From Micromonospora foliorum (GTDB lineage Bacteria > Actinomycetota > Actinomycetes > Mycobacteriales > Micromonosporaceae), in assembly GCF_022229015.1 (NCBI RefSeq), contig NZ_JAKKFF010000135.1, positions 1-64,000 on the forward strand: a DNA stretch of 64,000 nucleotides, written 5' to 3'. Numbering within the stretch: position 1 is the stretch's first letter; each line of letters opens with the position of its first letter. Made by a program: the position numbers and the translations under genes. The notes beneath the pieces were generated by a model that saw only the letters and a list, made by a program, of their open reading frames with translations, was not told the DNA's origin and did no database searches. This document shows positions 1-64,000 of the stretch, piece after piece.

Positions 1-1568
1 GCGCTGCCCGCCTCGCCGCTGGCCTCGGCGAGGACCGCGACGGCCGGGTCGGCGAGAGCGAGGCGGGCCAGCGCGAGCTGCTGGGCCTGGGCCGAGGTGA
101 GCTGCCGCCCACCCTCCCCCACCGCGGTGGCGAGACCGTCCGGCAGGGTCCGCACCCACTCGGTGGCGCCGACGAGGTCGAGGGCGGCGGCGATCTCGGC
201 GTCGGTGGCGTCCGGGTCGGCGAGGCGCAGGTCGTCGGCGAGCGGCCCGGCGAAGACGTGCACCTCCTGGCTGATCAGGGCGATCTCGCGACGCAGGCGG
301 TGCTCGTCGAGCTGTGCCAGCGGCACGCCGCGCAGGGTCACCGCGCCGTCGGTGGGCGCGATGATGCCGGCGATGATGCCGGCGAGGGTGCTCTTGCCCG
401 CGCCGCTCGCGCCAACCAGGGCGACACGCTCCCCCGGTGCGAGACGCAGGGCGACGTCCCGCAGCACCACCGGCCCGTCGTCGTAGCGGTGCTGCGCGAC
501 GGTCACCTCCAGTGCCGCCGGTACGGCTCGGTCGGGGCGGGTGGGCTCGGTGCCGGCCGAGGCCGCGGTGTCCGGCAGGGTGGTGACCCCGACGAGTCGG
601 GCGAGGCTGGCCCCGGCCTGCAACACGGAGTCCGACTCGAACAGCAGCAGGCCGATGGGGTTGAAGAGGCGGTGGAAGTAGAGCGCGGCCGTGGTGGCGG
701 CTCCGACCGTGGCCAGGTCGCCACGTACCAGCAGGAAGCCGGCGAGCAGCACGGCGGCGAGCCCCACGAACTCCGAGCGGTTGATGCGCAGCCCGAAGCG
801 GGTGTAGAGACCGAAGATCTCCAGCGACAGGTCGCGGGCGACGCCGGAGCGCTCCGCGATCCGCGCGACGTGGGCGTCCTCCATCCGGTAGGCGCGCACG
901 GTCGCCGCGCCCCGCAGCGCCTCGGCCGTCGCCTGCGCGCGCTCGCCCGTCGCCACCCGCTCCCGGGCGTAGTACGGCACCGAACGCTTGAGGTACCAGC
1001 GCAGCGCCACCGCGTACGCCGGGGCCGCGACCAGCCCGGCGATGCCGAGTCGCCAGTCGAGGGCGAAGAGCCCCGCCGCGGTCAGCACGACGGACAGCAG
1101 CGCGCCGAGGAAGGCGGGGCCGCTGGTGGCGATCACATTCGTCACCACGGCCACGTCGTCGCCGGCACGGGCCACCAGGTCCCCGGTCCCGGCCCGTTCC
1201 AGGGTGGCCGAGGGCAGGTGCAGGGCCCGGTCGAGGACCCGCTCCCGGAGTCGGGCCAGCACGGTCTCGCCGAGACGCGCGGCGACCGCCGCTCCGACCG
1301 CGGTGAGGAGTCCCGCGAGCACGGCGGCGCCCGCGATCACGCCGGCCCAGGCGATCACCCGTTGCGTGTCGGTTCCGGCGATGACGTCGTCGACGAGGCG
1401 GCCGAGCACCCAGGGGGCGACGAGTCCGGTCGCGGCGGCGGCCACCAGCAACGTGCCGGCGACGACACTGAGCCCGGGCAGGAGCGCCAGCTCGGTACGG
1501 AGGGCGGCCCAGGTCTGCCGGCCGGTGGCCGTCGGCAGCAGGTGCCGGGTGATCGGCTCGGACGTCAT
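1..1568 (-). CDS. ABC half-transporter, TMD-NBD, NBD with intact Walker A and degenerate signature (partial, runs off left edge)
   Basis: This is the N-terminal 522 codons of an ABC exporter-fold half-transporter; the C-terminus lies beyond the window. A membrane domain of about 300 residues is followed by a nucleotide-binding domain. Walker A is canonical (GASGAGKST, near bases 380-410) and the Q-loop Gln is present (ISQE). The signature is degraded to LTSAQ instead of LSGGQ, and the Walker B region reads AVLAEAS, with the Asp lost and the Glu kept. The ATG at 1568 overlaps the stop of the downstream-numbered partner by 4 bases, so the two are translationally coupled and presumably form a heterodimer. 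The iron box upstream of the partner suggests iron-controlled siderophore transport. Whether it imports (IrtAB-like) or exports cannot be told from sequence. Confidence 0.85.
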   Translation of the reverse strand, partial: MTSEPITRHLLPTATGRQTWAALRTELALLPGLSVVAGTLLVAAAATGLVAPWVLGRLVDDVIAGTDTQRVIAWAGVIAGAAVLAGLLTAVGAAVAARLGETVLARLRERVLDRALHLPSATLERAGTGDLVARAGDDVAVVTNVIATSGPAFLGALLSVVLTAAGLFALDWRLGIAGLVAAPAYAVALRWYLKRSVPYYARERVATGERAQATAEALRGAATVRAYRMEDAHVARIAERSGVARDLSLEIFGLYTRFGLRINRSEFVGLAAVLLAGFLLVRGDLATVGAATTAALYFHRLFNPIGLLLFESDSVLQAGASLARLVGVTTLPDTAASAGTEPTRPDRAVPAALEVTVAQHRYDDGPVVLRDVALRLAPGERVALVGASGAGKSTLAGIIAGIIAPTDGAVTLRGVPLAQLDEHRLRREIALISQEVHVFAGPLADDLRLADPDATDAEIAAALDLVGATEWVRTLPDGLATAVGEGGRQLTSAQAQQLALARLALADPAVAVLAEASGEAGS

Positions 1569-3271
1569 CGCAGGGTCTCCTCCCGGTAGCGGGCGTCGCT
1601 GGCGAGCAACCGCTCGTGCGGACCCTCGGCGACGACCCGTCCCCGATCGATCACCGCGACCCGGTCGGTGATCCGCAGCAGCGCCGGGCTTGTGGTGATC
1701 AGCACGGTGCCACGGGTGCCCGCCCCGCGAGCCTCGGCCAGCCTGGTGGCGAGCAACCCCTCGGTCACCGCGTCGACCGCCGTGGTGGGGTTGTGCAGCA
1801 CCAGCACCGGCGGGTCGGCGACGAGCGCCCGCGCCAGGCCGATCCGCTGCCGCTGCCCGCCGGAGAGGTTCGCCCCGCGTTCGGTGAGCAGGCGGTCCAA
1901 CCCGTGCGGGTGCGCGGCGAGCACGTCCTCCGCGGCGGCGGCCCGCACGGCGGCACGCAGGACCTCGTCGTCGACGGAGGCGCCGGCGCTGAGGTTGGCG
2001 CGCAGCGTCCCCTCGAACAGCGCCACGTCATGCTGCTCGACCAGGACCACGGCGCGCGCGGCGTCGATGTGCAGCTCGTCGGCGGGCACGCCGTCGAGCA
2101 GGAGCGCTCCCCGGTGCTCCGCGCGGGGCACCCGACCGGCCAGCAGCGCGACCAGCGCCTCGGCCTCGCTCGGGTCGTAGGCGAGCACGCCCAGGATCTC
2201 ACCGGCGCGGACGCGCAGGCTGACGTCGTCGAGGCCCGCGTACGAGACCCCGTCGAGGGTGAGCCGGGACGGGCTCGGGGTGGGCGGTCCGGCGTCACCC
2301 GGCTGCACGACCGGCGCGGCGCCGAGGACCCGCGCGACCCGCCCCGCGGAGGCTCGGGCCATGGCGAACAACTGGACGCAGTACCCGAGCGTCTGCACCG
2401 GCTCGGCGATGAACTGGGCCAGCCCGACCACGGCGACGAGTTCACCGATGGTGAGCCGGCCCTGCAACGCGAGCCAGCCCGCGGCTCCGGCGACCGTCGC
2501 GAGGAAGAGGCCGTTGACGGCGGTGGTGAGCCCGAGGTGCAGGCCCTTGGTGGTGGCGGCGCGCAGGGTGACGTCGAGCGCATGGCGGCTGGCCCCCGCG
2601 TACCGGCGGGCGGCGTGGTCCTGTGCCCCGATGCCGCGCAGTACGCGCAGGCCGGTGACGAGGTCGACGGCGAGGGCGGTGGTGGCCGCGAGGGCCTCCT
2701 GCTGTGACGTGCTGCGCCGGGTGAGCAGTGGCGCCATCCGCTGGAGGGCGACGACCAGCAGGGGTACGCCGATGAGCACCCCGAGGCCGAGGGGTACGTC
2801 GACGACGAGCAGCGCGACGGCCGCGACCACGATGGCGGTGAGCGCCGCGGCGGTGAGGCCGGCGACCCGTACGACGAGCGCGGACAGTTCGGCGTCGGAG
2901 GCCGTCACGGACAGTAGTTCGCCGTCGCGCAGGCCCGACCGGCGTCCACGCGGGTCGAGGGCGCTGCGGACGATCTCGACCCGGGTGGCGTGGGCCTCGT
3001 GTTCGACGGCGGCGAACGCCAGTCGCGCGCCGGCCCGGTAGGCGAAGGCGAGCACGGTGAACAGGGCGGCCAGGCCGGCCAGCGAGAGCAGCAGGGCGCG
3101 GACGTCCCCGGTGGCCACCGCACGGTCGATGAACACGCCGATGGCCACCGGGACGAGGGCTTCGGTGGCCTGGTGGGTGCAGAGCAGCGCGATGCCGGCG
3201 GCCACCCGGGCGCGCTGTCGACGCAGCGCGCGACGGAGCACCACAGGCCCGGTGGTCGCGGCGACTGTCAT
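1565..3271 (-). CDS. ABC half-transporter, TMD-NBD, NBD with degenerate Walker A and intact signature
   Basis: A 568-residue half-transporter with an N-terminal membrane domain and a C-terminal NBD. Its signature is canonical (LSGGQRQR), but the Walker A position reads LAYDPSEAEA with no GKS/T, Walker B ends in HN instead of DE, and the switch His is replaced (ITTSPA). This is the mirror image of its partner, whose Walker A is intact and signature degraded. Paired, they would form one competent ATP site (partner Walker A plus this signature) and one dead site, as in asymmetric heterodimeric ABC exporters. The ATG at 3271 lies 42 bases downstream of an iron box, making this the first gene of an iron-regulated two-gene operon. 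The substrate is inferred to be a siderophore. Confidence 0.88.
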   Translation of the reverse strand: MTVAATTGPVVLRRALRRQRARVAAGIALLCTHQATEALVPVAIGVFIDRAVATGDVRALLLSLAGLAALFTVLAFAYRAGARLAFAAVEHEAHATRVEIVRSALDPRGRRSGLRDGELLSVTASDAELSALVVRVAGLTAAALTAIVVAAVALLVVDVPLGLGVLIGVPLLVVALQRMAPLLTRRSTSQQEALAATTALAVDLVTGLRVLRGIGAQDHAARRYAGASRHALDVTLRAATTKGLHLGLTTAVNGLFLATVAGAAGWLALQGRLTIGELVAVVGLAQFIAEPVQTLGYCVQLFAMARASAGRVARVLGAAPVVQPGDAGPPTPSPSRLTLDGVSYAGLDDVSLRVRAGEILGVLAYDPSEAEALVALLAGRVPRAEHRGALLLDGVPADELHIDAARAVVLVEQHDVALFEGTLRANLSAGASVDDEVLRAAVRAAAAEDVLAAHPHGLDRLLTERGANLSGGQRQRIGLARALVADPPVLVLHNPTTAVDAVTEGLLATRLAEARGAGTRGTVLITTSPALLRITDRVAVIDRGRVVAEGPHERLLASDARYREETLR

Positions 3272-3312
3272 GCTCGGATCGATGAGGGCACGGCGGCGGA
3301 CTCCACTTACGA

Positions 3313-3331
3313 TTAGGGCAGGCTACCCTAA
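3313..3331 (-). promoter_or_regulatory. Iron box (IdeR/DmdR1-type operator) for the ABC transporter pair
   Basis: The 19-bp near-palindrome TTAGGGCAGGCTACCCTAA matches the actinobacterial IdeR/DmdR1 iron-box consensus (TTAGGTTAGGCTAACCTAA) at 16 of 19 positions. It sits 42 bases upstream of the ABC half-transporter start at 3271 and overlaps the last codons of the gluconokinase gene. Iron-replete repression of the transporter pair is expected from the family; binding itself is inference. Confidence 0.82.
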
Positions 3332-3916
3332 CACACCTCCGGAGTCGGGGTGGATGCGGTCCCGGTGCTCCCCCACCGGCACCGGACCGGGCAGGCCGAG
3401 GCCCTTGACGGCCGCCGCGACCAGGGCTTCCGGGGCCAACGAGACATCGAGGACGAGCACCGGCTCGTCCGGCTCGGCCGGCTCCAGCGTGGCGAGCTGC
3501 GACTCCAGCAGACTGGCCGGCATGTAGTGCCCCTCACGCCGGGCCAACCGGGCTCGGATGACCTCCGCCGGCCCGTCCAGGTGCACGAAGTCCACCCGGA
3601 GCGGGCCCTGGCGGAGCACGTCCCGGTACGACCGTTTCAACGCGGAGCAGGCCAGCACCGTCGAGCGACCCTCCGCGCCGCGATCGGCGATCCACCCGGC
3701 GATGTCCCGCAGCCAGGGCCACCGGGTGGTGTCGTCCAGTGGTACGCCCGAGCGCATCCGCGCCACGTTCTCCGGGGAGTGGAACTCGTCCGCCTCGGCG
3801 AACGTCAGCCCGGTGGCCGCGCTGATCCCGCGCGCCACAGTGGTCTTGCCGGCGCCGGAGACGCCCATCACCACGACGTGCCGGGTGGGCCGGGTGCCGC
3901 GCCGCTCACCAGTCAT
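3323..3916 (-). CDS. gntK: Gluconokinase (GntK)
   Basis: 197 residues, the usual size for thermoresistant-type gluconokinase, a cytoplasmic P-loop kinase that phosphorylates D-gluconate to 6-phosphogluconate. The P-loop GVSGAGKTT lies near residue 18, followed by the family motifs [19 protein letters not shown] and [10 protein letters not shown]. It overlaps the end of the mannonate dehydratase gene by 11 bases and is the last gene of the aldonate operon that starts at 9450. Its 3' end runs through the iron box of the next operon. Assignment to GntK is firm; which aldonate is the main physiological substrate here is not settled by sequence. Confidence 0.93.
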
Positions 3917-5135
3917 GAACCGTGCCGTCCTTGAGCCGGTTGAACGGCAGGTACGCCGGCTCGTAGGGGAACCGGGCCGCCGCCTCCTCGTCGAGCTCCA
4001 CCCCGAGCCCCGGTTGGTCGCCGGGGTGCAGGTAGCCGTCGGTGAAGGTGAACGACTGCCGGAACACCTCGTTGGCCAGCGGGGTGTGCTTCATGTACTC
4101 CTGGATGCCGAAGTTGTGGATGGCCAGGTCCAGGTGCAGCGCCGCGGCCATACCCACCGGGGAGATGTCGGTGGGGCCGTGGATGCCGGACTTGATCTGG
4201 TACTGGGCGGCGAAGTCGAGCAGCTTGCGCATCGCGGTGATGCCGCCGGTGTGGGTGACCGCGGACCGGACGTAGTCGATCAGCTGTTCGCGGATCAGGG
4301 TCTGGTAGTCCCAGACCGTGTTGAAGACCTCACCGATGGCCAGTGGGGTGGTGGTGTGCTGGCGGACCAGCCGCAGCGCCTCCTGGTTCTCGGCCGGGGT
4401 GCAGTCCTCCAACCAGAACAGGTCGTACGGTTCGAGGGCCTTGCCGAGCTTGGCGGCCTGGATCGGGGTCATCCGGTGGTGACCGTCGTGCAGCAGCGGC
4501 AACTCCGGGCCGAACTCGTTGCGCACCGCCTCGAAGACCGACGGCAGGTGGCGCAGGTACGCGCGGGTGTCCCAGTCCTCCTCGGCGGGCAGCGGGGTGC
4601 GCTGCGCGGGCTCGTAGTCGTAGCGCTGGCCGGTGGCGCTGGGCTGTGCGGCCACACCGTAGACCGCGTTGATCCCCGGCACCGAGGTCTGCACCCGGAT
4701 CGACCGGAAGCCCTCGTCGAGGTGGCGGCGGATCGAGTCGAACAGCTCGGGGATGTCCCGCCCCGACGCGTGCCCGTAGGCCATGATGCCGGTGCGGGAC
4801 GCGCCGCCCAGCAGTTGGTACAGCGGCATGCCGGCGGCCTTGGCCAAGATGTCCCACAGCGCGACGTCCACCGCGGCGATGGCCGCCATGGTGACCGGGC
4901 CACGTCGCCAATACGCCGACCGGTACAGGAACTGCCAGGTGTCCTCGATCCGGTGCGGGTCCCGCCCCATCAGCAGCGGGGCGACGTGGTCGCGCAGGTA
5001 CGAGGCGACGGAGAGCTCACGGCCGTTGAGCGTGGCGTCGCCCAGACCGGTGATGCCCTCATCGGTGGTGATCTTGAGGGTGACGAAGTTCCGGTCGGGG
5101 CTGGACACGATGACGTCTGCTGCGACGATCTTCAC
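3906..5135 (-). CDS. manD: D-mannonate dehydratase, enolase superfamily (ManD/RspA type)
   Basis: 409 residues, full length for the ManD subgroup, which dehydrates D-mannonate (in some members D-gluconate) to 2-keto-3-deoxygluconate. The N-terminal capping domain is nearly diagnostic ([30 protein letters not shown]). The barrel carries the metal and acid/base motifs [15 protein letters not shown] and GEVFN, and the ManD C-terminal HGPTDISP. The gene lies 31 bases after the galactonate dehydratase gene and overlaps gntK. Because ManD members range from efficient mannonate-specific enzymes to promiscuous low-activity ones, in vivo substrate preference stays open. Confidence 0.93.
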
Positions 5136-5166
5136 GGGGTGCCTTTCGTTCTTGCCGGTCGGGGTC

Positions 5167-6315
5167 TCACCACTCCGCGTAGGAGCCGTCGGGGTGCCGC
5201 CAGGTCGGGCTGCGCCAGGCGTGCCCGCGCTTGTCCGCGGTCCGCACCGCGTGTTCGTCGATCTCGATGCCGAGACCCGGCGCGGTCAACCGCTGCACGT
5301 ACCCGTCGACGAAGGTCAGCGGGGTCTGGTCGAGGCAGTAGTCGAGCACCTCGGCGCCCTGGTTGTAGTGGATGCCGATGCTCTGCTCCTGGATCAGGAA
5401 GTTCGGTGTGGCGAAGCCGACCTGGAGGCAGGCGGCGAGGGCGATCGGCCCGAGCGGGCAGTGCGGGGCGAGCTGCACGTCGTACACCTCGGCCAACGTG
5501 GCGATCTTGCGGACCTCGGTGATGCCGCCGGCGTGCGCGAGGTCCGGCTGGGCCACGGCGATGCCCGCCTGCAACACGGGCAGGAACTCCTGCCGGCTGT
5601 AGAGCCGCTCCCCCGTCGAGACGGGGGTGCTCGTGCACCGGACGACCTCGCCGATCAGGTGCGAGTTCTCCGGCACCACCGGTTCTTCCAGGAAGAACGG
5701 CCGGTACGGCTCCAGCAGCGGGGCGACCCGCCGGACGTTGGCGAGGGTGAACCGACCGTGGAAGTCGACCGCGACGTCGCGGTCGTCGCCGAGGACCTCG
5801 CGGGCGACGGCCACCCGCTGCACCACCGCGTCGAGGTCGGCGACCGAGGCGAGCGGGCCCATCGGCCCGGACGCGTTCATCTTCACCGCGGTCAGGCCCG
5901 CCTCGATCCGGGCGCTGATCTGGTCGCGGATCTCGGCGGGCTCGTCACCGCCGATCCAGCCGTACACCCGGATCCGGTCCCGGACCGGCCCGCCGAGGAG
6001 CTGGTGCACCGGGGCGCCGTAGTGCTTGCCGGCGATGTCCCAGAGCGCCTGGTCCAGGCCGGACACCGCGCTGGCCAGGATCGGGCCGCCCCGGTAGAAG
6101 GACCCCTTGGTCAACACCTGCCAGTGGTCCTCGATGCGCAGCGCGTCCCGACCGGTGAGCAGCTCGCTGAGCTGGTGGACGGCCGTGCGCACGGTCTCGG
6201 ACCGGCCCTCGCAGGTCGCCTCGCCCCAGCCGACGATGCCGGACTCCGTCTCGATCCGGACGAACAGCCAGCGGGGCGCGACCAGGAACGTCTCTACCCT
6301 TGCGATCGTCGTCAT
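5167..6315 (-). CDS. dgoD: D-galactonate dehydratase (DgoD)
   Basis: 382 residues, close to E. coli DgoD over the whole length: N-terminal PPRW-like segment ([12 protein letters not shown]), [16 protein letters not shown], the metal/acid motifs DFHGR, LEEPV and GERLYSR, then [12 protein letters not shown] and the [12 protein letters not shown] block with the catalytic His. It makes 2-keto-3-deoxy-D-galactonate from D-galactonate in the cytoplasm. It starts 6 bases after the ABC permease gene, so uptake and dehydration are co-transcribed. No KDG(al) kinase or aldolase is visible in the window, so later steps must be encoded elsewhere. Confidence 0.94.
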
Positions 6316-6321
6316 GCCCGG

Positions 6322-7137
6322 TCAGCCCTTCGTGGCACCGGCGGTGAGACCGGAGACGACGTACTTCTGCACGAACAGGGCGATCAGCATGATCGGCAGG
6401 GTGACCACCGTCGCCGCAGCCATCAGGCCGCCCCAGTCGATGCTGGCGTAGCCGACGAAGTCGAAGATCGCGACGGGCAGCGTCTTCGTGTCGGAGCCGG
6501 AGAGCACCAGGGCGAACATGAAGTTGTTCCAGGAGAAGATGAAGGAGAGGATGCCGGCGGTCGCGACGCCGGCCACCGACAGCGGCAGGGTGATCCGCCG
6601 GAACGCGCCGATGTGGGTCAACCCGTCGACCAGCGCGGCCTCTTCCAACTCGGCCGGCAGGCCGTCGAAGTAGCCCATCATGATGTAGACGATCAGTGGC
6701 AGCGACACGAACATGTGGCTCAGGATCAGCACGGTGAAGCCGCCGACCATCTTCAGGTTCGAGAAGACGTAGTACCAGGGCACCAGGAGCGAGACGCCGG
6801 GGATCACCCGGGCCATGAGCACGACGAGCGCGGACTTCTTCATGCTGAACCGGCTCATCGAGTACGCCGCGGGCACCCCGAGCAGGAGCGAGAGCGTGGT
6901 GGCCGCGAACGCCACCCAGAGGCTGTTGCCGATGAACTGGAGGTAGTTCGCCTGCTGGAGAACTGTCTCGTAGTTCTTCAGGCTGGGTGAGAAGGCGAAC
7001 GCCTTGGCGGTGTCGTAGATGTCCACGTTGGTCTTGAACGACGCGGCGATCATCCAGAGCAGCGGCGCCATCAGCGCGAACACCACGACGACGAGAGCCG
7101 ACGTGCGGAACACCCGGTACGGCTTGCTCGGCTTCAT
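6322..7137 (-). CDS. Carbohydrate ABC permease, MalG family (CUT1)
   Basis: 271 residues with about six membrane segments, beginning MKPSKPYRVFRTSALVV. The inner-membrane loop carries the EAA-type motif (ELEEAALVDGLTHIGAFRRI), which docks the ATPase. The ATG at 7137 was chosen because it overlaps the stop of the partner permease by 4 bases and gives the family length; the reading frame stays open further upstream only in the shadow of that gene. With the partner permease and lipoprotein it forms a CUT1 importer for an aldonic acid or a related sugar. No ATPase gene accompanies the set; in actinomycetes such importers commonly share a distant MsiK-type ATPase. Confidence 0.9.
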   Translation of the reverse strand: MKPSKPYRVFRTSALVVVVFALMAPLLWMIAASFKTNVDIYDTAKAFAFSPSLKNYETVLQQANYLQFIGNSLWVAFAATTLSLLLGVPAAYSMSRFSMKKSALVVLMARVIPGVSLLVPWYYVFSNLKMVGGFTVLILSHMFVSLPLIVYIMMGYFDGLPAELEEAALVDGLTHIGAFRRITLPLSVAGVATAGILSFIFSWNNFMFALVLSGSDTKTLPVAIFDFVGYASIDWGGLMAAATVVTLPIMLIALFVQKYVVSGLTAGATKG

Positions 7138-8087
7138 CGGCCCAGCCCCTTCTTGCGATAGGTGAGGGCCCACATCACCCCGATGATGATCAGGAAGAAG
7201 ATGATGAGGACTGTCGACGAGACGCCGTAGTCGTTGTAGTCGAAGCTGAGGCCGTACGCGTACACGTTGAGGGTCTCGACCTCGTGGAAGGACCCACCGC
7301 CGCGCCCCTTGGTGGCGTAGAGGATGTCGAACGTCTTCAGCGCGTCGATGCCGCGCAGCAGGATGGCGACGATCACCGTGGGCATCAGCAGCGGCAGGGT
7401 GACGTGCCGGAACCGCTGCCAGCTGCTGGCGCCGTCGATGCGGGCCGCCTCCTGGGGCTCGTCGGAGAGCGAGGTGAGCCCGGCGAGCAGGATCAGCACG
7501 ACCATCGGGGTCCACTGCCAGATGTCGATGAACATCGTCGTCGGCAGGGCCGAGTGCTGCCCGGCCAGCCAGGGCTGGGGGCCGATCCCGATCCAGCCGA
7601 GCAGCTGGTTCGCCATCCCGATGTTGGGGTCGAAGATCAGGCGCCACATCATGCCGACCGCCACCGGGGTGGCCACCAGCGGCAGGAGGATCGCGACGCG
7701 GACCCATTTCTCACCGCGGAAGGGCCGCCACAGCAGCAGGGCGATCGCCATGCCGAGGACGACCTCGAAGAACAGCACGACGCCGGTGAAGAGGACGGTC
7801 CGCCAGACCGCCGGCCAGAACCGGTCGGTGTCGGTGAGCACGTCGAGGTAGTTCTGGAAGCCGATGAACTCCGACTCGGCGCGTACCGAACCCTCGGCGT
7901 CGGTCAGGCTCAGGTAGCCGGTCCACGCCACCGGAAAGACGATCAGCACGGCGACGAACGCCATGGCGGGTGCCGCGAAGAGCCACTTGCGGTGTTCGTT
8001 GGCCCAACGCGACCAGGCCGACGTGGTGTCCAGGGACGCCGCGGGGGCCTCGGGCGAATCGGTACGGGGGGTGAGAACGGCTGACAT
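7134..8087 (-). CDS. Carbohydrate ABC permease, MalF family (CUT1)
   Basis: 317 residues. A cytoplasmic N-terminus of about 35 residues precedes the first membrane helix (KWLFAAPAMAFVAVLIVFPV), followed by five more helices and an EAA loop near residue 220 (EPQEAARIDGASSWQRFRHV). The ATG at 8087 follows a weak purine-rich stretch; longer in-frame extensions run into the preceding gene and have no membrane or coding character. It is coupled by a 4-base overlap to the MalG-type permease. A strong 13-bp hairpin separates it from the substrate-binding protein gene and probably tunes the relative expression of the two. Confidence 0.9.
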   Translation of the reverse strand: MSAVLTPRTDSPEAPAASLDTTSAWSRWANEHRKWLFAAPAMAFVAVLIVFPVAWTGYLSLTDAEGSVRAESEFIGFQNYLDVLTDTDRFWPAVWRTVLFTGVVLFFEVVLGMAIALLLWRPFRGEKWVRVAILLPLVATPVAVGMMWRLIFDPNIGMANQLLGWIGIGPQPWLAGQHSALPTTMFIDIWQWTPMVVLILLAGLTSLSDEPQEAARIDGASSWQRFRHVTLPLLMPTVIVAILLRGIDALKTFDILYATKGRGGGSFHEVETLNVYAYGLSFDYNDYGVSSTVLIIFFLIIIGVMWALTYRKKGLGR

Positions 8088-8123
8088 TGAGATCTCCGGG
8101 TTGGAGGGGCCAGGTCCCGGCGA

Positions 8124-8152
8124 GGCGGCGGAGCCGGGTCGGCTCCGCCGCC
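8124..8152 (-). other. Intercistronic stem-loop between binding-protein and permease genes
   Basis: The arms GGCGGCGGAGCCG (8124-8136) and CGGCTCCGCCGCC (8140-8152) form a perfect 13-bp stem with a 3-base loop in the 76-bp gap between the binding-protein stop and the permease start. There is no T-tract, so this looks like an mRNA-stabilising or attenuating element rather than a true terminator. Confidence 0.7.
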
Positions 8153-8163
8153 CAGCGCGTGGG

Positions 8164-9450
8164 TTACTTCGCCTCGTCGTCGAGGAACTTCTGGAACGCC
8201 GCGTTGGCCGTGTCCGCCGAGCTGGCGGCGTCCTTGCCGGTGATCGCGTCGACGATCGGTTGGCCGACGATCTCCCGCGCCTGGGCCACCTTGACCACCA
8301 GCGGACGGTCGTGCCCGACCCCGTTGGCGGTGCTGACCGTGTTGGCCTCGGCGAGGTCCTTCGGGTAGGAGGCGGTACCCGCCGGGTTCGCCCAGACCGA
8401 GGTGCGGGCACCGGGTACGCCGGCCGTCTGCTGCGCCAGCGCCTGCTCCTTGCCGGCGGCCCACTGGATGAACTTCCAGGCGTTGTCCTTGTTCTCCGAG
8501 CTGTCGTTCACCCCGAGCGCCCAGGACGGGATGTTGTACGGCTTCGATCCGGCCGGGCCGGCCGGGAAGGCGGCGAAGCCGACGGAGTCGACGACCTTGG
8601 ACTTGGTCGGGTCGGTGGCGTTCTTGTAGAGCGAGTTGGCCTCGGTGTAGAACGCGGCCTTGCCCTGCGTGAAGATCGCCATCGCCTCCGACCAGCTCAT
8701 GTCGGTGCTGATGTTCTCCGGGCCGTGGTCCCGGAGCAGCCCGCCGTAGTAGGCGTACGCCTGCTTGGCCTGCTCGGTGTTGACGGTGGCCTTTCCGCTG
8801 GCGTCCACGAAGTCGCCGCCGAAGCTGAAGAGGAAGCTGGAGAACTGCGTGACGGCGGCGGCCTTGCCGGTACGAGCGACGAAGCCGGCGACGCCCGGGT
8901 TGTCGGCCTCGATCTTCGCGGCCTGTGCCTTGAGCTCGTCGAGGGTCTTGGGCGGCGCGGTGAAGCCGGACTTCGTCAGCAGGTCCTTGCGGTAGTAGAG
9001 GACCTCCTGCTCGGTGATGATCGGCAGTCCGACGATCTTGTCCTCATAGGTCGTCGCCTGCACCGGCCCGGCCTGGAAGTCGGAGAACTCGAAGGCGCTG
9101 TCGGACTTGACCCTCTCGCTCAGGTCGGCGAGGTACTTGTTCTTGCCGAACAGCTTCCCCTCCTGCAGGGGCCGGTACATCATCACGTCGAGGTCGTCGG
9201 ACCCGGCGTTCAGCTTGACGTTGTACTGGTCGGAGAGCTGGTCCTCACCGAGCTGGGTGACTTCGACCTTGAGGCCGGACTGCTTCTCGAACTCCGGCAG
9301 GACCTTCTTGATGTTCTCCGTCCACACGTGGTTCACCAGCGTCACGCGGACGGTCTTCGAGTCCTCGCCGCCGCCATCGCCGCCGCAGGCGGCCAGGCCC
9401 ATGGCGGCGACCACAGCCAGAGAAGTGCCGATTATCGATCGACGTCGCAC
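8164..9450 (-). CDS. Extracellular solute-binding lipoprotein, CUT1 sugar/aldonate importer
   Basis: 428 residues from a GTG at 9450, chosen because AAGGAG lies 7 bases upstream and the product then begins with a classical lipoprotein signal (VRRRSIIGTSL then AAMGLAACGG, lipobox Cys near residue 21). A longer ATG start at 9522 would put about 24 polar residues ahead of the signal and is unlikely. The mature part is a family-1 solute-binding protein. It is the first gene of an operon running through both permeases, dgoD, manD and gntK, so the ligand is probably a hexonate such as galactonate, mannonate or gluconate. Divergent from, and presumably controlled by, the GntR gene at 9586. Confidence 0.9.
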   Translation of the reverse strand: MRRRSIIGTSLAVVAAMGLAACGGDGGGEDSKTVRVTLVNHVWTENIKKVLPEFEKQSGLKVEVTQLGEDQLSDQYNVKLNAGSDDLDVMMYRPLQEGKLFGKNKYLADLSERVKSDSAFEFSDFQAGPVQATTYEDKIVGLPIITEQEVLYYRKDLLTKSGFTAPPKTLDELKAQAAKIEADNPGVAGFVARTGKAAAVTQFSSFLFSFGGDFVDASGKATVNTEQAKQAYAYYGGLLRDHGPENISTDMSWSEAMAIFTQGKAAFYTEANSLYKNATDPTKSKVVDSVGFAAFPAGPAGSKPYNIPSWALGVNDSSENKDNAWKFIQWAAGKEQALAQQTAGVPGARTSVWANPAGTASYPKDLAEANTVSTANGVGHDRPLVVKVAQAREIVGQPIVDAITGKDAASSADTANAAFQKFLDDEAK

Positions 9451-9548
9451 GCTTGTCTCTCCTTCTGTCGTGGCCGCCGCCCCCGAGAGAGCCGCTACCT
9501 CGGTGTTACATCCGCTTAACATCGGGATGCTAGGCCGAATAAGCTGAT

Positions 9549-9562
9549 TACCTCAAGAGGTA
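9549..9562. promoter_or_regulatory. Candidate GntR operator palindrome
   Basis: TACCTC-AA-GAGGTA is a perfect 6+6 inverted repeat with a 2-base centre. It lies between the divergent aldonate operon and the GntR gene, 11 bases upstream of the regulator's -10 hexamer. Position and symmetry fit an operator for the FCD-type regulator encoded next door; binding is inferred. Confidence 0.55.
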
Positions 9563-9573
9563 GATGCAAATGA

Positions 9574-9579
9574 TATGAT
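9574..9579 (+). promoter_or_regulatory. -10 element of a leaderless promoter for the GntR gene
   Basis: TATGAT ends six bases before the GTG at 9586, and no Shine-Dalgarno-like sequence precedes that GTG. This spacing puts the transcription start at or next to the start codon, the usual layout of actinobacterial leaderless genes. Confidence 0.6.
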
Positions 9580-9585
9580 CTTTGG

Positions 9586-10350
9586 GTGGAACCGTCCTCA
9601 CCAGAGGTTGCAGCCGCTCCGGCCCTTCCCGTCGAGTCCGGGCTGCACGCGCGCGTCCTCGAACACCTCGGCACCGCCATCTGCGGCGGTGAACTGGCAC
9701 CCGGATCGGTCCTCAACATCGACGAGCTGGTCGACAGGTACGCCGTGTCCCGCTCGGTCGTGCGCGAGGTGCTGCGGGTGCTGGCCTCGATCGGGTTCAT
9801 CGAGGCGCGCCGACGGGTAGGTGTGATGATCCGGCCGGCGAGCGCGTGGAACGTCTTCGACCCGCAGGTGATCCGCTGGCGTCTCGCCTCGGCCGGCCGG
9901 ATGGCCCAGCTCCGCTCGATCACCGAACTGCGCACCGCCGTCGAACCACACGCGGCCTTCCTGGCCGCCAGCCGGATCGGCCGCGACGAGGCGAGCGACC
10001 TCGTCGGGCTGGCGGCGAAGATGTGGGCGGCCGGCGAGGCCGGCGACGAGGAGCGCTTCCTGCACCTCGACATCGAGTTCCACCGGCGCGTCCTGCTCGC
10101 CTCCGGCAACGAGATGTTCGTCCGGCTCCAGGACCTGGTCGCGGAGGTGCTCACCGGCCGGCACAAGCACCACCTCATGCCACACCACCCGCACGAGCAG
10201 GCCCTCCAGATGCACGCCGACGTCGCCCAGGCGATCCAGCGGCGTGACGGTGAGCGGGCCCGGCAGGCCATGGTGCAGCTGATGGAGCAGGCGTTCGACG
10301 AGATGAAGTCGCTGTGGGAGCAGACTGCCCCACCCCACCGAAGCGCGTAG
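9586..10350 (+). CDS. GntR-family transcriptional regulator (FCD/FadR subfamily)
   Basis: 254 residues. The N-terminal winged helix-turn-helix (about residues 20-85) contains LVDRYAVSRSVVREVLRVLASIGF split over the recognition helix, and the C-terminal all-helical FCD domain has the usual effector/metal motifs (DIEFHRRVLLASGN, ending with MHADVAQAI). FCD-type GntR proteins in this context typically sense the hexonate or its 2-keto-3-deoxy product. It is transcribed away from the aldonate operon, with a palindrome between them, and its transcript appears leaderless. A strong terminator follows. The effector is not known. Confidence 0.9.
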   Translation: MEPSSPEVAAAPALPVESGLHARVLEHLGTAICGGELAPGSVLNIDELVDRYAVSRSVVREVLRVLASIGFIEARRRVGVMIRPASAWNVFDPQVIRWRLASAGRMAQLRSITELRTAVEPHAAFLAASRIGRDEASDLVGLAAKMWAAGEAGDEERFLHLDIEFHRRVLLASGNEMFVRLQDLVAEVLTGRHKHHLMPHHPHEQALQMHADVAQAIQRRDGERARQAMVQLMEQAFDEMKSLWEQTAPPHRSA

Positions 10351-10355
10351 ACCGC

Positions 10356-10386
10356 AGGAGGGCCGGCCCGTCGGGCCGGCCCTCCT
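10356..10386 (+). terminator. Intrinsic terminator after the GntR gene
   Basis: The arms AGGAGGGCCGGCCC and GGGCCGGCCCTCCT form a perfect 14-bp stem with a 3-base loop just after the stop codon, followed by GTCGTTTC. The gene on the other side is transcribed towards it, so it probably works in both directions. Confidence 0.85.
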
Positions 10387-10448
10387 GTCGTTTCGGCGGG
10401 CGTCGACGCCAGCCGAATTGTTGGATTACCGGCGAGGCGGCCGATTCG

Positions 10449-11183
10449 TCAGTCGGTCCGGGCGCGAAGGTTCCGTGCCAGGACGGGGATCATCACCGCC
10501 GCGGCGACGAGGTGCAGCCCGACGAGGGCGGCGATGGTGGCCGCGTTCGCCCCGGAGACGAGGGCCGGGACCAACGAGAGCACGCTCAGCGCCACTGCGG
10601 TCCACACGAACCGGTCGGCGGGGCGGGCACTGCACCGGAGCAGAACCACGGCGATGACGACGCCCACGACCGAGAAGAAGCCGGTCACCACGGCGATCCC
10701 GGACAACGGAATCGTCTCGCCACCATCGGGGATCTCGAAGTCGACGCCACCGGCCCGGGCCAGCGCAGCGGCGAGGGTGGTGGCCACCATCGCCGCGAGC
10801 GTGGCAATCAAGCCGGTGCCGGCGAGCCCGCGGTGGGTGCGGCTGCGCTGGCCCGATGCCGGGCCCGCGACTACCTCGGTGTCCTTCGTGCTGTTCACGT
10901 CGTCTCCCTCAGCTGGAGGCTGTCGTACCGGATGCGTTGACTGGCGTGTGACGGCCCCGGGCGCGCAGACACGCACCCTCGCCGTGCGACGGCCGGGGTT
11001 GCGCAGCGCGCGGACCCCGGTGCCGCGCAGCCAGAACCCGGCATCGCGTCCGAGGACCGGCCCAGGCTCGCCGTCGCGCAGCTCCAGCTGCACCCGCCCA
11101 CGGGTGACCACACCGAACGCGTCGTACCACTCCGCCGGGACCACCGCGGCACGCGCGCCACCGCGCAGCGTGAGCGTCCACAC
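10449..11183 (-). CDS. DUF6069-like membrane protein, open frame fused to an upstream cupin-like segment
   Basis: The frame is open for 244 codons. The C-terminal 149 residues, from a GTG at 10898 with GAGGGAG upstream, form a four-helix membrane protein resembling DUF6069. The first ~80 residues, from a GTG at 11183 with GGAG eight bases upstream and five bases after the sigma gene stop, look like a small beta-rich, cupin-like domain (WYDAFGVVTRGRVQLELRDG). Between them, about 10905-10950, third codon positions lose their GC bias, as expected of a former intergenic spacer. Either this is a natural fusion or an upstream gene lost its stop codon. The safest call is a membrane protein starting at 10898 with a doubtful extension. 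Function unknown. Confidence 0.5.
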   Translation of the reverse strand: MWTLTLRGGARAAVVPAEWYDAFGVVTRGRVQLELRDGEPGPVLGRDAGFWLRGTGVRALRNPGRRTARVRVCAPGAVTRQSTHPVRQPPAEGDDVNSTKDTEVVAGPASGQRSRTHRGLAGTGLIATLAAMVATTLAAALARAGGVDFEIPDGGETIPLSGIAVVTGFFSVVGVVIAVVLLRCSARPADRFVWTAVALSVLSLVPALVSGANAATIAALVGLHLVAAAVMIPVLARNLRARTD

Positions 11184-11188
11184 CGGGA

Positions 11189-12187
11189 CTACTCCGAGCC
11201 GTCCGCCGGCAGGCGCTCCGGCAGCCCGAGCCGCGGGAACTGGTCGTCGTGGAAGATGAAGACCTCGGTGATCGCGCCGCCGGTGATGCGCAGGACGTCG
11301 ATCGTCAGCGGCAGGTACGCGCCCTCCTGCTTGCGCCAGTGGTAGAAGGCGACGGCGGGCTGACGGTTCACCGAGGTGGGGACCGCGCGCAGGCCCGTCA
11401 TGCCCTCGAAGCCATCCTCAACCCAGCTGTTCAGCACCGCGTCGCGGCCGACGTACAGGCCCGGCGTGGGCGGCATCGAGTAGCGGACGTCGTCGCGCAG
11501 CATGCCAGCGAGCACGTCGACGTTCGTGGCCACGCTGGCGTCGGTGAAGCGACGCACCAGCTCGCGCGTCCCGGCGTCCTCCTCGCCGCCGGTCCAGTCC
11601 TGCCGCTCGGCGGGCAGGTGTTCCCGCATGCCGGCGCGAGCCCGCTGCAGGGCACTGTTGACCGAGTTGACCGAGTCCCCGAGCAGCTCCGCGACGTCCT
11701 TCGCCGGCCAGCCGAGCACGTCCCGCAGGATCAGCACGGCCCGCGGACGCGGCGCGAGGTGCTGGACCGCGACCAGGTACGCCAACTCGATCGTCTCCCG
11801 CGCGACGGCGACGGTCTCCGGCTCGTCCGCGTCGCCCGCGGGCAGCTCGTCCAGCAGCCGGTCCGGGTAGGGCTGCAGCCACAGCACCTCGCCGCCGGTC
11901 GCCGGCTCCGGGCGGCGCCTCGCGAGCAGGTCCAGGCACGCGTTGGTGGCGATCCGGTACAGCCAGGCCCGGAACGTCGACCGCCCCTCGAAGGTCTCCC
12001 GCCGCCACCAGGCCCGCAGGAACGTCTCCTGCACGGTGTCCTCGGCGTCCTCGAACGACCCGAGCAGCCGGTAGCAGTGCACGTGCAGTTCCCGCCGGTG
12101 CCGCTGCACCAGCCCCGAGAACGCCGGCTCGTCGACCTCGCCCAGACCGCTCACGCCCAGCTCCTCCAGCCGCGTGTCCGCACTCAT
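11189..12187 (-). CDS. ECF sigma factor with SnoaL-like C-terminal domain (SigG-like)
   Basis: 332 residues. Region sigma-2 (HCYRLLGSFEDAEDTVQETFLRAW, in two halves) and sigma-4 (LRDVLGWPAKDVAELLGDS) are clear, followed by a SnoaL-fold domain of about 110 residues with the typical YSMPPTPGLYVG motif. Such tails replace a conventional anti-sigma factor in some ECF groups and modulate promoter binding. The ATG at 12187 is preferred because AAGGA lies seven bases upstream; an in-frame ATG 60 bases further up lacks this. No anti-sigma gene is adjacent. The downstream membrane protein gene starts five bases after the stop, so it is probably co-expressed. Confidence 0.87.
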   Translation of the reverse strand: MSADTRLEELGVSGLGEVDEPAFSGLVQRHRRELHVHCYRLLGSFEDAEDTVQETFLRAWWRRETFEGRSTFRAWLYRIATNACLDLLARRRPEPATGGEVLWLQPYPDRLLDELPAGDADEPETVAVARETIELAYLVAVQHLAPRPRAVLILRDVLGWPAKDVAELLGDSVNSVNSALQRARAGMREHLPAERQDWTGGEEDAGTRELVRRFTDASVATNVDVLAGMLRDDVRYSMPPTPGLYVGRDAVLNSWVEDGFEGMTGLRAVPTSVNRQPAVAFYHWRKQEGAYLPLTIDVLRITGGAITEVFIFHDDQFPRLGLPERLPADGSE

Positions 12188-12386
12188 CACGTCATCCTTC
12201 CGCCTCGTCATGTCCTGTCCCAGGTATGACGGGCGCGGACGCGACAACTCATCACTCGGGTGAACGCCCCGCCTCGGAGATCGCGTGGATGACCGACGAG
12301 GGTGGGATCACGGCGAGGTTCGGTGCGGCGAACGGGCTTGCCTGCGGAGGCAGCGGGCTAGATCGCGAAGACCGGCCTGTTCACGC

Positions 12387-13895
12387 TCACCCCTGGCCGC
12401 CCCGCCAGGTCGGCACCGGCAGTGCGCGGCGGTCGGCCTTGCCGTTGCGCGTGACCGGCAGATCGTCCATCGCCACATACCGGGCTGGCACCAGGTGGGC
12501 CGGCAGCCGCGCCGCCAGCGCCCGCCGCAGCTCCGGTACGCGCAGCTCGGCGCCGGGCGCGAGGACCAGGTAGGCGACCAGGCGCTTGTCGCCGGGCCGA
12601 AGCTCCTGGGCGGTGACCACGGCCCGGTGGACGGTGGGCTGCTCGACCAGGGCGGCCTCCACCTCGGCCGGCTCGATTCGATAGCCGCGCACCTTCACCT
12701 GGTCGTCGATGCGGCCGAGGAACTCCAGCAGCCCGTCGCCGCGCCGCCGCACCAGGTCACCGGACCGGTAGGCGCGGGACTCCGGCCGCCCCGGCTCGGG
12801 GACGAACCGACGGTCGGTCTCGGTCGGGTCCTCCAGGTAGCCGAGCGAGACGCCGGCACCGGCGATCCACAGCTCGCCCGGATCGCCCTCGGGCACGGGC
12901 TCACCGCGCTCGTCCATGATCCACAGTCGGGCGCCCGGGATCGCCCGGCCGATCGGCAACGGGTGGCCCGCCTCCTCGACCGTTGACACGCGGTGGCAGC
13001 AGGCGAAGGTGGTGGTCTCGGTCGGGCCGTAGCCGTTCACCACGACCCGGCCCGGCACGGCCGCCAGCGCCCGCCGCACGTGGTCGGCCGAGAGCACGTC
13101 ACCGCCGGAGAGCAGCTGGGTCACCGGATCGAGCGCCCGCAGGTCGACGTCGACGACCTGGTGGAACAGCGCGGAGGTCAGCCACATCGTGTCGACCCGG
13201 TGGCGGGTCAGCAGCTCGCCGAGCCGGTCGCTGCCGAGCAGGTCGTCGGGGGCGACCACCAGCCGGGCGCCGTTGAGCAGGGCGCCCCAGATCTCGAACG
13301 TCGACGCGTCGAACGAGATCGGCGCGAACTGCAGCATCGTCCGGGCCGGGCCCAGCTCCACGTAGTCGGCGCCGGTCGCCAGGTTGACGATGCTGTGGTG
13401 CGAGACCACCACGGCCTTCGGCCGGCCGGTGGTGCCGGAGGTGAACATGACGTACGCCGGGTCGGCAGGTTGGCGCTCCGGAGCGGCGAACGGAGCCGTC
13501 GCCTCGTCGTGCCGTTCCTCGTCGACGAGGATGAGGTCGACGTCGATCCGCATCGGGGCGTCGGCGCTCGTCAGCACCAGCTTGACGCCGCACCGCTCCA
13601 CCATGTCCAGCAGCCGCGCCCGGGGATAGGCGGGATCGAGCGGCACGTAGGCCGCCCCGGCCTTCAGCACGGCGAGCAGGGCGACGACGGTCCGCGTCGA
13701 TCGGCCGAGCAGGACACCCACGAACCCGCCCGCGCAGCCGCGGTCGACGATGACGCGCGCCAGCGCCGTCGAACGGCGGTCCAGCTCGGCGTACGTCAAC
13801 CGCTCCTGGTCGTCCTCGACCGCGACCGCCCCGGGGGTCGCGCGGGCGACGCCGGCGAACACCCCGGGTACGGTTTCCGGCGAGGCCAGGGTCAC
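12387..13895 (-). CDS. Free-standing NRPS adenylation domain, valine-type code
   Basis: 502 residues containing one A domain and nothing else. Core motifs run in order: LKAGAAYVPLD (A2), FTSGTTGRPKA (A3), FDASTFEIWG (A4), NGYGPTETT (A5), YRSGDLVRR (A7), GRIDDQVKVRGYRIE (A8) and the A10 Lys in NGKADRRAL. Reading the Stachelhaus positions by eye gives D-A-F-W-L-G-G-T-F-K, one residue from the published valine code DAFWIGGTFK, so L-Val is the predicted substrate. It overlaps the adjacent carrier-protein gene by 4 bases and almost certainly loads that carrier in trans. It is the last gene of the leftward half of the biosynthetic cluster. Confidence 0.9.
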   Translation of the reverse strand: MTLASPETVPGVFAGVARATPGAVAVEDDQERLTYAELDRRSTALARVIVDRGCAGGFVGVLLGRSTRTVVALLAVLKAGAAYVPLDPAYPRARLLDMVERCGVKLVLTSADAPMRIDVDLILVDEERHDEATAPFAAPERQPADPAYVMFTSGTTGRPKAVVVSHHSIVNLATGADYVELGPARTMLQFAPISFDASTFEIWGALLNGARLVVAPDDLLGSDRLGELLTRHRVDTMWLTSALFHQVVDVDLRALDPVTQLLSGGDVLSADHVRRALAAVPGRVVVNGYGPTETTTFACCHRVSTVEEAGHPLPIGRAIPGARLWIMDERGEPVPEGDPGELWIAGAGVSLGYLEDPTETDRRFVPEPGRPESRAYRSGDLVRRRGDGLLEFLGRIDDQVKVRGYRIEPAEVEAALVEQPTVHRAVVTAQELRPGDKRLVAYLVLAPGAELRVPELRRALAARLPAHLVPARYVAMDDLPVTRNGKADRRALPVPTWRGGQG

Positions 13896-14128
13896 GCCGC
13901 TCCCCTCCGCACCGCGTCGGCGAGCGCCGCCACCGTCGGGTGGCGCAGCACGGCCCCCGGCTGCATCGGTATTCCCTCGGCGGCGGCCTGCCGGGCCACC
14001 GCGAGCGCCAGCAGCGAGTCACCGCCGAGGTCGAAGAAGTCGTCCTCCGGTGCGACGGGGACGCCCAGTTCGGCCTCCCAGATGACGGTGAGTCTCGGCA
14101 CCAGCTCGACGCTGTCGATGTGGGACAT
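13892..14128 (-). CDS. Free-standing peptidyl carrier protein
   Basis: 78 residues with a full carrier fold; the phosphopantetheine site is Ser38 in DLGGDSLLA. Two in-frame GTG codons lie just upstream, but the ATG at 14128 has GAGAGG eight bases before it and is preferred. Coupled by a 4-base overlap to the valine-type adenylation gene, so it is the likely acceptor of activated valine. Being free-standing it can present the aminoacyl thioester to tailoring enzymes such as the F420-type oxidoreductase or the radical SAM enzymes. Confidence 0.9.
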   Translation of the reverse strand: MSHIDSVELVPRLTVIWEAELGVPVAPEDDFFDLGGDSLLALAVARQAAAEGIPMQPGAVLRHPTVAALADAVRRGAA

Positions 14129-14140
14129 CACCACGTCCTC

Positions 14141-15412
14141 TCAGGTCACCGGCACGGGCCGCGACCGGGCCCAGTGCCGCTCGATCAGCGCGCAGACGAA
14201 CCCGGCGACGGCGACGACCACGCCGAGCGCGACCCAGCCGTAGAGCCCGCCGTTGAGGCACAGCGGGATGACGATGGCCGGCGCCACCGCGGCGGCGATG
14301 GACTGCCCCAGGCCCATGACGCCCTGATACTGCCCCTGCGCCTTGGACTGGGCGAGGGCGAAGGACAGCTCGAACGTGCCACCGGCCTGCCACACCTCGG
14401 CCAGCGAGTGGACGAGCACGGCGACGAGCAGCAGGGCGATGGCGACCCACGCGACCGTCCCGCCCGACAACGCCATCATGGTCCAGGCGATCAGGAAGAG
14501 CGGCCCGGACATCGTGATGAGACGCGCGGCCGACGCGGGACCGTCGATGGACCGCGTCGCCGGCACCTGCATCGCGGCGACGGCGATCGACGCGATGAAG
14601 AGCACCAGCGCCGCCATGGAACGCGGTGCGTCGGTCTCGAACACGATCCACACCGGCAGCGCCTGCACCAGCACCCAGTACTGCAGGCTGGCCACCGCCG
14701 CCGCGACCGTCAGCATCAGGTAGTGCCGGTCCCGCAGGGCGATCCACTTGCGTTCCTTCTCGACGGCGTCGTCGAGCTTGGCGACCCGGGTCGGCGGCAG
14801 GTGCGGCAGCCGGGACAGGATGGCGGCGGCGATCAGGAAGGTGGTCGCGTCGGTGACGATCAGGAACACGTACGCCGGGCGGGTGTCGATGGCCAGCGCG
14901 ACGGCCGCCGAGAGGGTGCCGATCGCGAGCCCGACGTTCGTCACGGCCCGGAGGTACGAGCGCAGCCGCGCCCCCTTGCCCTCCTCGGCGACCACTCCGA
15001 TCATCGCGCCCCGGGCGCTGCTCGTCCCGCCGCTGCCGATCGCGGCGACCGCGGCCACGGCGATCAGGCTCCACAGGTTGTCCACCAGCAGCAGGCAGAT
15101 GCTGCCCACCGCCTCCAACACCATGGCGGCGATCACGACCTCACGCGAGCCGCGCCGGTCGGCCAGGTCACCGACGAGCACGCCGGCGCCGACCCCGATC
15201 AGCGACCCGATGGTGAGCCCGAGCCCGACCGTGGCCGGGCTCAGGCCGGTGAACCTGATCAGGAAGATCGTCCCAGCGGACAGGAACATGCCCATGCCGA
15301 TGGTGTTCACGATGGTCGCCCGCGCCAGCACCTGCTGACGGCGGTCCTCCGGGCCGCGCAGAGTGGCGCGGATCCGGGTCAGCCGGCCTGCGTCAGGTCC
15401 GACGGTCTTCAA
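14141..15412 (-). CDS. MFS transporter, probable product exporter
   Basis: 423 residues with about twelve membrane helices and the MFS loop motif GDLADRRGSRE between helices 2 and 3. A TTG at 15412 is chosen as the start because GAGGAG lies seven bases upstream and the product then begins MKTVGPD; in-frame ATG/GTG codons further up overlap the nucleotidyltransferase gene. Nothing in the sequence gives a substrate. Its place between the carrier protein and the nucleotidyltransferase gene suggests export of, and self-protection against, the cluster product. Confidence 0.85.
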   Translation of the reverse strand: MKTVGPDAGRLTRIRATLRGPEDRRQQVLARATIVNTIGMGMFLSAGTIFLIRFTGLSPATVGLGLTIGSLIGVGAGVLVGDLADRRGSREVVIAAMVLEAVGSICLLLVDNLWSLIAVAAVAAIGSGGTSSARGAMIGVVAEEGKGARLRSYLRAVTNVGLAIGTLSAAVALAIDTRPAYVFLIVTDATTFLIAAAILSRLPHLPPTRVAKLDDAVEKERKWIALRDRHYLMLTVAAAVASLQYWVLVQALPVWIVFETDAPRSMAALVLFIASIAVAAMQVPATRSIDGPASAARLITMSGPLFLIAWTMMALSGGTVAWVAIALLLVAVLVHSLAEVWQAGGTFELSFALAQSKAQGQYQGVMGLGQSIAAAVAPAIVIPLCLNGGLYGWVALGVVVAVAGFVCALIERHWARSRPVPVT

Positions 15413-15453
15413 CTGGTTCTCCTCGTCCTTGTCCAACCTTGCGGCCCGCCCGG

Positions 15454-16290
15454 TCAGGCGGTGGCCAGGAACTCGCCCTCGAGCCGCACGAGGTGACCCT
15501 GAGCCCACCGCGCCACGCGCAGGGCGCAGTCTCCGTCGGATTCTCCCGGACGAGCCCCGTCCAGCACCATGGACCGGAACTCATCGGCGCCGATGCCACA
15601 CTCGGGCTTGGCCGCCAACCGGCGCATCGTCCATTTCTCGTCGTGGCAGAAGTCTCCGAACAGGGCGAGACAGGCGTCGGTCGCCCGGAATGCCGCGACC
15701 CGCGCGGAAATACGCGCCGAGGCCTCGTCGTCGTTGTCCAGCTGACCGGCGACGTCGATGAGGGAATTCTCCGCCCACACCTTTGCGGTACGGGCACGGG
15801 CGCGGCGGAACGACGACTTCTCCAGCAGTTCGCGCGCCTGCTGGAAGAATGCGTCGTTCTTCAGTGGAGTGGCGATGGACATCCGGTAGACGAAGGCGAG
15901 CATGCCCTCGCTCGTGCCGCAGAGCTCGACCTCGCCCGCCAGGTAGGGCTTCAGCACGGTGGCGAAGGTGGCGGTCGGCCACACCGTCAGGTCGACGCGC
16001 GCCTGCTCGTACTCGCCCATCCAGTTGTCCCAGCGTATGCCGCTCTTGTCCACCCCCGGCCAGGTCTCCATGGTCTCGTCCACCGGCAGCTCGAGGGTCT
16101 GGTCGGAGAAGGCGAAGAGGTCGTAGTCGCTGTAGACGTTGCCCCAGCCGATCGCGGTGGACCCGGTCCAGCAGACGGCTTCCGCCTCGGCCAGGCCCGG
16201 GAACCGCTTGAGGATGCCGTCGAAACTCATGTCCGGTGGCTGCCGGAATCGGGGCTGAGCCACGATGACGTCAATATTCGGATCGAACAT
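15454..16290 (-). CDS. Nucleotidyltransferase-fold protein of the biosynthetic cluster
   Basis: 278 residues. The N-terminal third has the Pol-beta-type nucleotidyltransferase signature: Gly43-Ser44 in WTGSTAIG followed by Asp55 and Asp57 in YSDYDLFAF. The rest is helical, as in DUF4111- or aminoglycoside-adenylyltransferase-like proteins, but I cannot place it in a named family. It could adenylylate the product for self-protection or modify a biosynthetic intermediate. Nucleotidyltransferase genes also accompany HPr-kinase-like and PqqD-like genes in some lasso-peptide clusters, and both of those occur here. GGAGG lies about 8 bases before the ATG. The divergent neighbour is the type II thioesterase, 59 bases away. 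Confidence 0.7.
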   Translation of the reverse strand: MFDPNIDVIVAQPRFRQPPDMSFDGILKRFPGLAEAEAVCWTGSTAIGWGNVYSDYDLFAFSDQTLELPVDETMETWPGVDKSGIRWDNWMGEYEQARVDLTVWPTATFATVLKPYLAGEVELCGTSEGMLAFVYRMSIATPLKNDAFFQQARELLEKSSFRRARARTAKVWAENSLIDVAGQLDNDDEASARISARVAAFRATDACLALFGDFCHDEKWTMRRLAAKPECGIGADEFRSMVLDGARPGESDGDCALRVARWAQGHLVRLEGEFLATA

Positions 16291-16335
16291 CAGAATTCCT
16301 CCCGGGTGACGGTGTACGAGTTGGCGGCGGCCGCA

Positions 16336-16341
16336 TAGTAT
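16336..16341 (+). promoter_or_regulatory. -10 element, probable leaderless promoter of the thioesterase gene
   Basis: TAGTAT lies eight bases before the ATG at 16350, and no ribosome binding site is present in the 59-bp divergent spacer. A leaderless transcript is the simplest reading. Confidence 0.45.
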
Positions 16342-16349
16342 CCATTGTC

Positions 16350-17084
16350 ATGAATAAGCTCGAACCGTCGCCGACAAAGGGGCAGTCGCTCGTTTCCTGG
16401 GGCGCGCCGGCGACAAGCGGCCTGGCCCTCGTGTGCATTCCGTGGGCCGGCGCCGGAGCGGCTCCGTTCCGGGTGTGGACCCCGGTGCTCGGCGACACGG
16501 CCACCGTCTACGGCCTGCGACTGGCGGGCCGCGAGAGCCGCCGGGCCGAGCCGCCGGCGAAGACCGCCGGCCAGGTGGTCGGCGAGGTCGTCGCCGAGTT
16601 GGCCGATCGCGGCGTGACGCGGGTCGCCCTCTTCGGTCAGTGCTTCGGGGCGGTGCTGGCGTTCGAGCTGGCGAAGGCGCTGACCCACGACGGCCACGGC
16701 ATCGAGGTCAGCCACCTGCTGGTCGCCTCGCAGCTGCCGCCCCCGCACTTCACCGAGGCGGACCCCGCGGCGGAGCAGGACCTCCTGCAGTACGTTCCGG
16801 CGCACTTCCGGGACGAGCCCGACTTCGTCCAACTGCTGCTGCCGATCATCGCCGCGGACATCGGCCTGGTGTCGCGCTACGTCCACCGGCCCGGAGCCGC
16901 CCTCACGACGCCGATCACCGTCGTCTACGGCGCGCGGGACGACCAGCTGAGCCGTGCCCGGCTCGACGCCTGGCGGCGGGAGACAACCGGCCCGACGACC
17001 TTCCACGAGGTCGCCGAGGGAGACCACCTCTTCGCGGGTGACGCGTGGCTGCGGCTCGCCGAGACCGTGCGCGCCGCGCTGTGA
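16350..17084 (+). CDS. Type II thioesterase with cysteine nucleophile
   Basis: 244 residues, standard for external (type II) thioesterases that clear misprimed carrier proteins. The fold markers are present: IPWAGAGAAPFR near residue 30, the nucleophile elbow near 96-100, the Asp in ARDDQ near 197, and the His in EGDHLFAG near 224. The elbow reads GQCFG, so Cys98 replaces the usual Ser. Cys-nucleophile thioesterases exist but are a minority and can transfer acyl groups rather than hydrolyse them. It is the only gene of the central block on the plus strand and ends one base from the convergent carrier-protein gene. Confidence 0.88.
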   Translation: MNKLEPSPTKGQSLVSWGAPATSGLALVCIPWAGAGAAPFRVWTPVLGDTATVYGLRLAGRESRRAEPPAKTAGQVVGEVVAELADRGVTRVALFGQCFGAVLAFELAKALTHDGHGIEVSHLLVASQLPPPHFTEADPAAEQDLLQYVPAHFRDEPDFVQLLLPIIAADIGLVSRYVHRPGAALTTPITVVYGARDDQLSRARLDAWRRETTGPTTFHEVAEGDHLFAGDAWLRLAETVRAAL

Positions 17085-17085
17085 C

Positions 17086-17346
17086 CTACTCATCGCCGAG
17101 GAACGCGGCGAGCTGGTCGACGGTCGGGTGCGAGAAGATGTCGACGATCCGCACCCCGGGCCAGCGCCCGCGGAGTGTGCGGACCACGCCGAGCATCACC
17201 TCCGAGGTCGCGCCGAGGTCGAAGAAGCCGGCGTCCGGCTCGACGGTCTCGACGCCGAGGGCGTCCGCCCAGACCGCCTGAAGGACCTCGACCGGGTCGC
17301 CGTCGAGGTCGGGGCCGGCCTCCGGAGCCCGGGCCAGGTCAGCCAT
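17086..17346 (-). CDS. Second free-standing carrier protein
   Basis: 86 residues from the ATG at 17346. The carrier motif is FFDLGATSEVML, with the phosphopantetheine Ser48 preceded by Ala-Thr rather than the common Gly-Asp or Gly-His. This altered motif separates it from the valine-associated carrier and hints at a different partner set. It overlaps the LLM oxidoreductase gene by 8 bases, so the oxidoreductase may act on a substrate tethered to this carrier. Whether it is a PCP or an ACP is not decidable by eye. Confidence 0.85.
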   Translation of the reverse strand: MADLARAPEAGPDLDGDPVEVLQAVWADALGVETVEPDAGFFDLGATSEVMLGVVRTLRGRWPGVRIVDIFSHPTVDQLAAFLGDE

Positions 17347-18313
17347 CCAATGCCTCCCGCAGAGTCGTGCCGACGGCCTGCAGGTGCGTGAGGTCGGTGG
17401 GGTCGAGCACGGCCACGATGAAGCCGTCCACCCCGGACTCGCGGTAGCTGCGCGCCTGACGCCGCACCTGGTCACGGGTGCCGCAGAGGGCGAACCCCCG
17501 GGCGGCACTCGGCGTCAGGTCGAGGAGCACCCCCAGCCGGTCCAGCGCCTCGTGCAGCTCCCACTCGGAATCGGCGATGATCACGTGACCCAACCAGGTC
17601 TTGGTGATCTCGCCGCTGTCGCGTCCCACGGCCGCGCACGCGCGTTCCAGCACGTCGATCTTGTGGCGCACCGTGGCCGGCCCGCCGAAGAAGTTGCAGG
17701 CGTCCCCGAGCCTGGCGATCAGCGGGATGAGCACCTTCTCGCCGCCACCGCCGATGAGGATGGGCGGCCCGTCCGGGTTGATCGGCCCGGGCATGTTGAG
17801 CGGCTCGTCGATGCGGTGGTACTTCCCGGCGAACCGCGGCGCGTACTCGGTGAACATCGCGCGGCAGATCTGGACCGCCTCGGCCAGCTGAGCCAGCCGC
17901 TCCCGTGCGGGCGGGAAGTCCAGGCCGTAGGCGCGGTACTCCTCCTCGTGCCAGCCGGCGCCGATGCCCAGGATCGCCCGGCCGCCACTGATGATGTCGA
18001 TGGTGGTGACCATCTTGGCCAGCACCGCCGGGTTCCGGAAGCCGCAGGCGGAGACGAGTACCCCGAGGCGGGCGACGGAGGTGACGGCCGCCAGGGCCGC
18101 CGTGGTGGTGTACGCCTCCAGGATGGGCTCGTCCCGGCTCCCCACCGAGGCGATCTGGTGGAGGTGGTCCATGGTCCAGAGGCTGTCGAAGCCGGTCTTC
18201 TCGGCCGCCCGGGCGGCGTCCGCGACCTGCTGGAAGAGCTTGTCGTCGGTGACCCCGGCGAACGAGTAGCCGCTGAACTGTAGGCCGACTCGGGTGATCG
18301 GTGTGCGGTTCAT
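17339..18313 (-). CDS. LLM-class flavin/F420-dependent oxidoreductase
   Basis: 324 residues with the luciferase-like (beta/alpha)8 fold. Motifs fit the F420-dependent class: TGFDSLWTMDHLHQ near residue 40, ISGGRAILGIGAGWHEEEY near 110-130, RLAQLAEAVQI, and the phosphate-contact segment near PPILIGGGGEKVL. F420 rather than FMN is inferred from this pattern. Within the cluster it is a candidate for oxidation or reduction of an imine, enamine or thioester-bound intermediate. It overlaps the carrier-protein gene downstream and starts 7 bases after the PqqD-like gene. Confidence 0.86.
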   Translation of the reverse strand: MNRTPITRVGLQFSGYSFAGVTDDKLFQQVADAARAAEKTGFDSLWTMDHLHQIASVGSRDEPILEAYTTTAALAAVTSVARLGVLVSACGFRNPAVLAKMVTTIDIISGGRAILGIGAGWHEEEYRAYGLDFPPARERLAQLAEAVQICRAMFTEYAPRFAGKYHRIDEPLNMPGPINPDGPPILIGGGGEKVLIPLIARLGDACNFFGGPATVRHKIDVLERACAAVGRDSGEITKTWLGHVIIADSEWELHEALDRLGVLLDLTPSAARGFALCGTRDQVRRQARSYRESGVDGFIVAVLDPTDLTHLQAVGTTLREALDG

Positions 18314-18320
18314 CCGGGAC

Positions 18321-18659
18321 CTAACGGCTGGTCACGGCGGCGACGTCGGCGGGCGTGGCGACCTCGACGAGGCCGATCTCGAGCAGCCGCTCGCAGAGCT
18401 CGTAGGTCGGCTGTCGGATCTGCTCGACCGGTGCGGCGGTTGCCTCGGCCACCCCGGCGAGCACCTGCCCGACGGTGTGCCGGCCGTCGATCAACAGCCA
18501 GGGCACCCGGGCGTCGCGGTCCAGCACGTAGCGGCCGGTCAGGGTCTCCAGCAGGATGCCGTCGGCGGTACGGTCGCTGAGCCCCTCGACCCCGGTGGCG
18601 AGCCGGGCCGTCACGTCCAGCCCGCGGATGAGAACCATGTCGTCGTTGATGGTGGTCAT
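18321..18659 (-). CDS. PqqD-like protein (RiPP recognition element fold)
   Basis: 112 residues resembling PqqD-family proteins: a winged-helix/beta segment (YVLDRDARVPWLLIDG) and a helical C-terminus (QPTYELCERLLEIGLVEV). PqqD-fold proteins bind leader peptides and deliver them to radical SAM or other enzymes. The ATG at 18659 overlaps the KS-ACP stop by 4 bases. No precursor peptide or lasso cyclase is apparent, so here it may chaperone a carrier-bound or otherwise atypical substrate. Its co-occurrence with an HPr-kinase-like gene and a nucleotidyltransferase gene resembles the tailoring set of some lasso-peptide clusters and the HPr-rel-A systems. Confidence 0.75.
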   Translation of the reverse strand: MTTINDDMVLIRGLDVTARLATGVEGLSDRTADGILLETLTGRYVLDRDARVPWLLIDGRHTVGQVLAGVAEATAAPVEQIRQPTYELCERLLEIGLVEVATPADVAAVTSR

Positions 18660-21007
18660 GAGCCTGTCTCCTTGTTGGCCGAGGCTTCCTCGACGAAAGC
18701 CGCTGTGGCGGCGACGGTGGGGGCGACGAACGGCAGGTCGACCGGCAGGTCCAGGCCGAGCCCCTCGCGCAGGCGGGCGGTGACCTCGACCGCGTAGATG
18801 GAGTCGCCGCCGAGGTCGTCCGAGAAGTGCGCGTCCGGCGGCAGGTGCTCGACGCCGAGGACGTCGCGCCACACCTGCTCGACATAGCTGGCGATGCTCA
18901 CGCCGTTCCGGCGCGCCGAGGCACCCGTCGCGCCGTCGACCGTCCCGACGGAGCGCGTCGGCCGGTCGAGCCAGAAACGGCGGCGGGTGAACGGGTAGGC
19001 GGGCAGCGAGACCCGCTGGCGCGGTTCGTCGGCGTAGTAGGCCGCCCAGTCGATTCGCGCGCCCCCCTGCCACGCCGCAGCCAGCACCTCGTCCAGGTCG
19101 AACGACGGCCCGATGACGACCTGGCCGGGGCCGGAACGGGTCTCCCGGCCCTCGGCGGTGCCGGTGCAGGCGTCCAGCGCCGCGGCCAACGACGACGGAT
19201 CGGCGCCCGCGGCGAGCCACTGCGCGACCGGCCGGGCCCACTCCTGCGCGTCCACCCGGGAGAAGGTCAGCCCGAGCCGCTGCAGAACCCGGCCCACGAC
19301 GGCCGCCACCAACGCGCCGGCCCGTGGCATCGGAATGTCCGCCAGCTCGGTCGACCCGGTGAGTTCGAGCAACCCGGACCGCACGGTCGGCTCGGACGCC
19401 TGGAGCCGCTTGCCCAACTCGGCCAGCTCGGCGGCATCCCCGGCGATGGCCAGTGACCAGCGGGCGGTGGACCGGCCGGCCTCGCCGGGCGCGCGCAGTT
19501 TCGTGATCGCGTCGGCGCTGCTGCCGACCACCGCCGACCACCGCCGCACGAACCGGCCGCGCCCGACCGCGAGCGTGTAGGCCACGTCGGCGAGTTCGGC
19601 CGGCGCCGTCGCCGCCAGCCGCTCGGCGAGCCGCTCCCGCATCCGGTGCAGCTCGTCATCGGTACGGGCGGACAGCGCCAGCACGGCCCGGGGCCGCATG
19701 GTCGTCGGGACCGGCTCGACGAGCGCCCGCTCCAGCACGACGTGCGCGTTGGAGCCGCCCAGCCCGAACGAGCTGACGCCGGCGACGCGCGGACTCTCCA
19801 CCGGCCAGGGGCGGGTCGCCGCGGTCATCACGAAGGGCGTTGAGTCCATGTCGAGTTCGGGGTTCGGCGCGGCGAAGTGCGCCGTCCCCGGCAGCGTGCC
19901 GCTCTCCACGGCCAGGGTCGCCTTGATCAGGCCCGCTACGCCGGACGCCGCGTCGGCGTGGCCGATGTTCGCCTTGGCCGCGCCCAGGGTGACCGAGGCG
20001 GTCGATCGGCCGTCGTGGGCGAAGACGCGCCGGAGGGCCTCGAACTCGACCAGGTCGCCGATGGCGGTGCCGGTGCCGTGCGTCTCGACGTAGCCGACCT
20101 GGCCGGCGGTGAGCGTGGCCCGGGCCAGCGCGGCGCGGATCACCGCCTCCTGCCCGTCCACGTTGGGCGCGGCGAAGCCCGCGCGGGCGCCGCCGTCGTT
20201 GTTGACGGCCCAGCCCCGGATCACCGCCCGTCGGTTGTCGCCGTCGGCCCGGGCGTCGTCGTCGCGCCGGAGCACCACGATGCCCGCGCCCGAGCTGGGC
20301 ACCGTGCCCGACGCACCGACGTCGAACGGCCGGCAGTGCCCGTCGGCCGAGAGGATGCCGCCCTCGTGGAAGGTGTAGCCGTTCACGTCCGGCGGCAGCA
20401 GGCTCACGCCGCCGGCCAGCGCGATGTCGCAGTCGCCGGCGGCCAGCGTCGAGCAGGCCAGCGCGACCGCGGTGAGCGACGTGGCGCAGCCGGTCTGCAC
20501 GGTGATCACCGGCCCGGTGAAGCCGAGCTTGAAGGCGAGCCGCGGCGCCAGGAAGTCCTTCTCGTTGGCCAGTGTCACTTGCACGTCGCCGAGGCGCCCG
20601 GCGCCGGCCTCGGTGGGCGCCACGAAGTCGCGGTAGTACAGGTTTTCCCCGCACCCGACGAAGACGCCGACCACGGCGTCCCGCTCGCCCGCGTAGCCGG
20701 CGTCGTCCAGCGCCTCGGCGGCGACCTCCAGCAGGATCCGCTGCTGCGGGTCCAGGGTGACGGCCTCGGCCGGCGGCACCCGGAAATGGTCCGCGTCGAA
20801 GAGGTCGACGCCGTCGACCTTCCCGACCGCGCCCACGAACTCGCCGTCGTCGACGCCGCCGGGCCGTGGCCGCTCGCCGGTCCGGCGCACCGATTCGACC
20901 CCGTCGACAAGGTTCGTCCAGAACTGCGCCACATCGCCCGCTCCGGCGAATCGACCGGCCATCCCGATCACCGCGACGGGGCGGCCGGGAGGTGGCTTGC
21001 TTCTCAT
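18656..21007 (-). CDS. PKS protein: ketosynthase, vestigial acyltransferase region, acyl carrier domain
   Basis: 783 residues. The ketosynthase (about 10-430) has all three catalytic residues: Cys174 in QTGCATSL (usual form DTACSSSL), His near 310 in VETHGTGT and His near 347 in KANIGHAD. A KS-AT linker follows, then about 150 residues where an acyltransferase of ~300 should lie. No GHSxGE or GQGxQ motif is visible, yet the post-AT linker is retained (LPAYPFTRRRFW). The C-terminus is a carrier domain with Ser in DDLGGDSIYA. It therefore depends on a trans-acting acyltransferase or accepts non-malonyl substrates. AAGGAGG lies 8 bases before the ATG. Probably acts once, condensing onto an amino-acyl or peptidyl chain. 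Confidence 0.88.
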   Translation of the reverse strand: MRSKPPPGRPVAVIGMAGRFAGAGDVAQFWTNLVDGVESVRRTGERPRPGGVDDGEFVGAVGKVDGVDLFDADHFRVPPAEAVTLDPQQRILLEVAAEALDDAGYAGERDAVVGVFVGCGENLYYRDFVAPTEAGAGRLGDVQVTLANEKDFLAPRLAFKLGFTGPVITVQTGCATSLTAVALACSTLAAGDCDIALAGGVSLLPPDVNGYTFHEGGILSADGHCRPFDVGASGTVPSSGAGIVVLRRDDDARADGDNRRAVIRGWAVNNDGGARAGFAAPNVDGQEAVIRAALARATLTAGQVGYVETHGTGTAIGDLVEFEALRRVFAHDGRSTASVTLGAAKANIGHADAASGVAGLIKATLAVESGTLPGTAHFAAPNPELDMDSTPFVMTAATRPWPVESPRVAGVSSFGLGGSNAHVVLERALVEPVPTTMRPRAVLALSARTDDELHRMRERLAERLAATAPAELADVAYTLAVGRGRFVRRWSAVVGSSADAITKLRAPGEAGRSTARWSLAIAGDAAELAELGKRLQASEPTVRSGLLELTGSTELADIPMPRAGALVAAVVGRVLQRLGLTFSRVDAQEWARPVAQWLAAGADPSSLAAALDACTGTAEGRETRSGPGQVVIGPSFDLDEVLAAAWQGGARIDWAAYYADEPRQRVSLPAYPFTRRRFWLDRPTRSVGTVDGATGASARRNGVSIASYVEQVWRDVLGVEHLPPDAHFSDDLGGDSIYAVEVTARLREGLGLDLPVDLPFVAPTVAATAAFVEEASANKETGS

Positions 21008-21044
21008 GTCACTGCCTCCTTCGTCGGCCTGGATGCGGGTGCGT

Positions 21045-21983
21045 TCACCGGGTCAGCAGCTTCCGCTCGGTGATCAGCGGCTCGATTGCCGTGGTGAGCT
21101 CCTCGACGACCGCGCCGGGCAGCGCTCCGGGGTGCCACGAACGGATCCAGAACGGGTGGCAGTCGTCCTCGTCCCAGTAGATGTTGGCGTGGAAGTCGGC
21201 CAGCGAGGTGCAGACGATGCGCGAGACCGGGTACCAGGTCTCGTAGTCGACGTCGAACCGTTCGGCCACCTCGGGCGCCCGCAGCCGGATCTTGTCGTGG
21301 TCGCCCAGGTCGTGGTGCGGAATCGGCAGGTCCAGGGAGCGGATGGTGCCGCAGCCGATGTTGACCGGGAGCGGGAAGCTGCGCACCTCGAGCACCCCGT
21401 CGCGCAGGCGGAGGAAGGCGCGGTCGTTGGAGAAGAAGGAGCTGCCGGACCGGACGTTGCGGAACAGCTCGGTCGACTTGCCGGCGCCCGAGCTGCCCAC
21501 CGCCAGGGTGACCTGCCCGTCGTCGAGCCACCCCGCGCAGTGCACCTGCACGGCGTCGTCGGCCCGGCTGCGGCACAGCAGCCAGTCCTCGATCACGTCG
21601 CTGACCAGCATCGGCGGGAGGGTGTCGGCGACGATCGTGGCGGTGTCGCCGGCTACGACGAGCAGGGCGCGGTCCTCGGCGTACACACCGCAGCCGGGCC
21701 CCTCGCTGACGATGGTGATGTCCCGCCGTTGTTCGGCGCCGTCGAACGGCGTCCCGTCGAGGAAGTACTTCCCGGCCGGCGATCCGCCCCGGTGCCGGGA
21801 CCGGCGTTCGCCCGCACCGTCCGCGACACCGTGCTGCCGGTGCAGGGTCAGCTGGGGTTTCCCGCCGTCGGTGACGACGTCGATGCTGCCGCCGAAGGTG
21901 TCGAACACCTCGGCCAGTTCCTCACCGGTGAAGCCGGTGAGCCTGATCGTCCGGCCCCAGACGCGTAGCGCCGTCTCACTCAT
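21045..21983 (-). CDS. HPr-kinase-like protein
   Basis: 312 residues with a single P-loop, GSSGAGKST at 163-171, in a C-terminal domain like that of HPr kinase/phosphorylase, behind a divergent N-terminal domain of about 150 residues. HPrK homologues in secondary-metabolite loci include kinases that phosphorylate the C-terminal Ser of lasso-peptide precursors (ThcoK, PadeK). No HPr or PTS gene is nearby, so a role in carbon regulation is unlikely. It overlaps the M20 hydrolase gene by 8 bases. Candidate substrate: the cluster product, an intermediate, or a hydroxyl on a carrier-bound chain. This is inference from family and context. Confidence 0.72.
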   Translation of the reverse strand: MSETALRVWGRTIRLTGFTGEELAEVFDTFGGSIDVVTDGGKPQLTLHRQHGVADGAGERRSRHRGGSPAGKYFLDGTPFDGAEQRRDITIVSEGPGCGVYAEDRALLVVAGDTATIVADTLPPMLVSDVIEDWLLCRSRADDAVQVHCAGWLDDGQVTLAVGSSGAGKSTELFRNVRSGSSFFSNDRAFLRLRDGVLEVRSFPLPVNIGCGTIRSLDLPIPHHDLGDHDKIRLRAPEVAERFDVDYETWYPVSRIVCTSLADFHANIYWDEDDCHPFWIRSWHPGALPGAVVEELTTAIEPLITERKLLTR

Positions 21984-22965
21984 GGCGGTCCCCCTCGCTA
22001 TCCAAGGCGTCCAGCACCCGGCGTAGGACGTCCTGGTGGTGTTCGATCTGGCCGATGCGGATGAACTCGTTCGGCTGGTGGTTGCGGTTGTCCGGGTCGG
22101 CGCCCGGGACGACGGCGAGACGGTCGACCTTCAGCGGGCCGAGCTGCCCCAGCCGGTTGGAGAAGGGCGCGAGGCCGCCGGTGGTCAGGCCCGGCACCGA
22201 GATCGTGCGGGTGCCCGCCACCGCTGCCATCGACTGGCGCAGGGTGTGCGGCCAGGCCGCCAGCAGGGCCTCCACCGCAGGCGCCTGGTCCGGGCCGTAG
22301 CGGATGTCGAACCGGACGTCGATCTCCTGCACCGCCAGTGAGCGCTCGGTGTGCGGCGCGCTGACTCCGGTCAGGGTGAACCGCGGGCAGTCGGCCGCCG
22401 CGGCGAGCAACGCGCGCAGCAGCTCCGCCGCGTCCCCGCCGGGCCGGGCCGGATGGTGGGTCGGCCGCCCCGTCCGCAGGTGGAAGAACCCGTCGGCCTG
22501 ACCGCTGTAGCCCGCGTAGAGGTCGGCGTCGCCGCGGGCGCCGTCGCAGATCAACAGCGTGGCCGGCAGGTACCGGGCGACGAAGGCCGCCGCGCCGGGC
22601 GCGCCGTCGGTCTCCTCGCTCGTGTCGACGAGTACGAAGTGACGGGCCGGGTCGGCCACCGCCAGCGCGTTGAGCAGTTGGAACTTGGAGTCCGAGACGC
22701 CCAGGCCGAAGAACATCCCGTTCCGCTCGGTAAGCGTCAGCGGCTCGGTCTCCCAGTCGGTGGGCGGCCCGATCGGCTTGGTGTCCACGTGGCCGTAGAG
22801 CCAGACCGGCGCGGCCGGGTCGCCGAAGCCGAACAGCCGGTCGCCGACCGGCCGGCAGCCGAGCCGGCTCAGCTCGGCGGCGCAGCGCTCGAGCGGCTCG
22901 TCGCCGATCGGGCTGACCGTGTCGAGGGCGACCAACCGGGCGAGGGTGTCGAGGTAGTCGGTCAC
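21976..22965 (-). CDS. M20-family metallohydrolase (ArgE/DapE-like deacylase or peptidase)
   Basis: 329 residues from a GTG at 22965, which overlaps the GNAT stop by 4 bases. The metal-binding residues of M20 are visible: His59 and Asp61 in LYGHVDTKP, Asp92 in GVSDSKF, Glu117-Glu118 in DTSEETDG, an Asp in LICDGARGD and a late His in NRNHQPNEF. The family hydrolyses N-acyl amino acids or dipeptides through two zinc ions. Directly coupled to an acetyltransferase gene, it could remove an acyl group that the GNAT adds, as in prodrug-type self-protection. Alternatively it trims a peptide intermediate. The substrate is unknown. Confidence 0.85.
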   Translation of the reverse strand: MTDYLDTLARLVALDTVSPIGDEPLERCAAELSRLGCRPVGDRLFGFGDPAAPVWLYGHVDTKPIGPPTDWETEPLTLTERNGMFFGLGVSDSKFQLLNALAVADPARHFVLVDTSEETDGAPGAAAFVARYLPATLLICDGARGDADLYAGYSGQADGFFHLRTGRPTHHPARPGGDAAELLRALLAAAADCPRFTLTGVSAPHTERSLAVQEIDVRFDIRYGPDQAPAVEALLAAWPHTLRQSMAAVAGTRTISVPGLTTGGLAPFSNRLGQLGPLKVDRLAVVPGADPDNRNHQPNEFIRIGQIEHHQDVLRRVLDALDSEGDRHE

Positions 22966-23729
22966 AGCGACACCTCCGCTGGTTCCGGCATGACGGCAAT
23001 CGCCGGCCGCTGCCGCACACCCTCCTCGTAGGCCGCGTTGCAGGCCTGGAAGCAGTAGTGCCACTGCGCGTCGACGGCGTCGTACTCGTGTCCCGCCAAC
23101 CGGAACCCGGGCATCCGCGCCATCCGCCGCAGCCCGGCCGAGCCGGTCAGCACCTCGGCGAAGTCGTCCACGGGCAGCGCGGCGAGCACCTCGGGCTTCG
23201 GGTCGGCGGAGACGTACCGGGTGCGCCGCAGGACCTCGTTGCGCACGATCGAGTCGTCCCGGGGCTCGGCCACCTCGACGGGGGCGTCGGTGAACACCAC
23301 GGCGCTGCCGCGCTCCCCGGACCGGACCACGTCCACCCGGTAGCCGATCTTGAGGGCCACCGGGCGCAGCCCGAGGTCGAGCTTGAGCAGTTGGCTGGTG
23401 GTGTCCTCGCAGGTGCAGCTGACGTAGCAGGACATCCCCCGGTCGCGCACGTAGTCGTAGCGCACCCGCTCCAGCCGCCGGCCGAGCCCGGTGCCCCGGC
23501 TGCCCAGGGCCACCAGGAGGTTGGCGAGCCGGTAGAGCTTTCCGGCCCGGCTGGCCGAGGCGTAGCCGCAGACCCGGTCGTGCGCGTTCGCCACGATCTT
23601 GATCCGGTCGGTCGCGGCGACCTCGGCCAGGTAGTGGTAGCGGTGGTACGACGTTCGGAAGAGCTCGTGGACGGCGGCCAGCATGCCGGGGGGCAGGTCA
23701 GTTCCGGGTTCGTACACGGTCAGGTTCAT
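22962..23729 (-). CDS. GNAT-family N-acetyltransferase with C-terminal extension
   Basis: 255 residues. The N-terminal ~150 residues form a GNAT fold with the acetyl-CoA pyrophosphate loop GSRGTGLGRRL and preceding beta strand LANLLVAL. The C-terminal ~100 residues, ending in the Cys-containing stretch WHYCFQACNAAYEEG, match no family I recognise. The ATG at 23729 overlaps the HAD gene stop by 4 bases. Likely acylates an amine of a biosynthetic intermediate, or the finished product as self-protection; the coupling to the M20 hydrolase favours a transient protecting group. Confidence 0.78.
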   Translation of the reverse strand: MNLTVYEPGTDLPPGMLAAVHELFRTSYHRYHYLAEVAATDRIKIVANAHDRVCGYASASRAGKLYRLANLLVALGSRGTGLGRRLERVRYDYVRDRGMSCYVSCTCEDTTSQLLKLDLGLRPVALKIGYRVDVVRSGERGSAVVFTDAPVEVAEPRDDSIVRNEVLRRTRYVSADPKPEVLAALPVDDFAEVLTGSAGLRRMARMPGFRLAGHEYDAVDAQWHYCFQACNAAYEEGVRQRPAIAVMPEPAEVSL

Positions 23730-24310
23730 CGGGCCAGCGCAGCGGTGAGCTGATCGAACGAGGTGACGTCCCGGCCGTAGTGGATCGCGGTGAAGCCGGC
23801 CTCGCGTGCCGCGACCACGTTCGCCTCCCGGTCGTCCACGAACCACGCGCGGTCGGCGTCGGCGCCGAGCCGGCGCCGCATCTCCTGGTAGATGGCCGGC
23901 TGCGGCTTACGGACGCCGACGTCGGCGCTGATCACCCACTCCCGGATCAGGTCGGTGAGGCCGAAGCGCCGGCGCAGCAGCTCGGACCAGCGGGACACGT
24001 CGTTGCTCAGGCACGCCAGCCGCACCCCGGCGGCGTCGGCGGTCTTCAGGAACTCGGGCACCCCGGGGGTCAGCGTGTGCCGGGCGCAGTAGTCCTCGTC
24101 GTCCGCGGAACCGGCGACGCCGGTGGCCGCCCAGAAGCCGGCCGAGGTCAGCTCGCCGAGGCTGGCCCTGCGGTAGGTCTCCTCGATGTCGGCGGTGCTC
24201 AGCGGGGAACCGTGCTCGTGGACGTAGGGCACCAGCAGCTCGGCGACGTCGTCGGCCGACTCGTAGAGCACACCCATGGCGTCCAGGACCACGGAGGCGG
24301 GCTCACGCAT
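23726..24310 (-). CDS. HAD-superfamily hydrolase, haloacid-dehalogenase-like
   Basis: 194 residues. Motif I is LDAMGVLY, with the nucleophilic Asp present but the second Asp replaced by Met, as in dehalogenase-like HADs (DAxGTL) rather than phosphatases (DxDG). Motif II Ser/Asn is in CLSND, the motif III Lys in VGVRKPQP, and the motif IV acids in WFVDDREAN. A cap region lies near residues 20-90. It overlaps the radical SAM gene upstream by 8 bases. If the HPr-kinase-like gene phosphorylates an intermediate, this could dephosphorylate it, but the altered motif I weakens a phosphatase role. Confidence 0.83.
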   Translation of the reverse strand: MREPASVVLDAMGVLYESADDVAELLVPYVHEHGSPLSTADIEETYRRASLGELTSAGFWAATGVAGSADDEDYCARHTLTPGVPEFLKTADAAGVRLACLSNDVSRWSELLRRRFGLTDLIREWVISADVGVRKPQPAIYQEMRRRLGADADRAWFVDDREANVVAAREAGFTAIHYGRDVTSFDQLTAALAR

Positions 24311-25769
24311 ACCGGTCCTGTTCGAAGAACATCCCGTACTTCATGCCCACGGCGGCCAGCTGCTCCTTGACCGACGGCGAGTAGAAGGCGACGCTCAGCT
24401 CGTCGCCGAAGAAGTAGCCCAGCTCGGTCGGGCGCACGGCGGTGTCGGTCACCTCGAACAGCCCGTGTTGCTCGGCGTGCCGGATGGTGTCGCCGAAGAC
24501 CTCGAGCGGGTCGATGCCGAACTTGGCCGCGAACCCGGCCCGGGAGACGCCCGCGCTGGTGTGCACGCCCAGCACGAAGGTCTTGCGCATCAGCTCGTCG
24601 CGGCCCAGCGTCTGACCCATCCAGGTCGGGTGCAGACCCTGGCGGACCTGGGCGCCCCACTCGCCCAACGACTTGGTGTTCCAGTAGAAGGTCGAGTTGA
24701 GGAAGCCGTACGAGCCGCAGCCGGCGCTCAGCAGCTGCGTCTGGTCCACGCCCCTCTTGAGTTCGGTCTGCTGCTGCATCTTCTCGCGCGCCTTGGCGTA
24801 CTTGTGGCTCTGCACCCGGACGTAGTCCGCGTCGCCCATCATCAGGCCGTGCGCGAGCTGCATCCGCAGGCCGTCCTCGTAGGACGGGTAGAGGTCCTGT
24901 TCGAGCTTCGAGATGCGCTTCATCGGGTGCTGGCGCAGCCGATAGACGCTCACCGACTCGAGCTGCCAGGCGATGATCTGTTTCATCGTCTCGACCCAGG
25001 AGGCGAGCGACTGCCCGGGAAGCGCGTAGATCAGGTCGACGTTGATGTTGTCGAAACCCGCGCTGCGCATGTTCTCGATGCTGCGCAGCGTCATGTCCGC
25101 GCCGTGCCGACGGGCCATGATCTTGAGTACGCGGTCGTCCAGGCTCTCCACGCCCAGGTTCACCCGGTTCACGCCGTTGTCCCGCAGGATCGTCAGCTTG
25201 TCGAGGTTCGCGTGGATCGTCTCGGGCGCGCACTCGAAGGTGACTTCCAGGCTGTCCTTGGTCTTGAGGGAGTGCAGATAGCTCATGATCCGCTTGATCT
25301 GCCGCTCCTCCAGGATCGAGGGTGTGCCGCCGCCGAAGTGAACCGTACCGATCGTCGCGTCCGGGTTGTAGCGCTCCAGCTTGGCGTCGATCTCCCGGAT
25401 CAGGAGTTCGATGTAGTCGTCCTTGTCGACCGGCGCGTTCCCGTTGTCCACGACCTTGGCGAAGTAGCAGTAGGAGCAGATCCCACTGCAGTACGGGATG
25501 TGCAGGTACATGTTCAGCACGTCGGCCGGGGGTTCCAACTCCGACCGGGCGAACATCGCGTCGTGCGGCAGCTCCTCCAGCACCCGCACCGGTGGATAGC
25601 TGTAGATGAAGCAGTAGTCGCCGCGCTTGTCGAAACCGGCCTCGGAGAGTCGATCCCAGCCGATGCCCTGGTAGGCCGCCTCGATCGCGTCGCCCACCGC
25701 CTCGTCGAGCACGATCCGGGCGTTGTCCTCCTGAACACGCCGACGCAGGTCCTTCGCCGCAATGTACAT
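24303..25769 (-). CDS. HemN/HemW-like radical SAM enzyme
   Basis: 488 residues. The [4Fe-4S] cluster ligands are Cys94, Cys98 and Cys101 (PYCSGICSYCYF); the fourth HemN Cys is replaced by Phe, as in HemW and in HemN-like biosynthetic enzymes. The SAM-binding GGGTPS, the ribose motif (TFECAPETI), NRVNLGVES and NVDLIYALPGQS follow, then a HemN-type C-terminal domain. HemN-like enzymes in natural-product clusters build cyclopropanes or methylate unreactive carbons using a SAM-derived methylene radical. A long N-terminal extension of about 85 residues is unusual. It starts 10 bases after the other radical SAM gene, so the two are co-translated and may act in sequence. Confidence 0.88.
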   Translation of the reverse strand: MYIAAKDLRRRVQEDNARIVLDEAVGDAIEAAYQGIGWDRLSEAGFDKRGDYCFIYSYPPVRVLEELPHDAMFARSELEPPADVLNMYLHIPYCSGICSYCYFAKVVDNGNAPVDKDDYIELLIREIDAKLERYNPDATIGTVHFGGGTPSILEERQIKRIMSYLHSLKTKDSLEVTFECAPETIHANLDKLTILRDNGVNRVNLGVESLDDRVLKIMARRHGADMTLRSIENMRSAGFDNINVDLIYALPGQSLASWVETMKQIIAWQLESVSVYRLRQHPMKRISKLEQDLYPSYEDGLRMQLAHGLMMGDADYVRVQSHKYAKAREKMQQQTELKRGVDQTQLLSAGCGSYGFLNSTFYWNTKSLGEWGAQVRQGLHPTWMGQTLGRDELMRKTFVLGVHTSAGVSRAGFAAKFGIDPLEVFGDTIRHAEQHGLFEVTDTAVRPTELGYFFGDELSVAFYSPSVKEQLAAVGMKYGMFFEQDRYA

Positions 25770-25779
25770 GTCGAGTCCC

Positions 25780-27393
25780 TCAGTCCGTGCAGATCGACAA
25801 CGAGTAGTTGCGCTGACGCTTCAAAGCGATTTCCTTCCATTCCGACTTGACCTCGTAGCCGCCGATCAGCGCCTTGTACGTGTCAGTCGGGGCCGGCACC
25901 CAGAACAGCGGGTAGGCGTCCTTGAGAAACTTGACGGCGTCCGGCACAGCGTCGTACCGGCTGATGGTGTCGAGCAGGAAGAACGGGTCGGTGCCGGCGA
26001 AGCCGATGCCGAGGTCGCTACAGGCCCGCGAGAGCCGCTCGACCCGCTCCACCACCAGGTCGGCGTCCGGCAGCGAGCCGTCCGAGTTCTGGTACTGCCA
26101 CCACCCGGAGTCGAAGGTGGTCAGCTGGATGCCGAACTCCTCGGGAGCGCGCGCGATCGGTGTGTCCGGAGGCAGGTAGAACGGGTTGATCCGGACCGAG
26201 TGGATCGTGTCGACGTTCGCCGCCAGGAAGTCGATGGTCCGCTCGATGTCGTCGGCGATCTCGCCGGGGAAACCGACCAGGAAGTTGACGTGGTTCCAGA
26301 CGTCCTCGGCCGCGGCGTACCGCAGCGTGGTCGACATCGTCGGTACGTCGTAGTCCTTGCGCATCAGGTCGAGCAGCCGCTGCGAGCCGGACTCGACGCC
26401 GTACCGCGCGAGACGCCCGCCGTTCTGGCGGATGCGCCCGAAATCCGCGGCCTCGAGCCGATCCGCACGGATGTAGGTGAACCAGTTGGTGGCGCCACCC
26501 CCGCCGCGGGCCTCGAGCTCGTCCAGGAAACGCAACAGGTACTTGCGGGACGGGTTGAGCTCGTTCGTCATGAAGTTGAGCTGGTCGACCTCGGCCTTGG
26601 CCAGGTCGGCGAACGAGTCGATGGCCACCTTGGGCGGGGTCAGGACCGCCCGGCTGCCGGTCGCGACCCGGCAGAACGCGCACCGGAAGTTGCACTGCTT
26701 GTCCCAGACGTACAGGTGGGCACGCCGCGCCCGCGTCGGGTTCTTGTACGTCGCGATGCCGAAGTCCTCGTACTGCTCCCACGGCACCCAGTCGTAGACC
26801 GGCTGTGGGGGCAGCGACTTCGCCACCTTCCGCGGGCCGGCGACGATCGCGCCACCCGGGGTGGGGTTGGTGGTGTAGCTGTTGGGGATCGTCTCCGGTG
26901 TGGCCCGTTCGACGAACGCGGTCGTCGACTCCCAGCCGTCGCCCACGGTCACCGTGACCGAGCCGAACGGGGCGAGCGCGTGGATCACCTCGGAGGCCGA
27001 CCGCTCCGTCCAGAACTGGCCACCGAACATGACCGGCATGTCATGGGCCAGGGCCAGCCGGGCCAGCAGCAACGCCGACGCGCTCTGCTCGAAACCCATC
27101 ACCGAGATGCCGAGGGACTGCCCGCCGCTGGATCCGCCGATGATCTGCCAGAGCTGCTCGCCGTAGGCGCGGACCGGCTCGGCGAGCTCCGGCGCGAGCA
27201 CGTCGGCGGTCGACAGCGCGCCGTCGTACAGCAGCACGTCCTCGCCTTTGCGGCGACGGTCGGCGAGCTGCATCTCGAGGTCGAAGACCTCGGCGTCATG
27301 GCCGTTCAGGCGCAGGCTCGACGCCAGCAGTGAAATCCCCACCGGCGGGTACGGAATGATTCTCTTGCCAGACGGAGCAAAGACGAGTTTCAA
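25780..27393 (-). CDS. Class B-like (BchE-type) radical SAM enzyme, probable cobalamin-dependent
   Basis: 537 residues from a TTG start at 27393. An N-terminal Rossmann-like domain (about 1-190, PYPPVGISLLASSLRLNGHDAE split by the family's typical PPLG-like turn) has the layout of B12-binding domains, but I see no DxHxxG motif, so cobalamin would bind base-off without the His ligand. The radical SAM core has Cys234, Cys238 and Cys241 (CNFRCAFC), then a SAM-binding strand and the FLVGFPGE motif. Related enzymes methylate, ring-contract or cyclise unactivated carbons. It is the first gene of the long leftward operon; its promoter must lie in the 0.8-kb spacer at 27394-28200. Reaction unknown. 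Confidence 0.85.
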   Translation of the reverse strand: MKLVFAPSGKRIIPYPPVGISLLASSLRLNGHDAEVFDLEMQLADRRRKGEDVLLYDGALSTADVLAPELAEPVRAYGEQLWQIIGGSSGGQSLGISVMGFEQSASALLLARLALAHDMPVMFGGQFWTERSASEVIHALAPFGSVTVTVGDGWESTTAFVERATPETIPNSYTTNPTPGGAIVAGPRKVAKSLPPQPVYDWVPWEQYEDFGIATYKNPTRARRAHLYVWDKQCNFRCAFCRVATGSRAVLTPPKVAIDSFADLAKAEVDQLNFMTNELNPSRKYLLRFLDELEARGGGGATNWFTYIRADRLEAADFGRIRQNGGRLARYGVESGSQRLLDLMRKDYDVPTMSTTLRYAAAEDVWNHVNFLVGFPGEIADDIERTIDFLAANVDTIHSVRINPFYLPPDTPIARAPEEFGIQLTTFDSGWWQYQNSDGSLPDADLVVERVERLSRACSDLGIGFAGTDPFFLLDTISRYDAVPDAVKFLKDAYPLFWVPAPTDTYKALIGGYEVKSEWKEIALKRQRNYSLSICTD

Positions 27394-28200
27394 TTCTTTT
27401 CCCCCGACGATGGGCCTGTGAACACATAACGACTTTGGCTTTCCGCGTTTGTCGCGGATCGCGATTCGCTTCGCCTTGAGACGTCCACGCTGAGCCTGCC
27501 GGCAACCCTAAGCGGATCGCGAGAGGCCCGCCAAGGTGTTTCCAAATGATGAGAGCGCGCCACCCTTGGTGTCGACAGTCAATTTCGCGCAGAATCGTTC
27601 GCCAGCATTACAAGGCAGGATTTTTTGGGCATCGTCGCCCGACTCGATCGTGAGCCCTATCGGACAATTCCGGGTGAAACAGTGCTGCTGCGCACGGCAC
27701 CACGCAGGGGTTTCATCCAGCAGTCACGAGAGCGCACCCACATCGACGAGATCAATGAGCGGCGCGCACAGCGGTGGTCGGTCGCATGACCCAGTGAAGT
27801 CCTTTCCCCCGTAACAGGACGCGCCCCTCGAAGGAAGCACCCCCCATGTCGGCCATCCCCTTCGATGACCCAGACCTACCAGCCAGTCTTGTCCTTCAGG
27901 CTCGGGACGGATCCACCTCGTTGTTCACCGGCCGGACTGACTCCGGTCACATTGATATCACTCTCCGAGCTGACTGTCACCCCCTCGCGGTGCGACAACT
28001 TTCGATCTTCATGAGCGATCCAGGGCTGAGCTGGGAAACCACCGACAGTGATGTCGATCGACGTCGCCGGGCGGTGGTGGCGACCGACCTCCGTCCTGTG
28101 CGGCAGCCAATAATTGCTCCGGCTGTATTCATTTCGACTGATACCATCGAATGCGGGCTCCGCGCCGCACACCTGCCGGCCCGCATTCATGGAGGGAAAC
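27394..28200. other. 0.8-kb divergent spacer of lower GC with direct repeats
   Basis: This spacer separates the two divergent arms of the biosynthetic cluster and is clearly less GC-rich than its surroundings. It contains an 11-bp direct repeat, GCGGATCGCGA, at 27454-27464 and 27512-27522, which may be a regulator site. It also contains an ATG at 27846 with AAGGAAG ten bases upstream that opens an MbtH-like reading frame (listed separately). No regulator gene lies in or beside it. Promoters for both arms should be here. Confidence 0.6.
27846..27935 (+). pseudogene. MbtH-like N-terminal fragment
   Basis: From the ATG at 27846 (AAGGAAG upstream) the frame reads MSAIPFDDPDLPASLVLQ then ARDGSTSLF. 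This aligns with the start of MbtH proteins (NPFDDPDxxxLVLVNDEGQxSLW): PFDDPD, LVL, Gly, Ser-Leu and an aromatic at the same spacing. Beyond about residue 30 the MbtH core with its conserved Trp residues is not present, and the frame runs without a stop into the NRPS gene. Most likely a decayed or recombined MbtH gene; a very divergent functional version cannot be excluded. Both adenylation domains in the cluster belong to classes that often need MbtH. Confidence 0.4.
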
Positions 28201-31134
28201 ATGAGCGACGCCGCTGTTCGGAACGTTGTCGACCTCGTTCATCTTCAGGTGCGGCAGAATCCGGACCGGCCGGCCGTTCGGGGGCACACCGAATCGATGA
28301 GCTATGGGCAGCTGTGGCACCGCTCGGGTGTGCTCGCCGCGCAATTGCGCGACCACGGAGTGCGACCCGGCGACGTGGTAGGCCTCTGCCCGCGGCGCTC
28401 CCCCGATCTGGTCGTCGGCGTCCTCGGCATCCTGCGGGCCGGCGGCGCCTACCTGCCGCTCGACGCCGCTTATCCGCGACAGCGGCTGGAATACATGCTG
28501 CGGCAGGCCGATGCCACGGTGCTGGTCGGACACCGCGACAGCGCCGAGGCGCTGGCGGGCTCGCGCGTGCTCATCCCCCTCGACGAGACCGACGACGGCC
28601 GCACGGTCGACGTCACTCCCGCGGTCACGGCGGGCGACATCGGGTACGTCATGTTCACCTCCGGATCGACCGGGGTGCCCAAGGGGGTCATGCAGACGCA
28701 CGGCGCCCTGGCCAATCTCGTCGAGTGGCAGCTCCGCGACTCGGTGGTCGGCGCGGGTGAGGTCACCGCACAGTTCGCCCCGATATCGTTCGATGTCTCC
28801 TTTCAGGAGATCTTCGCGACCCTGGCGGCCGGCGGGGTGCTGCTCTGTCTCACCGACGACGAACGCCGTGACCCGGTGCTGCTGTGGAGGGTGTTGGCCC
28901 GGGAGCGGGTCGCCCGGCTCTACCTGCCGTTCGTCATGCTGCAGACGCTGGCCCTGTTCGCCGAGGAGCTGGCTGGCGGCGCACCTCCGCTGCGTGAGGT
29001 GATCACCGCGGGCGAGCAGCTGCGCTGCGACGACCGGATCAAGCGGCTCTTCGCCCAGCTCCCCGGATGCCGGCTCGTCAACCACTATGGCCCCACCGAG
29101 ACACACGTCTGCACCCGGTATTCGCTGCCCGCCGATCCCGAGGGTTGGCCGCTGCTACCGCCGATCGGCACCGCGATCGACCGGGTTCGGCTGCACGTGC
29201 TGGACGCCGGGGGCGATCCGGTGCCGGCAGGTGAGCCGGGTGAGCTGCACGTCGCCGGCATCGCGGTGGCAGGCGGATACCTCGGGCAGCCGGAGCTGAC
29301 CGCGAAGAGGTTCCGGCCCGAGCCCGGTGGGGCCGGCATCATGTACGCGACCGGCGATGTCGTGCAGTGGAACGACGGCCAGTTGCACTACCTGGGCCGC
29401 AACGACGATCAGGTGAAGGTGAACGGCATCCGGGTGGAGCCGGCCGAGATCGAACGCGCCCTGCTGGCCTTCCCGGAGGTGCGGGAGGCGGCCGTGGTGG
29501 CGCGCGCCGGCGCGGGCACCCGCCTCGTCGGCTTCGTCACCGGCCGGCTCGACACCGGGCTGATCCGCGAGCGGATGGCCGAAACACTGCCTGGTCATCT
29601 GGTGCCGCACCGGATCGTTCGACTGGCGGAGCTGCCCACCACGCCGAGTGGGAAGCTGGACCGCGCCGCGCTGGTCGACCTCGCCTCACCCTCGGTCGGG
29701 CAGCGGGCGGACGGCCTCGCGGCGATCTGGCAGGCGGAGCTCGAACTGGCCGACGAGCAGGTCGAGGATCTACGGGCGGCCGGTGTGGACTCCCTCGCCG
29801 CGGCGCGCGTGTCGGCGCGCATCGCCCGGGAGCTGGGTGTGCTCGTGGCGACCGACCGGCTGTTGGCCGCCACGTCGCTGGAGCATCTGGCCGAGATCGT
29901 GGCGGAGAGCCCTCCGGTGCCCCGCCGCGCGGCTGTCGAGCCAGCCGGGCCACAGCCGGTGAGTGTGATGCAGCGGCAGATCTTCGTCGACGAGATGCTC
30001 GCGGACAGCGGGCCGTCGCACTGGGTGCTGGCCGAACTCGACATCACCGGAGCGTTCGACCCGGCGGCGGCCGAGGCCGCGGTCCGTGCGCTCACCCGCC
30101 GGCACGCGGCCCTGCACACCCGCTACGACTTCGTCGGGCGGACCATCACCCAGGAGTACGTGCCCTCGGCACTGCCCGACGTGACCCATGCCGGGTCGGT
30201 CGACCTCGCGGCGCTGCGCGGGCGGCGCCTGGCCGAGCGCTACGAGTTCGGTGCGGTCGCCACACCGGTGGTGGACCTCGTCCGGCTCGGCGACCAGCAC
30301 CACCGCATGCTGTTCCGGCTGCACCACGCCAGCTGCGACGGCTGGTCGCTCGGGTTGCTGTTCGAGGATTTCGCCGCCCTCTACCGCGGCGATGAGCCGC
30401 CGCACACGATCCAGCCCTGGCAGTTGCCCGCAGCCGAGAGTGATCTCTCCGACTGGGTGGAGCACCTGAAGCCCTCGGCTGCCCGGCCGCCGATGTCCTG
30501 GGGTCGGCAGCGCGCTCCGCAGCCGACGCTGCGCCGGGTTCCGGTCGTGCTGGACGCGGCCGAGGTCAACGCGGTCCGGAAACGGGCCACGGACGCCGGC
30601 GCGACACCGTTCGCCGTGCTGCTGGCCGCGTGGGCGTCCCTGTTCGCCGAGGACGGCGCCGAGGTGTGCGTGGGGGTGCCGATCTCCACCCGGACGACCG
30701 CCGAGGAAGCCAGCTGCGTCGGCCTGTTCCTCAACACCGTCCTGTTGCCGTTGGCGACCGGCGCGGAGAGCCTGACGGCTCTGACCGACCTCACGCAGCA
30801 GGCCGTCGGTCGGGCCCTGCGGCATCGGACCGCGCCCCTGCCCGATGTTCTCCGGCGCCTGCGGGTCGACCGAAGCGGCAGGCACCACCCGGTGGCCCAG
30901 ATGATGTTCGCCCTGCAACCTCCCGGCCCGCGCGAGTGGCAGTTGGCCGAGGGCACGCGAGCAGAGCTGATCCTGGACGTCGGCATCCCGGCGCCGACCC
31001 GATTCGACGTGGTCCTCAACCTGGACGACCGGGGGAACCAGATCGTCGGATGGTTGGACCACGACGCGGGCGCGGTGGACGCCGCGCAGGTGACCGACCT
31101 GATCGCCCGTTGGCGCCTGACCATCAGGGCCTGA
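28201..31134 (+). CDS. NRPS, A-PCP-C, proline-type adenylation code
   Basis: 977 residues in the order adenylation (about 1-505), carrier (525-600, Ser in AGVDSLAAA) and condensation (620-977). A-domain motifs: LRAGGAYLPLD, FTSGSTGVPKG, FDVSFQEIF, NHYGPTET, and A10 Lys in PSGKLDRA. The code read by eye is D-V-Q-Y-I-A-H-V-C-K, one residue from the proline code DVQYIAHVVK, so L-Pro or a substituted proline is predicted. The C domain has an intact HHASCDG near residue 708. A C domain at the very C-terminus must receive its acceptor in trans, plausibly Val on a free carrier. GGAGGG lies before the ATG. No thioesterase domain. Confidence 0.9.
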   Translation: MSDAAVRNVVDLVHLQVRQNPDRPAVRGHTESMSYGQLWHRSGVLAAQLRDHGVRPGDVVGLCPRRSPDLVVGVLGILRAGGAYLPLDAAYPRQRLEYMLRQADATVLVGHRDSAEALAGSRVLIPLDETDDGRTVDVTPAVTAGDIGYVMFTSGSTGVPKGVMQTHGALANLVEWQLRDSVVGAGEVTAQFAPISFDVSFQEIFATLAAGGVLLCLTDDERRDPVLLWRVLARERVARLYLPFVMLQTLALFAEELAGGAPPLREVITAGEQLRCDDRIKRLFAQLPGCRLVNHYGPTETHVCTRYSLPADPEGWPLLPPIGTAIDRVRLHVLDAGGDPVPAGEPGELHVAGIAVAGGYLGQPELTAKRFRPEPGGAGIMYATGDVVQWNDGQLHYLGRNDDQVKVNGIRVEPAEIERALLAFPEVREAAVVARAGAGTRLVGFVTGRLDTGLIRERMAETLPGHLVPHRIVRLAELPTTPSGKLDRAALVDLASPSVGQRADGLAAIWQAELELADEQVEDLRAAGVDSLAAARVSARIARELGVLVATDRLLAATSLEHLAEIVAESPPVPRRAAVEPAGPQPVSVMQRQIFVDEMLADSGPSHWVLAELDITGAFDPAAAEAAVRALTRRHAALHTRYDFVGRTITQEYVPSALPDVTHAGSVDLAALRGRRLAERYEFGAVATPVVDLVRLGDQHHRMLFRLHHASCDGWSLGLLFEDFAALYRGDEPPHTIQPWQLPAAESDLSDWVEHLKPSAARPPMSWGRQRAPQPTLRRVPVVLDAAEVNAVRKRATDAGATPFAVLLAAWASLFAEDGAEVCVGVPISTRTTAEEASCVGLFLNTVLLPLATGAESLTALTDLTQQAVGRALRHRTAPLPDVLRRLRVDRSGRHHPVAQMMFALQPPGPREWQLAEGTRAELILDVGIPAPTRFDVVLNLDDRGNQIVGWLDHDAGAVDAAQVTDLIARWRLTIRA

Positions 31135-31222
31135 CCATCGCCCCTGTGTCAGCCGGTGTCATCTGCGCTGAGTGCCCGAGCTGTACGTTCCGTTTCCGCA
31201 CGGCCCGGGACACGGCGCGGTC

Positions 31223-32134
31223 CTACCTTGTGGTGCCGCCACCCGATCGATTCGCGCCGGCGGCGGAGGGCCGGTGCGCGATGCGGGGCGCCCGGACGGC
31301 GGAGGCGTTGCCGGCGCCGGGGCGGTAGTCCCGGGCCGCGCTGGCCACCATCTCGTCGGCATCGCGAGCGAGCGTCTGCCGGATGTGCGGCGGAACGAAC
31401 TCGGACGTCGCCATCGCCAGCCGGACCTGCACCGCGCGGTCGTCGACCAGGCCGGCCAGATCCGCCTCGCTCAGCTCGACGGACCGCACCAGCGCGGCAC
31501 GGACGTCGACCACCGGGTCCGCGGCGAGCGCGCTGCGCTGCTCGGCGGTGGTCCGCGGGTTGCGGGCAACCCCCTTGCGTACGCGTGCGGTGCGATCGGC
31601 CAACAGGGCGGTGATCACGTCGGGGTCGTGGGTGTGGGTGGCGAGTCGTTCCCGTACCTCGGGTGAGACGTCGTCGACCAGCCGGGCGGCCAGCTCCGGC
31701 TCCAGCTTCCGACTCTCGGCGAGGAGACCGCGAAGCTCCTTGTCCGAGGTCTCCGACATGACCTGGCGGATCGACCCGTCGCAGGACGGGTTGCCGGCGA
31801 CCGCCCAGCGGACCCACCGGTCGGCGTCCTTGACCAGGCGCATGAGGTTGGCGATCGAGGTGGAGGGGTTTCTCGCCACGGCCTCCCGAACCTGACGATC
31901 ATGGTCCCGGGTGAGCGGTCGCAGGGCCTGCGCGGGAGCGTCGGCCCGAGCGGCGACCGCCTTGCGGACCAGGACCGACGGGTCGGACGCCAGGTCGATA
32001 AGGGTCATTTGTGGCGTCGTGGGGTCCTGGGCGAGGGCGAGCCGAGCGTCAGCGCTGCCACCGATCGGACGGTGGGCGGTGGTGCCGGACCCGCTGTGAC
32101 TGTCGGCCTCGCCGACGTCCTGCTGTTTCCCCAT
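31223..32134 (-). CDS. Leucine-rich repeat variant (LRV)/HEAT-like repeat protein
   Basis: 303 residues made mostly of about ten repeats of 22-25 residues with the LRV pattern (VRKAVAARADAPAQAL, VREAVARNPSTSIANL, VRKGVARNPRTTAEQ). These form alpha/3-10 solenoids that bind proteins. The N-terminus (first 30 residues) and C-terminus are low-complexity. No enzymatic motif or membrane segment is seen; function unknown. It converges with the NRPS gene and shares strand with the fucose operon, 12 bases beyond the SDR gene stop, so it may be read through from that operon but has no obvious link to it. Confidence 0.75.
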   Translation of the reverse strand: MGKQQDVGEADSHSGSGTTAHRPIGGSADARLALAQDPTTPQMTLIDLASDPSVLVRKAVAARADAPAQALRPLTRDHDRQVREAVARNPSTSIANLMRLVKDADRWVRWAVAGNPSCDGSIRQVMSETSDKELRGLLAESRKLEPELAARLVDDVSPEVRERLATHTHDPDVITALLADRTARVRKGVARNPRTTAEQRSALAADPVVDVRAALVRSVELSEADLAGLVDDRAVQVRLAMATSEFVPPHIRQTLARDADEMVASAARDYRPGAGNASAVRAPRIAHRPSAAGANRSGGGTTR

Positions 32135-32146
32135 GGCGCAATCATG

Positions 32147-32935
32147 TCACGCGCCCGGTTCGGCAGTACCGACCGCGGGCGGGACCGGGGCGGGGAGGCG
32201 CAGGCCGGACATACCGCCGTCCACCGGCAGCGACGAACCGGTCACCGACCCGGTCGCGGGCGACGCGAGGTAGACGACGGCGGCGGCCACCTCGTCGGCG
32301 GTCACCAGGCGGCCGGTCGGCTGCCGGGACGCCAGCTGCCGCTTCTCCGCCGTCGGGTCGGCCGCACCGGCGAGCAGGCGGGCCACCCAGGGCGTGTCGA
32401 CGGTGCCGGGGGCGACACAGTTGACCCGGACACCCTCCGTCACCAGATCGGCGGCCATGGCGAGGGTGAGGGCGTGCACGGCACCCTTCGACGCCGAGTA
32501 CAGGGCGCGTCGGGGCAGCCCGACGGTCGCCGCGATCGAGGAGATGTTGACGATCGCCGCAGCCGACGACCGGCGCAGGTACGGCAGGGCGACGGCGCTG
32601 GTTCGGGCCACGCCGGAGACATTGACGTCGAGTACCCTGCTCCACTGCTCGTCGTCGTTCTCCTCCACCGTGCCCACGGCCGAGATCCCGGCGTTGTTCA
32701 CCAGGATGTCGATGCCGCCGAACGCCTCCGCGACCGAGGCGACGGCCGCGCTGAGGGAGGACCGGTCGGCCACGTCCGCCCGCACGCCGAGCACGCCGGG
32801 ATCCTCCGGCAGACCGGACAGCTCCAGGTCCAGGACACCCACCCGGGCGCCTGCGCTGGCGAACGCCCGCACGCAGGCAAGCCCGATCCCCGATCCACCC
32901 CCGGTCACCACCGCCACCAGACCGTCACACCGCAT
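32147..32935 (-). CDS. SDR dehydrogenase, probable 2-keto-3-deoxy-L-fuconate dehydrogenase
   Basis: 262 residues, classical short-chain dehydrogenase. TGGGSGIG (NAD site), NNAG, the catalytic Ser in NISSIA, and YSASK are all present. An acidic residue after beta-2 (LDLE) favours NAD over NADP. In the Xanthomonas-type L-fucose pathway, an SDR oxidises 2-keto-3-deoxy-L-fuconate to the 2,4-diketo acid that the neighbouring FAH-type hydrolase cleaves; all other steps are encoded here, so that role is assigned by context. It could alternatively be the L-fucose dehydrogenase. It is the last enzyme gene of the operon, 45 bases after the fuconate dehydratase gene. Confidence 0.85.
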   Translation of the reverse strand: MRCDGLVAVVTGGGSGIGLACVRAFASAGARVGVLDLELSGLPEDPGVLGVRADVADRSSLSAAVASVAEAFGGIDILVNNAGISAVGTVEENDDEQWSRVLDVNVSGVARTSAVALPYLRRSSAAAIVNISSIAATVGLPRRALYSASKGAVHALTLAMAADLVTEGVRVNCVAPGTVDTPWVARLLAGAADPTAEKRQLASRQPTGRLVTADEVAAAVVYLASPATGSVTGSSLPVDGGMSGLRLPAPVPPAVGTAEPGA

Positions 32936-32980
32936 ACTGCTCTCCCTTTCCGAGTGGTCCGCTGAAGTGACGCACCGCCG

Positions 32981-34285
32981 TCAGGCCCATGCCGGCCCGT
33001 CGGGGTACGCGTACGTGGCGAGGCTCTCCGGACGCATCGCGGCGGAGAACCCCGGGGCGCCGGGCACCACGTAGTGCCCGTCCTTGATCACCACCGGATC
33101 GAGGAAGTGCTCGTGCAGGTGGTCGACGTACTCGACGACCCGGTCGCGCATCGAACCGGACACCGCCACGAAGTCGAACATCGACAGGTGCTGCACCAGC
33201 TCGCAGAGGCCCACTCCCCCGGCGTGCGGACAGACCGGCACCCCGTACTTCATGGCCAGCAGCAGGATGGCGACGTTCTCGTTCACGCCGCCGACCCGGC
33301 ACGCGTCGATCTGCACGACGTCGACGGCGTCGGCCTGCAACAGCTGTTTGAACACGACCCGGTTCGCCACGTGCTCGCCGGTGGCGACCCGGATCGGCCC
33401 GCCGTCGGGTGCGCTGGTGGCGAGGGCGGCCCGGATCGCCGCGTGGGCGAGCACGTCGTCGGGGCTGGTCGGCTCCTCGATCCACCACGGGTCGTACGGC
33501 GCCAGCTCCCGCATCCGGTCGACCGCCTCGGCGACGTCCCAGCGCTGGTTGGCGTCGAGCGCGATCCGGATCTGCGGACCGACCGCCTCGCGGGCGATCT
33601 TCAGGCGGCGCACGTCGTCGGCGGCGTCCACGCCCACCTTCAGCTTGATCTGGGTGAACCCGTCGGCCACGGCCTGCCGGGCCAGCCGGACCACCTTGTC
33701 GTCGGAGTAGCCGAGCCAGCCGGGTGACGTGGTGTACGCGGGGTAGCCCCGCTCGGTCAGCCGGGCGATCCGGTCGGCCCGGCCCGGCTCGGCGGCGCGC
33801 AGGATCTCCAGCGCCTCGTCGGGGGTGAGGGCGTCGGTGAGGTAGCGCCAGTCGACCAGGTCGACGATCTGCTCGGGGCTGAGGTCGGCCAGGTAGCGCC
33901 AGACCGGCTTGCCCGCTCTCTTGGCGACCAGGTCCCACATCGCGTTGATCACCGCGGCGGCGGCCAGGTGCATCACGCCCTTCTCCGGGCCGAGCCACCG
34001 CAGCTGCGAGTCCTGCGTGAGCGAGCGGGCGAACGCACCGAGGTCCACGGTGTCCGGGTCGAGGCCGACCACGTACGGCACCAGCGCCTCGATGGCCGCC
34101 CGGCAGACGTCGTTGCCCCGCCCGATGGTGAAGGTGAATCCGTGCCCGTCCGGGCCGTCGTCGGTGCTCAGCACCAGGTACGCGGCCGAGTAGTCGGGGT
34201 CGGGGTTCATCGCGTCGGAGCCGTCGAGGTCCCGCGAGGTCGGGAACCGGACGTCGTACGTGTCGACGGAGGTGATCACCGCCAT
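32981..34285 (-). CDS. fucD: L-fuconate dehydratase, enolase superfamily
   Basis: 434 residues, the length of characterised L-fuconate dehydratases. The N-terminus is close to diagnostic ([25 protein letters not shown] in two pieces, FTIGRGND). Catalytic and metal motifs follow in order: IKLKVG (KxK), [23 protein letters not shown] and [11 protein letters not shown] with the His of the His-Asp dyad. It removes water from L-fuconate to give 2-keto-3-deoxy-L-fuconate. The ATG at 34285 overlaps the stop of the FAH-type gene by one base (TGATG), which fixes the start. High confidence in function. Confidence 0.94.
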
Positions 34286-35124
34286 CAGGCGTCCCGGAGG
34301 GTGCTGCGCTGCCGGCCGAGGCCGTCGATCTCGACCTCCATCACGTCGCCGGCGGCCAGGTACGGGAACCGGCCGGAGAGCGCCACCCCCTGCGGGGTGC
34401 CGGTGTTGATGACGTCGCCCGGGTCCAGGACCGTGTACTGGGACAGGTGCCAGACCAGGTACGCCACGTCGAAGATCATGTCTTTGGTGCCGGAGTCCTG
34501 GCGGGGTTCGCCGTTGACCCAGGAACGCAGCCGCAGCGCCTGCGGGTCGCCGATCTCGTCGGCGGTGACCAGCCACGGGCCGAGCGGTTGGAACGTCTCG
34601 CAGGACTTGCCCTTCGACCACTGGCCGCCGGAGACGGCGAGTTGGAAGTCCCGCTCGGAGACGTCGTTGGACAGCACGTACCCGGCGATGTGCCCGAGGG
34701 CGTCGGCCGGCGAGGCGAGGTAGCGGGCCGGTCGGCCGATCACCACCGCCAGCTCCACCTCCCAGTCGGTCTTCGTCGAGCCGCGCGGGATCAGGACCTC
34801 GTCGTACGGGCCGACGACGGTGTTGGGCGCCTTGTAGAAGATGATCGGGTCGGTCGGTGGCGCGGCACCCGACTCGGCGGCGTGCGCGGCGTAGTTCTGC
34901 CCCACGCAGAGCACCACCCCGGGCCGGGCGATCGGTGCGCCGACCCGCTGGCCGGTGACGTCGATCTCGGGCAGGTCGGTGGCCTCGCGGACCCGCCGGA
35001 CGCCGTCGCCGGCGAGGAACTCGCCGTCGATGTCGGCGGTGAGCGACGAGAGGTCGTAGTGCCGCCCGTCGACGTACAGCACGGGGCGTTCCCGCCCCAC
35101 GGGCCCGACGCGCATGAATCTCAC
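34285..35124 (-). CDS. FAH-family hydrolase, probable 2,4-diketo-3-deoxy-L-fuconate hydrolase
   Basis: 279 residues from a GTG at 35124 with GGAGG eight bases upstream and a 4-base overlap with the lactonase gene. Fumarylacetoacetate-hydrolase fold: [12 protein letters not shown], the metal-ligand segment [12 protein letters not shown], the ligand Asp in [23 protein letters not shown] and NTGTPQGV. In the L-fucose pathway this enzyme splits 2,4-diketo-3-deoxy-L-fuconate into pyruvate and L-lactate. The presence of lutABC in the same island fits lactate as a product. Confidence 0.9.
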
Positions 35125-35963
35125 GAACCAACCTCCAGTGCATAGGTACGAATTGCGGTGCCGGCCAGGACGTCTGCCCGCTCGGTGGCGGACAGCTCCC
35201 CCAGGCTGGCGTCGATCGCCGTCCACGCCTCGGCGTACGAGGCGACGAGGTCGCAGACGGGCCAGTCCGAACCGGCCATCAGCCGGTGCGGGCCGAACAG
35301 CTCCAGCGCGGTGTCGACGTACGGCCGGATGTCGGCCACCCGCCACCCGGGGCCGGCCTCGGTGAGCAGGCCGGAGAGCTTCGCGACGACGTTGTCGCAG
35401 CCGGCCAGGTCGCGTACCGCCGTGCGCCACTCGGCGAGGCCGGCGGCGGCGATCCTCGGCTTGCCCAGGTGGTCGAGGACGAAGGTGGTGCCCGGCGTGG
35501 CCCGCGCGGCCTCGGCGCAGCTGGTCAGCTGTCCGACGTGGACGACCAGGTCGAAGGTGAGGCCGGCGGCCCCGATCGCCGCGAGGGCGGCCCGCACGTC
35601 GGGGCGGGCCAGGTGCCCGGGGTCGGTGACGCCCTGCACCTGGTCGCGGAGCCCGACCAGCTTGGTCGCGCCGGGCAGGTCGCGGTAGTCGGCCAGGGTG
35701 GCGGCGATGGCCGGGTCGGTGAGCGACGCCCAGCCGACCACGCCGGCGATCCGGGGCGTGGTGGAGGCGTGGGCCAGAAACTCGGCGGTCTCCCCGGCGT
35801 CGCAGCGGCCCGCCTCGACCAGCACGGTCGCCGTCACCCCGGCCGCGTCGAGCCGGGGTACGAGGTCGGTGGTGGTGTAGTCGCGCCGGATCGTCTCCAG
35901 GCCCGGTGCGGCGAGCCAGGGGTAGTCGGCGGTCCACAGGTGGTGGTGCGCGTCGATGATCAC
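35121..35963 (-). CDS. Amidohydrolase-family lactonase, probable L-fucono-1,5-lactonase
   Basis: 280 residues from a GTG at 35963 that overlaps the upstream aldo/keto reductase stop by 4 bases; the protein then starts directly with [10 protein letters not shown], carrying the HxH metal motif as in COG3618 lactonases. Further motifs: HVGQL, LDHLGKP and MAGSDWPV with the catalytic Asp. COG3618 enzymes hydrolyse L-fucono-, L-rhamnono- or D-arabinono-lactones, and the neighbouring fuconate dehydratase points to L-fuconolactone. Confidence 0.9.
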
Positions 35964-36937
35964 GGCGTCGGCACCTCGCTCGGCAGCAGACCCTCGGCCT
36001 TGAGATCGGCCCACAGCGCGCCGGGCACCTCCCACTCGAACATCGCCACGTTGTCGGCGACCTGCTCCGGGTCCCGGGCGCCGACCACCACGCTGGTGAC
36101 CGCCGGGTGCCCGAGCGGAAACTGGATCGCCGCGGCCCGCAGCGGTACGCCGTGCCGCTCGCACACCGACCGGATCGCGGTGGCCCGGTCGAGCAGCCCC
36201 CGGTCGGCCGGGGCGTAGTCGTAGTGGGCGCCCGGTGTCGGGTCGGCCAGCAGGCCCGAGTTGTAGACCCCGGCGGCGATCACCGCGATCCCCTTCGCCT
36301 GGCACAGCGGCAACAGTTCGTCGAGACCGGACTGGTCGAGCAGCGTGTACCGGCCGGCGAGCATGAAGCAGTCGAAGTCGCCGGCGTGGGCCAGCTCGAC
36401 CAGCGCCGGGGCCTGGTTCATTCCGGCGCTGACAGCGCCGATCTCGCCGGCCTCGCGCAGTTGCGCCAACGCCGGGTACGCCCCGGCGACCGCCTCGGCG
36501 AGGTGGTCGTCCGGGTCGTGGATGTGCGCGATGTCGATCCGGTCCAGCCCCAACCGGGCCAGGCTCTCCGCGTGCGAGCGGCGTACCCCGGCGGCGGAGA
36601 AGTCGAACCGCGGCGCGAGGTCGGTCGGCTCGGCCCAGAACTCCTGCCGGTCCGCACCGTCGGGGACGAGCAGCCGACCGACCTTGGTGGAGAGGGTGAA
36701 CGCGTCGCGCGGCTTGCCGGCGAGGACCGCCCCGGCGCGCCGCTCGGAGAGGCCACAGCCGTAGAGCGGGGCGGTGTCGAAGTAGCGGAGTCCGAGGCCC
36801 CAGGCCGCCTCGACGGTGGCGTGGGCGACCTCGTCACCGACGGCGTCGAACATCCCACCGATCGGGGCGAGCCCCAGCCCGAGCCGGGTCACCGCCACGT
36901 CGGTACGCCCCAGGGTCACCAGTTCGGTGGCCTTCAC
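35960..36937 (-). CDS. Aldo/keto reductase, probable L-fucose (D-threo-aldose) 1-dehydrogenase
   Basis: 325 residues, AKR TIM barrel. The catalytic tetrad is visible: Asp in YFDTAPLYG, the Tyr of the same motif, Lys in STKVGRLL and His in IAHIHDPDD. The family of D-threo-aldose dehydrogenases oxidises L-fucose, D-arabinose and L-galactose at C1 to the lactone, the substrate of the adjacent lactonase. It overlaps both its neighbours by 4 bases, coupling transport to the first catabolic step. Confidence 0.88.
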   Translation of the reverse strand: MKATELVTLGRTDVAVTRLGLGLAPIGGMFDAVGDEVAHATVEAAWGLGLRYFDTAPLYGCGLSERRAGAVLAGKPRDAFTLSTKVGRLLVPDGADRQEFWAEPTDLAPRFDFSAAGVRRSHAESLARLGLDRIDIAHIHDPDDHLAEAVAGAYPALAQLREAGEIGAVSAGMNQAPALVELAHAGDFDCFMLAGRYTLLDQSGLDELLPLCQAKGIAVIAAGVYNSGLLADPTPGAHYDYAPADRGLLDRATAIRSVCERHGVPLRAAAIQFPLGHPAVTSVVVGARDPEQVADNVAMFEWEVPGALWADLKAEGLLPSEVPTP

Positions 36938-38466
36938 GCGACGACCCCCTGCCCGTCGTGGATGAACCGGATCACCGACTGACTCATCCGGTCGTAGTCG
37001 TGGTCGTTGTCCAGTTCACCAACGATGGCGAACTCCCGCATCACCGCGATCCGGTCGGCGAGGGTGACCATCTCCGGCAGGTCCGACGAGATCAGCAGGA
37101 TGGCCATTCCCCGCGCGGCCAGGCCGGCGATCAACTCGTGGAAGGCCGCCTTGGTGCGCACGTCGATGCCGACGGTGGGCTCGTCGATGATGAGCACGTC
37201 GCAGTCGGCCGCCAGCCACTTGGCCAGGCTGACCTTCTGCTGGTTGCCGCCGGAGAGCTGACCGGCGTGCTGGTCGGGCGAGGCGAGTCGGATGCCCAGC
37301 CGATCGGCGTACTCGTCGACCAGGGACCGCTCCGCCCGGTCCCGGACCAGCCCGAGCCGGGCCAGCTTGCGCCACACCGTCACCGCCGTGTTGCGGGCCA
37401 CGGTCTGGTCGAGGAAGAGGCCCTCCTCCTTGCGGTTCTCGGTGACGTAGCCGATCCGGTACCGGTGCAGGGCGTCGCCCACGTCCCGGATCCGGGCCGG
37501 ACGCCCGTGCACCCGCACCTCACCGGCGGTGATCCGGTCGAGGCCGAGCAGTGCCTTGGCCAACTCGCTGCGGCCCGCGCCGACCAGCCCGTACAGGCCG
37601 ACGATCTCACCGGGGCGGACGGCGAGGCTGACGTCGTGGTGGCCGGCGGTGGTGGCGACGTGGTCGAGGGCCAGCGCCGGTTCGACGTCCGCCGCGACGG
37701 TCCGGGCGGCGAGGCGCACCTGCTGGTACGCCCGGCCGACCATCAGGTCGACGATTTCCTCGCGGCTGTGGTCGGCGAGGGGTTCCGCCTCGGCGACGCT
37801 GCGCCCGTCGCGCAGCACGGTCACCGTGTCGGCGACCGCGAAGACCTCCTCCAGTTTGTGGCTGACCAGCACGGTGGCGTGGCCCCGCTCGGACAGCCGA
37901 CGCACGATGCCGTAGAGCCGGTCGGCCTCGTCGTTGGTCAGCGACGCGGTCGGTTCGTCGAGCAGCAGTACTGTCGAGTCGGCCGACAGCGCCTTGGCGA
38001 TCTCCACCAGTTGCAGTTGGGCCACCGACAGCCGCGACACCGGCAGGTCGGGGTCCAGGTCGAGGTCGAGCAGGTCGAGGCAACGGCGGGCCTCGGTACG
38101 CAGCGCCGCCCGGTCGAGCAGGCCGGCGCGGCGGGGCAGGTGTTGCAGGCAGATGTTCTCGGCGACGCTGAACGCCGGGATCAGGTTCCGCTCCTGGTGC
38201 ACGACACCGATGCCGGCCCGTTGGGCGTCCTGCGGGTTGCCGAGCTGCACCGTGCGCAGCTCGCCGTCGGGCCCGGGCAGCCGCAGGAGCCCACCGTCCG
38301 GCCGGTACACCCCGGTCAGGATCTTGATCAGGGTGCTCTTGCCGGCGCCGTTCTCGCCGAGCAGCGCGTGCACGCTGCCGGCGGTCAGGGTCAGCGTCGC
38401 CTCGTCCAGGGCGCGTACCCCCGGGAACGTCTTGACCAGTTTCTCCGCGGACAGCACGACGCTCAT
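36934..38466 (-). CDS. Sugar ABC transporter ATPase, double-NBD (RbsA/AraG type)
   Basis: 510 residues with two ATPase domains. The first has Walker A GENGAGKST and Walker B LLLDEPTASL, with its signature region at LSVAQLQLVE. The second has a degenerate Walker A (GLVGAGRSEL), signature LSGGNQQKVS and Walker B DVLIIDEPTVGID. This is the CUT2 pattern. The ATG at 38466 gives the family start MSVVLSAEKLVKTFPG and overlaps the permease stop by 4 bases. It energises uptake through the two permeases that follow upstream; substrate inferred to be L-fucose or a related 6-deoxyhexose. Confidence 0.93.
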   Translation of the reverse strand: MSVVLSAEKLVKTFPGVRALDEATLTLTAGSVHALLGENGAGKSTLIKILTGVYRPDGGLLRLPGPDGELRTVQLGNPQDAQRAGIGVVHQERNLIPAFSVAENICLQHLPRRAGLLDRAALRTEARRCLDLLDLDLDPDLPVSRLSVAQLQLVEIAKALSADSTVLLLDEPTASLTNDEADRLYGIVRRLSERGHATVLVSHKLEEVFAVADTVTVLRDGRSVAEAEPLADHSREEIVDLMVGRAYQQVRLAARTVAADVEPALALDHVATTAGHHDVSLAVRPGEIVGLYGLVGAGRSELAKALLGLDRITAGEVRVHGRPARIRDVGDALHRYRIGYVTENRKEEGLFLDQTVARNTAVTVWRKLARLGLVRDRAERSLVDEYADRLGIRLASPDQHAGQLSGGNQQKVSLAKWLAADCDVLIIDEPTVGIDVRTKAAFHELIAGLAARGMAILLISSDLPEMVTLADRIAVMREFAIVGELDNDHDYDRMSQSVIRFIHDGQGVVA

Positions 38467-39413
38467 CGTGGACCTCCGGAGAGCTTGTCGCGGAACTGCC
38501 CGAGCAGCACCGCGCCGAGGACGACCGCGCCGATGATGAGGTCCACCCACCGCCGGTTGATGTCGAACTGCGACTGGCTCACGTCGACCAGCCGGACCAG
38601 GAATGCGGCGAGCACCGTGCCGGTCACGCTGACCATGCCGCCGGCCAGGGCCACCCCGCCGATGATCGGCGCGGCGAAGCTGGGCAGCAGCAGGTCGTCG
38701 CCGATCGAGGCGTTCACCGAGCCGAAGGCGGCCACCACGATCACCGCGGCGAAGCCGGCCAGCAGCCCGGACAGGGTGTGGGCCAGCACCAGCGCCCGGT
38801 CGTTGGAGATGCCCGACAGCCGGGCCGCGAACGGGTTGCCGCCGGAGGCGAGCAGGTGCCGTCCGGGCACGGTACGCCGGAAGAAGAGGGCCACGGCGAC
38901 GGCGATCGCGACCGCCAGCAGGAAGACCACCGGTACGCCGGCCAGGGACGCCTGCCCGAACTCGCGCAGGCCGGGCGAGTAGCCCTGGTAGGTGCCGGTG
39001 CCGTTCACCCCGTACCGCAGCCCTTCGAGGATGGTCATGGTGGCGAGGGTGACGATGAACCCGTTGATCCGGGTGAAGATCACCAACAGGCCGTTGACCA
39101 GCCCGACGACGGCGCCGAGGGCCAGCGCGGCGAGCACCGCGACCGGGGCGGGCAGCCCGGCGTCGATCATCAGCCAGCCGGAGGTCACCGCGCAGAACCC
39201 GGTGAGCACGCCCACCGAGAGGTTCATCTGACCGACGGCGAGCACCACCATCTGGGCCAGGCCGATGACGATCGGCAGGGCGAGGAAGCGCAGGAAGGCG
39301 TCCAGGGTGCCGGCGGTGAGCAGGTTGAAGTCGGTGGCGACCGCGAGCGCCGCGAACCCGAGCGCCGCGATCACCGCGAGGGTGAACTCGTTGGTCCGGA
39401 TCACGCTCCTCAT
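38463..39413 (-). CDS. CUT2 sugar ABC permease (RbsC type), first of two
   Basis: 316 residues with about nine hydrophobic helices and the family motifs GQMNLSVG, GFIVTLATM and FAAPIIGGVALAGG. It overlaps the ATPase gene and the second permease gene by 4 bases each. Two different permease subunits encoded in tandem suggest a heterodimeric channel, as in rhamnose-type CUT2 importers, rather than the RbsC homodimer. Confidence 0.92.
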   Translation of the reverse strand: MRSVIRTNEFTLAVIAALGFAALAVATDFNLLTAGTLDAFLRFLALPIVIGLAQMVVLAVGQMNLSVGVLTGFCAVTSGWLMIDAGLPAPVAVLAALALGAVVGLVNGLLVIFTRINGFIVTLATMTILEGLRYGVNGTGTYQGYSPGLREFGQASLAGVPVVFLLAVAIAVAVALFFRRTVPGRHLLASGGNPFAARLSGISNDRALVLAHTLSGLLAGFAAVIVVAAFGSVNASIGDDLLLPSFAAPIIGGVALAGGMVSVTGTVLAAFLVRLVDVSQSQFDINRRWVDLIIGAVVLGAVLLGQFRDKLSGGPR

Positions 39414-40483
39414 GAGGGTGACACCGCCCTTCGCTCGGCGAGCACGGCCCGCAGCCGGTCCAGCGACAGCGCCGCGAGCAGCACGAGCCCGATGTAGAGC
39501 TTCAGCTCCTCCAGGGAGAACTGGAGCAGGTTGAGGCCCTTGTAGATGACCTGGGTGAGGGTCGCGCCGAGCGCGGTGCCGAGGACGCTTACCGCACCAC
39601 CGGCGAGCAGCGTCCCACCGAGCACCGGGGCCAGGAACGACGGCAGCAGGAACGACTCACCGATGGTGGCGGAGAAGGCGCCGTTGTTGGCGGCGAGCAG
39701 GAACCCGGCCAGCGCGGCGAGCAGTCCGCTCAACGCGTGCGCGGCGACGACCCGGCGGTGCGTGGGAATGCCGGACAGCTCGGCGGCGACCGTGTTGGAG
39801 CCGGTCATCAGGATCTCCCGGCCCAGCCGGGCGTGCCGGAACAGCAGCCCGACGCCGAGCGCCGCGACCACCGCGATCGGCACGACCAGCGGGATCCGGG
39901 GTCCGCAGACCTCGCCCATGCAGTAGTCGGCGAAGGTGTCGAAGCGCAGGGCGGACAGCCCGCTCGGCTGCACCGCGAACGACACCCCGCCGGTCGCCCA
40001 GGTGTAGAGGATCGTGACCAGGCCCAGCAACCCGAAGTCGAGCGCCAGGGTGACCACGAAGGAGTTCACGCCGGTCTTGGCGATGAGCAGGCCGGCGAGC
40101 GCGCCGATGCCCGCCCCGACGGCGAGACCCACGAGCAGCCCGACCAGCAGCGGTACGCCGAGCCGGTCGTAGGCCAGGCCCATCGCGAAGGTGGACAGCG
40201 CGGCCATCCGACCAACGGCCATGTTCATGTGCCCGAGCGAGAGCACGGCGAGCTGGGCGAGACCGACCACGACGTACACGCTGATGTCGGCCTGCAGCGG
40301 TGCCAGGGTGAGCCGGGGGTCGAGGAACGCGGGGGTGAGCGACGAGAAGAGGACTACCAGCACGGCGATGACGATGAGCAGGCCGAGCCGGGGGTTCGCC
40401 CAGACCGGCAGGGCCCGGGCCGGCGGCCTGGGCTCCGCGGCCGGAGGCACCGCCGGCGCCTCCGGCGCTGTTTCCGTCCTCAC
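39410..40483 (-). CDS. CUT2 sugar ABC permease, second of two
   Basis: 357 residues from a GTG at 40483 that overlaps the upstream dehydratase stop by 4 bases. A Pro/Ala-rich cytoplasmic N-terminus of about 30 residues precedes the helices. Motifs: VLSLGHMNMAVG, NSFVVTLALDFG and FLAPVLGGTLLAGG. An insertion near residue 175 contains a CMGEVCG pair of cysteines that may be a periplasmic disulphide. Paralogous to the permease gene downstream. Confidence 0.91.
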   Translation of the reverse strand: MRTETAPEAPAVPPAAEPRPPARALPVWANPRLGLLIVIAVLVVLFSSLTPAFLDPRLTLAPLQADISVYVVVGLAQLAVLSLGHMNMAVGRMAALSTFAMGLAYDRLGVPLLVGLLVGLAVGAGIGALAGLLIAKTGVNSFVVTLALDFGLLGLVTILYTWATGGVSFAVQPSGLSALRFDTFADYCMGEVCGPRIPLVVPIAVVAALGVGLLFRHARLGREILMTGSNTVAAELSGIPTHRRVVAAHALSGLLAALAGFLLAANNGAFSATIGESFLLPSFLAPVLGGTLLAGGAVSVLGTALGATLTQVIYKGLNLLQFSLEELKLYIGLVLLAALSLDRLRAVLAERRAVSPS

Positions 40484-41568
40484 GCCACCCTCCTGTCCTC
40501 GATCGCGTCGCGGTCCCAGTCGATGCCGAGGCCCGGCTCGCCGGGGGCGAGCGCGTGGCCGTCGACGATCGCGATCTCGGTCCGGGTGATCGCGCGCAGT
40601 TGCGGGATGTGCTCGACGTAGCGGCTGTTCGGCACGGCCGCGCAGAGGCTCACGTGCAGTTCCATCAGGAAGTGCGGGCAGACCACCACGTTGCATGCCT
40701 CGGCCAGGTGCGCCACCTTGAGCCACGGGGTGATGCCGCCGATGCGCGCGACGTCGACCTGGACGACGCCGGCCGCCTGCCGGCGTAGGTACTCGGCGAA
40801 CTGGCCGATCGAGTACATCGACTCCCCCACCGCGACCGGGATGCTTGTCGCCCGGGCCAGCAGCTCGTGCCCGGCGACGTCGTCGGCGGGCAGCGGCTCC
40901 TCGAACCAGGCGAGCTGGTGCGGTTCGAGCAACCGGGCCCGGCGGATCGCCTCGGCGGCGGTCAGCGACTGGTTGGCGTCGACCATCACGTCGAAGTCGT
41001 CGCCGAGCGCCGCCCGGACCGCGCCGATCCGGGCGGCGTCCTCGGCGGGGTTGGGCTTGCCGACCTTCAGCTTGACGCCGGGCCAGCCGGCCGCCTGGGA
41101 CGCCTTCGCCCCGGCGACCAGCTCGTCCTCGGTGAGGTGCAGCCAGCCGCCCTCGGTGTCGTACAGCGGGATCCGGTCCTTGGCGCCCCCGGCGAGCACC
41201 CACAGCGGCAGGCCGGCGGCGCGGGCGCGCAGGTCCCACAGCGCGGTGTCGATCGCGGCGAGCGCCAACGAGGTGATGGCCCCGACCGCGGTGGCGCGGG
41301 TGGCGGCGTGCAGGTCACGCCAGATCGCCTCCACCCGGGCGGCGTCGCGGCCGACCAGGTGCGGCAGCAGGTAGTCGCGCAGCAGCGCGAGCACCGCCGT
41401 GCCGCCGGTCCCGATCGTGTACGCGTACCCCGTGCCGTGTCCGCCGTCGGCCGTGCGCACCTCGACGAAGAGCGTCTCCTGCTTGAGGAACGCCTGTACC
41501 GCGTCGGTGCGGACGGTCTCGACGGGAATGTCGACGAGGTACGCCTCGGCCTTGGTGATTGTCGACAT
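40480..41568 (-). CDS. Mandelate-racemase-subgroup enolase-superfamily dehydratase/racemase
   Basis: 362 residues from an ATG at 41568 that shares one base with the upstream stop. Catalytic motifs of the MR subgroup: VKLKVG (KxK), MVDANQS, WFEEPL, VAVGESM and a late His in CPHFLMELHVSL. That last motif resembles L-talarate/galactarate dehydratases, but overall identity cannot be judged by eye. Its place between the binding-protein and permease genes suggests a second acid-sugar substrate, perhaps L-rhamnonate or a galactarate-like acid, entering through the same importer. Specific substrate unassigned. Confidence 0.82.
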   Translation of the reverse strand: MSTITKAEAYLVDIPVETVRTDAVQAFLKQETLFVEVRTADGGHGTGYAYTIGTGGTAVLALLRDYLLPHLVGRDAARVEAIWRDLHAATRATAVGAITSLALAAIDTALWDLRARAAGLPLWVLAGGAKDRIPLYDTEGGWLHLTEDELVAGAKASQAAGWPGVKLKVGKPNPAEDAARIGAVRAALGDDFDVMVDANQSLTAAEAIRRARLLEPHQLAWFEEPLPADDVAGHELLARATSIPVAVGESMYSIGQFAEYLRRQAAGVVQVDVARIGGITPWLKVAHLAEACNVVVCPHFLMELHVSLCAAVPNSRYVEHIPQLRAITRTEIAIVDGHALAPGEPGLGIDWDRDAIEDRRVA

Positions 41569-42617
41569 CAGCTGCACTGGAGCAGGTCGCCGTCGAACTT
41601 CTTCCGCAGTGCCTCGGTGGTGGCGGTGCGGTCGGCCTCGTAACCGTCCAGGTTGTCCTTGGTCACCACGAACGAGCCCGAGTCGATGGTCACCCCGGGT
41701 TCGGCCATGGTGCAGCCGCCGCTGAGCTTCATCAGGGCGTATGAGCCGACCTGGGCCTGACCGACCGGGTTCTGCAGGATGGTGGCGGCCACCGAACCGC
41801 CGCGCAGCCCGTCGAGGACCGCCGGGTCGTCGTCGATGGCGATGACCTTGATGGGCAGCTTCGACTGGCGGACCCCCTCGGCCGAGGCGACCGCCGGGTT
41901 GTAGGCGGTGTTCACGATCGCCTGGATCTGACGGCCCTTCGCGGCGAGGAGGTCGGCCACGGCCTTCTGCGCGCTCTGCAGATCCTTGTCGATGTCGGTG
42001 ACGCTCTGGATCAGGGTCACCTTGCCGCCGGTCTCGGCGACCGCCTTCTCCACGCCCGCGATCCGGCGCTGGGTGTTGGAGTCGACCTTGTTTCCGGTCA
42101 GGTGCACCAGGTTGCCCTGACCACCCATCGCGTCGATGGCGGCCTTGGCACCCTTGTACGCGGCGACCTCCACGTCCGTGGAAAGGCAGAAGTCGGCCTT
42201 GTTGGCCCCGGCCGGGCAGGACGCGAGGGAGCCGACGGGGAAGCCCTGCCGCTTGAGGTCCTCGAAGGTGGAGTTGATGTTGTCCGGCGAGACGCCGAAG
42301 ACCCCGAAGGCGTTGTAGCCCTGCGCGGCCAGGGACTTGAGCACGTCGTTCTGCTTGGTCTGGTCCCAGCCGGCGGTCTCGTTGAAGGTGACGTCGCCGA
42401 GCGCGAGCTCGGTCTTGGCCTTGGCTCCGGCGTCCTTCCAGGGCTGGAAGTACGGGTGCGAGCCGCCGGGCACGAGCGCGACCTTGACCTGCGCCGGTTC
42501 CCGGCCACCGGCTTCGGCGTCGGTGGTGTCGCTCTTCTTCGTGCAGGCCACAGTGGTCGTGGCGAGGGCCACGACGGTGAGGCCCGAGCCAATTCGGGAC
42601 AGCATTCTGCGCGACAT
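41568..42617 (-). CDS. Sugar-binding lipoprotein of the CUT2 importer (RbsB-like)
   Basis: 349 residues from an ATG at 42617 with GAGGAG seven bases upstream. The signal peptide ends in a lipobox (TTTVACTKK, Cys near residue 25). The mature protein is a periplasmic-binding-protein type 1 fold with the usual segments (SHPYFQPW, GVFGVSPDNI, HLTGNKVDSNTQRRIAGVEK, AIDDDPAVLDGLR). First gene of a tightly packed ten-gene operon running down to the SDR gene at 32147. Presumed ligand L-fucose. Confidence 0.9.
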   Translation of the reverse strand: MSRRMLSRIGSGLTVVALATTTVACTKKSDTTDAEAGGREPAQVKVALVPGGSHPYFQPWKDAGAKAKTELALGDVTFNETAGWDQTKQNDVLKSLAAQGYNAFGVFGVSPDNINSTFEDLKRQGFPVGSLASCPAGANKADFCLSTDVEVAAYKGAKAAIDAMGGQGNLVHLTGNKVDSNTQRRIAGVEKAVAETGGKVTLIQSVTDIDKDLQSAQKAVADLLAAKGRQIQAIVNTAYNPAVASAEGVRQSKLPIKVIAIDDDPAVLDGLRGGSVAATILQNPVGQAQVGSYALMKLSGGCTMAEPGVTIDSGSFVVTKDNLDGYEADRTATTEALRKKFDGDLLQCS

Positions 42618-42668
42618 GTTCGTCTCCTCGGGGGTGGTGGTGGCGAGACGGTGGCGGGGGAACCTATT

Positions 42669-42709
42669 TCCTATAGGATGTTGCTTTGCTAGTGTGTACT
42701 CGCTCACAC
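42669..42709. promoter_or_regulatory. Divergent promoter region with two inverted repeats
   Basis: The spacer between the importer operon and the GntR gene holds a perfect 10-bp palindrome TCCTATAGGA (42669-42678) and a second inverted repeat GTGTG (42692-42696) facing CACAC (42705-42709). The first is AT-richer than its surroundings and is the likelier operator of the adjacent FCD-type regulator; the second could overlap a promoter. Assignment is by position only. Confidence 0.5.
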
Positions 42710-42741
42710 CGGCACAGTCAAGGGGTTGCTGAGGAGACGAG

Positions 42742-43464
42742 ATGGCCCAGCAGGAACCTCGCGAGGGTCGACTCCGTCCCGCCCGTCGGCTCACCCTCAC
42801 CGAGGACGTCTACGAGTCGATAAAGACGCTTGTCATGGACCACATCCTTCCCCCCGGCGAGCGGGTCAACATCGACGCGCTCGCCCGGGAGTTGGATGTC
42901 TCCCCCACCCCGGTCCGCGAGGCCCTCGCCCGACTGGAGGCCGACGGCCTGGTCCGGAAACGCCCGCTCTCCGGCTACACCACCACGCCGCTGCTGAGCC
43001 GGGCCGAGTTCGACGACCTGTTCGACGTCCGCCAACTGTTGGAGGGCGCCACCGCCGGGCGGGCCGCCACGCACGCCTCCGCCGAGACCCGCCAACGGAT
43101 CAGCGTCGAGGCGGCGGCGAGCATCGACGTGGAGGCCGGCGACGGATATCGCCGACACGCCGCCTTCACCGCGCTGGACGCGAAGTTCCACGACCTGATC
43201 GCGGAGGCCTCCGGCAGCCCCCTGCTGCGGGACACCATCACCCGGCTGCACTCCCACCTGCACCTGCACCGGCTGTATTTTCCGGTCGCCGGCGCGCCGG
43301 ACACCAACACCGAGCACCAGCGCATCGCCGCCGCCATCGTCGCCGGCGACCCGGCCGCCGCCACCGAGGCGATGTGCGCCCACCTCAGCGCCGCTCGGGA
43401 ACGCCACCTTCCCGCCTTCGACCGGCTCCCCGCCGCCCCCGGAACACCGCGCGACTCGGCGTGA
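42742..43464 (+). CDS. GntR-family regulator (FCD subfamily) of the fucose/lactate island
   Basis: 240 residues. The winged helix lies at about residues 15-85 with LARELDVSPTPVREALARLE as recognition helix region; the FCD domain follows with DAKFHDLIAEASGS and the C-terminal TEHQRIAAAI. GAGGAG sits before the ATG. It is divergent to the sugar operon and only 28 bases ahead of lutA on its own strand, so it can coordinate both sugar uptake and lactate oxidation. The effector is likely a pathway intermediate such as 2-keto-3-deoxy-L-fuconate or L-lactate; not determined. Confidence 0.9.
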   Translation: MAQQEPREGRLRPARRLTLTEDVYESIKTLVMDHILPPGERVNIDALARELDVSPTPVREALARLEADGLVRKRPLSGYTTTPLLSRAEFDDLFDVRQLLEGATAGRAATHASAETRQRISVEAAASIDVEAGDGYRRHAAFTALDAKFHDLIAEASGSPLLRDTITRLHSHLHLHRLYFPVAGAPDTNTEHQRIAAAIVAGDPAAATEAMCAHLSAARERHLPAFDRLPAAPGTPRDSA

Positions 43465-43492
43465 CCCACCCCCACACACCCGAGGAGCCGCC

Positions 43493-44203
43493 ATGCGGAT
43501 CGCCCTCTTCATCACCTGCGTCAACGACCTCGCGTTCCCGGCCACCGGCATCGCGGTCACCCGCATCCTGCGGCGACTCGGCCACACCGTCGACTTCCCC
43601 GCCGACCAGACCTGTTGCGGGCAGATGCACGCCAACACGGGTTACCGGGCCGAAGCCCTGCCGATGGTGCGCAACTACGTCGACGTCTTCGACTCCTACG
43701 ACGCCATCGTCGCGCCGTCCGGGTCGTGCACCGCGATGATCCGCGACCAGTACCCGCACCTGCACCCACCCGCCACCTCGGTGGCCGCCCGCACGTACGA
43801 GCTGTCCGAGTTGCTTGTCGACGTGCTCGGCGTCACCGACGTGGGCGCCGAGTTCCCGGAGACGGTCACCTACCACCCCACCTGCCACGGCCTGCGGATG
43901 CTGCGCCTCGGTGACCGGCCGCTGACCCTGCTGCGCCAGGTGCGCGGGATCAAGCTGGTCGAGCTGGGCGACGCCGAGGAGTGCTGCGGTTTCGGCGGCA
44001 CGTTCGCCCTGAAGAACCCGGACGTCTCCACCGCGATGCTCACCGACAAGTGCGCCCGGGTCCGCGACACCGGCGCCCGGGTGCTCGCCGCGGCCGACAA
44101 CTCCTGCCTGGCGCACATCGGCGGCGGCCTCGACCGCCACCGCTCCGGCGTACGGGCCGTGCACTACGCCGAGATTCTCGCCGAGACGGGAGCCACCTCA
44201 TGA
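43493..44203 (+). CDS. lutA: L-lactate oxidation protein LutA (CCG-domain)
   Basis: 236 residues with two CCG (cysteine-rich) repeats, TCCGQMHANTGY near residue 38 and ECCGFGGTFALKN near 162, which bind iron-sulphur or heterodisulphide-type clusters. With LutB and LutC it forms the NAD-independent L-lactate dehydrogenase complex that makes pyruvate. GAGGAG precedes the ATG. It overlaps lutB by 4 bases. Confidence 0.94.
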   Translation: MRIALFITCVNDLAFPATGIAVTRILRRLGHTVDFPADQTCCGQMHANTGYRAEALPMVRNYVDVFDSYDAIVAPSGSCTAMIRDQYPHLHPPATSVAARTYELSELLVDVLGVTDVGAEFPETVTYHPTCHGLRMLRLGDRPLTLLRQVRGIKLVELGDAEECCGFGGTFALKNPDVSTAMLTDKCARVRDTGARVLAAADNSCLAHIGGGLDRHRSGVRAVHYAEILAETGATS

Positions 44204-45645
44204 GCCAACCGGTCGCACCCGCCACCGGGAGCGGGCGGATCCGCACGCCACTGCCGTTTCCCACCGCCGCCAAGCCGGCCGTCGCCGACACGCAACTCCG
44301 GGCCAACCTGCACCGGGCCACCCGCACCATCCGGGCCAAGCGAGCCCGGGTCGTCGACGAGGTACCCGACTGGGAGGCCCTGCGGGACGCCGGCTCGGCG
44401 ATCAAGGCGGACGTCCAACGCCGGTTGCCGGAGCTGCTGGAGCAGTTCGAGGCGTCCGCCACCGCTGCCGGCGCCACCGTGCACTGGGCCCGCGACGCGG
44501 CCGAGGCCTGCCGGATCGTGGTCGCGTTGACCCGGGCCGCCGGGGCCGACGAGGTCGTGAAGGTCAAGTCGATGGCGACCCAGGAGATCGAGCTCAACGA
44601 GGCGCTGGAGGCCGCCGGCATCGCCGCGTACGAGACCGACCTCGCGGAACTGATCGTGCAGCTCGGCGAGGACACTCCCTCGCACATCCTGGTGCCGGCG
44701 ATCCACTACAACCGGGCCCAGATCCGGGAGATCTTCCAGCGTCGCATGGCCGACGCGCCGGCCGACCTGAGCGACGAACCCGCCGCGCTGGCCGAGGCGG
44801 CCCGCGCCCACCTGCGACGCCGTTTCCTCTCGGCCCGGGTGGCCGTCTCCGGCGCCAACTTCGCCGTCGCCGACACCGGCACGCTGGTGGTGGTGGAGTC
44901 CGAGGGCAACGGCCGCATGTGCCTCACCCTCCCGGAGACGCTGATCAGCGTCGTCGGCGTCGAGAAGCTGCTGCCGACCTTCACCGACCTGGAGGTCTTC
45001 CTGCAGTTGCTGCCGCGTTCCTCGACCGGCGAGCGGATGAACCCGTACACCTCGATGTGGACCGGCGTCACCCCCGGCGACGGCCCGCAGGACGTGCACG
45101 TCGTCCTCGTCGACAATGGCCGGTCCGCGGTGCTCGCCGACCCGGTCGGGCGGCCGGCGCTGTCCTGCATCCGCTGCTCCGCGTGCCTCAACGTCTGCCC
45201 GGTGTACGAGCGGGCCGGCGGGCACGCGTACGGCTCGGTGTATCCGGGGCCGATCGGGGCGATCCTGTCGCCGCAGCTGACCGGCGTGGCCGACAACGCC
45301 TCGCTGCCGTACGCGTCGACACTCTGCGGCGCCTGCTACGACGTGTGTCCCGTGAAGATCAACATTCCGGAGATCCTGGTGCACCTCCGCCAGCAGGCTC
45401 CGCACCCGCCGGCCGAACGGGCCGCCATGCGCGTCCTGTCCTGGGTGATGCGCAGCCCCCGACGCTGGGCCGTCGCCCTGCGCCTGGCCCGGGCCGGCGC
45501 GGGGCCACTCGGGGCGTACCGTGAGCGGCGCACCGGCGCTCGGACGCTGCGGCGACTGCCCTGGCCGGCCTCGGCGTGGACCCGGTCGCGAGACCTGCCG
45601 CTGCCCGCGCCGCAGACCTTCCGGGAATGGTGGGGAAAGCAGTGA
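44200..45645 (+). CDS. lutB: L-lactate oxidation iron-sulphur protein LutB
   Basis: 481 residues. An N-terminal LUD domain (to about residue 300, with ADTGTLVVVESEGNGR) is followed by two ferredoxin-type cluster motifs, CIRCSACLNVCPVY and CGACYDVCPVK, and a C-terminal tail ending in FREWWGKQ, which is typical of LutB/LldF. It passes electrons from lactate towards the respiratory chain. Coupled to lutA and lutC by ATGA- and GTGA-type overlaps. The start ATG at 44200 is set by the overlap with the lutA stop. Confidence 0.95.
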   Translation: MSQPVAPATGSGRIRTPLPFPTAAKPAVADTQLRANLHRATRTIRAKRARVVDEVPDWEALRDAGSAIKADVQRRLPELLEQFEASATAAGATVHWARDAAEACRIVVALTRAAGADEVVKVKSMATQEIELNEALEAAGIAAYETDLAELIVQLGEDTPSHILVPAIHYNRAQIREIFQRRMADAPADLSDEPAALAEAARAHLRRRFLSARVAVSGANFAVADTGTLVVVESEGNGRMCLTLPETLISVVGVEKLLPTFTDLEVFLQLLPRSSTGERMNPYTSMWTGVTPGDGPQDVHVVLVDNGRSAVLADPVGRPALSCIRCSACLNVCPVYERAGGHAYGSVYPGPIGAILSPQLTGVADNASLPYASTLCGACYDVCPVKINIPEILVHLRQQAPHPPAERAAMRVLSWVMRSPRRWAVALRLARAGAGPLGAYRERRTGARTLRRLPWPASAWTRSRDLPLPAPQTFREWWGKQ

Positions 45646-46283
45646 GCGCACGTGACGAGATCCTGGCGCGGCTGCGGACGGCGCTGGCCGACAGTCCGCC
45701 GCCGGTGGAGGTGCCCCGCCGCTATCGCCGGGCCGACGACCGCCCCGACCTGATCGAGACCCTGGTCGACCGCCTGGAGGACTACCGGGCGGTCGTCCAC
45801 CACGGCATCGACGCCCTGCCCCGGCTGCTCAGCGAGGTCGACCGGCTCGCCGTCCCCACCGACGTCCCCGCCCACTGGCTGGCCGGCTACGGCGGGCAGC
45901 TGCACCGCGACGCGCCCCCGCTGTCGCCGGCCGCGCTCGACGACCTGGACGCGGTCCTGACCGGCTGCGCCGTCGCGGTCGCCGACACCGGCACCATCAT
46001 CCTCGACGCCGGCCCGGCACAGGGGCGACGCGCGCTCACCCTGGTGCCCGACCGGCACATCTGCGTCGTCCGCACCGACCAGGTCGTCGGACTGCTGCCG
46101 GAGGCACTGAGCCGACTGGACCCGCGCGCGCCGCAGACCTGGATCTCCGGCCCGTCCGCGACCAGCGACATCGAGCTCAACCGCGTCGAGGGAGTGCACG
46201 GCCCGCGCCGGCTGGAGATCGTCCTGGTCAGCCCCGACGACGAAGTCGTCCCAGACGGCCCGGCGGGCGGTTCAGGAGCCTGA
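45642..46283 (+). CDS. lutC: L-lactate oxidation protein LutC (LUD domain)
   Basis: 213 residues from a GTG at 45642 overlapping the lutB stop by 4 bases. A single LUD domain with AVADTGTIILDAGPAQGRR and LVPDRHICVV. Completes LutABC. It converges with lspA and their 3' ends overlap by 12 bases, so there is no room for a conventional terminator between them. Confidence 0.93.
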   Translation: MSARDEILARLRTALADSPPPVEVPRRYRRADDRPDLIETLVDRLEDYRAVVHHGIDALPRLLSEVDRLAVPTDVPAHWLAGYGGQLHRDAPPLSPAALDDLDAVLTGCAVAVADTGTIILDAGPAQGRRALTLVPDRHICVVRTDQVVGLLPEALSRLDPRAPQTWISGPSATSDIELNRVEGVHGPRRLEIVLVSPDDEVVPDGPAGGSGA

Positions 46284-46787
46284 CGACGACACCTGCTCGT
46301 CGCTGCGGGTCTCGTCGGGGGTGGCCGCCGTGTGCAGCGGAATGCCGCGCACGTTGAGCACCATGATGATGCCCACGCCGACCACGAGGGCGATGTCGGC
46401 GACGTTGCCGACGAAGAACCCGGCGTAGTCGATGAAGTCCACCACGTGCCCGCGAGCGAACCCCGGCTCCCGGAAGAGGCGGTCCAGCAGGTGCGTCGTC
46501 GCGCCGCCGAGCACCAGGCCCAACGCCGCCGCCCAGGCGCGCGAGGTGACCCGCCGCGCCACTACCGTCACCGCGACCACCGCCGCCGCCGCGAACACCG
46601 CGAAAATCCAGGTGTACGCGGAGCCGATCGAGAAGGCGGCGCCCGGGTTGTACACGAGTCGCAGTTGCAGCAGGTCACCGAGGATGGAGATGGTCTGCCC
46701 GCCGGAGAGCGTGGACTCGGCCCAGTACTTGGTGAGCTGATCCGCGGCGAGCACCACAGCAGCGATCAACACGACGGCGCGGAACAT
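46272..46787 (-). CDS. lspA: Lipoprotein signal peptidase (signal peptidase II)
   Basis: 171 residues with four membrane helices. The two catalytic-Asp motifs are present: VYNPGAAFSIG plus DRL near residue 104 and FVGNVADIALVVG near 128. It cleaves diacylglyceryl-modified prolipoproteins such as the two binding proteins and the PCu(A)C lipoprotein in this window. It is a housekeeping gene between two accessory regions. No rluD-type partner is adjacent. Confidence 0.94.
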   Translation of the reverse strand: MFRAVVLIAAVVLAADQLTKYWAESTLSGGQTISILGDLLQLRLVYNPGAAFSIGSAYTWIFAVFAAAAVVAVTVVARRVTSRAWAAALGLVLGGATTHLLDRLFREPGFARGHVVDFIDYAGFFVGNVADIALVVGVGIIMVLNVRGIPLHTAATPDETRSDEQVSSSGS

Positions 46788-46882
46788 TCCGGAACCCTAG
46801 CCGGTCACCGGTGACCGTCACCACCGACGGATGGGGCCCGGCAGCGGTGGCCGACGGACGCGCCACGGGGCGGTGGTAGCGG

Positions 46883-47593
46883 TCATGCCGGGGCCCGCCG
46901 TCGCCGCAGTCGCCGCGTCAGCAGCAGCGCGCCAACGGCGACCAGCACGGCTGCGCCGACGAGGGCGGCGAGCCGGAGGACGGCACCGTGGCCGCGGTTG
47001 GTGCCGACCACGGCCGGCGCGCCGTCGAGGGCCCAGTCGTGGGAGTCCTCACTCGAGCCGTACTCCGCGCGTTGTCCGGCGGGGCCGGTGGCCGTCGCAC
47101 GGTACGCGGGGTTGAGGTCGGTGAGCGTCCGCACCGCGACGGTGACCGTGTCGACCGGCCCGGGGCAGGTGTAGTCGACGGTGGCGCCGGCCCTCGCCAG
47201 CGCCTTCGACTCGGCGACCACGCCGAGGCATCGGCGCCCGCCGTCGACCACCGTGATCCGCTGGAGCAGGTACGCGGAGAACCGCTCGGACGATGCGATC
47301 ACCGCGGGATCGGTCGTGCGGTAGTCGACGGCACCGTCGAGCAGGACGCGGTCGGGCGGTAGCAGGCCGAGCGAGACGCCGAGCAGCGTCAGGTCGTCGG
47401 GGCCGCCGACACGCCACCGCACCCGTACGACCTCCGGCCGCTGGTCGTCGCGCGCGATGGACACGGTCTGCGGGTCGCCGGACGGGTGTGCCACCGCCGG
47501 GGGCGGCAGGGCCGTGACGGACGCGGTGACGGCGAGCACCGCCAGTGGGAGGACGGTCACCGCGCTTCGTCGACGACGTCGGTGCAGGGACAC
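46883..47593 (-). CDS. Secreted single-pass membrane protein of unknown function
   Basis: 236 residues from a GTG at 47593. An Arg-rich start and hydrophobic core (TVLPLAVLAVTASVTAL) ending in AVAHPSG form a signal peptide. A beta-rich extracellular part of about 160 residues with two cysteines (GGRRCLG, DYTCPGP) follows, then a C-terminal helix (LAALVGAAVLVAVGALLL) and a run of Arg residues that stops transfer. The His right after the signal cleavage site recalls copper-binding N-termini, but no CopC motif is visible. An in-frame start 40 residues upstream is possible but would add a non-signal segment. Function unknown. Confidence 0.65.
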   Translation of the reverse strand: MSLHRRRRRSAVTVLPLAVLAVTASVTALPPPAVAHPSGDPQTVSIARDDQRPEVVRVRWRVGGPDDLTLLGVSLGLLPPDRVLLDGAVDYRTTDPAVIASSERFSAYLLQRITVVDGGRRCLGVVAESKALARAGATVDYTCPGPVDTVTVAVRTLTDLNPAYRATATGPAGQRAEYGSSEDSHDWALDGAPAVVGTNRGHGAVLRLAALVGAAVLVAVGALLLTRRLRRRRAPA

Positions 47594-47830
47594 GAAGCGC
47601 TCCGGGATCGCGGTGGCAGGAATCGCGCCCACACTGCCGTAGGCGCGAAAACGTGCAGCTCCGGATGGGTGTTCGGCACCAGACCGCGACGTGAACAGCG
47701 GTTGATCAACCACCTGATGCAGGCAAGTGGTAATTGCCCAAGAGTGGCAACTGCGTCAACGTGATGATCAACGGTTCCGGCGCTGCGCCCACCCGACCAA
47801 CGATTCCTCCCCACACCACAGGAGCCCTCT

Positions 47831-48108
47831 GTGACCCGGATGCCTCCGACCTTCCGACGCCTCGTGGCGTCGACCGCGGCGGCGGGGATGCTCGTCGACG
47901 CCGTCCGGTACGCCGTGCCGGTCGCCCTGCGGACCCGCGTCGCCACTCTCTTCCAAAGCCCGCGCGCCGCCGCCGATCCTCGACTGAGCCTCACTACCAG
48001 CGGACCCAGCGCGCCGGGGTCCTGGTCATCACCCACGACCAGACCCTGCTGGACCGCTGGAGCGACCGGATCGTCGACCTGGCCGGTGCAGCGAGGGCAC
48101 ACGCCTGA
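47831..48108 (+). pseudogene. Deletion scar: gene start joined to the C-terminus of an ABC ATPase
   Basis: A GTG at 47831 with AGGAG upstream opens a plausible N-terminus (MPPTFRRLVASTAAAGML), but after about 50 codons coding potential shifts frame. From about 48006 a different frame reads GVLVITHDQTLLDRWSDRIVDL and stops at 48108, the H-loop and C-terminus of an ABC transporter ATPase. Walker A, signature and Walker B are all missing. The simplest account is an internal deletion that fused two gene ends. Not expected to be functional. Confidence 0.6.
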
Positions 48109-48196
48109 CCATCGGTGCGGTTTGGTGCGGTGCGAATGCCGGGGCAACGGGCGATCGGCATCGGAGATCCGCCTCCGCCACTCGGGCGCGGCAGCG

Positions 48197-49096
48197 TCAG
48201 CCGACGTCGAGGGGCACCCGCCGAGCGCGGGAGTCGGGGCGGCCGGCGAGGATGCCGGCGAGGATCTCCGCACCGTCGACAACCCTCGGGCCGGGGCGGT
48301 TGAAGTAGGCAGGCCCGTCGACCACCCACACCTGCCCCTGACGAACCGCGGGTAGGTCCGCCCAGCCGGGTTGCGCGGTCGCCACGGACAGCTCGTCGAA
48401 GGTTCGCTCAGGCGTGAACCCGCACGGCCCGAACACCACCACCTCGGGAGCCAGGTCCGCGACCATCGACCACCGGTGCGGGGTGCTGTGCGCACCCGGA
48501 CCGAGAAGCAGCGACCGCCCACCCGCATGGTTGATCTGCTCCGGAACCCAGTGCCCGCCAGGCATCAACGGGTCAAGCCACTCGACGAACAGCACCGTCG
48601 GCGCGCCAGGCACCGGCCCCGGCAACGCGGCGAGGCGACGCTCGGCGTCGGCTCGGATCTCCGCCGCCCTGCCTTCGGTGCCGGTCAGCGCGGCCACGGC
48701 GTCGACCGTGTCCAGGATCCCGTCGATGGTCCTCGCCTCCAGGGACATCACCCTGGTGTCGAGATCGATCAGACCAACCGCGTCGTTGACCCGCTGGTAG
48801 GAGACCGCACACACGTCGCACAGATCCTGGGTCAGAATCAGATCCGGCTTCAAAGCGTCCAGCATGGCGACGTCGAGCTGGTACAACGACGATCCTCGGT
48901 GCGCGTCACCGGCTATCGCCGACGAGATCTCCCGGCTCGTCAGGGCCTCAGGCAGGGACGTCGCGGTCACCGCCGGGATGTCGGCCAGAACCCCCGGCGG
49001 CCAGTCACACTCGTGGGTACGGCCGACCAGTTGCCCGGTCAGGCCAAGCATGGCCACGATGTCCGTGGCCGCCGGCAGCAGGGAGACGATTCGCAC
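48197..49096 (-). CDS. Helical-backbone metal receptor, BtuF-like cobalamin-binding protein without signal peptide
   Basis: 299 residues from a GTG at 49096. The protein begins directly with VRIVSLLPAATDIVAMLG, typical of COG0614 proteins, and has CDWPPGV, LTQDLCDVCAVSY, a long backbone helix and FVEWLDPLMPGGHWVPE. No export signal or lipobox is visible, as in the cytoplasmic subgroup of these proteins. An upstream start at 49153 adds only low-complexity sequence. It stands alone with no ABC permease, so it may be a B12 or metal scavenging/salvage protein. A link to the radical SAM cluster is possible but only speculative. Confidence 0.8.
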   Translation of the reverse strand: MRIVSLLPAATDIVAMLGLTGQLVGRTHECDWPPGVLADIPAVTATSLPEALTSREISSAIAGDAHRGSSLYQLDVAMLDALKPDLILTQDLCDVCAVSYQRVNDAVGLIDLDTRVMSLEARTIDGILDTVDAVAALTGTEGRAAEIRADAERRLAALPGPVPGAPTVLFVEWLDPLMPGGHWVPEQINHAGGRSLLLGPGAHSTPHRWSMVADLAPEVVVFGPCGFTPERTFDELSVATAQPGWADLPAVRQGQVWVVDGPAYFNRPGPRVVDGAEILAGILAGRPDSRARRVPLDVG

Positions 49097-49302
49097 GCCC
49101 GCCTGCCTACCAGGCGCGACCGAGCCACGTCCACTCCCCGACAGCCCGTACACGGCCGCCGACGGGCGTTTTCATCAGGCGTGGTGCTGCCACCGTGGCT
49201 GTCGACAGCCTCGCGTCTGGCTTCGTTCGAGTACCTCGCCCTGTCACATCGGCTCGTCGTCTGGGCTCATAAGCACGAGTGCAAACACGCGAGGAGGACA
49301 CA

Positions 49303-49662
49303 ATGCAGTTTGAAGAAGCCGCCGAGGCCGCCGACGAAGCGACGATGCGGTCGATGCTGTCCGCCGACCCTGGGCTGTGCGATCGGCGTGCAGACCTGGT
49401 TACGCGGATGGCCGAGGCGCGCAACTGGTCAACGGTCCGGCTGCTCATCGAACTTGGCTTCGGCGTCAACGGTGTCACCGCCGCCGGCGCCAGCGCCTTG
49501 CACTATGCGGCGGCAGCGGGTGAGCTGTCGATCGCGCGCCTGCTGGTCGAGCACGGTGCCGACCACACCGCCCGCGAACCTGGGTTCAACGCGCAGCCGG
49601 CGGGCTGGGCGCAGTACTTCAAGAAGCTGGAAACCCAGAAATATCTCGAGTCCCTGGCCTGA
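49303..49662 (+). CDS. Small ankyrin-repeat protein
   Basis: 119 residues from an ATG with GAGGAGGA upstream. About three ankyrin repeats are visible (WSTVRLLIELGFGVNGVT, GASALHYAAAAGELSIARLL, VEHGADHTAREP). All-cytoplasmic, no enzymatic domain. Probably a protein-interaction module; partner unknown. Confidence 0.85.
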   Translation: MQFEEAAEAADEATMRSMLSADPGLCDRRADLVTRMAEARNWSTVRLLIELGFGVNGVTAAGASALHYAAAAGELSIARLLVEHGADHTAREPGFNAQPAGWAQYFKKLETQKYLESLA

Positions 49663-49722
49663 TGCTGCGCCGCCCGGTCACGCGGCATCAGACCCACAGC
49701 TCGTGGAAGTGGGGTTCGGCAT

Positions 49723-50616
49723 TCACCCCATTGGTCGCTCCGCCTGGTTCAGGAGGACGGACGCGAGGCGGTGGACGCGGTCGGGGTCGCGGACAACGTC
49801 GATCCTGACGATCTTGTCGCCCGCGACAGTGAATGCCATGACAGAAAACGGCTGCCCGTCGCGGGTGATCAACGTTCCGATCGCGCCGTTGACCAGGCCG
49901 GGGCGCAGCTGGCCACCGCGTGGGGCACGCGCCTGCTTGGCCACGGCCGCCGCGCCGTGAACGACGGTCGCCGGCCTGGCGGTGCCGAAGTCGGTGCGCA
50001 GGACGACGTCGGGGTCGAGAGCCTGCACGAGGGCGTCGAAGTCACCGGTCCACGCAGCCGCGTAGAAGGCACGGACGACCTGCCGCTGGCGCGCTAGATC
50101 CGGATCGGGTGAAGGGATATCGGCACCGTGCACCCGGCGCCGTGCCCGGCTAGCGAGTTGTCGCGCCGCGGCCGGGGTGCGGCCCGCGATGCCGGCGATC
50201 TCCTCGAAGGGCAGGTCGAACATGTCGTGCAGCACGAACGCCAACCGCTCAGCAGGAGTGAGCTGGTCGAGCACGACGAGCAGGGCCAAGCTCACCGAGT
50301 CGGCCAGCAACGCCTCCTGCTCGGGGTCGAGGTCCCCGTCCGGAATGACAACCAGGTCGGGCAGGTGCGTGGCGAACGGATCCTCCCGGCGGCGTCGGCG
50401 AGAGCGCAACATGTGCAGGCACTCCCGGGCGACGACAGTGGTCAACCATCCGCCGAGGTTGTCGATCTGATCCGCGTCGAACCGGCTCAGCCGTAGCCAG
50501 GCATCCTGAACAGCGTCGTCCGCGTCAGCCAGCGAACCGAGCATTCGATAAGCCACCGCCCGCAGCCGGGGTCGGTGCTGCTCGAAGCGCGCGGCCAACC
50601 ACTCATTCTCGTCCAT
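49723..50616 (-). CDS. ECF sigma factor, SigJ/ECF41-like with SnoaL-type tail
   Basis: 297 residues. Sigma-2 (YRMLGSLADADDAVQDAWLRL) and sigma-4 (FVLHDMFDLPFEEIAGIAGRT) are followed by a SnoaL-like domain of about 110 residues. ECF41-type factors are usually self-regulated by this tail. No carboxymuconolactone decarboxylase or oxidoreductase gene of the usual ECF41 context lies adjacent. It reads away from the integrated element, 110 bases from the left repeat. Confidence 0.88.
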   Translation of the reverse strand: MDENEWLAARFEQHRPRLRAVAYRMLGSLADADDAVQDAWLRLSRFDADQIDNLGGWLTTVVARECLHMLRSRRRRREDPFATHLPDLVVIPDGDLDPEQEALLADSVSLALLVVLDQLTPAERLAFVLHDMFDLPFEEIAGIAGRTPAAARQLASRARRRVHGADIPSPDPDLARQRQVVRAFYAAAWTGDFDALVQALDPDVVLRTDFGTARPATVVHGAAAVAKQARAPRGGQLRPGLVNGAIGTLITRDGQPFSVMAFTVAGDKIVRIDVVRDPDRVHRLASVLLNQAERPMG

Positions 50617-50726
50617 CGGTCACACCATCCCATCGCCAAGGCTCACAGAGATGAACCCTCAGGCACAGCGAACGTGACACCGCCAAACCCGGGAAGCGGC
50701 CTCTAACTTGCGCAAATTGAGAGTGA

Positions 50727-50766
50727 GCGATGCTGGTACCGAACCAGCGACCTCTTCGGTGTGAAC
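50727..50766 (-). repeat. Left attachment site: tRNA-Val(CAC) 3'-half repeat
   Basis: Forty bases identical to 56224-56263. Read on the minus strand they give TTCACAC (anticodon loop, CAC), CGAAG, a variable loop and the T-arm GCTGG-TTCGGTA-CCAGC. Beyond the repeat the acceptor reads ATCGCTCA rather than ATCGCCCA. There is no 5' tRNA half. This is the chromosomal-side remnant left by integration. Confidence 0.82.
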
Positions 50767-50849
50767 TCTCGGCAAGCCGGTCGAGCCAGGCTTGATGCGA
50801 GGTCAGACGGCCTGCTAGCGCCCTTCTCGGGCCGGTTCGGCTGGCACGG

Positions 50850-50871
50850 TTGCTGTACTTCACTGCTGTAC
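50850..50871 (+). repeat. Candidate integrase arm-type site, left end
   Basis: Two copies of TGCTGTAC (50851-50858 and 50864-50871) 13 bases apart. The whole 22-bp block recurs with one mismatch at 56149-56170 near the right end, in the same orientation. Paired short direct repeats flanking an att core are what arm-type integrase or Xis sites look like. Confidence 0.5.
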
Positions 50872-50879
50872 TGCTGGCG

Positions 50880-51053
50880 TCAGACGAGGCGTTGGATGCG
50901 GACCTTCGGGCGCTCGTTCCTGAGGTGGCCGTGCTTGTGCTGGCGGACCTGCTCGTCCCAGACCTCCTGGTCGTAGTCCGGGTCCGGTGGGATCCACTTG
51001 TGTGAGCCGTCGCTGTAGTGGAACTTCTCGTCACCCGGCCGCAGGATGCTCAT
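50880..51053 (-). CDS. Small element-borne protein, unknown function
   Basis: 57 residues, acidic and aromatic in the first half (FHYSDGSHKWIPPDPDYD) and basic at the C-terminus. The ATG at 51053 overlaps the stop of the next gene by 4 bases, and the three small genes here read as one leftward operon. Proteins of this size and style are common next to the left end of AICEs; no function is known to me. Confidence 0.6.
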   Translation of the reverse strand: MSILRPGDEKFHYSDGSHKWIPPDPDYDQEVWDEQVRQHKHGHLRNERPKVRIQRLV

Positions 51054-51331
51054 CGGGTCCAGCCGAGGAATCGGTAGTGCAGGTGGCCGGCGGGAACGTG
51101 GGCCAGGTCCTGGGCGGCGTCGACGAGTTGGGCGGCCAGGTAGAGAGCGAGTGACACCGGGGCTCGGTCGTACTCGGCTCGTAGCTCTCGGCACCGGGTC
51201 TGGCATGGCCACTCCCCCGCACAGCCGCCGCACGTCCAGGCTGGCTTGATCGGGTGGTGAGTGGTCACTGCGGGCCGTCCTGGCTGGGCCAGTGACCGCG
51301 GTTGATCGGGATGCGGTGGCGGCTTCGGCAT
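51050..51331 (-). CDS. Small Cys-containing element-borne protein
   Basis: 93 residues from an ATG with GGAGG eight bases upstream. A potential zinc site lies near residue 32-46 (WTCGGCAGEWPCQTRC) and is followed by a helical segment (ALYLAAQLVDAAQDL). Recognised as a protein type common in pSAM2-like elements, but without a known role. Overlaps the next small gene by 4 bases. Confidence 0.65.
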   Translation of the reverse strand: MPKPPPHPDQPRSLAQPGRPAVTTHHPIKPAWTCGGCAGEWPCQTRCRELRAEYDRAPVSLALYLAAQLVDAAQDLAHVPAGHLHYRFLGWTR

Positions 51332-51519
51332 GGCAGATCACCTCCGCAACGGCAGATGCGCCGCCAGTGTCGCCAGGACCAGACGGGCCGGTGCCGGCGA
51401 GCCAGAGTCAGCGCTACGGCCAAGAGGTACGCGTCGTAGGGCACGTGCGGTCGACCGCCAGCCTGATCGCCGGTGGATCGCCAGCGATTGCCAGCGGCTG
51501 ATTTGTTCGGCCTGGTCAT
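51265..51519 (-). CDS. Small zinc-ribbon-like element-borne protein
   Basis: 84 residues from an ATG at 51519 with GGGAGG upstream. The C-terminal half contains two cysteines in RRICRCGGDLPCRSRHRIP, resembling a small metal-binding module seen in AICE cargo proteins. Its 3' end overlaps the next gene by 67 bases, which is longer than usual and lowers confidence. Function unknown. Confidence 0.5.
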   Translation of the reverse strand: MTRPNKSAAGNRWRSTGDQAGGRPHVPYDAYLLAVALTLARRHRPVWSWRHWRRICRCGGDLPCRSRHRIPINRGHWPSQDGPQ

Positions 51520-51728
51520 CACGCCTCCCGCCGACGCCGGGTAAGGCCGTGGGCACCCACGTCGGGAGGCGGGCACCCACGGCAGGACCCCCGGCCGCCA
51601 AGCTGGGTAGCCCCAGAAGCAACTTAGGACGCAATGTGCGCAGGGTCAACAGTCAACGCACATAGCGTTGTAAGTCGCACCCAGGGTGTGATCTGCTTGC
51701 ACCAGCCGCCAAGCTGGGAGCACCACCT

Positions 51729-51953
51729 ATGTCTGAAGCCGCCTACCAACAGGTCGCGCGTGATATCCGCGAGCAGATCAGCTCCGGCCAGTTGAAGCCG
51801 GGCGACAAGCTGCCGTCCTTCGCCGCCCTGTGCGAGCACTACGAGGTGAGCAACACCGTCATCCGCGCCGCCATGCTCATCTTGAAAGCCGAGGGGTTCA
51901 TTGATGGCCGGCAGGGCAAGGGCGTGTACGTCACGAACCAGCAGCCTGGGTAG
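51729..51953 (+). CDS. Minimal GntR-type winged-helix regulator
   Basis: 74 residues forming only a GntR DNA-binding domain (IREQISSGQLKPGDKLPSF, VSNTVIRAAMLILKAEGF, GKGVYV). There is no effector domain; AICE-borne regulators such as KorSA also belong to the GntR family but are larger. Probably controls element genes such as the leftward small-gene operon or rep-xis-int. No clear Shine-Dalgarno precedes the ATG. Confidence 0.83.
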   Translation: MSEAAYQQVARDIREQISSGQLKPGDKLPSFAALCEHYEVSNTVIRAAMLILKAEGFIDGRQGKGVYVTNQQPG

Positions 51954-52143
51954 CCGATGCGCTCGGACAACAGCCGGACGGACAGGGAACGGCCTCGTCG
52001 GACGAGCCCCGCGAACGCTCTGCATCACTCAGGGTGCAATACGGGCATGAGCCGAGCGCAGGTGCCCAGAAGAACTGATGCTCGGGGTGGGTTAGGCAGT
52101 GCTTCAGCTCGCGGTGCCTGACGGCGGTCCGCCCACTTGACAT
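51931..52143 (-). CDS. Small Cys/His-rich protein, unknown
   Basis: 70 residues from an ATG at 52143. The segment HCLTHPEHQFFWAPALGSC followed by PYCTLSD could form a zinc site. It overlaps the 3' end of the GntR gene on the other strand by 23 bases. No strong ribosome binding site. Resembles small element-borne proteins but coding status is uncertain. Confidence 0.4.
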   Translation of the reverse strand: MSSGRTAVRHRELKHCLTHPEHQFFWAPALGSCPYCTLSDAERSRGSSDEAVPCPSGCCPSASATQAAGS

Positions 52144-52280
52144 GCCTACCATGCCAGCACAGTAGCTAACGGCCTCACGGCCTCATCAGCGGCGAGCGCC
52201 GAATGTGTGGTCAACACTTGGCGTTGTATTGATCCCGTCGCCAGGCAAAGGCATCCGAACTGGACGAGACACGCCTTGAC

Positions 52281-52512
52281 TGTCGGCTCCGCCTGAAAAC
52301 TGACCACCTGGTTCCGGCTGAATCGGGACCACCTCCTGAAGCATCGGGAGGTGCTGAGCGTGGAGGACTGGGCGGAGATCCGGCGGCTGCGGCGGTCGGA
52401 GGGCATGGCGATTCAGGCCATCGCACGGCGGTTGAGGATGTCTCGCAACACCGTGAAGAAGGCCCTGGCCAGTGATGAGCCGCCGCGGTATCAGCGGGCG
52501 GCGAAGGGTTCG
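52281..52512 (+). mobile_element. IS21-family remnant: left end and start of istA
   Basis: The sequence from TGTCGGCTCCGCC with the repeated GGACCACCT/GACCACCTGG motifs looks like an IS21-family terminus. A GTG at 52351 begins an IstA-like helix-turn-helix (VEDWAEIRRLRRSEGM, IARRLRMSRNTVKKAL) that breaks off after YQRAAKGS. From about 52513 the sequence is rep-like. No istB or right end is present, so the IS is truncated and cannot move. Confidence 0.75.
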
Positions 52513-53443
52513 GCGCACCAAGCAGGCCATCGAACGTCACCTCGCCGCGCTGTGCCGACGTCGCGGCATCCCCCACGTCCAGGTCGTCGCCAACTCCGGC
52601 AAGGTGCGCCGGATGCCGCCGGTGCGGGTGTCGCACGGCAAGGTCGCCGAGATGCAGAGGAGGGCAGCCGTGCACTTCCACGCCTTGCTGCGCCTCGACG
52701 GTGTCGACCCTGACCCGAAGGCTCTCGTTCCGCCGCCGGCCGCCATCACCATCGAGGACTTCGACGCCGCAGTCCATGCCGCCGCGCGGCAGATCGTCGT
52801 CACCACACCTCCGCATCCCGACCGGCCGCAGGGCTGGATGGTGGCCTGGGGCGAGCAGGTCGACGTGCGACGGATCAACGCTGCGAACGGCGAGTTGACC
52901 GATGGCAAGGTGGCCGCTTACCTGGCCAAGTACGCCACCAAGGCCACCGAAGCCACCGGCCATCAATCCACCCGACTCACCCCTGCCACCGTCGACGACT
53001 ACGCCGATCCGGAAGGCGACCATCTCGCCCGCCTCATCGACGCCTGCTGGCACCTCGGACGGCCCGTGGGCACCGACACCGCCAGCGGCGCCATAACGGC
53101 CGGCGACCGTCAAGGCAGCCTTGACACGGAACCGAACGCCTACGCCGGGCTGCGCCGCTGGGCGCACATGCTCGGCTTCGGCGGCCACTTCCTCACCAAG
53201 GCCCGCCGCTACTCCGTCACCTTCGGCCTGCTCCGCGACACCCGCGCCACCTACCGGCGCGAAGAGGACGACGACCCGCCAGACACGATCACCGTCAGCA
53301 CCCTCACCTACAGCGGGTCCGGCTGGCTTATCGAAGGTGACGCCCTACTCGCCAACACCGCCGCAAGTCAGCGACGCGAGAGCAGACGCATCGGCCGGGA
53401 AGAACTCGCCCACGAAGCCTGGCTCACCGAAGCCGCCGCATGA
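52511..53443 (+). pseudogene. RepSA-like replication initiator, 5'-truncated
   Basis: About 310 residues of an AICE replication initiator: KVAEMQRRAAVHFHALLRLDG, a C-terminal module ending WLTEAAA and AYLAKYATKATEATG are typical of RepSA-type rolling-circle initiators. The N-terminal portion (roughly 150-200 residues, including the zinc-binding start) is missing, cut where the IS21 fragment joins. A frame remains open from 52472 through the junction, but the product would lack part of the catalytic region. It overlaps xis by 4 bases. Confidence 0.8.
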
Positions 53444-53637
53444 CCCACGACCTCCGCCCCCGCTGGTACTCCCCTGCCGAGGTCGCCGTCCTTCTCGGCT
53501 TCGGCATCTCCAAGGTCAAGATGAAGATCGCCACCGGCGAGCTGCGCTCTATCAAGGACGGCAAGTACCGCCGCATCCTCCCGGAGTGGGTCGACGACTA
53601 CATCCGCGAACAGGTCGAACGCCAGGAGGCCGCCTGA
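53440..53637 (+). CDS. xis: Excisionase (Xis), MerR-type helix-turn-helix
   Basis: 65 residues with an N-terminal winged helix-turn-helix (YSPAEVAVLLGFGISKVKMKI) and the usual LRSIKDGKYRRILPEWVDDYI. Overlaps the rep stop by 4 bases and is coupled to int by TGATG. Assists the integrase in excision by bending DNA at the attachment sites. Confidence 0.87.
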   Translation: MTHDLRPRWYSPAEVAVLLGFGISKVKMKIATGELRSIKDGKYRRILPEWVDDYIREQVERQEAA

Positions 53638-54857
53638 TGCCCGGACGCACACGAGCCAACGGCGAAGGCTCCATCTTCCCCTACCGCAACGGCTTCGCCG
53701 CGTACGTCTGGGTCACCAAGCCGGACGGCAGACGCACCCGCAAGTACGTCTACGGAAAGACCCGCGAGGCCGTCCACGACAAGTGGATCAAGCTGCACCA
53801 GCAGGCGAAACAGGGACCGGTGGCGACCAACGTCCCGACGGTCGGCAATTTCCTCACCTGGTGGCTGAACGAGATCATCCAGCCCAACCGGGCACCACTG
53901 ACCTACGCCACCTACGAGACGTTCGTCCGCCGCTACATCGCCCCCGGCCTCGGGGCAAAGCGGCTCGACCGGCTCCAGTCGCGGGACGTGCAGACGTGGA
54001 TCAACCAGGTTGCCCGGACCTGCCAGTGCTGCGCCCAGGGCAAGGACGCCTCCCGTTGCGAGGACAAGCGGCGCTGCTGCGCGGTCGGCCGCTGCTGCCA
54101 GGCCGTCCCGTCGACGCGCACGGTCAGCGATATCCGGGCCACTTTGCGGGCCACCCTCACCCACGCCCAGGCCGAAGACCTCATCTCCAAGAACCCGGCG
54201 GCGTCGGTCACCCTGGCCACCGTCCGCCGGCGGCGGGGCAAGTCCTGGTCGAGCGATGAGGCGCGGAAGTTCCTGGGGTCCGCCCGCCGGGACGAGGGCC
54301 CGCTCTACGCCGCCTACGCCCTGGTCCTCGTCACCGGCCTACGCAAGGGAGAGGCGCTCGGGCTCACCTGGGCAGACGTCGACCTCGACGCCGGAGAGCT
54401 GACCATCGGCCGCCAACTGCAACGCGTACGCGGGCAGCTCCTCCACCGCGACACCAAAACCCAGGCGTCCGACGCCACCCTCCCCCTGCCCGACATCTGC
54501 CTGACCGCCCTCAAGCTCAGGCAGGAACAACGCGAAGAGGCGCGAGCAGCCGCCGGAAAAGCCTGGCACGAAACCGGCCTCGTATTCACCACCCGGTATG
54601 GCACACCGATCGAGCCGCGCAACTTCCAGCGCTCCTGGCAGACGAGATGCGAGAAAGCCAACGCCACTCCGATCACCGTCCATGACGCACGGCGCACCTG
54701 CGCCACGCTCCTGGCCGACCTCGACGTCCACCCGCGAGTCGCCATGCAGGTGCTACGGCACGCCCGCTTCTCCGTGACGATGGAGATCTACACGCACGTA
54801 TCGTCCAAGGCCACGCGCGAAGCGCTCAAGCGCCTCGGGGATGTCCTCGACGGGTGA
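53637..54857 (+). CDS. int: Tyrosine-recombinase integrase of the element
   Basis: 406 residues from an ATG at 53637 coupled to xis. An arm-binding N-terminus (GEGSIFPYRNGFAAYVW) is followed by a core-binding domain and a catalytic domain with Arg in VTGLRKGEAL, HDARRTCATLL (HxxR), and a C-terminal LRHARFSVTMEIYTH holding the His and nucleophilic Tyr. A Cys-rich insert lies near residues 125-155 (CQCCAQG, RCCAVGRCC), probably a zinc-binding loop found in AICE integrases. The target is inferred to be the tRNA-Val 3' end that flanks the element. Confidence 0.93.
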   Translation: MPGRTRANGEGSIFPYRNGFAAYVWVTKPDGRRTRKYVYGKTREAVHDKWIKLHQQAKQGPVATNVPTVGNFLTWWLNEIIQPNRAPLTYATYETFVRRYIAPGLGAKRLDRLQSRDVQTWINQVARTCQCCAQGKDASRCEDKRRCCAVGRCCQAVPSTRTVSDIRATLRATLTHAQAEDLISKNPAASVTLATVRRRRGKSWSSDEARKFLGSARRDEGPLYAAYALVLVTGLRKGEALGLTWADVDLDAGELTIGRQLQRVRGQLLHRDTKTQASDATLPLPDICLTALKLRQEQREEARAAAGKAWHETGLVFTTRYGTPIEPRNFQRSWQTRCEKANATPITVHDARRTCATLLADLDVHPRVAMQVLRHARFSVTMEIYTHVSSKATREALKRLGDVLDG

Positions 54858-54878
54858 TGCTGCAACCGTTCGCTACGG

Positions 54879-56042
54879 TCAGGTCGCGCTGTGAGGCTGT
54901 CCAGCGCACCAGGTCGCGAGAGCTTCCTCTGTGTAGGGGAGATTGCACTCTCCGATGGCTCGCGGCATCATCGCGCCCTGCCTCAGCAGACTGGCACCAA
55001 TGACGACCCGAACAACCTCCTGCTGCAGAGGTGAGAGATCATCGAATGCGGTGCCGTCCCGAAGCGGACCGCCGGGAAAGGCCAGGCCGAGCAATAGCCG
55101 CAGTGCCAGGAAGTCATGCCGGTGCGGGTCTGGAACCCGCATCCGCTCCAGCAACAGTCCAGCGAGCTGTGGCACCGAGTTCGCGGTGAGACCGCCGAGG
55201 GCCGAGGCGACGGCATTGGCCATCGCGCCGGCCTGCGACTCCCAATCCTGAACCGGCTCCATCAAGCAGTCGGCAAGTTCGGCCAGAAGCGCCGTGTCGG
55301 GTGCCGGGAGGAGCCGCACCAAGCCGATCAGCGCCGCCCGGTGGAGAAGCCGGTCGGAGTTGCCACGCCATTGGCGTACCGCATCCACGATGGCACCGTC
55401 GGAGGGTTGGCCGGCGAGGCCGGCCGCGATGCACATCTCGGCGGCTACGGCCGGGTCGGTCTCGACTGGGAGCCGTTGGGCCAGAACGGGTGACACGGTT
55501 GCCCACTCCTGCGGGAACGCGGCGAGCAGATACGCCATCCCGAGCCGAAGGTCAGGGGCGGGATCCTGCAGGACCTGCAGGTACGTGGGGAGACCGGCCC
55601 GCACCGCCTCATACGCTGAGGCGTGGCAGGGATCGGTGACCGGGCGTTGAAATCCGCCATGCCTGCGCCACTCCGGCGACCTGGACAACCACCAGTCCGA
55701 GCGCTGCGATGCGAGGTAGCTGAGACTCGGAACGTCGGACGCCGGCCTCGGCGATTCGTACAGCTCGACACAATCGAGGATCGTCCGCAGGAGGCGGTAG
55801 GCCACCAGCCGATCCGGTGCCTCCTGGTCGGCAAGCAGATCGATCAGGTACGGCGCTGCGGCGGCAGCCGGCTCCTCCACCAAGCCTTGGTGCTGGAGAT
55901 GGTCTTCGAGCTGCTCTTCCGCCTCGCCCCGCGCCGCTGGGTCGTGAGTTCGAAGCGTCTGCAACAGCCTTGGCACATCCGAGGCGGGTCCGTACGGACC
56001 TTGCAGCGATTCCCAGTCGACGGCGCGCAGGTTGTCATTCAC
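54879..56042 (-). CDS. HEAT-repeat-like helical protein, element cargo
   Basis: 387 residues from a GTG at 56042, giving a start of VNDNLRAVDWESLQG; no strong ribosome binding site, so the start is tentative. The protein is an all-helical repeat array (AAPYLIDLLADQ, LRLGMAYLLAAFPQEW, LHRAALIGLVRLL, VPQLAGLLLERM) like HEAT-type proteins found widely in actinomycetes. No catalytic motif. It converges with int and lies next to the right attachment site, a usual cargo position. Function unknown. Confidence 0.75.
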   Translation of the reverse strand: MNDNLRAVDWESLQGPYGPASDVPRLLQTLRTHDPAARGEAEEQLEDHLQHQGLVEEPAAAAAPYLIDLLADQEAPDRLVAYRLLRTILDCVELYESPRPASDVPSLSYLASQRSDWWLSRSPEWRRHGGFQRPVTDPCHASAYEAVRAGLPTYLQVLQDPAPDLRLGMAYLLAAFPQEWATVSPVLAQRLPVETDPAVAAEMCIAAGLAGQPSDGAIVDAVRQWRGNSDRLLHRAALIGLVRLLPAPDTALLAELADCLMEPVQDWESQAGAMANAVASALGGLTANSVPQLAGLLLERMRVPDPHRHDFLALRLLLGLAFPGGPLRDGTAFDDLSPLQQEVVRVVIGASLLRQGAMMPRAIGECNLPYTEEALATWCAGQPHSAT

Positions 56043-56148
56043 GGCCGGCAAAGTAGCATCGCGGACCGACCGCCCGGCTGATCGAGAACCGCCAGCTGTG
56101 CCAACCCGCGTGCCCGCGCCGGGTGGGTCGTCACTCGCCCGCTGACCG

Positions 56149-56170
56149 TTGCTGTACTTCGCTGCTGTAC
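56149..56170 (+). repeat. Candidate integrase arm-type site, right end
   Basis: Second copy of the 22-bp block with two TGCTGTAC repeats (56150-56157 and 56163-56170), differing at one base from the left copy, 54 bases from the right attachment site. Confidence 0.5.
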
Positions 56171-56179
56171 GGGCAGCAA

Positions 56180-56212
56180 AAAGGCCACCCCCAATGAATG
56201 GGGATGGCCTTT
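56180..56212 (-). terminator. Intrinsic terminator behind the tRNA 3' end
   Basis: On the minus strand AAAGGCCA...CCCC faces GGGG...TGGCCTTT across a 7-base loop and is followed by TTTTT. It lies right after the tRNA-like 3' end at 56221-56263, the normal position of a tRNA terminator that an element carries to restore its target gene. Confidence 0.75.
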
Positions 56213-56223
56213 GACTTGCGTGG

Positions 56224-56263
56224 GCGATGCTGGTACCGAACCAGCGACCTCTTCGGTGTGAAC
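56224..56263 (-). repeat. Right attachment site: tRNA-Val(CAC) 3'-half repeat
   Basis: The 40-bp copy identical to 50727-50766. Here the minus strand continues to an acceptor end ATCGCCCA (to 56221) as in genuine tRNA-Val, then the terminator. On the chromosomal side only four more anticodon-stem bases pair and no tRNA 5' half follows, so neither end carries a complete tRNA gene. Confidence 0.82.
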
Positions 56264-56275
56264 GAACGGCTCGGC

Positions 56276-57262
56276 TCAACCGGCGATGTCCACGACGACC
56301 TTGCCCTCGGCGGTGGCGTCGGTGACCAGGCGGTGGGCGTCCATGACCGTGTCGAGCGTGAACCGGCGCCCGTCCAGCCGGGGGCGCAGCGCACCGGCGT
56401 CGGCCAGCGTCGCGATCTCGCGCAGGATGTCGCCGTGGTGTTCACGGCCCCGCCCGGTGAGCATCGGCAGCAGGGTGAACACGCCGGAATAGGTCGCGCC
56501 ACGGAACGAGAGCGGGGCGAGCGAGTGTGCGGCCCAGCCCAGCGCGCTGACGACGTGCCCGTGGTAGGTGCGTACCGCCGCGAACGAGGCGTCGAGCGTC
56601 GCGCCACCAACGTTGTCCACCACGATGTCGAACCCCTCGCCGCCGGTGTACCTCTCGACGTACTCCTCGACCTTGCTCGCGGTGTAGTCGATCGGCACGG
56701 CGCCCAGGCTCTCGATCACCCGCACGCTCGCCGGCCCGCCGGTGGCGTACGCCTCGGCGCCTCGCGCCTGGGCGAGTTGCACGCCCACGTAACCGACCCC
56801 GCCGGCACCGCCGTGCACCAGCACCTTCTGCCCGGCGTGGACCCCGGCGCGGTCGACCAGTCCCTCCCAGGAGGTGACCGCCGCCAGTGGCAACGCGGCG
56901 GCCTCCCGCATCGAGAGGCTGCTCGGCTTGGGGGCCAGCAAACGGGCGTCCACGGCGGCGTACTCGGCCAGCGAGCCCTGGAGGTCGCCGACGCCCCCGC
57001 ACAGCCCGTACACCTCGTCCCCCGGTTCGAAGCCGGTCACGTCCGCGCCGACCGCCGCGACGACGCCGGCAAGGTCAAGGCCGAGCACCGCGGGCAGGTG
57101 GACGCGCGCGTGCGCGGCCTTCCCTGCCTGGATCTTCGTGTCGAGTGGGTTGACCCCGCTGGCGACGATCCGCACCAGCACCTGCCCCGCCTCGGGAGTG
57201 GGTTGATCGATCTCCTCGATCGTCAGCGGAACGTCGAACTCCCGCAGCACCGCAGCACGCAT
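56276..57262 (-). CDS. NADPH:quinone oxidoreductase, MDR superfamily
   Basis: 328 residues, zinc-free medium-chain dehydrogenase/reductase. The GroES-like domain (SGVNPLDTKI, GLDLAGVVAAVG, FEPGDEVYG) is followed by a Rossmann domain with VLVHGGAGGVGYVGVQLA (NADPH site). No catalytic-zinc Cys is seen. The gene ends 13 bases from the right attachment repeat and is intact, so integration did not damage it. Substrate probably a quinone or enone; no pathway link visible. Confidence 0.9.
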   Translation of the reverse strand: MRAAVLREFDVPLTIEEIDQPTPEAGQVLVRIVASGVNPLDTKIQAGKAAHARVHLPAVLGLDLAGVVAAVGADVTGFEPGDEVYGLCGGVGDLQGSLAEYAAVDARLLAPKPSSLSMREAAALPLAAVTSWEGLVDRAGVHAGQKVLVHGGAGGVGYVGVQLAQARGAEAYATGGPASVRVIESLGAVPIDYTASKVEEYVERYTGGEGFDIVVDNVGGATLDASFAAVRTYHGHVVSALGWAAHSLAPLSFRGATYSGVFTLLPMLTGRGREHHGDILREIATLADAGALRPRLDGRRFTLDTVMDAHRLVTDATAEGKVVVDIAG

Positions 57263-57523
57263 GGCAATCCACACTCTCCGTGGTCGAGACGTCACGTGGA
57301 CGCTATCCGACCGGATTGCCGGCCCGGGCGGCTTCCTCGGTGACCCGCACCGGTGCCCGGCGGCGGCAAGACCGGTACGGCCCCTCGCGGCGGCGGTGTC
57401 GGCGCACCCGCCGCCGGCGCGGGGGCACACCGGGGAGTTCACGATCAACGTTCCCTGAGTCCGGAACTTTCTCCCAGCTGCGGCCGACCAACCTCCCAGC
57501 AGCAACCATCGGAGGAAGAACAC

Positions 57524-58123
57524 ATGCGCACCACCAGCCCAAACGCTTCACGCCGCCGCTCGGCCGCCATCCTCGCCGCCGCGATCCTGACGGTGGGCGT
57601 CGCCGGTTGCGGCTCGTCCGACTCTCCGTCGGCCGCGCAGGCGGGCCCGCCCGCGGCCTCGGCCAACCCGGACGCTGGTGTGCTCGGCATTCGTGACCCG
57701 TGGGTGAAGGCGGCCGACAAGGGCATGACGGCGGCCTTCGGGACCCTGGTCAACGACGGCGACGCCGATATCACGGTGACTGGTGCGACGACCTCCCTGT
57801 CACCGATGGAGCTGCACGAGATGACCATGAAGGACGGCAAGATGGTCATGCAGCAGAAGCAGGGCGGCATCGTGATCAAGGCAAAGAGCACGCACGCCCT
57901 GGAGCCCGGCGGGGACCACCTCATGCTGATGAACCTCACCAAGCCCGTCCAGGCCGGCGACGAGTTGACCTTCACCCTGACCTTCGCCGACGGCAAGACC
58001 CAGCAGTTCCGCGCGATGGCCAAGCCGTTCACCGGCGCGCAGGAGAGCTACGCCCCCGGGCACGGCGAGCCGATGACCGGCATGAGCGCCACGCCGGAGA
58101 TGAGCATGAGCCCGGCGTCGTGA
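57524..58123 (+). CDS. PCu(A)C-type periplasmic copper chaperone, lipoprotein
   Basis: 199 residues with GGAGGAAG upstream. A lipoprotein signal ends at Cys29 (TVGVAGCGSS). The PCu(A)C Cu(I) site H(M)x10Mx21HxM is visible: MELHEMTM, MVMQQ and HLMLMNL. A Met-rich tail (HGEPMTGMSATPEMSMSP) may bind extra copper. It delivers Cu(I) to the Cu-A/Cu-B sites of cytochrome c oxidase in other bacteria. First gene of the copper operon; overlaps the DyP peroxidase gene by 4 bases. Confidence 0.92.
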   Translation: MRTTSPNASRRRSAAILAAAILTVGVAGCGSSDSPSAAQAGPPAASANPDAGVLGIRDPWVKAADKGMTAAFGTLVNDGDADITVTGATTSLSPMELHEMTMKDGKMVMQQKQGGIVIKAKSTHALEPGGDHLMLMNLTKPVQAGDELTFTLTFADGKTQQFRAMAKPFTGAQESYAPGHGEPMTGMSATPEMSMSPAS

Positions 58124-59361
58124 CGCAGACGCCGTCTGTTCGGCCGGTGAGCAGGCGTGGCCTGCTCACCGGCGGAGCCCTGGCCGCCGGCGGAGCCCTG
58201 GCCGGCGGTGCCGCGATCGCCGCCACCCGCTCGGGGAGGACCGGACCACCGTCGGTGCCGGCTGCCGACACGACGCTGGCGGCGACCGTCGGCGGCCTGG
58301 TCGAGCCGTTCCACGGCGCCCGGCAGGCCGGGGTGGCCACCGAACCACAGGCACACGCGTCGTTCGTGGCGCTCACCCTGCGGACCGGCGTCGACCGGGC
58401 CGCGCTGGGTCGAATGTTGCGGCTGCTCACCGACGACGCCGCCCGGCTCACCCAGGGCCGGCCCGCGCTGGCCGACACCGAAGCCGAACTCGGGCTACTG
58501 CCGGCACGGCTGACCGTGACCTTCGGCTTCGGGCCCGGCCTCTACCGCGCGGCCGGCGTCGACGACCGGCGGCCGGCATCGGTCACCGACCTCCCGTCGT
58601 TCCGCATCGACCGACTCCAGCCGGCCTGGTCCGGCGGTGACCTGCTGCTGCAGATCTGCGCCGACGACGCGCTCACCGTCGCCCACGCCCAACGGGTCCT
58701 GGTCAAGGACAGCCGACCGTTCGCCACCGTGCGGTGGGTCCAGCAGGGCTTCCGGCGCAGCCCCGGTGTCGAACCGGGCGGCCACACCCAACGCAACCTG
58801 TTCGGTCAGCTCGACGGCACCGCCAACCCCCGACCCGGCGCGCCCATGGACGCCGCGCTCTGGGCGCCGGACGGCCCGGCGTGGCTACGCGACAGCACCA
58901 CCCTGGTGATCCGGCGGATCAGCATGAACATGGAAACCTGGGACCTGCTCGGCCGGACCGACCGCGAACTCGCCGTCGGGCGGCGGCTCGACACCGGCGC
59001 CCCGCTCACCGGCACCGCCGAACACGACGAACCCGACTTCGCCGCCACCGACGCCGACGGCCTCACCGTCATCCCCGACTTCTCTCATCTGACCCGCGCC
59101 CACGTCACCGACGACCGGCTGAAGATCCTGCGCCGGCCCTACAACTACGACGGTGTGCCGACAGCCGAGGGTCACGCCGACAGCGGCCTGATCTTCACCT
59201 CGTACCAGGCCGACATCGCCCGGCAGTACCTGCCCATCCAACGCCGCCTGGCCGAACGGGACCTGCTCAACGAATGGACCACGCCGATCGGGTCCGCCGT
59301 CTTCGCCATCCCGCCCGGATGTAAACCGGGCGGTTGGGTCGGCGAGCAGGTGCTCGGATGA
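58120..59361 (+). CDS. DyP-type heme peroxidase with Tat signal (EfeB-like)
   Basis: 413 residues from a GTG at 58120 overlapping the chaperone stop by 4 bases. The Tat motif is SRRGLLTGG, followed by an Ala/Gly-rich core. The DyP distal motif GQLDGTANP (GxxDG, catalytic Asp) and a heme-proximal region SHLTRAHV are present, as is IFTSYQADIARQYLPIQRRL near the end. EfeB-type enzymes remove or oxidise heme-bound iron, but here no EfeU/EfeO is near; the copper neighbours point to extracytoplasmic oxidative or metal homeostasis. Confidence 0.92.
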   Translation: MTQTPSVRPVSRRGLLTGGALAAGGALAGGAAIAATRSGRTGPPSVPAADTTLAATVGGLVEPFHGARQAGVATEPQAHASFVALTLRTGVDRAALGRMLRLLTDDAARLTQGRPALADTEAELGLLPARLTVTFGFGPGLYRAAGVDDRRPASVTDLPSFRIDRLQPAWSGGDLLLQICADDALTVAHAQRVLVKDSRPFATVRWVQQGFRRSPGVEPGGHTQRNLFGQLDGTANPRPGAPMDAALWAPDGPAWLRDSTTLVIRRISMNMETWDLLGRTDRELAVGRRLDTGAPLTGTAEHDEPDFAATDADGLTVIPDFSHLTRAHVTDDRLKILRRPYNYDGVPTAEGHADSGLIFTSYQADIARQYLPIQRRLAERDLLNEWTTPIGSAVFAIPPGCKPGGWVGEQVLG

Positions 59362-59380
59362 CCCCAACCGGAGTTTCGTC

Positions 59381-59944
59381 ATGACCGTACCGTCGTCCCG
59401 GCCCACCGCCGTCCGGCTCGGCGCGGCGGTGCTCGCCGTCCTCGTGGCGGTGCTCATCCCGGGCAGCCCGGCCTGGGCGCACAACTCGCTGCGGACGGCC
59501 ACGCCCGCTCAGGACGCGACCCTGCCGAACGCACCGACCGAGGTCACGCTCGAATTCACGCAGAGGCTCGACCCCACGTTCACCACGATCGTGCTCACCG
59601 ACGCCGCCAAGCGGAAGCTTCCCACCGGCGAACCGGTGGTCACCGGAGCGACGAGCGCGGTCCGGGTGACCGACCCCCTGCCGAACGGGACGTACACGGT
59701 CGCCTACCGGGTCGTCTCCGTCGACGGGCACCCGGTTCAGGGGTCGTATCCGTTCACGGTGGCCGATCCCACGTCGAGCGCCGCGCCGGTCGCCGCCGTC
59801 AGCTCGTCAGCGCCCGCCCCGTCCGCCGCCGCAGTGGAGTCCGGCAGCGGTCCGAGCGCCGGTGTGCTCGTCTTGGGTGCCGCGCTGGCCTTCCTCGTCC
59901 TGACAACGGCTGGGCTGCTGCGGCGGCGGGCGGCCCGGCGCTGA
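59381..59944 (+). CDS. CopC-domain copper-binding membrane protein
   Basis: 187 residues. A signal peptide ends at SPAWA-HNSL so that the mature N-terminus begins with the copper-ligand His; SVDGHPVQGSYPF supplies the second His and Asp. A Ser/Ala/Pro-rich linker and one C-terminal helix (LVLGAALAFLVLTTAGLL) with RRR anchor follow. It binds Cu(II) outside the membrane and presumably hands it to the CopD domain encoded next. Confidence 0.93.
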   Translation: MTVPSSRPTAVRLGAAVLAVLVAVLIPGSPAWAHNSLRTATPAQDATLPNAPTEVTLEFTQRLDPTFTTIVLTDAAKRKLPTGEPVVTGATSAVRVTDPLPNGTYTVAYRVVSVDGHPVQGSYPFTVADPTSSAAPVAAVSSSAPAPSAAAVESGSGPSAGVLVLGAALAFLVLTTAGLLRRRAARR

Positions 59945-60002
59945 TCCGACCCGCCGCCGTGCCGTCGGGTCACCCCATCACCTCACCGATCAAGGTCAAC
60001 AC

Positions 60003-62126
60003 GTGTCCGACACAGCACCACGGCAGTTCGCCACCGACGGTCCGAGCGGCGCCCGCACCGTCGCCACCGCCTCGACAACCCCGGCCGGTCCATCCTCATC
60101 CGGCGACCGACGCAAGGGTCCCAACGGCTCCGGCTGGTTGATCACGGTTGTCGGCGTCGCATCGGGGGCCACCCTCCTGGTACTCGGCCTGCGGGTGGGG
60201 GGTGCGCTCACGGCGGCGATTCCGGGCCTCCCCGACGCGGGACCGATGACGACCCGGGCACTACCCGTGTTCCGGCTTCTGTCCGACGGTCTCGCCACCG
60301 TCACCGTCGGCATGCTGGTGACCGCCGCGTTCCTGCTACCCGGCGACGGAGGCAGCGTCTCGCCGCACGGCTTTCTGCTCCTGCGGCGGGCCGGTGTCGC
60401 CGCGCTCGGTTGGTCGGTGGCGGCGCTGTCCCTGGTGGGGCTGACCGCCTCGGACCTGCTCGGACAACCACTGGCGACGCTCGGGCCCGCGACGGTCGTC
60501 AGTTTCGCCACCACCATCTCGCAAGGCCAGTCGCTCACACTGCAGGCCGGACTGGCCCTGGCCGTGGCACTGCTGGCCCGGTTCGGAGTGTCCCGTGGGC
60601 TCGCCGCGACCGTCGCGGTCCTGGCCCTGGTGGCGGTGCTACCCCCGGCCTTCACCGGGCACTCCGCCGGGGCCGGTAACCACCAGATCGCCGTCACCAG
60701 CCTGGCCCTGCACATCCTCGCCGCCGCTGTGTGGATCGGTTCTCTCATCGCCCTGCTGGTGGTACGACGCAGTCGGCTGCTGGCCCACGCCGCCGCTCGG
60801 TACAGCCGCCTCGCCCTGGGCTGCTTCGTCGCCGTGTCGGTCAGCGGGGCGGCCAACGCCGCCGTCCTCCTCGGCTCGGTCGACCAGCTCTGGCAATCCC
60901 GCTACGGCTGGTTGGTGCTCGGCAAGCTCGCCGCCCTGCTGATCCTCGGCGCGCTCGGCGCGACACACCGCTCCCGTACCCTGCCGGCGTTGCGCGCCGG
61001 AAGGCGGTGGGCGTTCGGCCGGCTGGCCGCCGGTGAACTTATCGTGTTCGCTGCCACCGTGGGGTTGGCGGTGGCTCTCTCGCGCAGCCCCACTCCGGTC
61101 GCCGAAGCCGGTGTCGACGCCGATCCGATCACCGAGCTGCTCGGCTTCCCGATGCCCACCGCACCGACCGTGGGCAACCTGCTCGGGCAGCCGCTGCCGG
61201 ACATGTTCTTCCTGACCCTCTGCGCTCTCGGTATCGGCGGGTACCTGGGCGGTGTACGACGGATGCGCCTCGCGGGGCACGGCTGGCCGCTCGCCCGGAC
61301 GGCAAGTTGGGTGGGTGGGCTGCTGCTACTTGCCGCGAGCACCAGTCTCGGCGTCGCCCGCTACGCGTACGTGCTGTTCAGCGCGCACATGGCCCAACAC
61401 ATGGTGTTGTCGATGCTGGTGCCGATCCTGCTGGTCGGCGGCGCGCCGGTCACCCTCGCCCTGCGGGCACTGCGTCGACCGGCCGACCCTGGGGTACGCG
61501 GTGCCCGGGAGTGGCTGCTGATCGCGGTGCACAGCCGGCTCACGAAGCTGCTGACACATCCGCTCGTCGCGCTGGGCATCTACACCGCCAGCCTGTTCGG
61601 CCTGTACCTCAGCGACCTGCTCGGCGTGTTGATGCGCTCCCACGTCGGTCACCTCGCGATGCTCACCCACTTCGTGGTCGCGGGCTGGCTGCTGTTCTGG
61701 GTGCTCATCGGTGTCGACCCGGGCCGCCGACGCCTCCCCCATCCCCTGCTGGTGATCATCCATCTGGCGTCGATGATGGCGCACGGCTTCTTCGGCCTGG
61801 TCCTCATGCAGACGACCACCGTCATCGCCCCCGGCTGGTACCTCGCCGTGCACCCCACCTGGGCGTCGCCACTGCTGACCGATCAGCAGCTCGGCGCCGG
61901 CATCGCCTGGGCGTTCGGCGAACTACCCGCCGTCGTCGTCATGATCGTCCTGATTCGGCAGTGGATTCGCGCCGACCAGCGCGAACAGGGCCGCCTCGAC
62001 CGGGCCGCCGACCGGGCCGACGCCAGCGGAGCAGAGGACGACCTGGCCCGCTACAACGCGTTTCTCGCCGTCGCCGGACGGACCGACAGCGATCCGGGTC
62101 GCGCGGCCGGGCCCGACCAGTCCTGA
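60003..62126 (+). CDS. CopD-CtaG fusion: copper import/cytochrome oxidase assembly membrane protein
   Basis: 707 residues from a GTG at 60003, with about fifteen hydrophobic helices. The first ~370 residues are CopD-like (GHSAGAGNHQIAVTSLALHI with its His residues). The rest is a caa3-type CtaG domain with the hallmark FSAHMAQHMVLSM and SHVGHLAMLTHFV. This fusion is common in actinobacteria and links copper uptake with insertion into terminal oxidase. It lies 58 bases after copC with no terminator visible between them. Confidence 0.92.
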   Translation: MSDTAPRQFATDGPSGARTVATASTTPAGPSSSGDRRKGPNGSGWLITVVGVASGATLLVLGLRVGGALTAAIPGLPDAGPMTTRALPVFRLLSDGLATVTVGMLVTAAFLLPGDGGSVSPHGFLLLRRAGVAALGWSVAALSLVGLTASDLLGQPLATLGPATVVSFATTISQGQSLTLQAGLALAVALLARFGVSRGLAATVAVLALVAVLPPAFTGHSAGAGNHQIAVTSLALHILAAAVWIGSLIALLVVRRSRLLAHAAARYSRLALGCFVAVSVSGAANAAVLLGSVDQLWQSRYGWLVLGKLAALLILGALGATHRSRTLPALRAGRRWAFGRLAAGELIVFAATVGLAVALSRSPTPVAEAGVDADPITELLGFPMPTAPTVGNLLGQPLPDMFFLTLCALGIGGYLGGVRRMRLAGHGWPLARTASWVGGLLLLAASTSLGVARYAYVLFSAHMAQHMVLSMLVPILLVGGAPVTLALRALRRPADPGVRGAREWLLIAVHSRLTKLLTHPLVALGIYTASLFGLYLSDLLGVLMRSHVGHLAMLTHFVVAGWLLFWVLIGVDPGRRRLPHPLLVIIHLASMMAHGFFGLVLMQTTTVIAPGWYLAVHPTWASPLLTDQQLGAGIAWAFGELPAVVVMIVLIRQWIRADQREQGRLDRAADRADASGAEDDLARYNAFLAVAGRTDSDPGRAAGPDQS

Positions 62127-62277
62127 GACATCGGGGGACCCGATCTGCCGCCTCCCGGGGAACCACCGGTGTCTCTCCCCCGACTACCAGTCAGGGCCGA
62201 CGCGACACCTCACCGGGCGACCAGACCAGTACGGGAAAAACCTTCAGGTGCTTCCCGACTCTTCCGATCGGATCACC

Positions 62278-63753
62278 ATGTCTCTCACCGAACTGTCCGG
62301 CACGTCGACGCCGGAGCGCGCCACCACCGCCGAGAAACCGGCCCGGCCGGCCCGGAGCACGTCACCGTTCGGCGCGCTGCTGCTGCGGCTGCACTTCTAC
62401 GCCGGCATCCTCGTCGCCCCGTTCCTGGTGGTCGCCGCACTGACCGGCCTGGCCTACACCACCACCCCGCAACTCGACACGATCCTCTACGGCGACCAGC
62501 TGACCGTCGCCCAGGTGGGTGACCGTCAGCTCCCGCTGGCCGAGCAGATCGGCGCCGCACGCAACGCACACCCCGACGGCAGCATCACCACAGTGCAACC
62601 CGGCGACGGCGACCGGACCACGACTGTGGTGTTCTCCCTGCCCGAACTCGGCGAGAAGCAGCACACCGTCTACGTCGACCCGTACACCGCGCAGGTCAAG
62701 GGGCAGCTCACCACCTGGTTCGGGTCCACCCCGGCCACGACCTGGCTGGACGACCTGCACCGCCACCTGCACCTGGGCGTGGTGGGCAGGCACTACTCCG
62801 AGCTGGCCGCGAGTTGGCTGTGGGTGATGGCGCTCGGCGGGGTCGTCCTCTGGTGGCGTCGACGCGGTGCCACCCGCGCCGCCGCTCGGCACCTGCTCGT
62901 GCCGGACCTGTCCACCGGCAAGGGGGTCCGCCGTACCCGAGGATGGCACGCCACCACCGGCATCTGGCTCACCGTCGGACTCCTCTTCCTCTCGCTCACC
63001 GGCCTGACCTGGTCCCGCTACGCCGGCGCGAACTTCGACGCCGGCCTCGACGCGCTCAGCGCCCGCACTCCGGAGATCTCCACAAGCCTCACCGCCGGCA
63101 CCGCCGCCCCTGCCGAGACCGGCGGCGGCCACGAGCACGGTGCCGTCGGAGCGGGCGGGGTGGTCGAGTCGGCTGCCTTCGACCGGGTCCTTGCGGTCGC
63201 TCGCGACGCGGGCCTCTCCGGCCCGGTCGAGATCACCCCCGCGCCGGAGCCGGGCTCCGCGTGGACCGTCACGCAGGTCGACAACACCTGGCCGGTCAAC
63301 AAGGACCGCATCGCCGTCGACCCGGCCTCCGACACGGTCACCGCCCGCAGCGACTTCGCCGACTGGCCCCTGCTGGCCAAACTGAGCGGCCTCGGTATTC
63401 AGGCCCACATGGGGGTCCTCTTCGGCCTGGTCAACCAGATCCTGCTCGCCGCGCTCGCCCTCGGGCTGCTCTGCGTCATCTTCTGGGGCTACCGCATGTG
63501 GTGGCAACGCCGACCCACCCGCGCCGGCCGCCGTGCGATAGCCGGCACCCCGCCGGCCCGCGGCGGCGTACGCGGCCTGCCGCTCTGGGCGCTGCTGATC
63601 GGTGTACCGGTGACCGTGGCGATCGGCTGGGCGCTGCCCCTGTTCGGGCTCACCCTGCTCGCCTTCCTCGTCATCGACGTCGTGCTGGGGAACGTTTCTC
63701 GCCGCCGACGACCTGCCGCGGTTCCCACCTCGCCGGCACCCGCGGGGAGCTGA
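62278..63753 (+). CDS. PepSY-associated membrane protein
   Basis: 491 residues from an ATG at 62278; an earlier in-frame GTG at 62248 adds only ten residues. Four helices of the PepSY_TM type: LHFYAGILVAPFLVVAALTG, WLWVMALGGVVLWW, GIWLTVGLLFLSLTGLTW and a later pair, with the DLHRHLHLGVVG His cluster and PepSY-like extracellular segments. Related proteins (PiuB/FsqB) are tied to metal or heme reduction. Co-directional with the copper genes, 151 bases after CopD-CtaG; a His cluster (GGGHEHGAV) also fits metal handling. Confidence 0.87.
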   Translation: MSLTELSGTSTPERATTAEKPARPARSTSPFGALLLRLHFYAGILVAPFLVVAALTGLAYTTTPQLDTILYGDQLTVAQVGDRQLPLAEQIGAARNAHPDGSITTVQPGDGDRTTTVVFSLPELGEKQHTVYVDPYTAQVKGQLTTWFGSTPATTWLDDLHRHLHLGVVGRHYSELAASWLWVMALGGVVLWWRRRGATRAAARHLLVPDLSTGKGVRRTRGWHATTGIWLTVGLLFLSLTGLTWSRYAGANFDAGLDALSARTPEISTSLTAGTAAPAETGGGHEHGAVGAGGVVESAAFDRVLAVARDAGLSGPVEITPAPEPGSAWTVTQVDNTWPVNKDRIAVDPASDTVTARSDFADWPLLAKLSGLGIQAHMGVLFGLVNQILLAALALGLLCVIFWGYRMWWQRRPTRAGRRAIAGTPPARGGVRGLPLWALLIGVPVTVAIGWALPLFGLTLLAFLVIDVVLGNVSRRRRPAAVPTSPAPAGS

Positions 63754-63760
63754 CCCACCG

Positions 63761-63794
63761 GTCCGGCCGTCCGCCAGGCGACGGACGGCCGGAC
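63761..63794. terminator. Bidirectional intrinsic terminator
   Basis: The arms GTCCGGCCGTCCG (63761-63773) and CGGACGGCCGGAC (63782-63794) form a perfect 13-bp stem with an 8-base loop between the convergent PepSY and cupin genes. Confidence 0.8.
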
Positions 63795-63801
63795 GCCTTG
63801 C

Positions 63802-64000
63802 TCAGATCACGACCTGTTTGGTGTTCGGCAGGCTGTCCACGATCGACTTCTGCACGTTGATCGTGTCGGCGATGACCTCGTGGGGCGTGTTGGCCATCCA
63901 CTGCATCACCGAGATGTCCTCGAATCGGGGATGGCGGAACATCTCCAGGAACACCAGCGGCTCGTCGCCGGTGTTCTCGATGTAGTGGCCGTACGCGAAG
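63802..64000 (-). CDS. Oxalate-decarboxylase-like cupin (partial, runs off right edge)
   Basis: The last 65 codons of a cupin: FAYGHYIENTGDEPLVFLE, then FEDISVMQWMANTPHEV and a stop after TKQVVI. The pattern GHYIENTG and WMANTPHE is typical of the C-terminal half of bicupin oxalate decarboxylases (OxdC). Metal ligands of the second cupin fall partly outside the window, so catalytic competence cannot be judged. Confidence 0.82.
   Translation of the reverse strand, partial: FAYGHYIENTGDEPLVFLEMFRHPRFEDISVMQWMANTPHEVIADTINVQKSIVDSLPNTKQVVI

Follow-up and report, generated by a model that had tools for sequence, protein, structure and literature searches.

The first 64,000 nucleotides of contig NZ_JAKKFF010000135.1 of Micromonospora foliorum (hereafter the window) contain, between positions 12387 and 31134, a row of 16 genes in which NRPS and PKS parts stand beside two radical SAM enzymes and proteins resembling acetyltransferases, M20 amidohydrolases and HPr kinases. 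The locus raises the question of whether these genes encode a single pathway and, if so, whether the radical chemistry acts on an assembled product or supplies a building block for it.

Gene content and gene calls

All 16 genes that the initial annotation had placed in this interval are present, and most of the domains that it listed were confirmed with Pfam and NCBIfam. Pfam cut-offs are passed by the A domain, the carrier proteins, the MFS protein, the thioesterase, the LLM enzyme, the ketosynthase (KS) with its carrier, the M20 protein, the HAD protein, both radical SAM proteins and the A-PCP-C protein. The calls of an HPr-kinase-like protein and a nucleotidyltransferase proved weak (for the latter, a PDB sequence search gave no match at E up to 1), and the GNAT call falls just under the cut-off in the window's own protein. 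The features are given below, with paired identities referring first to the Microbispora oryzae copy and second to that of a Streptosporangiaceae metagenome genome (MAG); core genes are the five discussed further on.

12387..13895, minus strand: free-standing NRPS A domain, Val-type (AMP-binding 3e-85; TIGR01733 424 bits; 81/88%)
13892..14134, minus strand: free carrier protein PCP1 (PP-binding 4.7e-14; GGDS serine in 3/3 copies; 84/85%)
14141..15508, minus strand: MFS exporter (MFS_1 1.8e-27; 79/86%)
15454..16290, minus strand: nucleotidyltransferase-like protein with a GSTAIGWGNVYSDYDLF motif (NTP_transf_2 14.8 bits, cut-off 21; 88/93%)
16350..17084, plus strand: free-standing alpha/beta-hydrolase thioesterase with Cys at the nucleophile position, GQCFG (Thioesterase 3e-25; 76/85%)
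17086..17346, minus strand: free carrier protein ACP2/PCP2, 86 aa (PP-binding 1.3e-9; GATS serine in 3/3 copies; 76/85%)
17339..18313, minus strand: F420-type LLM oxidoreductase, TIGR03560 family (263 bits, cut-off 231; 90/92%)
18321..18659, minus strand: PqqD-like protein, 112 aa (PF05402 26.6 bits, passing the cut-off of 23.4; 75/92%)
18656..21007, minus strand: ketosynthase with degenerate AT region and carrier domain, GGDS (ketoacyl-synt 4.7e-60; PP-binding 8.5e-13; 84/86%)
21045..21983, minus strand: P-loop protein with a distant likeness to HPr kinases, core gene (TIGR04355 E 1.4e-4, far below cut-off)
21976..22965, minus strand: M20 amidohydrolase, ArgE/DapE-like, core gene (Peptidase_M20 7.8e-13)
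22962..23729, minus strand: GNAT-type acetyltransferase extended at its C-terminus, core gene (Acetyltransf_1 19.6 bits, cut-off 20.7)
23726..24310, minus strand: HAD phosphatase-type hydrolase (Hydrolase 1.3e-18; 85/90%)
24303..25769, minus strand: HemN-type radical SAM protein, core gene (Radical_SAM 6.4e-29; HemN_C 4.5e-10; CxxxCxxC at 94-101)
25780..27393, minus strand: radical SAM protein with an N-terminal region resembling B12-type enzymes, core gene (Radical_SAM 2.7e-11; 91/91%)
27394..28200, no strand: divergent intergenic region between the B12-type radical SAM and NRPS genes (DNA partly conserved with the MAG)
28201..31134, plus strand: A-PCP-C NRPS with Pro-type A domain (AMP-binding 1.4e-74; Condensation 2.2e-30; PP-binding 1.6e-8)

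In order of transcription, the minus strand carries the genes for the B12-type radical SAM, HemN-type radical SAM, HAD, GNAT, M20, HPr-kinase-like, KS-carrier, PqqD-like, LLM and carrier proteins and, past the plus-strand thioesterase gene, those for the nucleotidyltransferase-like protein, the MFS exporter, a carrier protein and the A domain; the A-PCP-C gene is read from the plus strand and diverges from the B12-type gene. The short overlaps noted earlier were found at 7 of the 12 adjacent same-strand junctions (4 or 8 bases each; the count omits the junction broken by the thioesterase gene). Codon position 3 had changed more than position 1 or 2 in 32/32 comparisons (16 genes against two other genomes), and we therefore consider the 16 genes real and constrained. 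One gene start needs correction: the MFS start at 15508 gives a 55-base overlap, and the MAG match starts at residue 27, while the Microbispora match starts at residue 3, yet crosses a stop codon near its start. Judged from these alignments, the true start is downstream of 15508, the called one being too far upstream.

The divergent intergenic region (27394..28200) is 72% identical to MAG DNA over 214 bases, with indels, and is not clearly coding; it is likely a promoter region. Ahead of the NRPS gene, a short ORF at 27846 was considered and not counted as a gene, as its conservation in the MAG includes indels and its frame is inconsistent.

The 16 genes are inherited as one block

A pattern scan with the B12-type radical SAM protein across genome_contigs (84,980 species by its description), which detects close relatives only, gave 12 pattern matches, two of which were confirmed: Microbispora oryzae (L013) and the Streptosporangiaceae MAG (L014). 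Within the surrounding DNA (48 kb of Microbispora and 32 kb of the MAG), both relatives have 16/16 genes with gene order kept, the sole exception being the A-PCP-C gene, which is inverted in the MAG. The 16 proteins are 75.0–92.8% identical to those of Microbispora and 85.0–95.1% identical to those of the MAG; by contrast, PolA, the single gene used as a yardstick for genome divergence, is 60.5% and 62.2% identical, respectively. Only 1 of 24 flanking ORFs of the window matched either relative at above 60 bits (an ABC ATPase, 33% identical, in the MAG, 11 kb from the cluster), and the window's neighbour genes were not found beside the cluster copies in Microbispora or the MAG (24 flanking ORFs; the MAG contig ends 0.8 kb past the NRPS gene, so that neighbours on that side are hardly covered). 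The ends of the shared block coincide with 12387 and 31134, the ends that the initial annotation had drawn.

Taken together, the co-inheritance of 16 genes at 75–95% identity against 60–62% for PolA, amid different neighbours, argues for one biosynthetic unit, transferred horizontally among soil bacteria. The earlier claim of a single pathway had rested on gene overlaps and divergent layout; it is now backed by co-occurrence in three genomes, in two of which the window's neighbours were not found alongside. The converse, that two unrelated loci came to lie side by side by chance, could draw on the differing orientation of the NRPS gene in the MAG, and it was named beforehand as the finding that would speak against a single pathway. 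It is contradicted by the presence of all 16 genes together, without the window's neighbours, in 2/2 actinobacterial relatives found, and we regard it as extremely unlikely; that one cluster is encoded at 12387-31134 is close to certain.

The cluster is rare among the genomes searched. With the B12-type radical SAM protein as single query (E 0.001), 24 of 61 genomes, 36 of them congeners, gave a match, including the window's own, and the best other match was 28% identical and spanned only part of the protein. A four-row profile of the same protein recovered 2/297 genomes of the family that contains Microbispora (E 1e-60), both already known, and the window's own copy alone in samples of the phylum (1/396) and of the order (1/397), both at E 1e-40; these genome sets are samples and partly overlap. 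A scan of viral_contigs with the profile gave 47 pattern matches and 0 confirmed relatives, and among 72,556 plasmid records 23 had a match, one of which covers at least 80% of the protein. Proteobacterial chromosomes were covered by the genome_contigs pattern scan alone. As to previous description, the gene set appears in no title or abstract start among the matches listed from the open-access full-text literature, and within that scope, which does not extend to MIBiG, the statement that no described cluster has this set holds.

Five genes form a separable core on a Rhizobium plasmid

The one plasmid record covering at least 80% of the B12-type protein is pCB3171_1 of Rhizobium sp. CB3171 (L015). 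Relatives of five of the window's proteins are encoded there within about 7 kb (15404-22470): M20 (33% identical), GNAT (29%), B12-type radical SAM (40%), HemN-type radical SAM (52%) and the HPr-kinase-like protein (38%). The two radical SAM genes adjoin each other in both places, and the Rhizobium alignments keep the radical SAM cysteines, the HxD and acidic residues of M20, and the P-loop with the NDR after it. Overall identity is low, which suggests that the split between the two lineages of the core is old. Across 41 kb of the Rhizobium locus (tblastn, E 1e-3), the window's A, PCP1, KS, ACP2 and NRPS proteins were all unmatched, as were HAD, LLM, PqqD and the other non-core proteins of the cluster. 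Near the Rhizobium core lie a second GNAT gene, an ABC exporter, an NTP_transf_5 gene and a transposase. The gene directly after the kinase-like gene (22480-24180 of L015) encodes a 566-residue protein, which was considered as an ATP-grasp ligase; this was dropped, as nothing in Pfam, NCBIfam or PDB matched it significantly.

As the Rhizobium locus has the core with no detected assembly line, the five proteins would form a pathway that is independent of a carrier protein, an argument drawn from this one locus. They look like an independent pathway making an unusual amino acid by radical chemistry. The initial annotation had guessed that a Pro/Val product is modified by radical chemistry once built; the radical chemistry itself stays in our reading, and since the core occurs in Rhizobium without a detected assembly line, late modification is less likely than synthesis of a building block.

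The two radical SAM enzymes

The radical SAM core of the B12-type protein is clear in Pfam. Its N-terminal part likely carries a cobalamin domain, as judged from sequence layout; a Pfam search gave no match to a B12-binding domain, and the AlphaFold model is too poor for use (pLDDT 32). The best NCBIfam match is PhpK (E 4.5e-20), at 71.5 bits and so below the curated cut-off of 600 for that family. Phosphinothricin-type pathways use acetyl protection, with an acetyltransferase and a deacylase. The cluster resembles them in having a radical SAM protein with PhpK as best match together with N-acetyltransferase and deacylase genes, but differs in that PEP mutase had no match in the cluster genes or in the 20 flanking ORFs scanned. 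A phosphonate reading was rejected on this ground, its defining genes being unmatched over the same range.

The HemN-type protein matches HemN (PDB 1olt) and NocN (9p2u) and retains the three cluster cysteines. Of six NocN positions compared (NocN Tyr276 lies outside the aligned stretch), five are kept, namely Y34, R153, D196, S225 and R230, and Y96 is replaced by His, the same residue as in HemN. According to the NocN study, the second SAM is contacted by Y34, R153, D196 and S225, the R230 side stacks on an adenine and on the substrate (a contact not seen in HemN), and Tyr276 is catalytic (PMC12871812). The retained residues are in keeping with the binding of two SAM molecules, and methylation, cyclopropanation and HemN-like decarboxylation would all be compatible with it. 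Because 5/6 residues of the NocN SAM and substrate site are kept, transfer of one carbon to an sp2 carbon, giving a methyl group or a cyclopropane, is plausible. The protein is thus like the HemN-type class C methylases (NosN/NocN, C10P) in family, in its CxxxCxxC motif and in five of the six compared residues, and unlike them in having His for Tyr96. In C10P, the cyclopropane is closed only with a methyltransferase partner, C10Q (PMC6050322); no C10Q-like methyltransferase was matched by Pfam among the cluster's 16 genes, which is a further difference.

Partner enzymes of the core

The P-loop protein reaches 21.1 bits with TIGR04355 (over 58 residues) and 13.5 bits with TIGR04352, against a cut-off of 200, and its Rhizobium relative likewise stays far below (TIGR04355, E 9.3e-6). 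Pfam Hpr_kinase_C has zero matches in the window's genome, the PDB matches of the protein include no HPr kinase, and the AlphaFold model is too poor for use (pLDDT 34). On examining the P-loop region for the following Asp (SND) and an upstream His, we found a likeness over about 60 residues, below curated cut-offs. An hhalign comparison gave a probability of 95.6 over 64 columns against 10 ORFs from 20 loci that are themselves below the family cut-off; because these ORFs were picked by a P-loop pattern, this support leans to the P-loop.

Six M20 residues, which we take to be of metal-ligand type (H60, D62, D93, E118, E119 and D142), are invariant between the window and Rhizobium, and the Rhizobium GNAT relative passes the Pfam cut-off (24.0 bits). 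The pairing of GNAT and M20 suggests N-acyl protection followed by deprotection, and the kinase-like protein suggests activation of a hydroxyl. ArgA, ArgB and ArgE form an N-acetyl-protected amino-acid pathway of this kind. The cluster is like it in having an acetyltransferase, a kinase-like protein and an M20 deacylase in one gene row, and unlike it in that an HPr-kinase-related P-loop protein, as opposed to ArgB, is the kinase-like member, and in that two radical SAM enzymes replace the reductase and the aminotransferase.

The assembly line and product release

The locus has the features of a hybrid NRPS/PKS cluster: catalytic motifs are present in the A, carrier and C domains, the KS has its triad, and 16 genes are inherited together. 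The specificity residues, read by hand at the PheA positions, are DAFWLGGTFK in the free A domain and DVQYIAHVCK in the A-PCP-C protein (Microbispora has Gln for His), close to what we take to be the Val and Pro codes, respectively, in agreement with the assignments made at the outset. The C domain motif HHASCDG is present in 3/3 copies, and the A-PCP-C carrier serine likewise (GVDS in two copies, GVNS in Microbispora). The KS keeps Cys-His-His in 3/3 copies (TGCATS, HGTGT, NIGH). Pfam gave no AT match in the KS protein, and the G[HF]SxG motif is absent in 3/3 copies; because this AT region has no active-site motif, malonate would come from an AT in trans. A single KS with no AT motif fits the earlier estimate of at most one ketide extension. 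Val and a Pro-type residue are the predicted inputs, with malonate used once at most. Because an A domain for a third residue is absent, the core product would have to resemble Val or Pro, in which case it may be the very residue that the Val-type or Pro-type A domain takes, or there may be another entry route.

The thioesterase motif GQCFG is kept in 3/3 actinobacterial copies. In the making of sulfazecin, a Cys thioesterase of SulM with Gln preceding the nucleophile closes the beta-lactam (PMC11298585). The window's enzyme shares a Cys nucleophile with SulTE and ObiF and the Gln before it with SulTE (PMC11298585), and differs from SulTE in being free-standing and in having Phe after the Cys where SulTE has Asn. 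A beta-lactam or beta-lactone product is not indicated, and a type-II editing role for a free thioesterase is equally possible.

The nearest known layout is the dissociated NRPS-PKS of andrimid and butuanimide, which the cluster resembles in its Val-adding part, its free A domain and its KS-carrier protein. In the andrimid system, the free A domain and the KS-carrier protein are AdmK and AdmM, respectively, and there is more than one KS subunit. AdmKMOPS, including a Val-adding NRPS part, build the Val-succinimide unit (PMC13151354). Set against the andrimid genes named there, the cluster has no transglutaminase-like match. It has one KS only, and in addition the Pro-type A-PCP-C protein, two radical SAM enzymes and the LLM, GNAT, M20 and kinase-like genes.

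Proposed pathway and alternatives

The cluster probably makes an undescribed small peptide-polyketide. For how it does so, we propose two layers, a free-amino-acid core and a dissociated assembly line, in one transferred orphan NRPS/PKS cluster, an explanation that we hold to be about evenly balanced between right and wrong. It builds on the observed gene content, block inheritance, separable core and conserved motifs, from which all of the reactions, their sequence and the product are inferred. In the core, the B12-type and HemN-type radical SAM enzymes, GNAT, M20 and the HPr-kinase-like P-loop protein would build a non-standard amino acid that is a small molecule in free form. GNAT would protect the amine of the substrate, the kinase-like protein may activate a hydroxyl (perhaps via phosphorylated intermediates), the HemN-type enzyme would add a SAM-derived carbon to an sp2 carbon as a methyl group or cyclopropane, the B12-type enzyme would methylate or otherwise modify an sp3 carbon, and M20 would take off the N-acyl group. 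In the assembly line, the free Val-type A domain with its carrier, the Pro-type A-PCP-C protein and the KS-carrier protein, given malonate by a trans AT, would join the building block with Val and a Pro-type residue, adding no more than one malonate unit. The F420-type LLM enzyme would tune the redox state, the Cys-type thioesterase would release or cyclise the product, and the MFS pump would export it.

This two-layer explanation is favoured by the block inheritance, the Rhizobium core, the M20 invariants, the 5/6 HemN-type residues, the KS and C motifs, the thioesterase Cys and the LLM score. It is weakened by the lack of HAD, LLM and PqqD matches at the Rhizobium locus and by there being a single such locus, and further by the His at Y96, the absent Pfam B12-binding match, the poor AlphaFold models, the short stretch of HPr-kinase likeness and the lack of an A domain for a third residue.

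The alternatives differ in when the radical enzymes act and in what the partner enzymes are for. PqqD-like proteins bind peptides in RiPP pathways, and the radical SAM genes are tightly packed in a single row that also holds the KS and PqqD-like genes, as would be expected if the radical SAM enzymes acted late, on a carrier-bound or released Pro/Val-ketide that the PqqD-like protein helps to present. This timing we consider doubtful, given that Rhizobium has both radical SAM enzymes, GNAT, M20 and the kinase-like protein, with carriers, A, KS and PqqD unmatched in 41 kb. It is also conceivable that GNAT with M20, and the kinase-like protein with HAD, serve self-protection by prodrug logic, the product being acetylated or phosphorylated in the cell and freed of this mask during or after export, so that only the radical SAM genes would be biosynthetic. 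The clustering of the acetyltransferase, M20 deacylase, HAD and kinase-like genes, the presence of an exporter gene and the precedent of acetyl protection in phosphinothricin-type pathways are in keeping with this, but Rhizobium keeps GNAT, M20 and the kinase-like protein with both radical SAM enzymes while the nearby exporter differs (MFS here, ABC there), a distribution that biosynthesis fits better than resistance alone and that makes self-protection unlikely.

HPr kinase, PqqD and nucleotidyltransferase genes accompany some lasso clusters, and in Rhizobium an NTP_transf_5 gene lies near the core along with an ABC exporter, so that a lasso-peptide-like RiPP cluster fused to NRPS genes was also considered. 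It was rejected as very unlikely, since its defining genes, those for the lasso protease (leader peptidase B2) and the asparagine-synthetase-type cyclase C, had no match among the 16 genes.

Implications

New here is that five genes of the cluster are separable, as one Rhizobium plasmid locus. We view the cluster as a hybrid NRPS/PKS variant with a separable radical-chemistry core, and this core may be new. More tentatively, it is possible that the core is a new pathway crossing phyla, in which an amino acid, N-acetylated and activated by phosphate, would be converted by HemN-type and B12-type enzymes acting in tandem into a cyclopropane- or methyl-branched building block, to be used by a dissociated NRPS/PKS in actinobacteria or by another enzyme in Rhizobium. 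Radical SAM chemistry on small molecules can give strained rings and branched amino acids that are hard for chemists to make, and a core seen both with and without an assembly line is small enough to be put to the test in the search for a new building block. It also offers a search handle for clusters which, in settings like that of Rhizobium, would escape tools that rely on NRPS/PKS genes.

Gene order and intergenic DNA in a relative

In the Streptosporangiaceae metagenome-assembled genome (MAG), the gene order of the other 15 cluster genes is unchanged, with the A-PCP-C NRPS gene (28201-31134, + strand, in the window) flipped relative to them in the stretch that carries it (L028). The gap between this gene and the divergent B12-type radical SAM gene (window 27394-28200) is 72% conserved in the MAG over 214 bases, with no consistent reading frame in the conserved DNA, and it is possibly a regulatory region common to the window and the MAG.

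Surroundings of the Rhizobium core

The five related genes on Rhizobium sp. CB3171 pCB3171_1 (41 kb stretch L015) lie alongside further genes at L015 10175-16947 and 22480-24180. Those adjoining the core include:

DDE transposase
ABC exporter
NTP_transf_5 nucleotidyltransferase
second GNAT
L015 22480-24180, 566-aa protein

The 566-aa protein had no significant matches in Pfam, NCBIfam or PDB, and this is its sole copy among 72,556 plasmid records.

Cluster boundaries

Two genes lie right next to the cluster:

Window 10449-11183, DUF6069 protein
Window 11189-12247, sigma factor with a SnoaL-like domain

As neither was matched in the stretches examined from Microbispora oryzae and the MAG, both are probably outside the cluster. 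On each side of the cluster (window 3906-10350 and 32147-43464), we also observed a gene set resembling sugar-acid catabolism. Each flank encodes MR_MLE enzymes of the enolase superfamily, components of ABC transporters, and GntR/FCD regulators. With catabolic-type genes on both sides, the cluster may have been inserted into a catabolic region.
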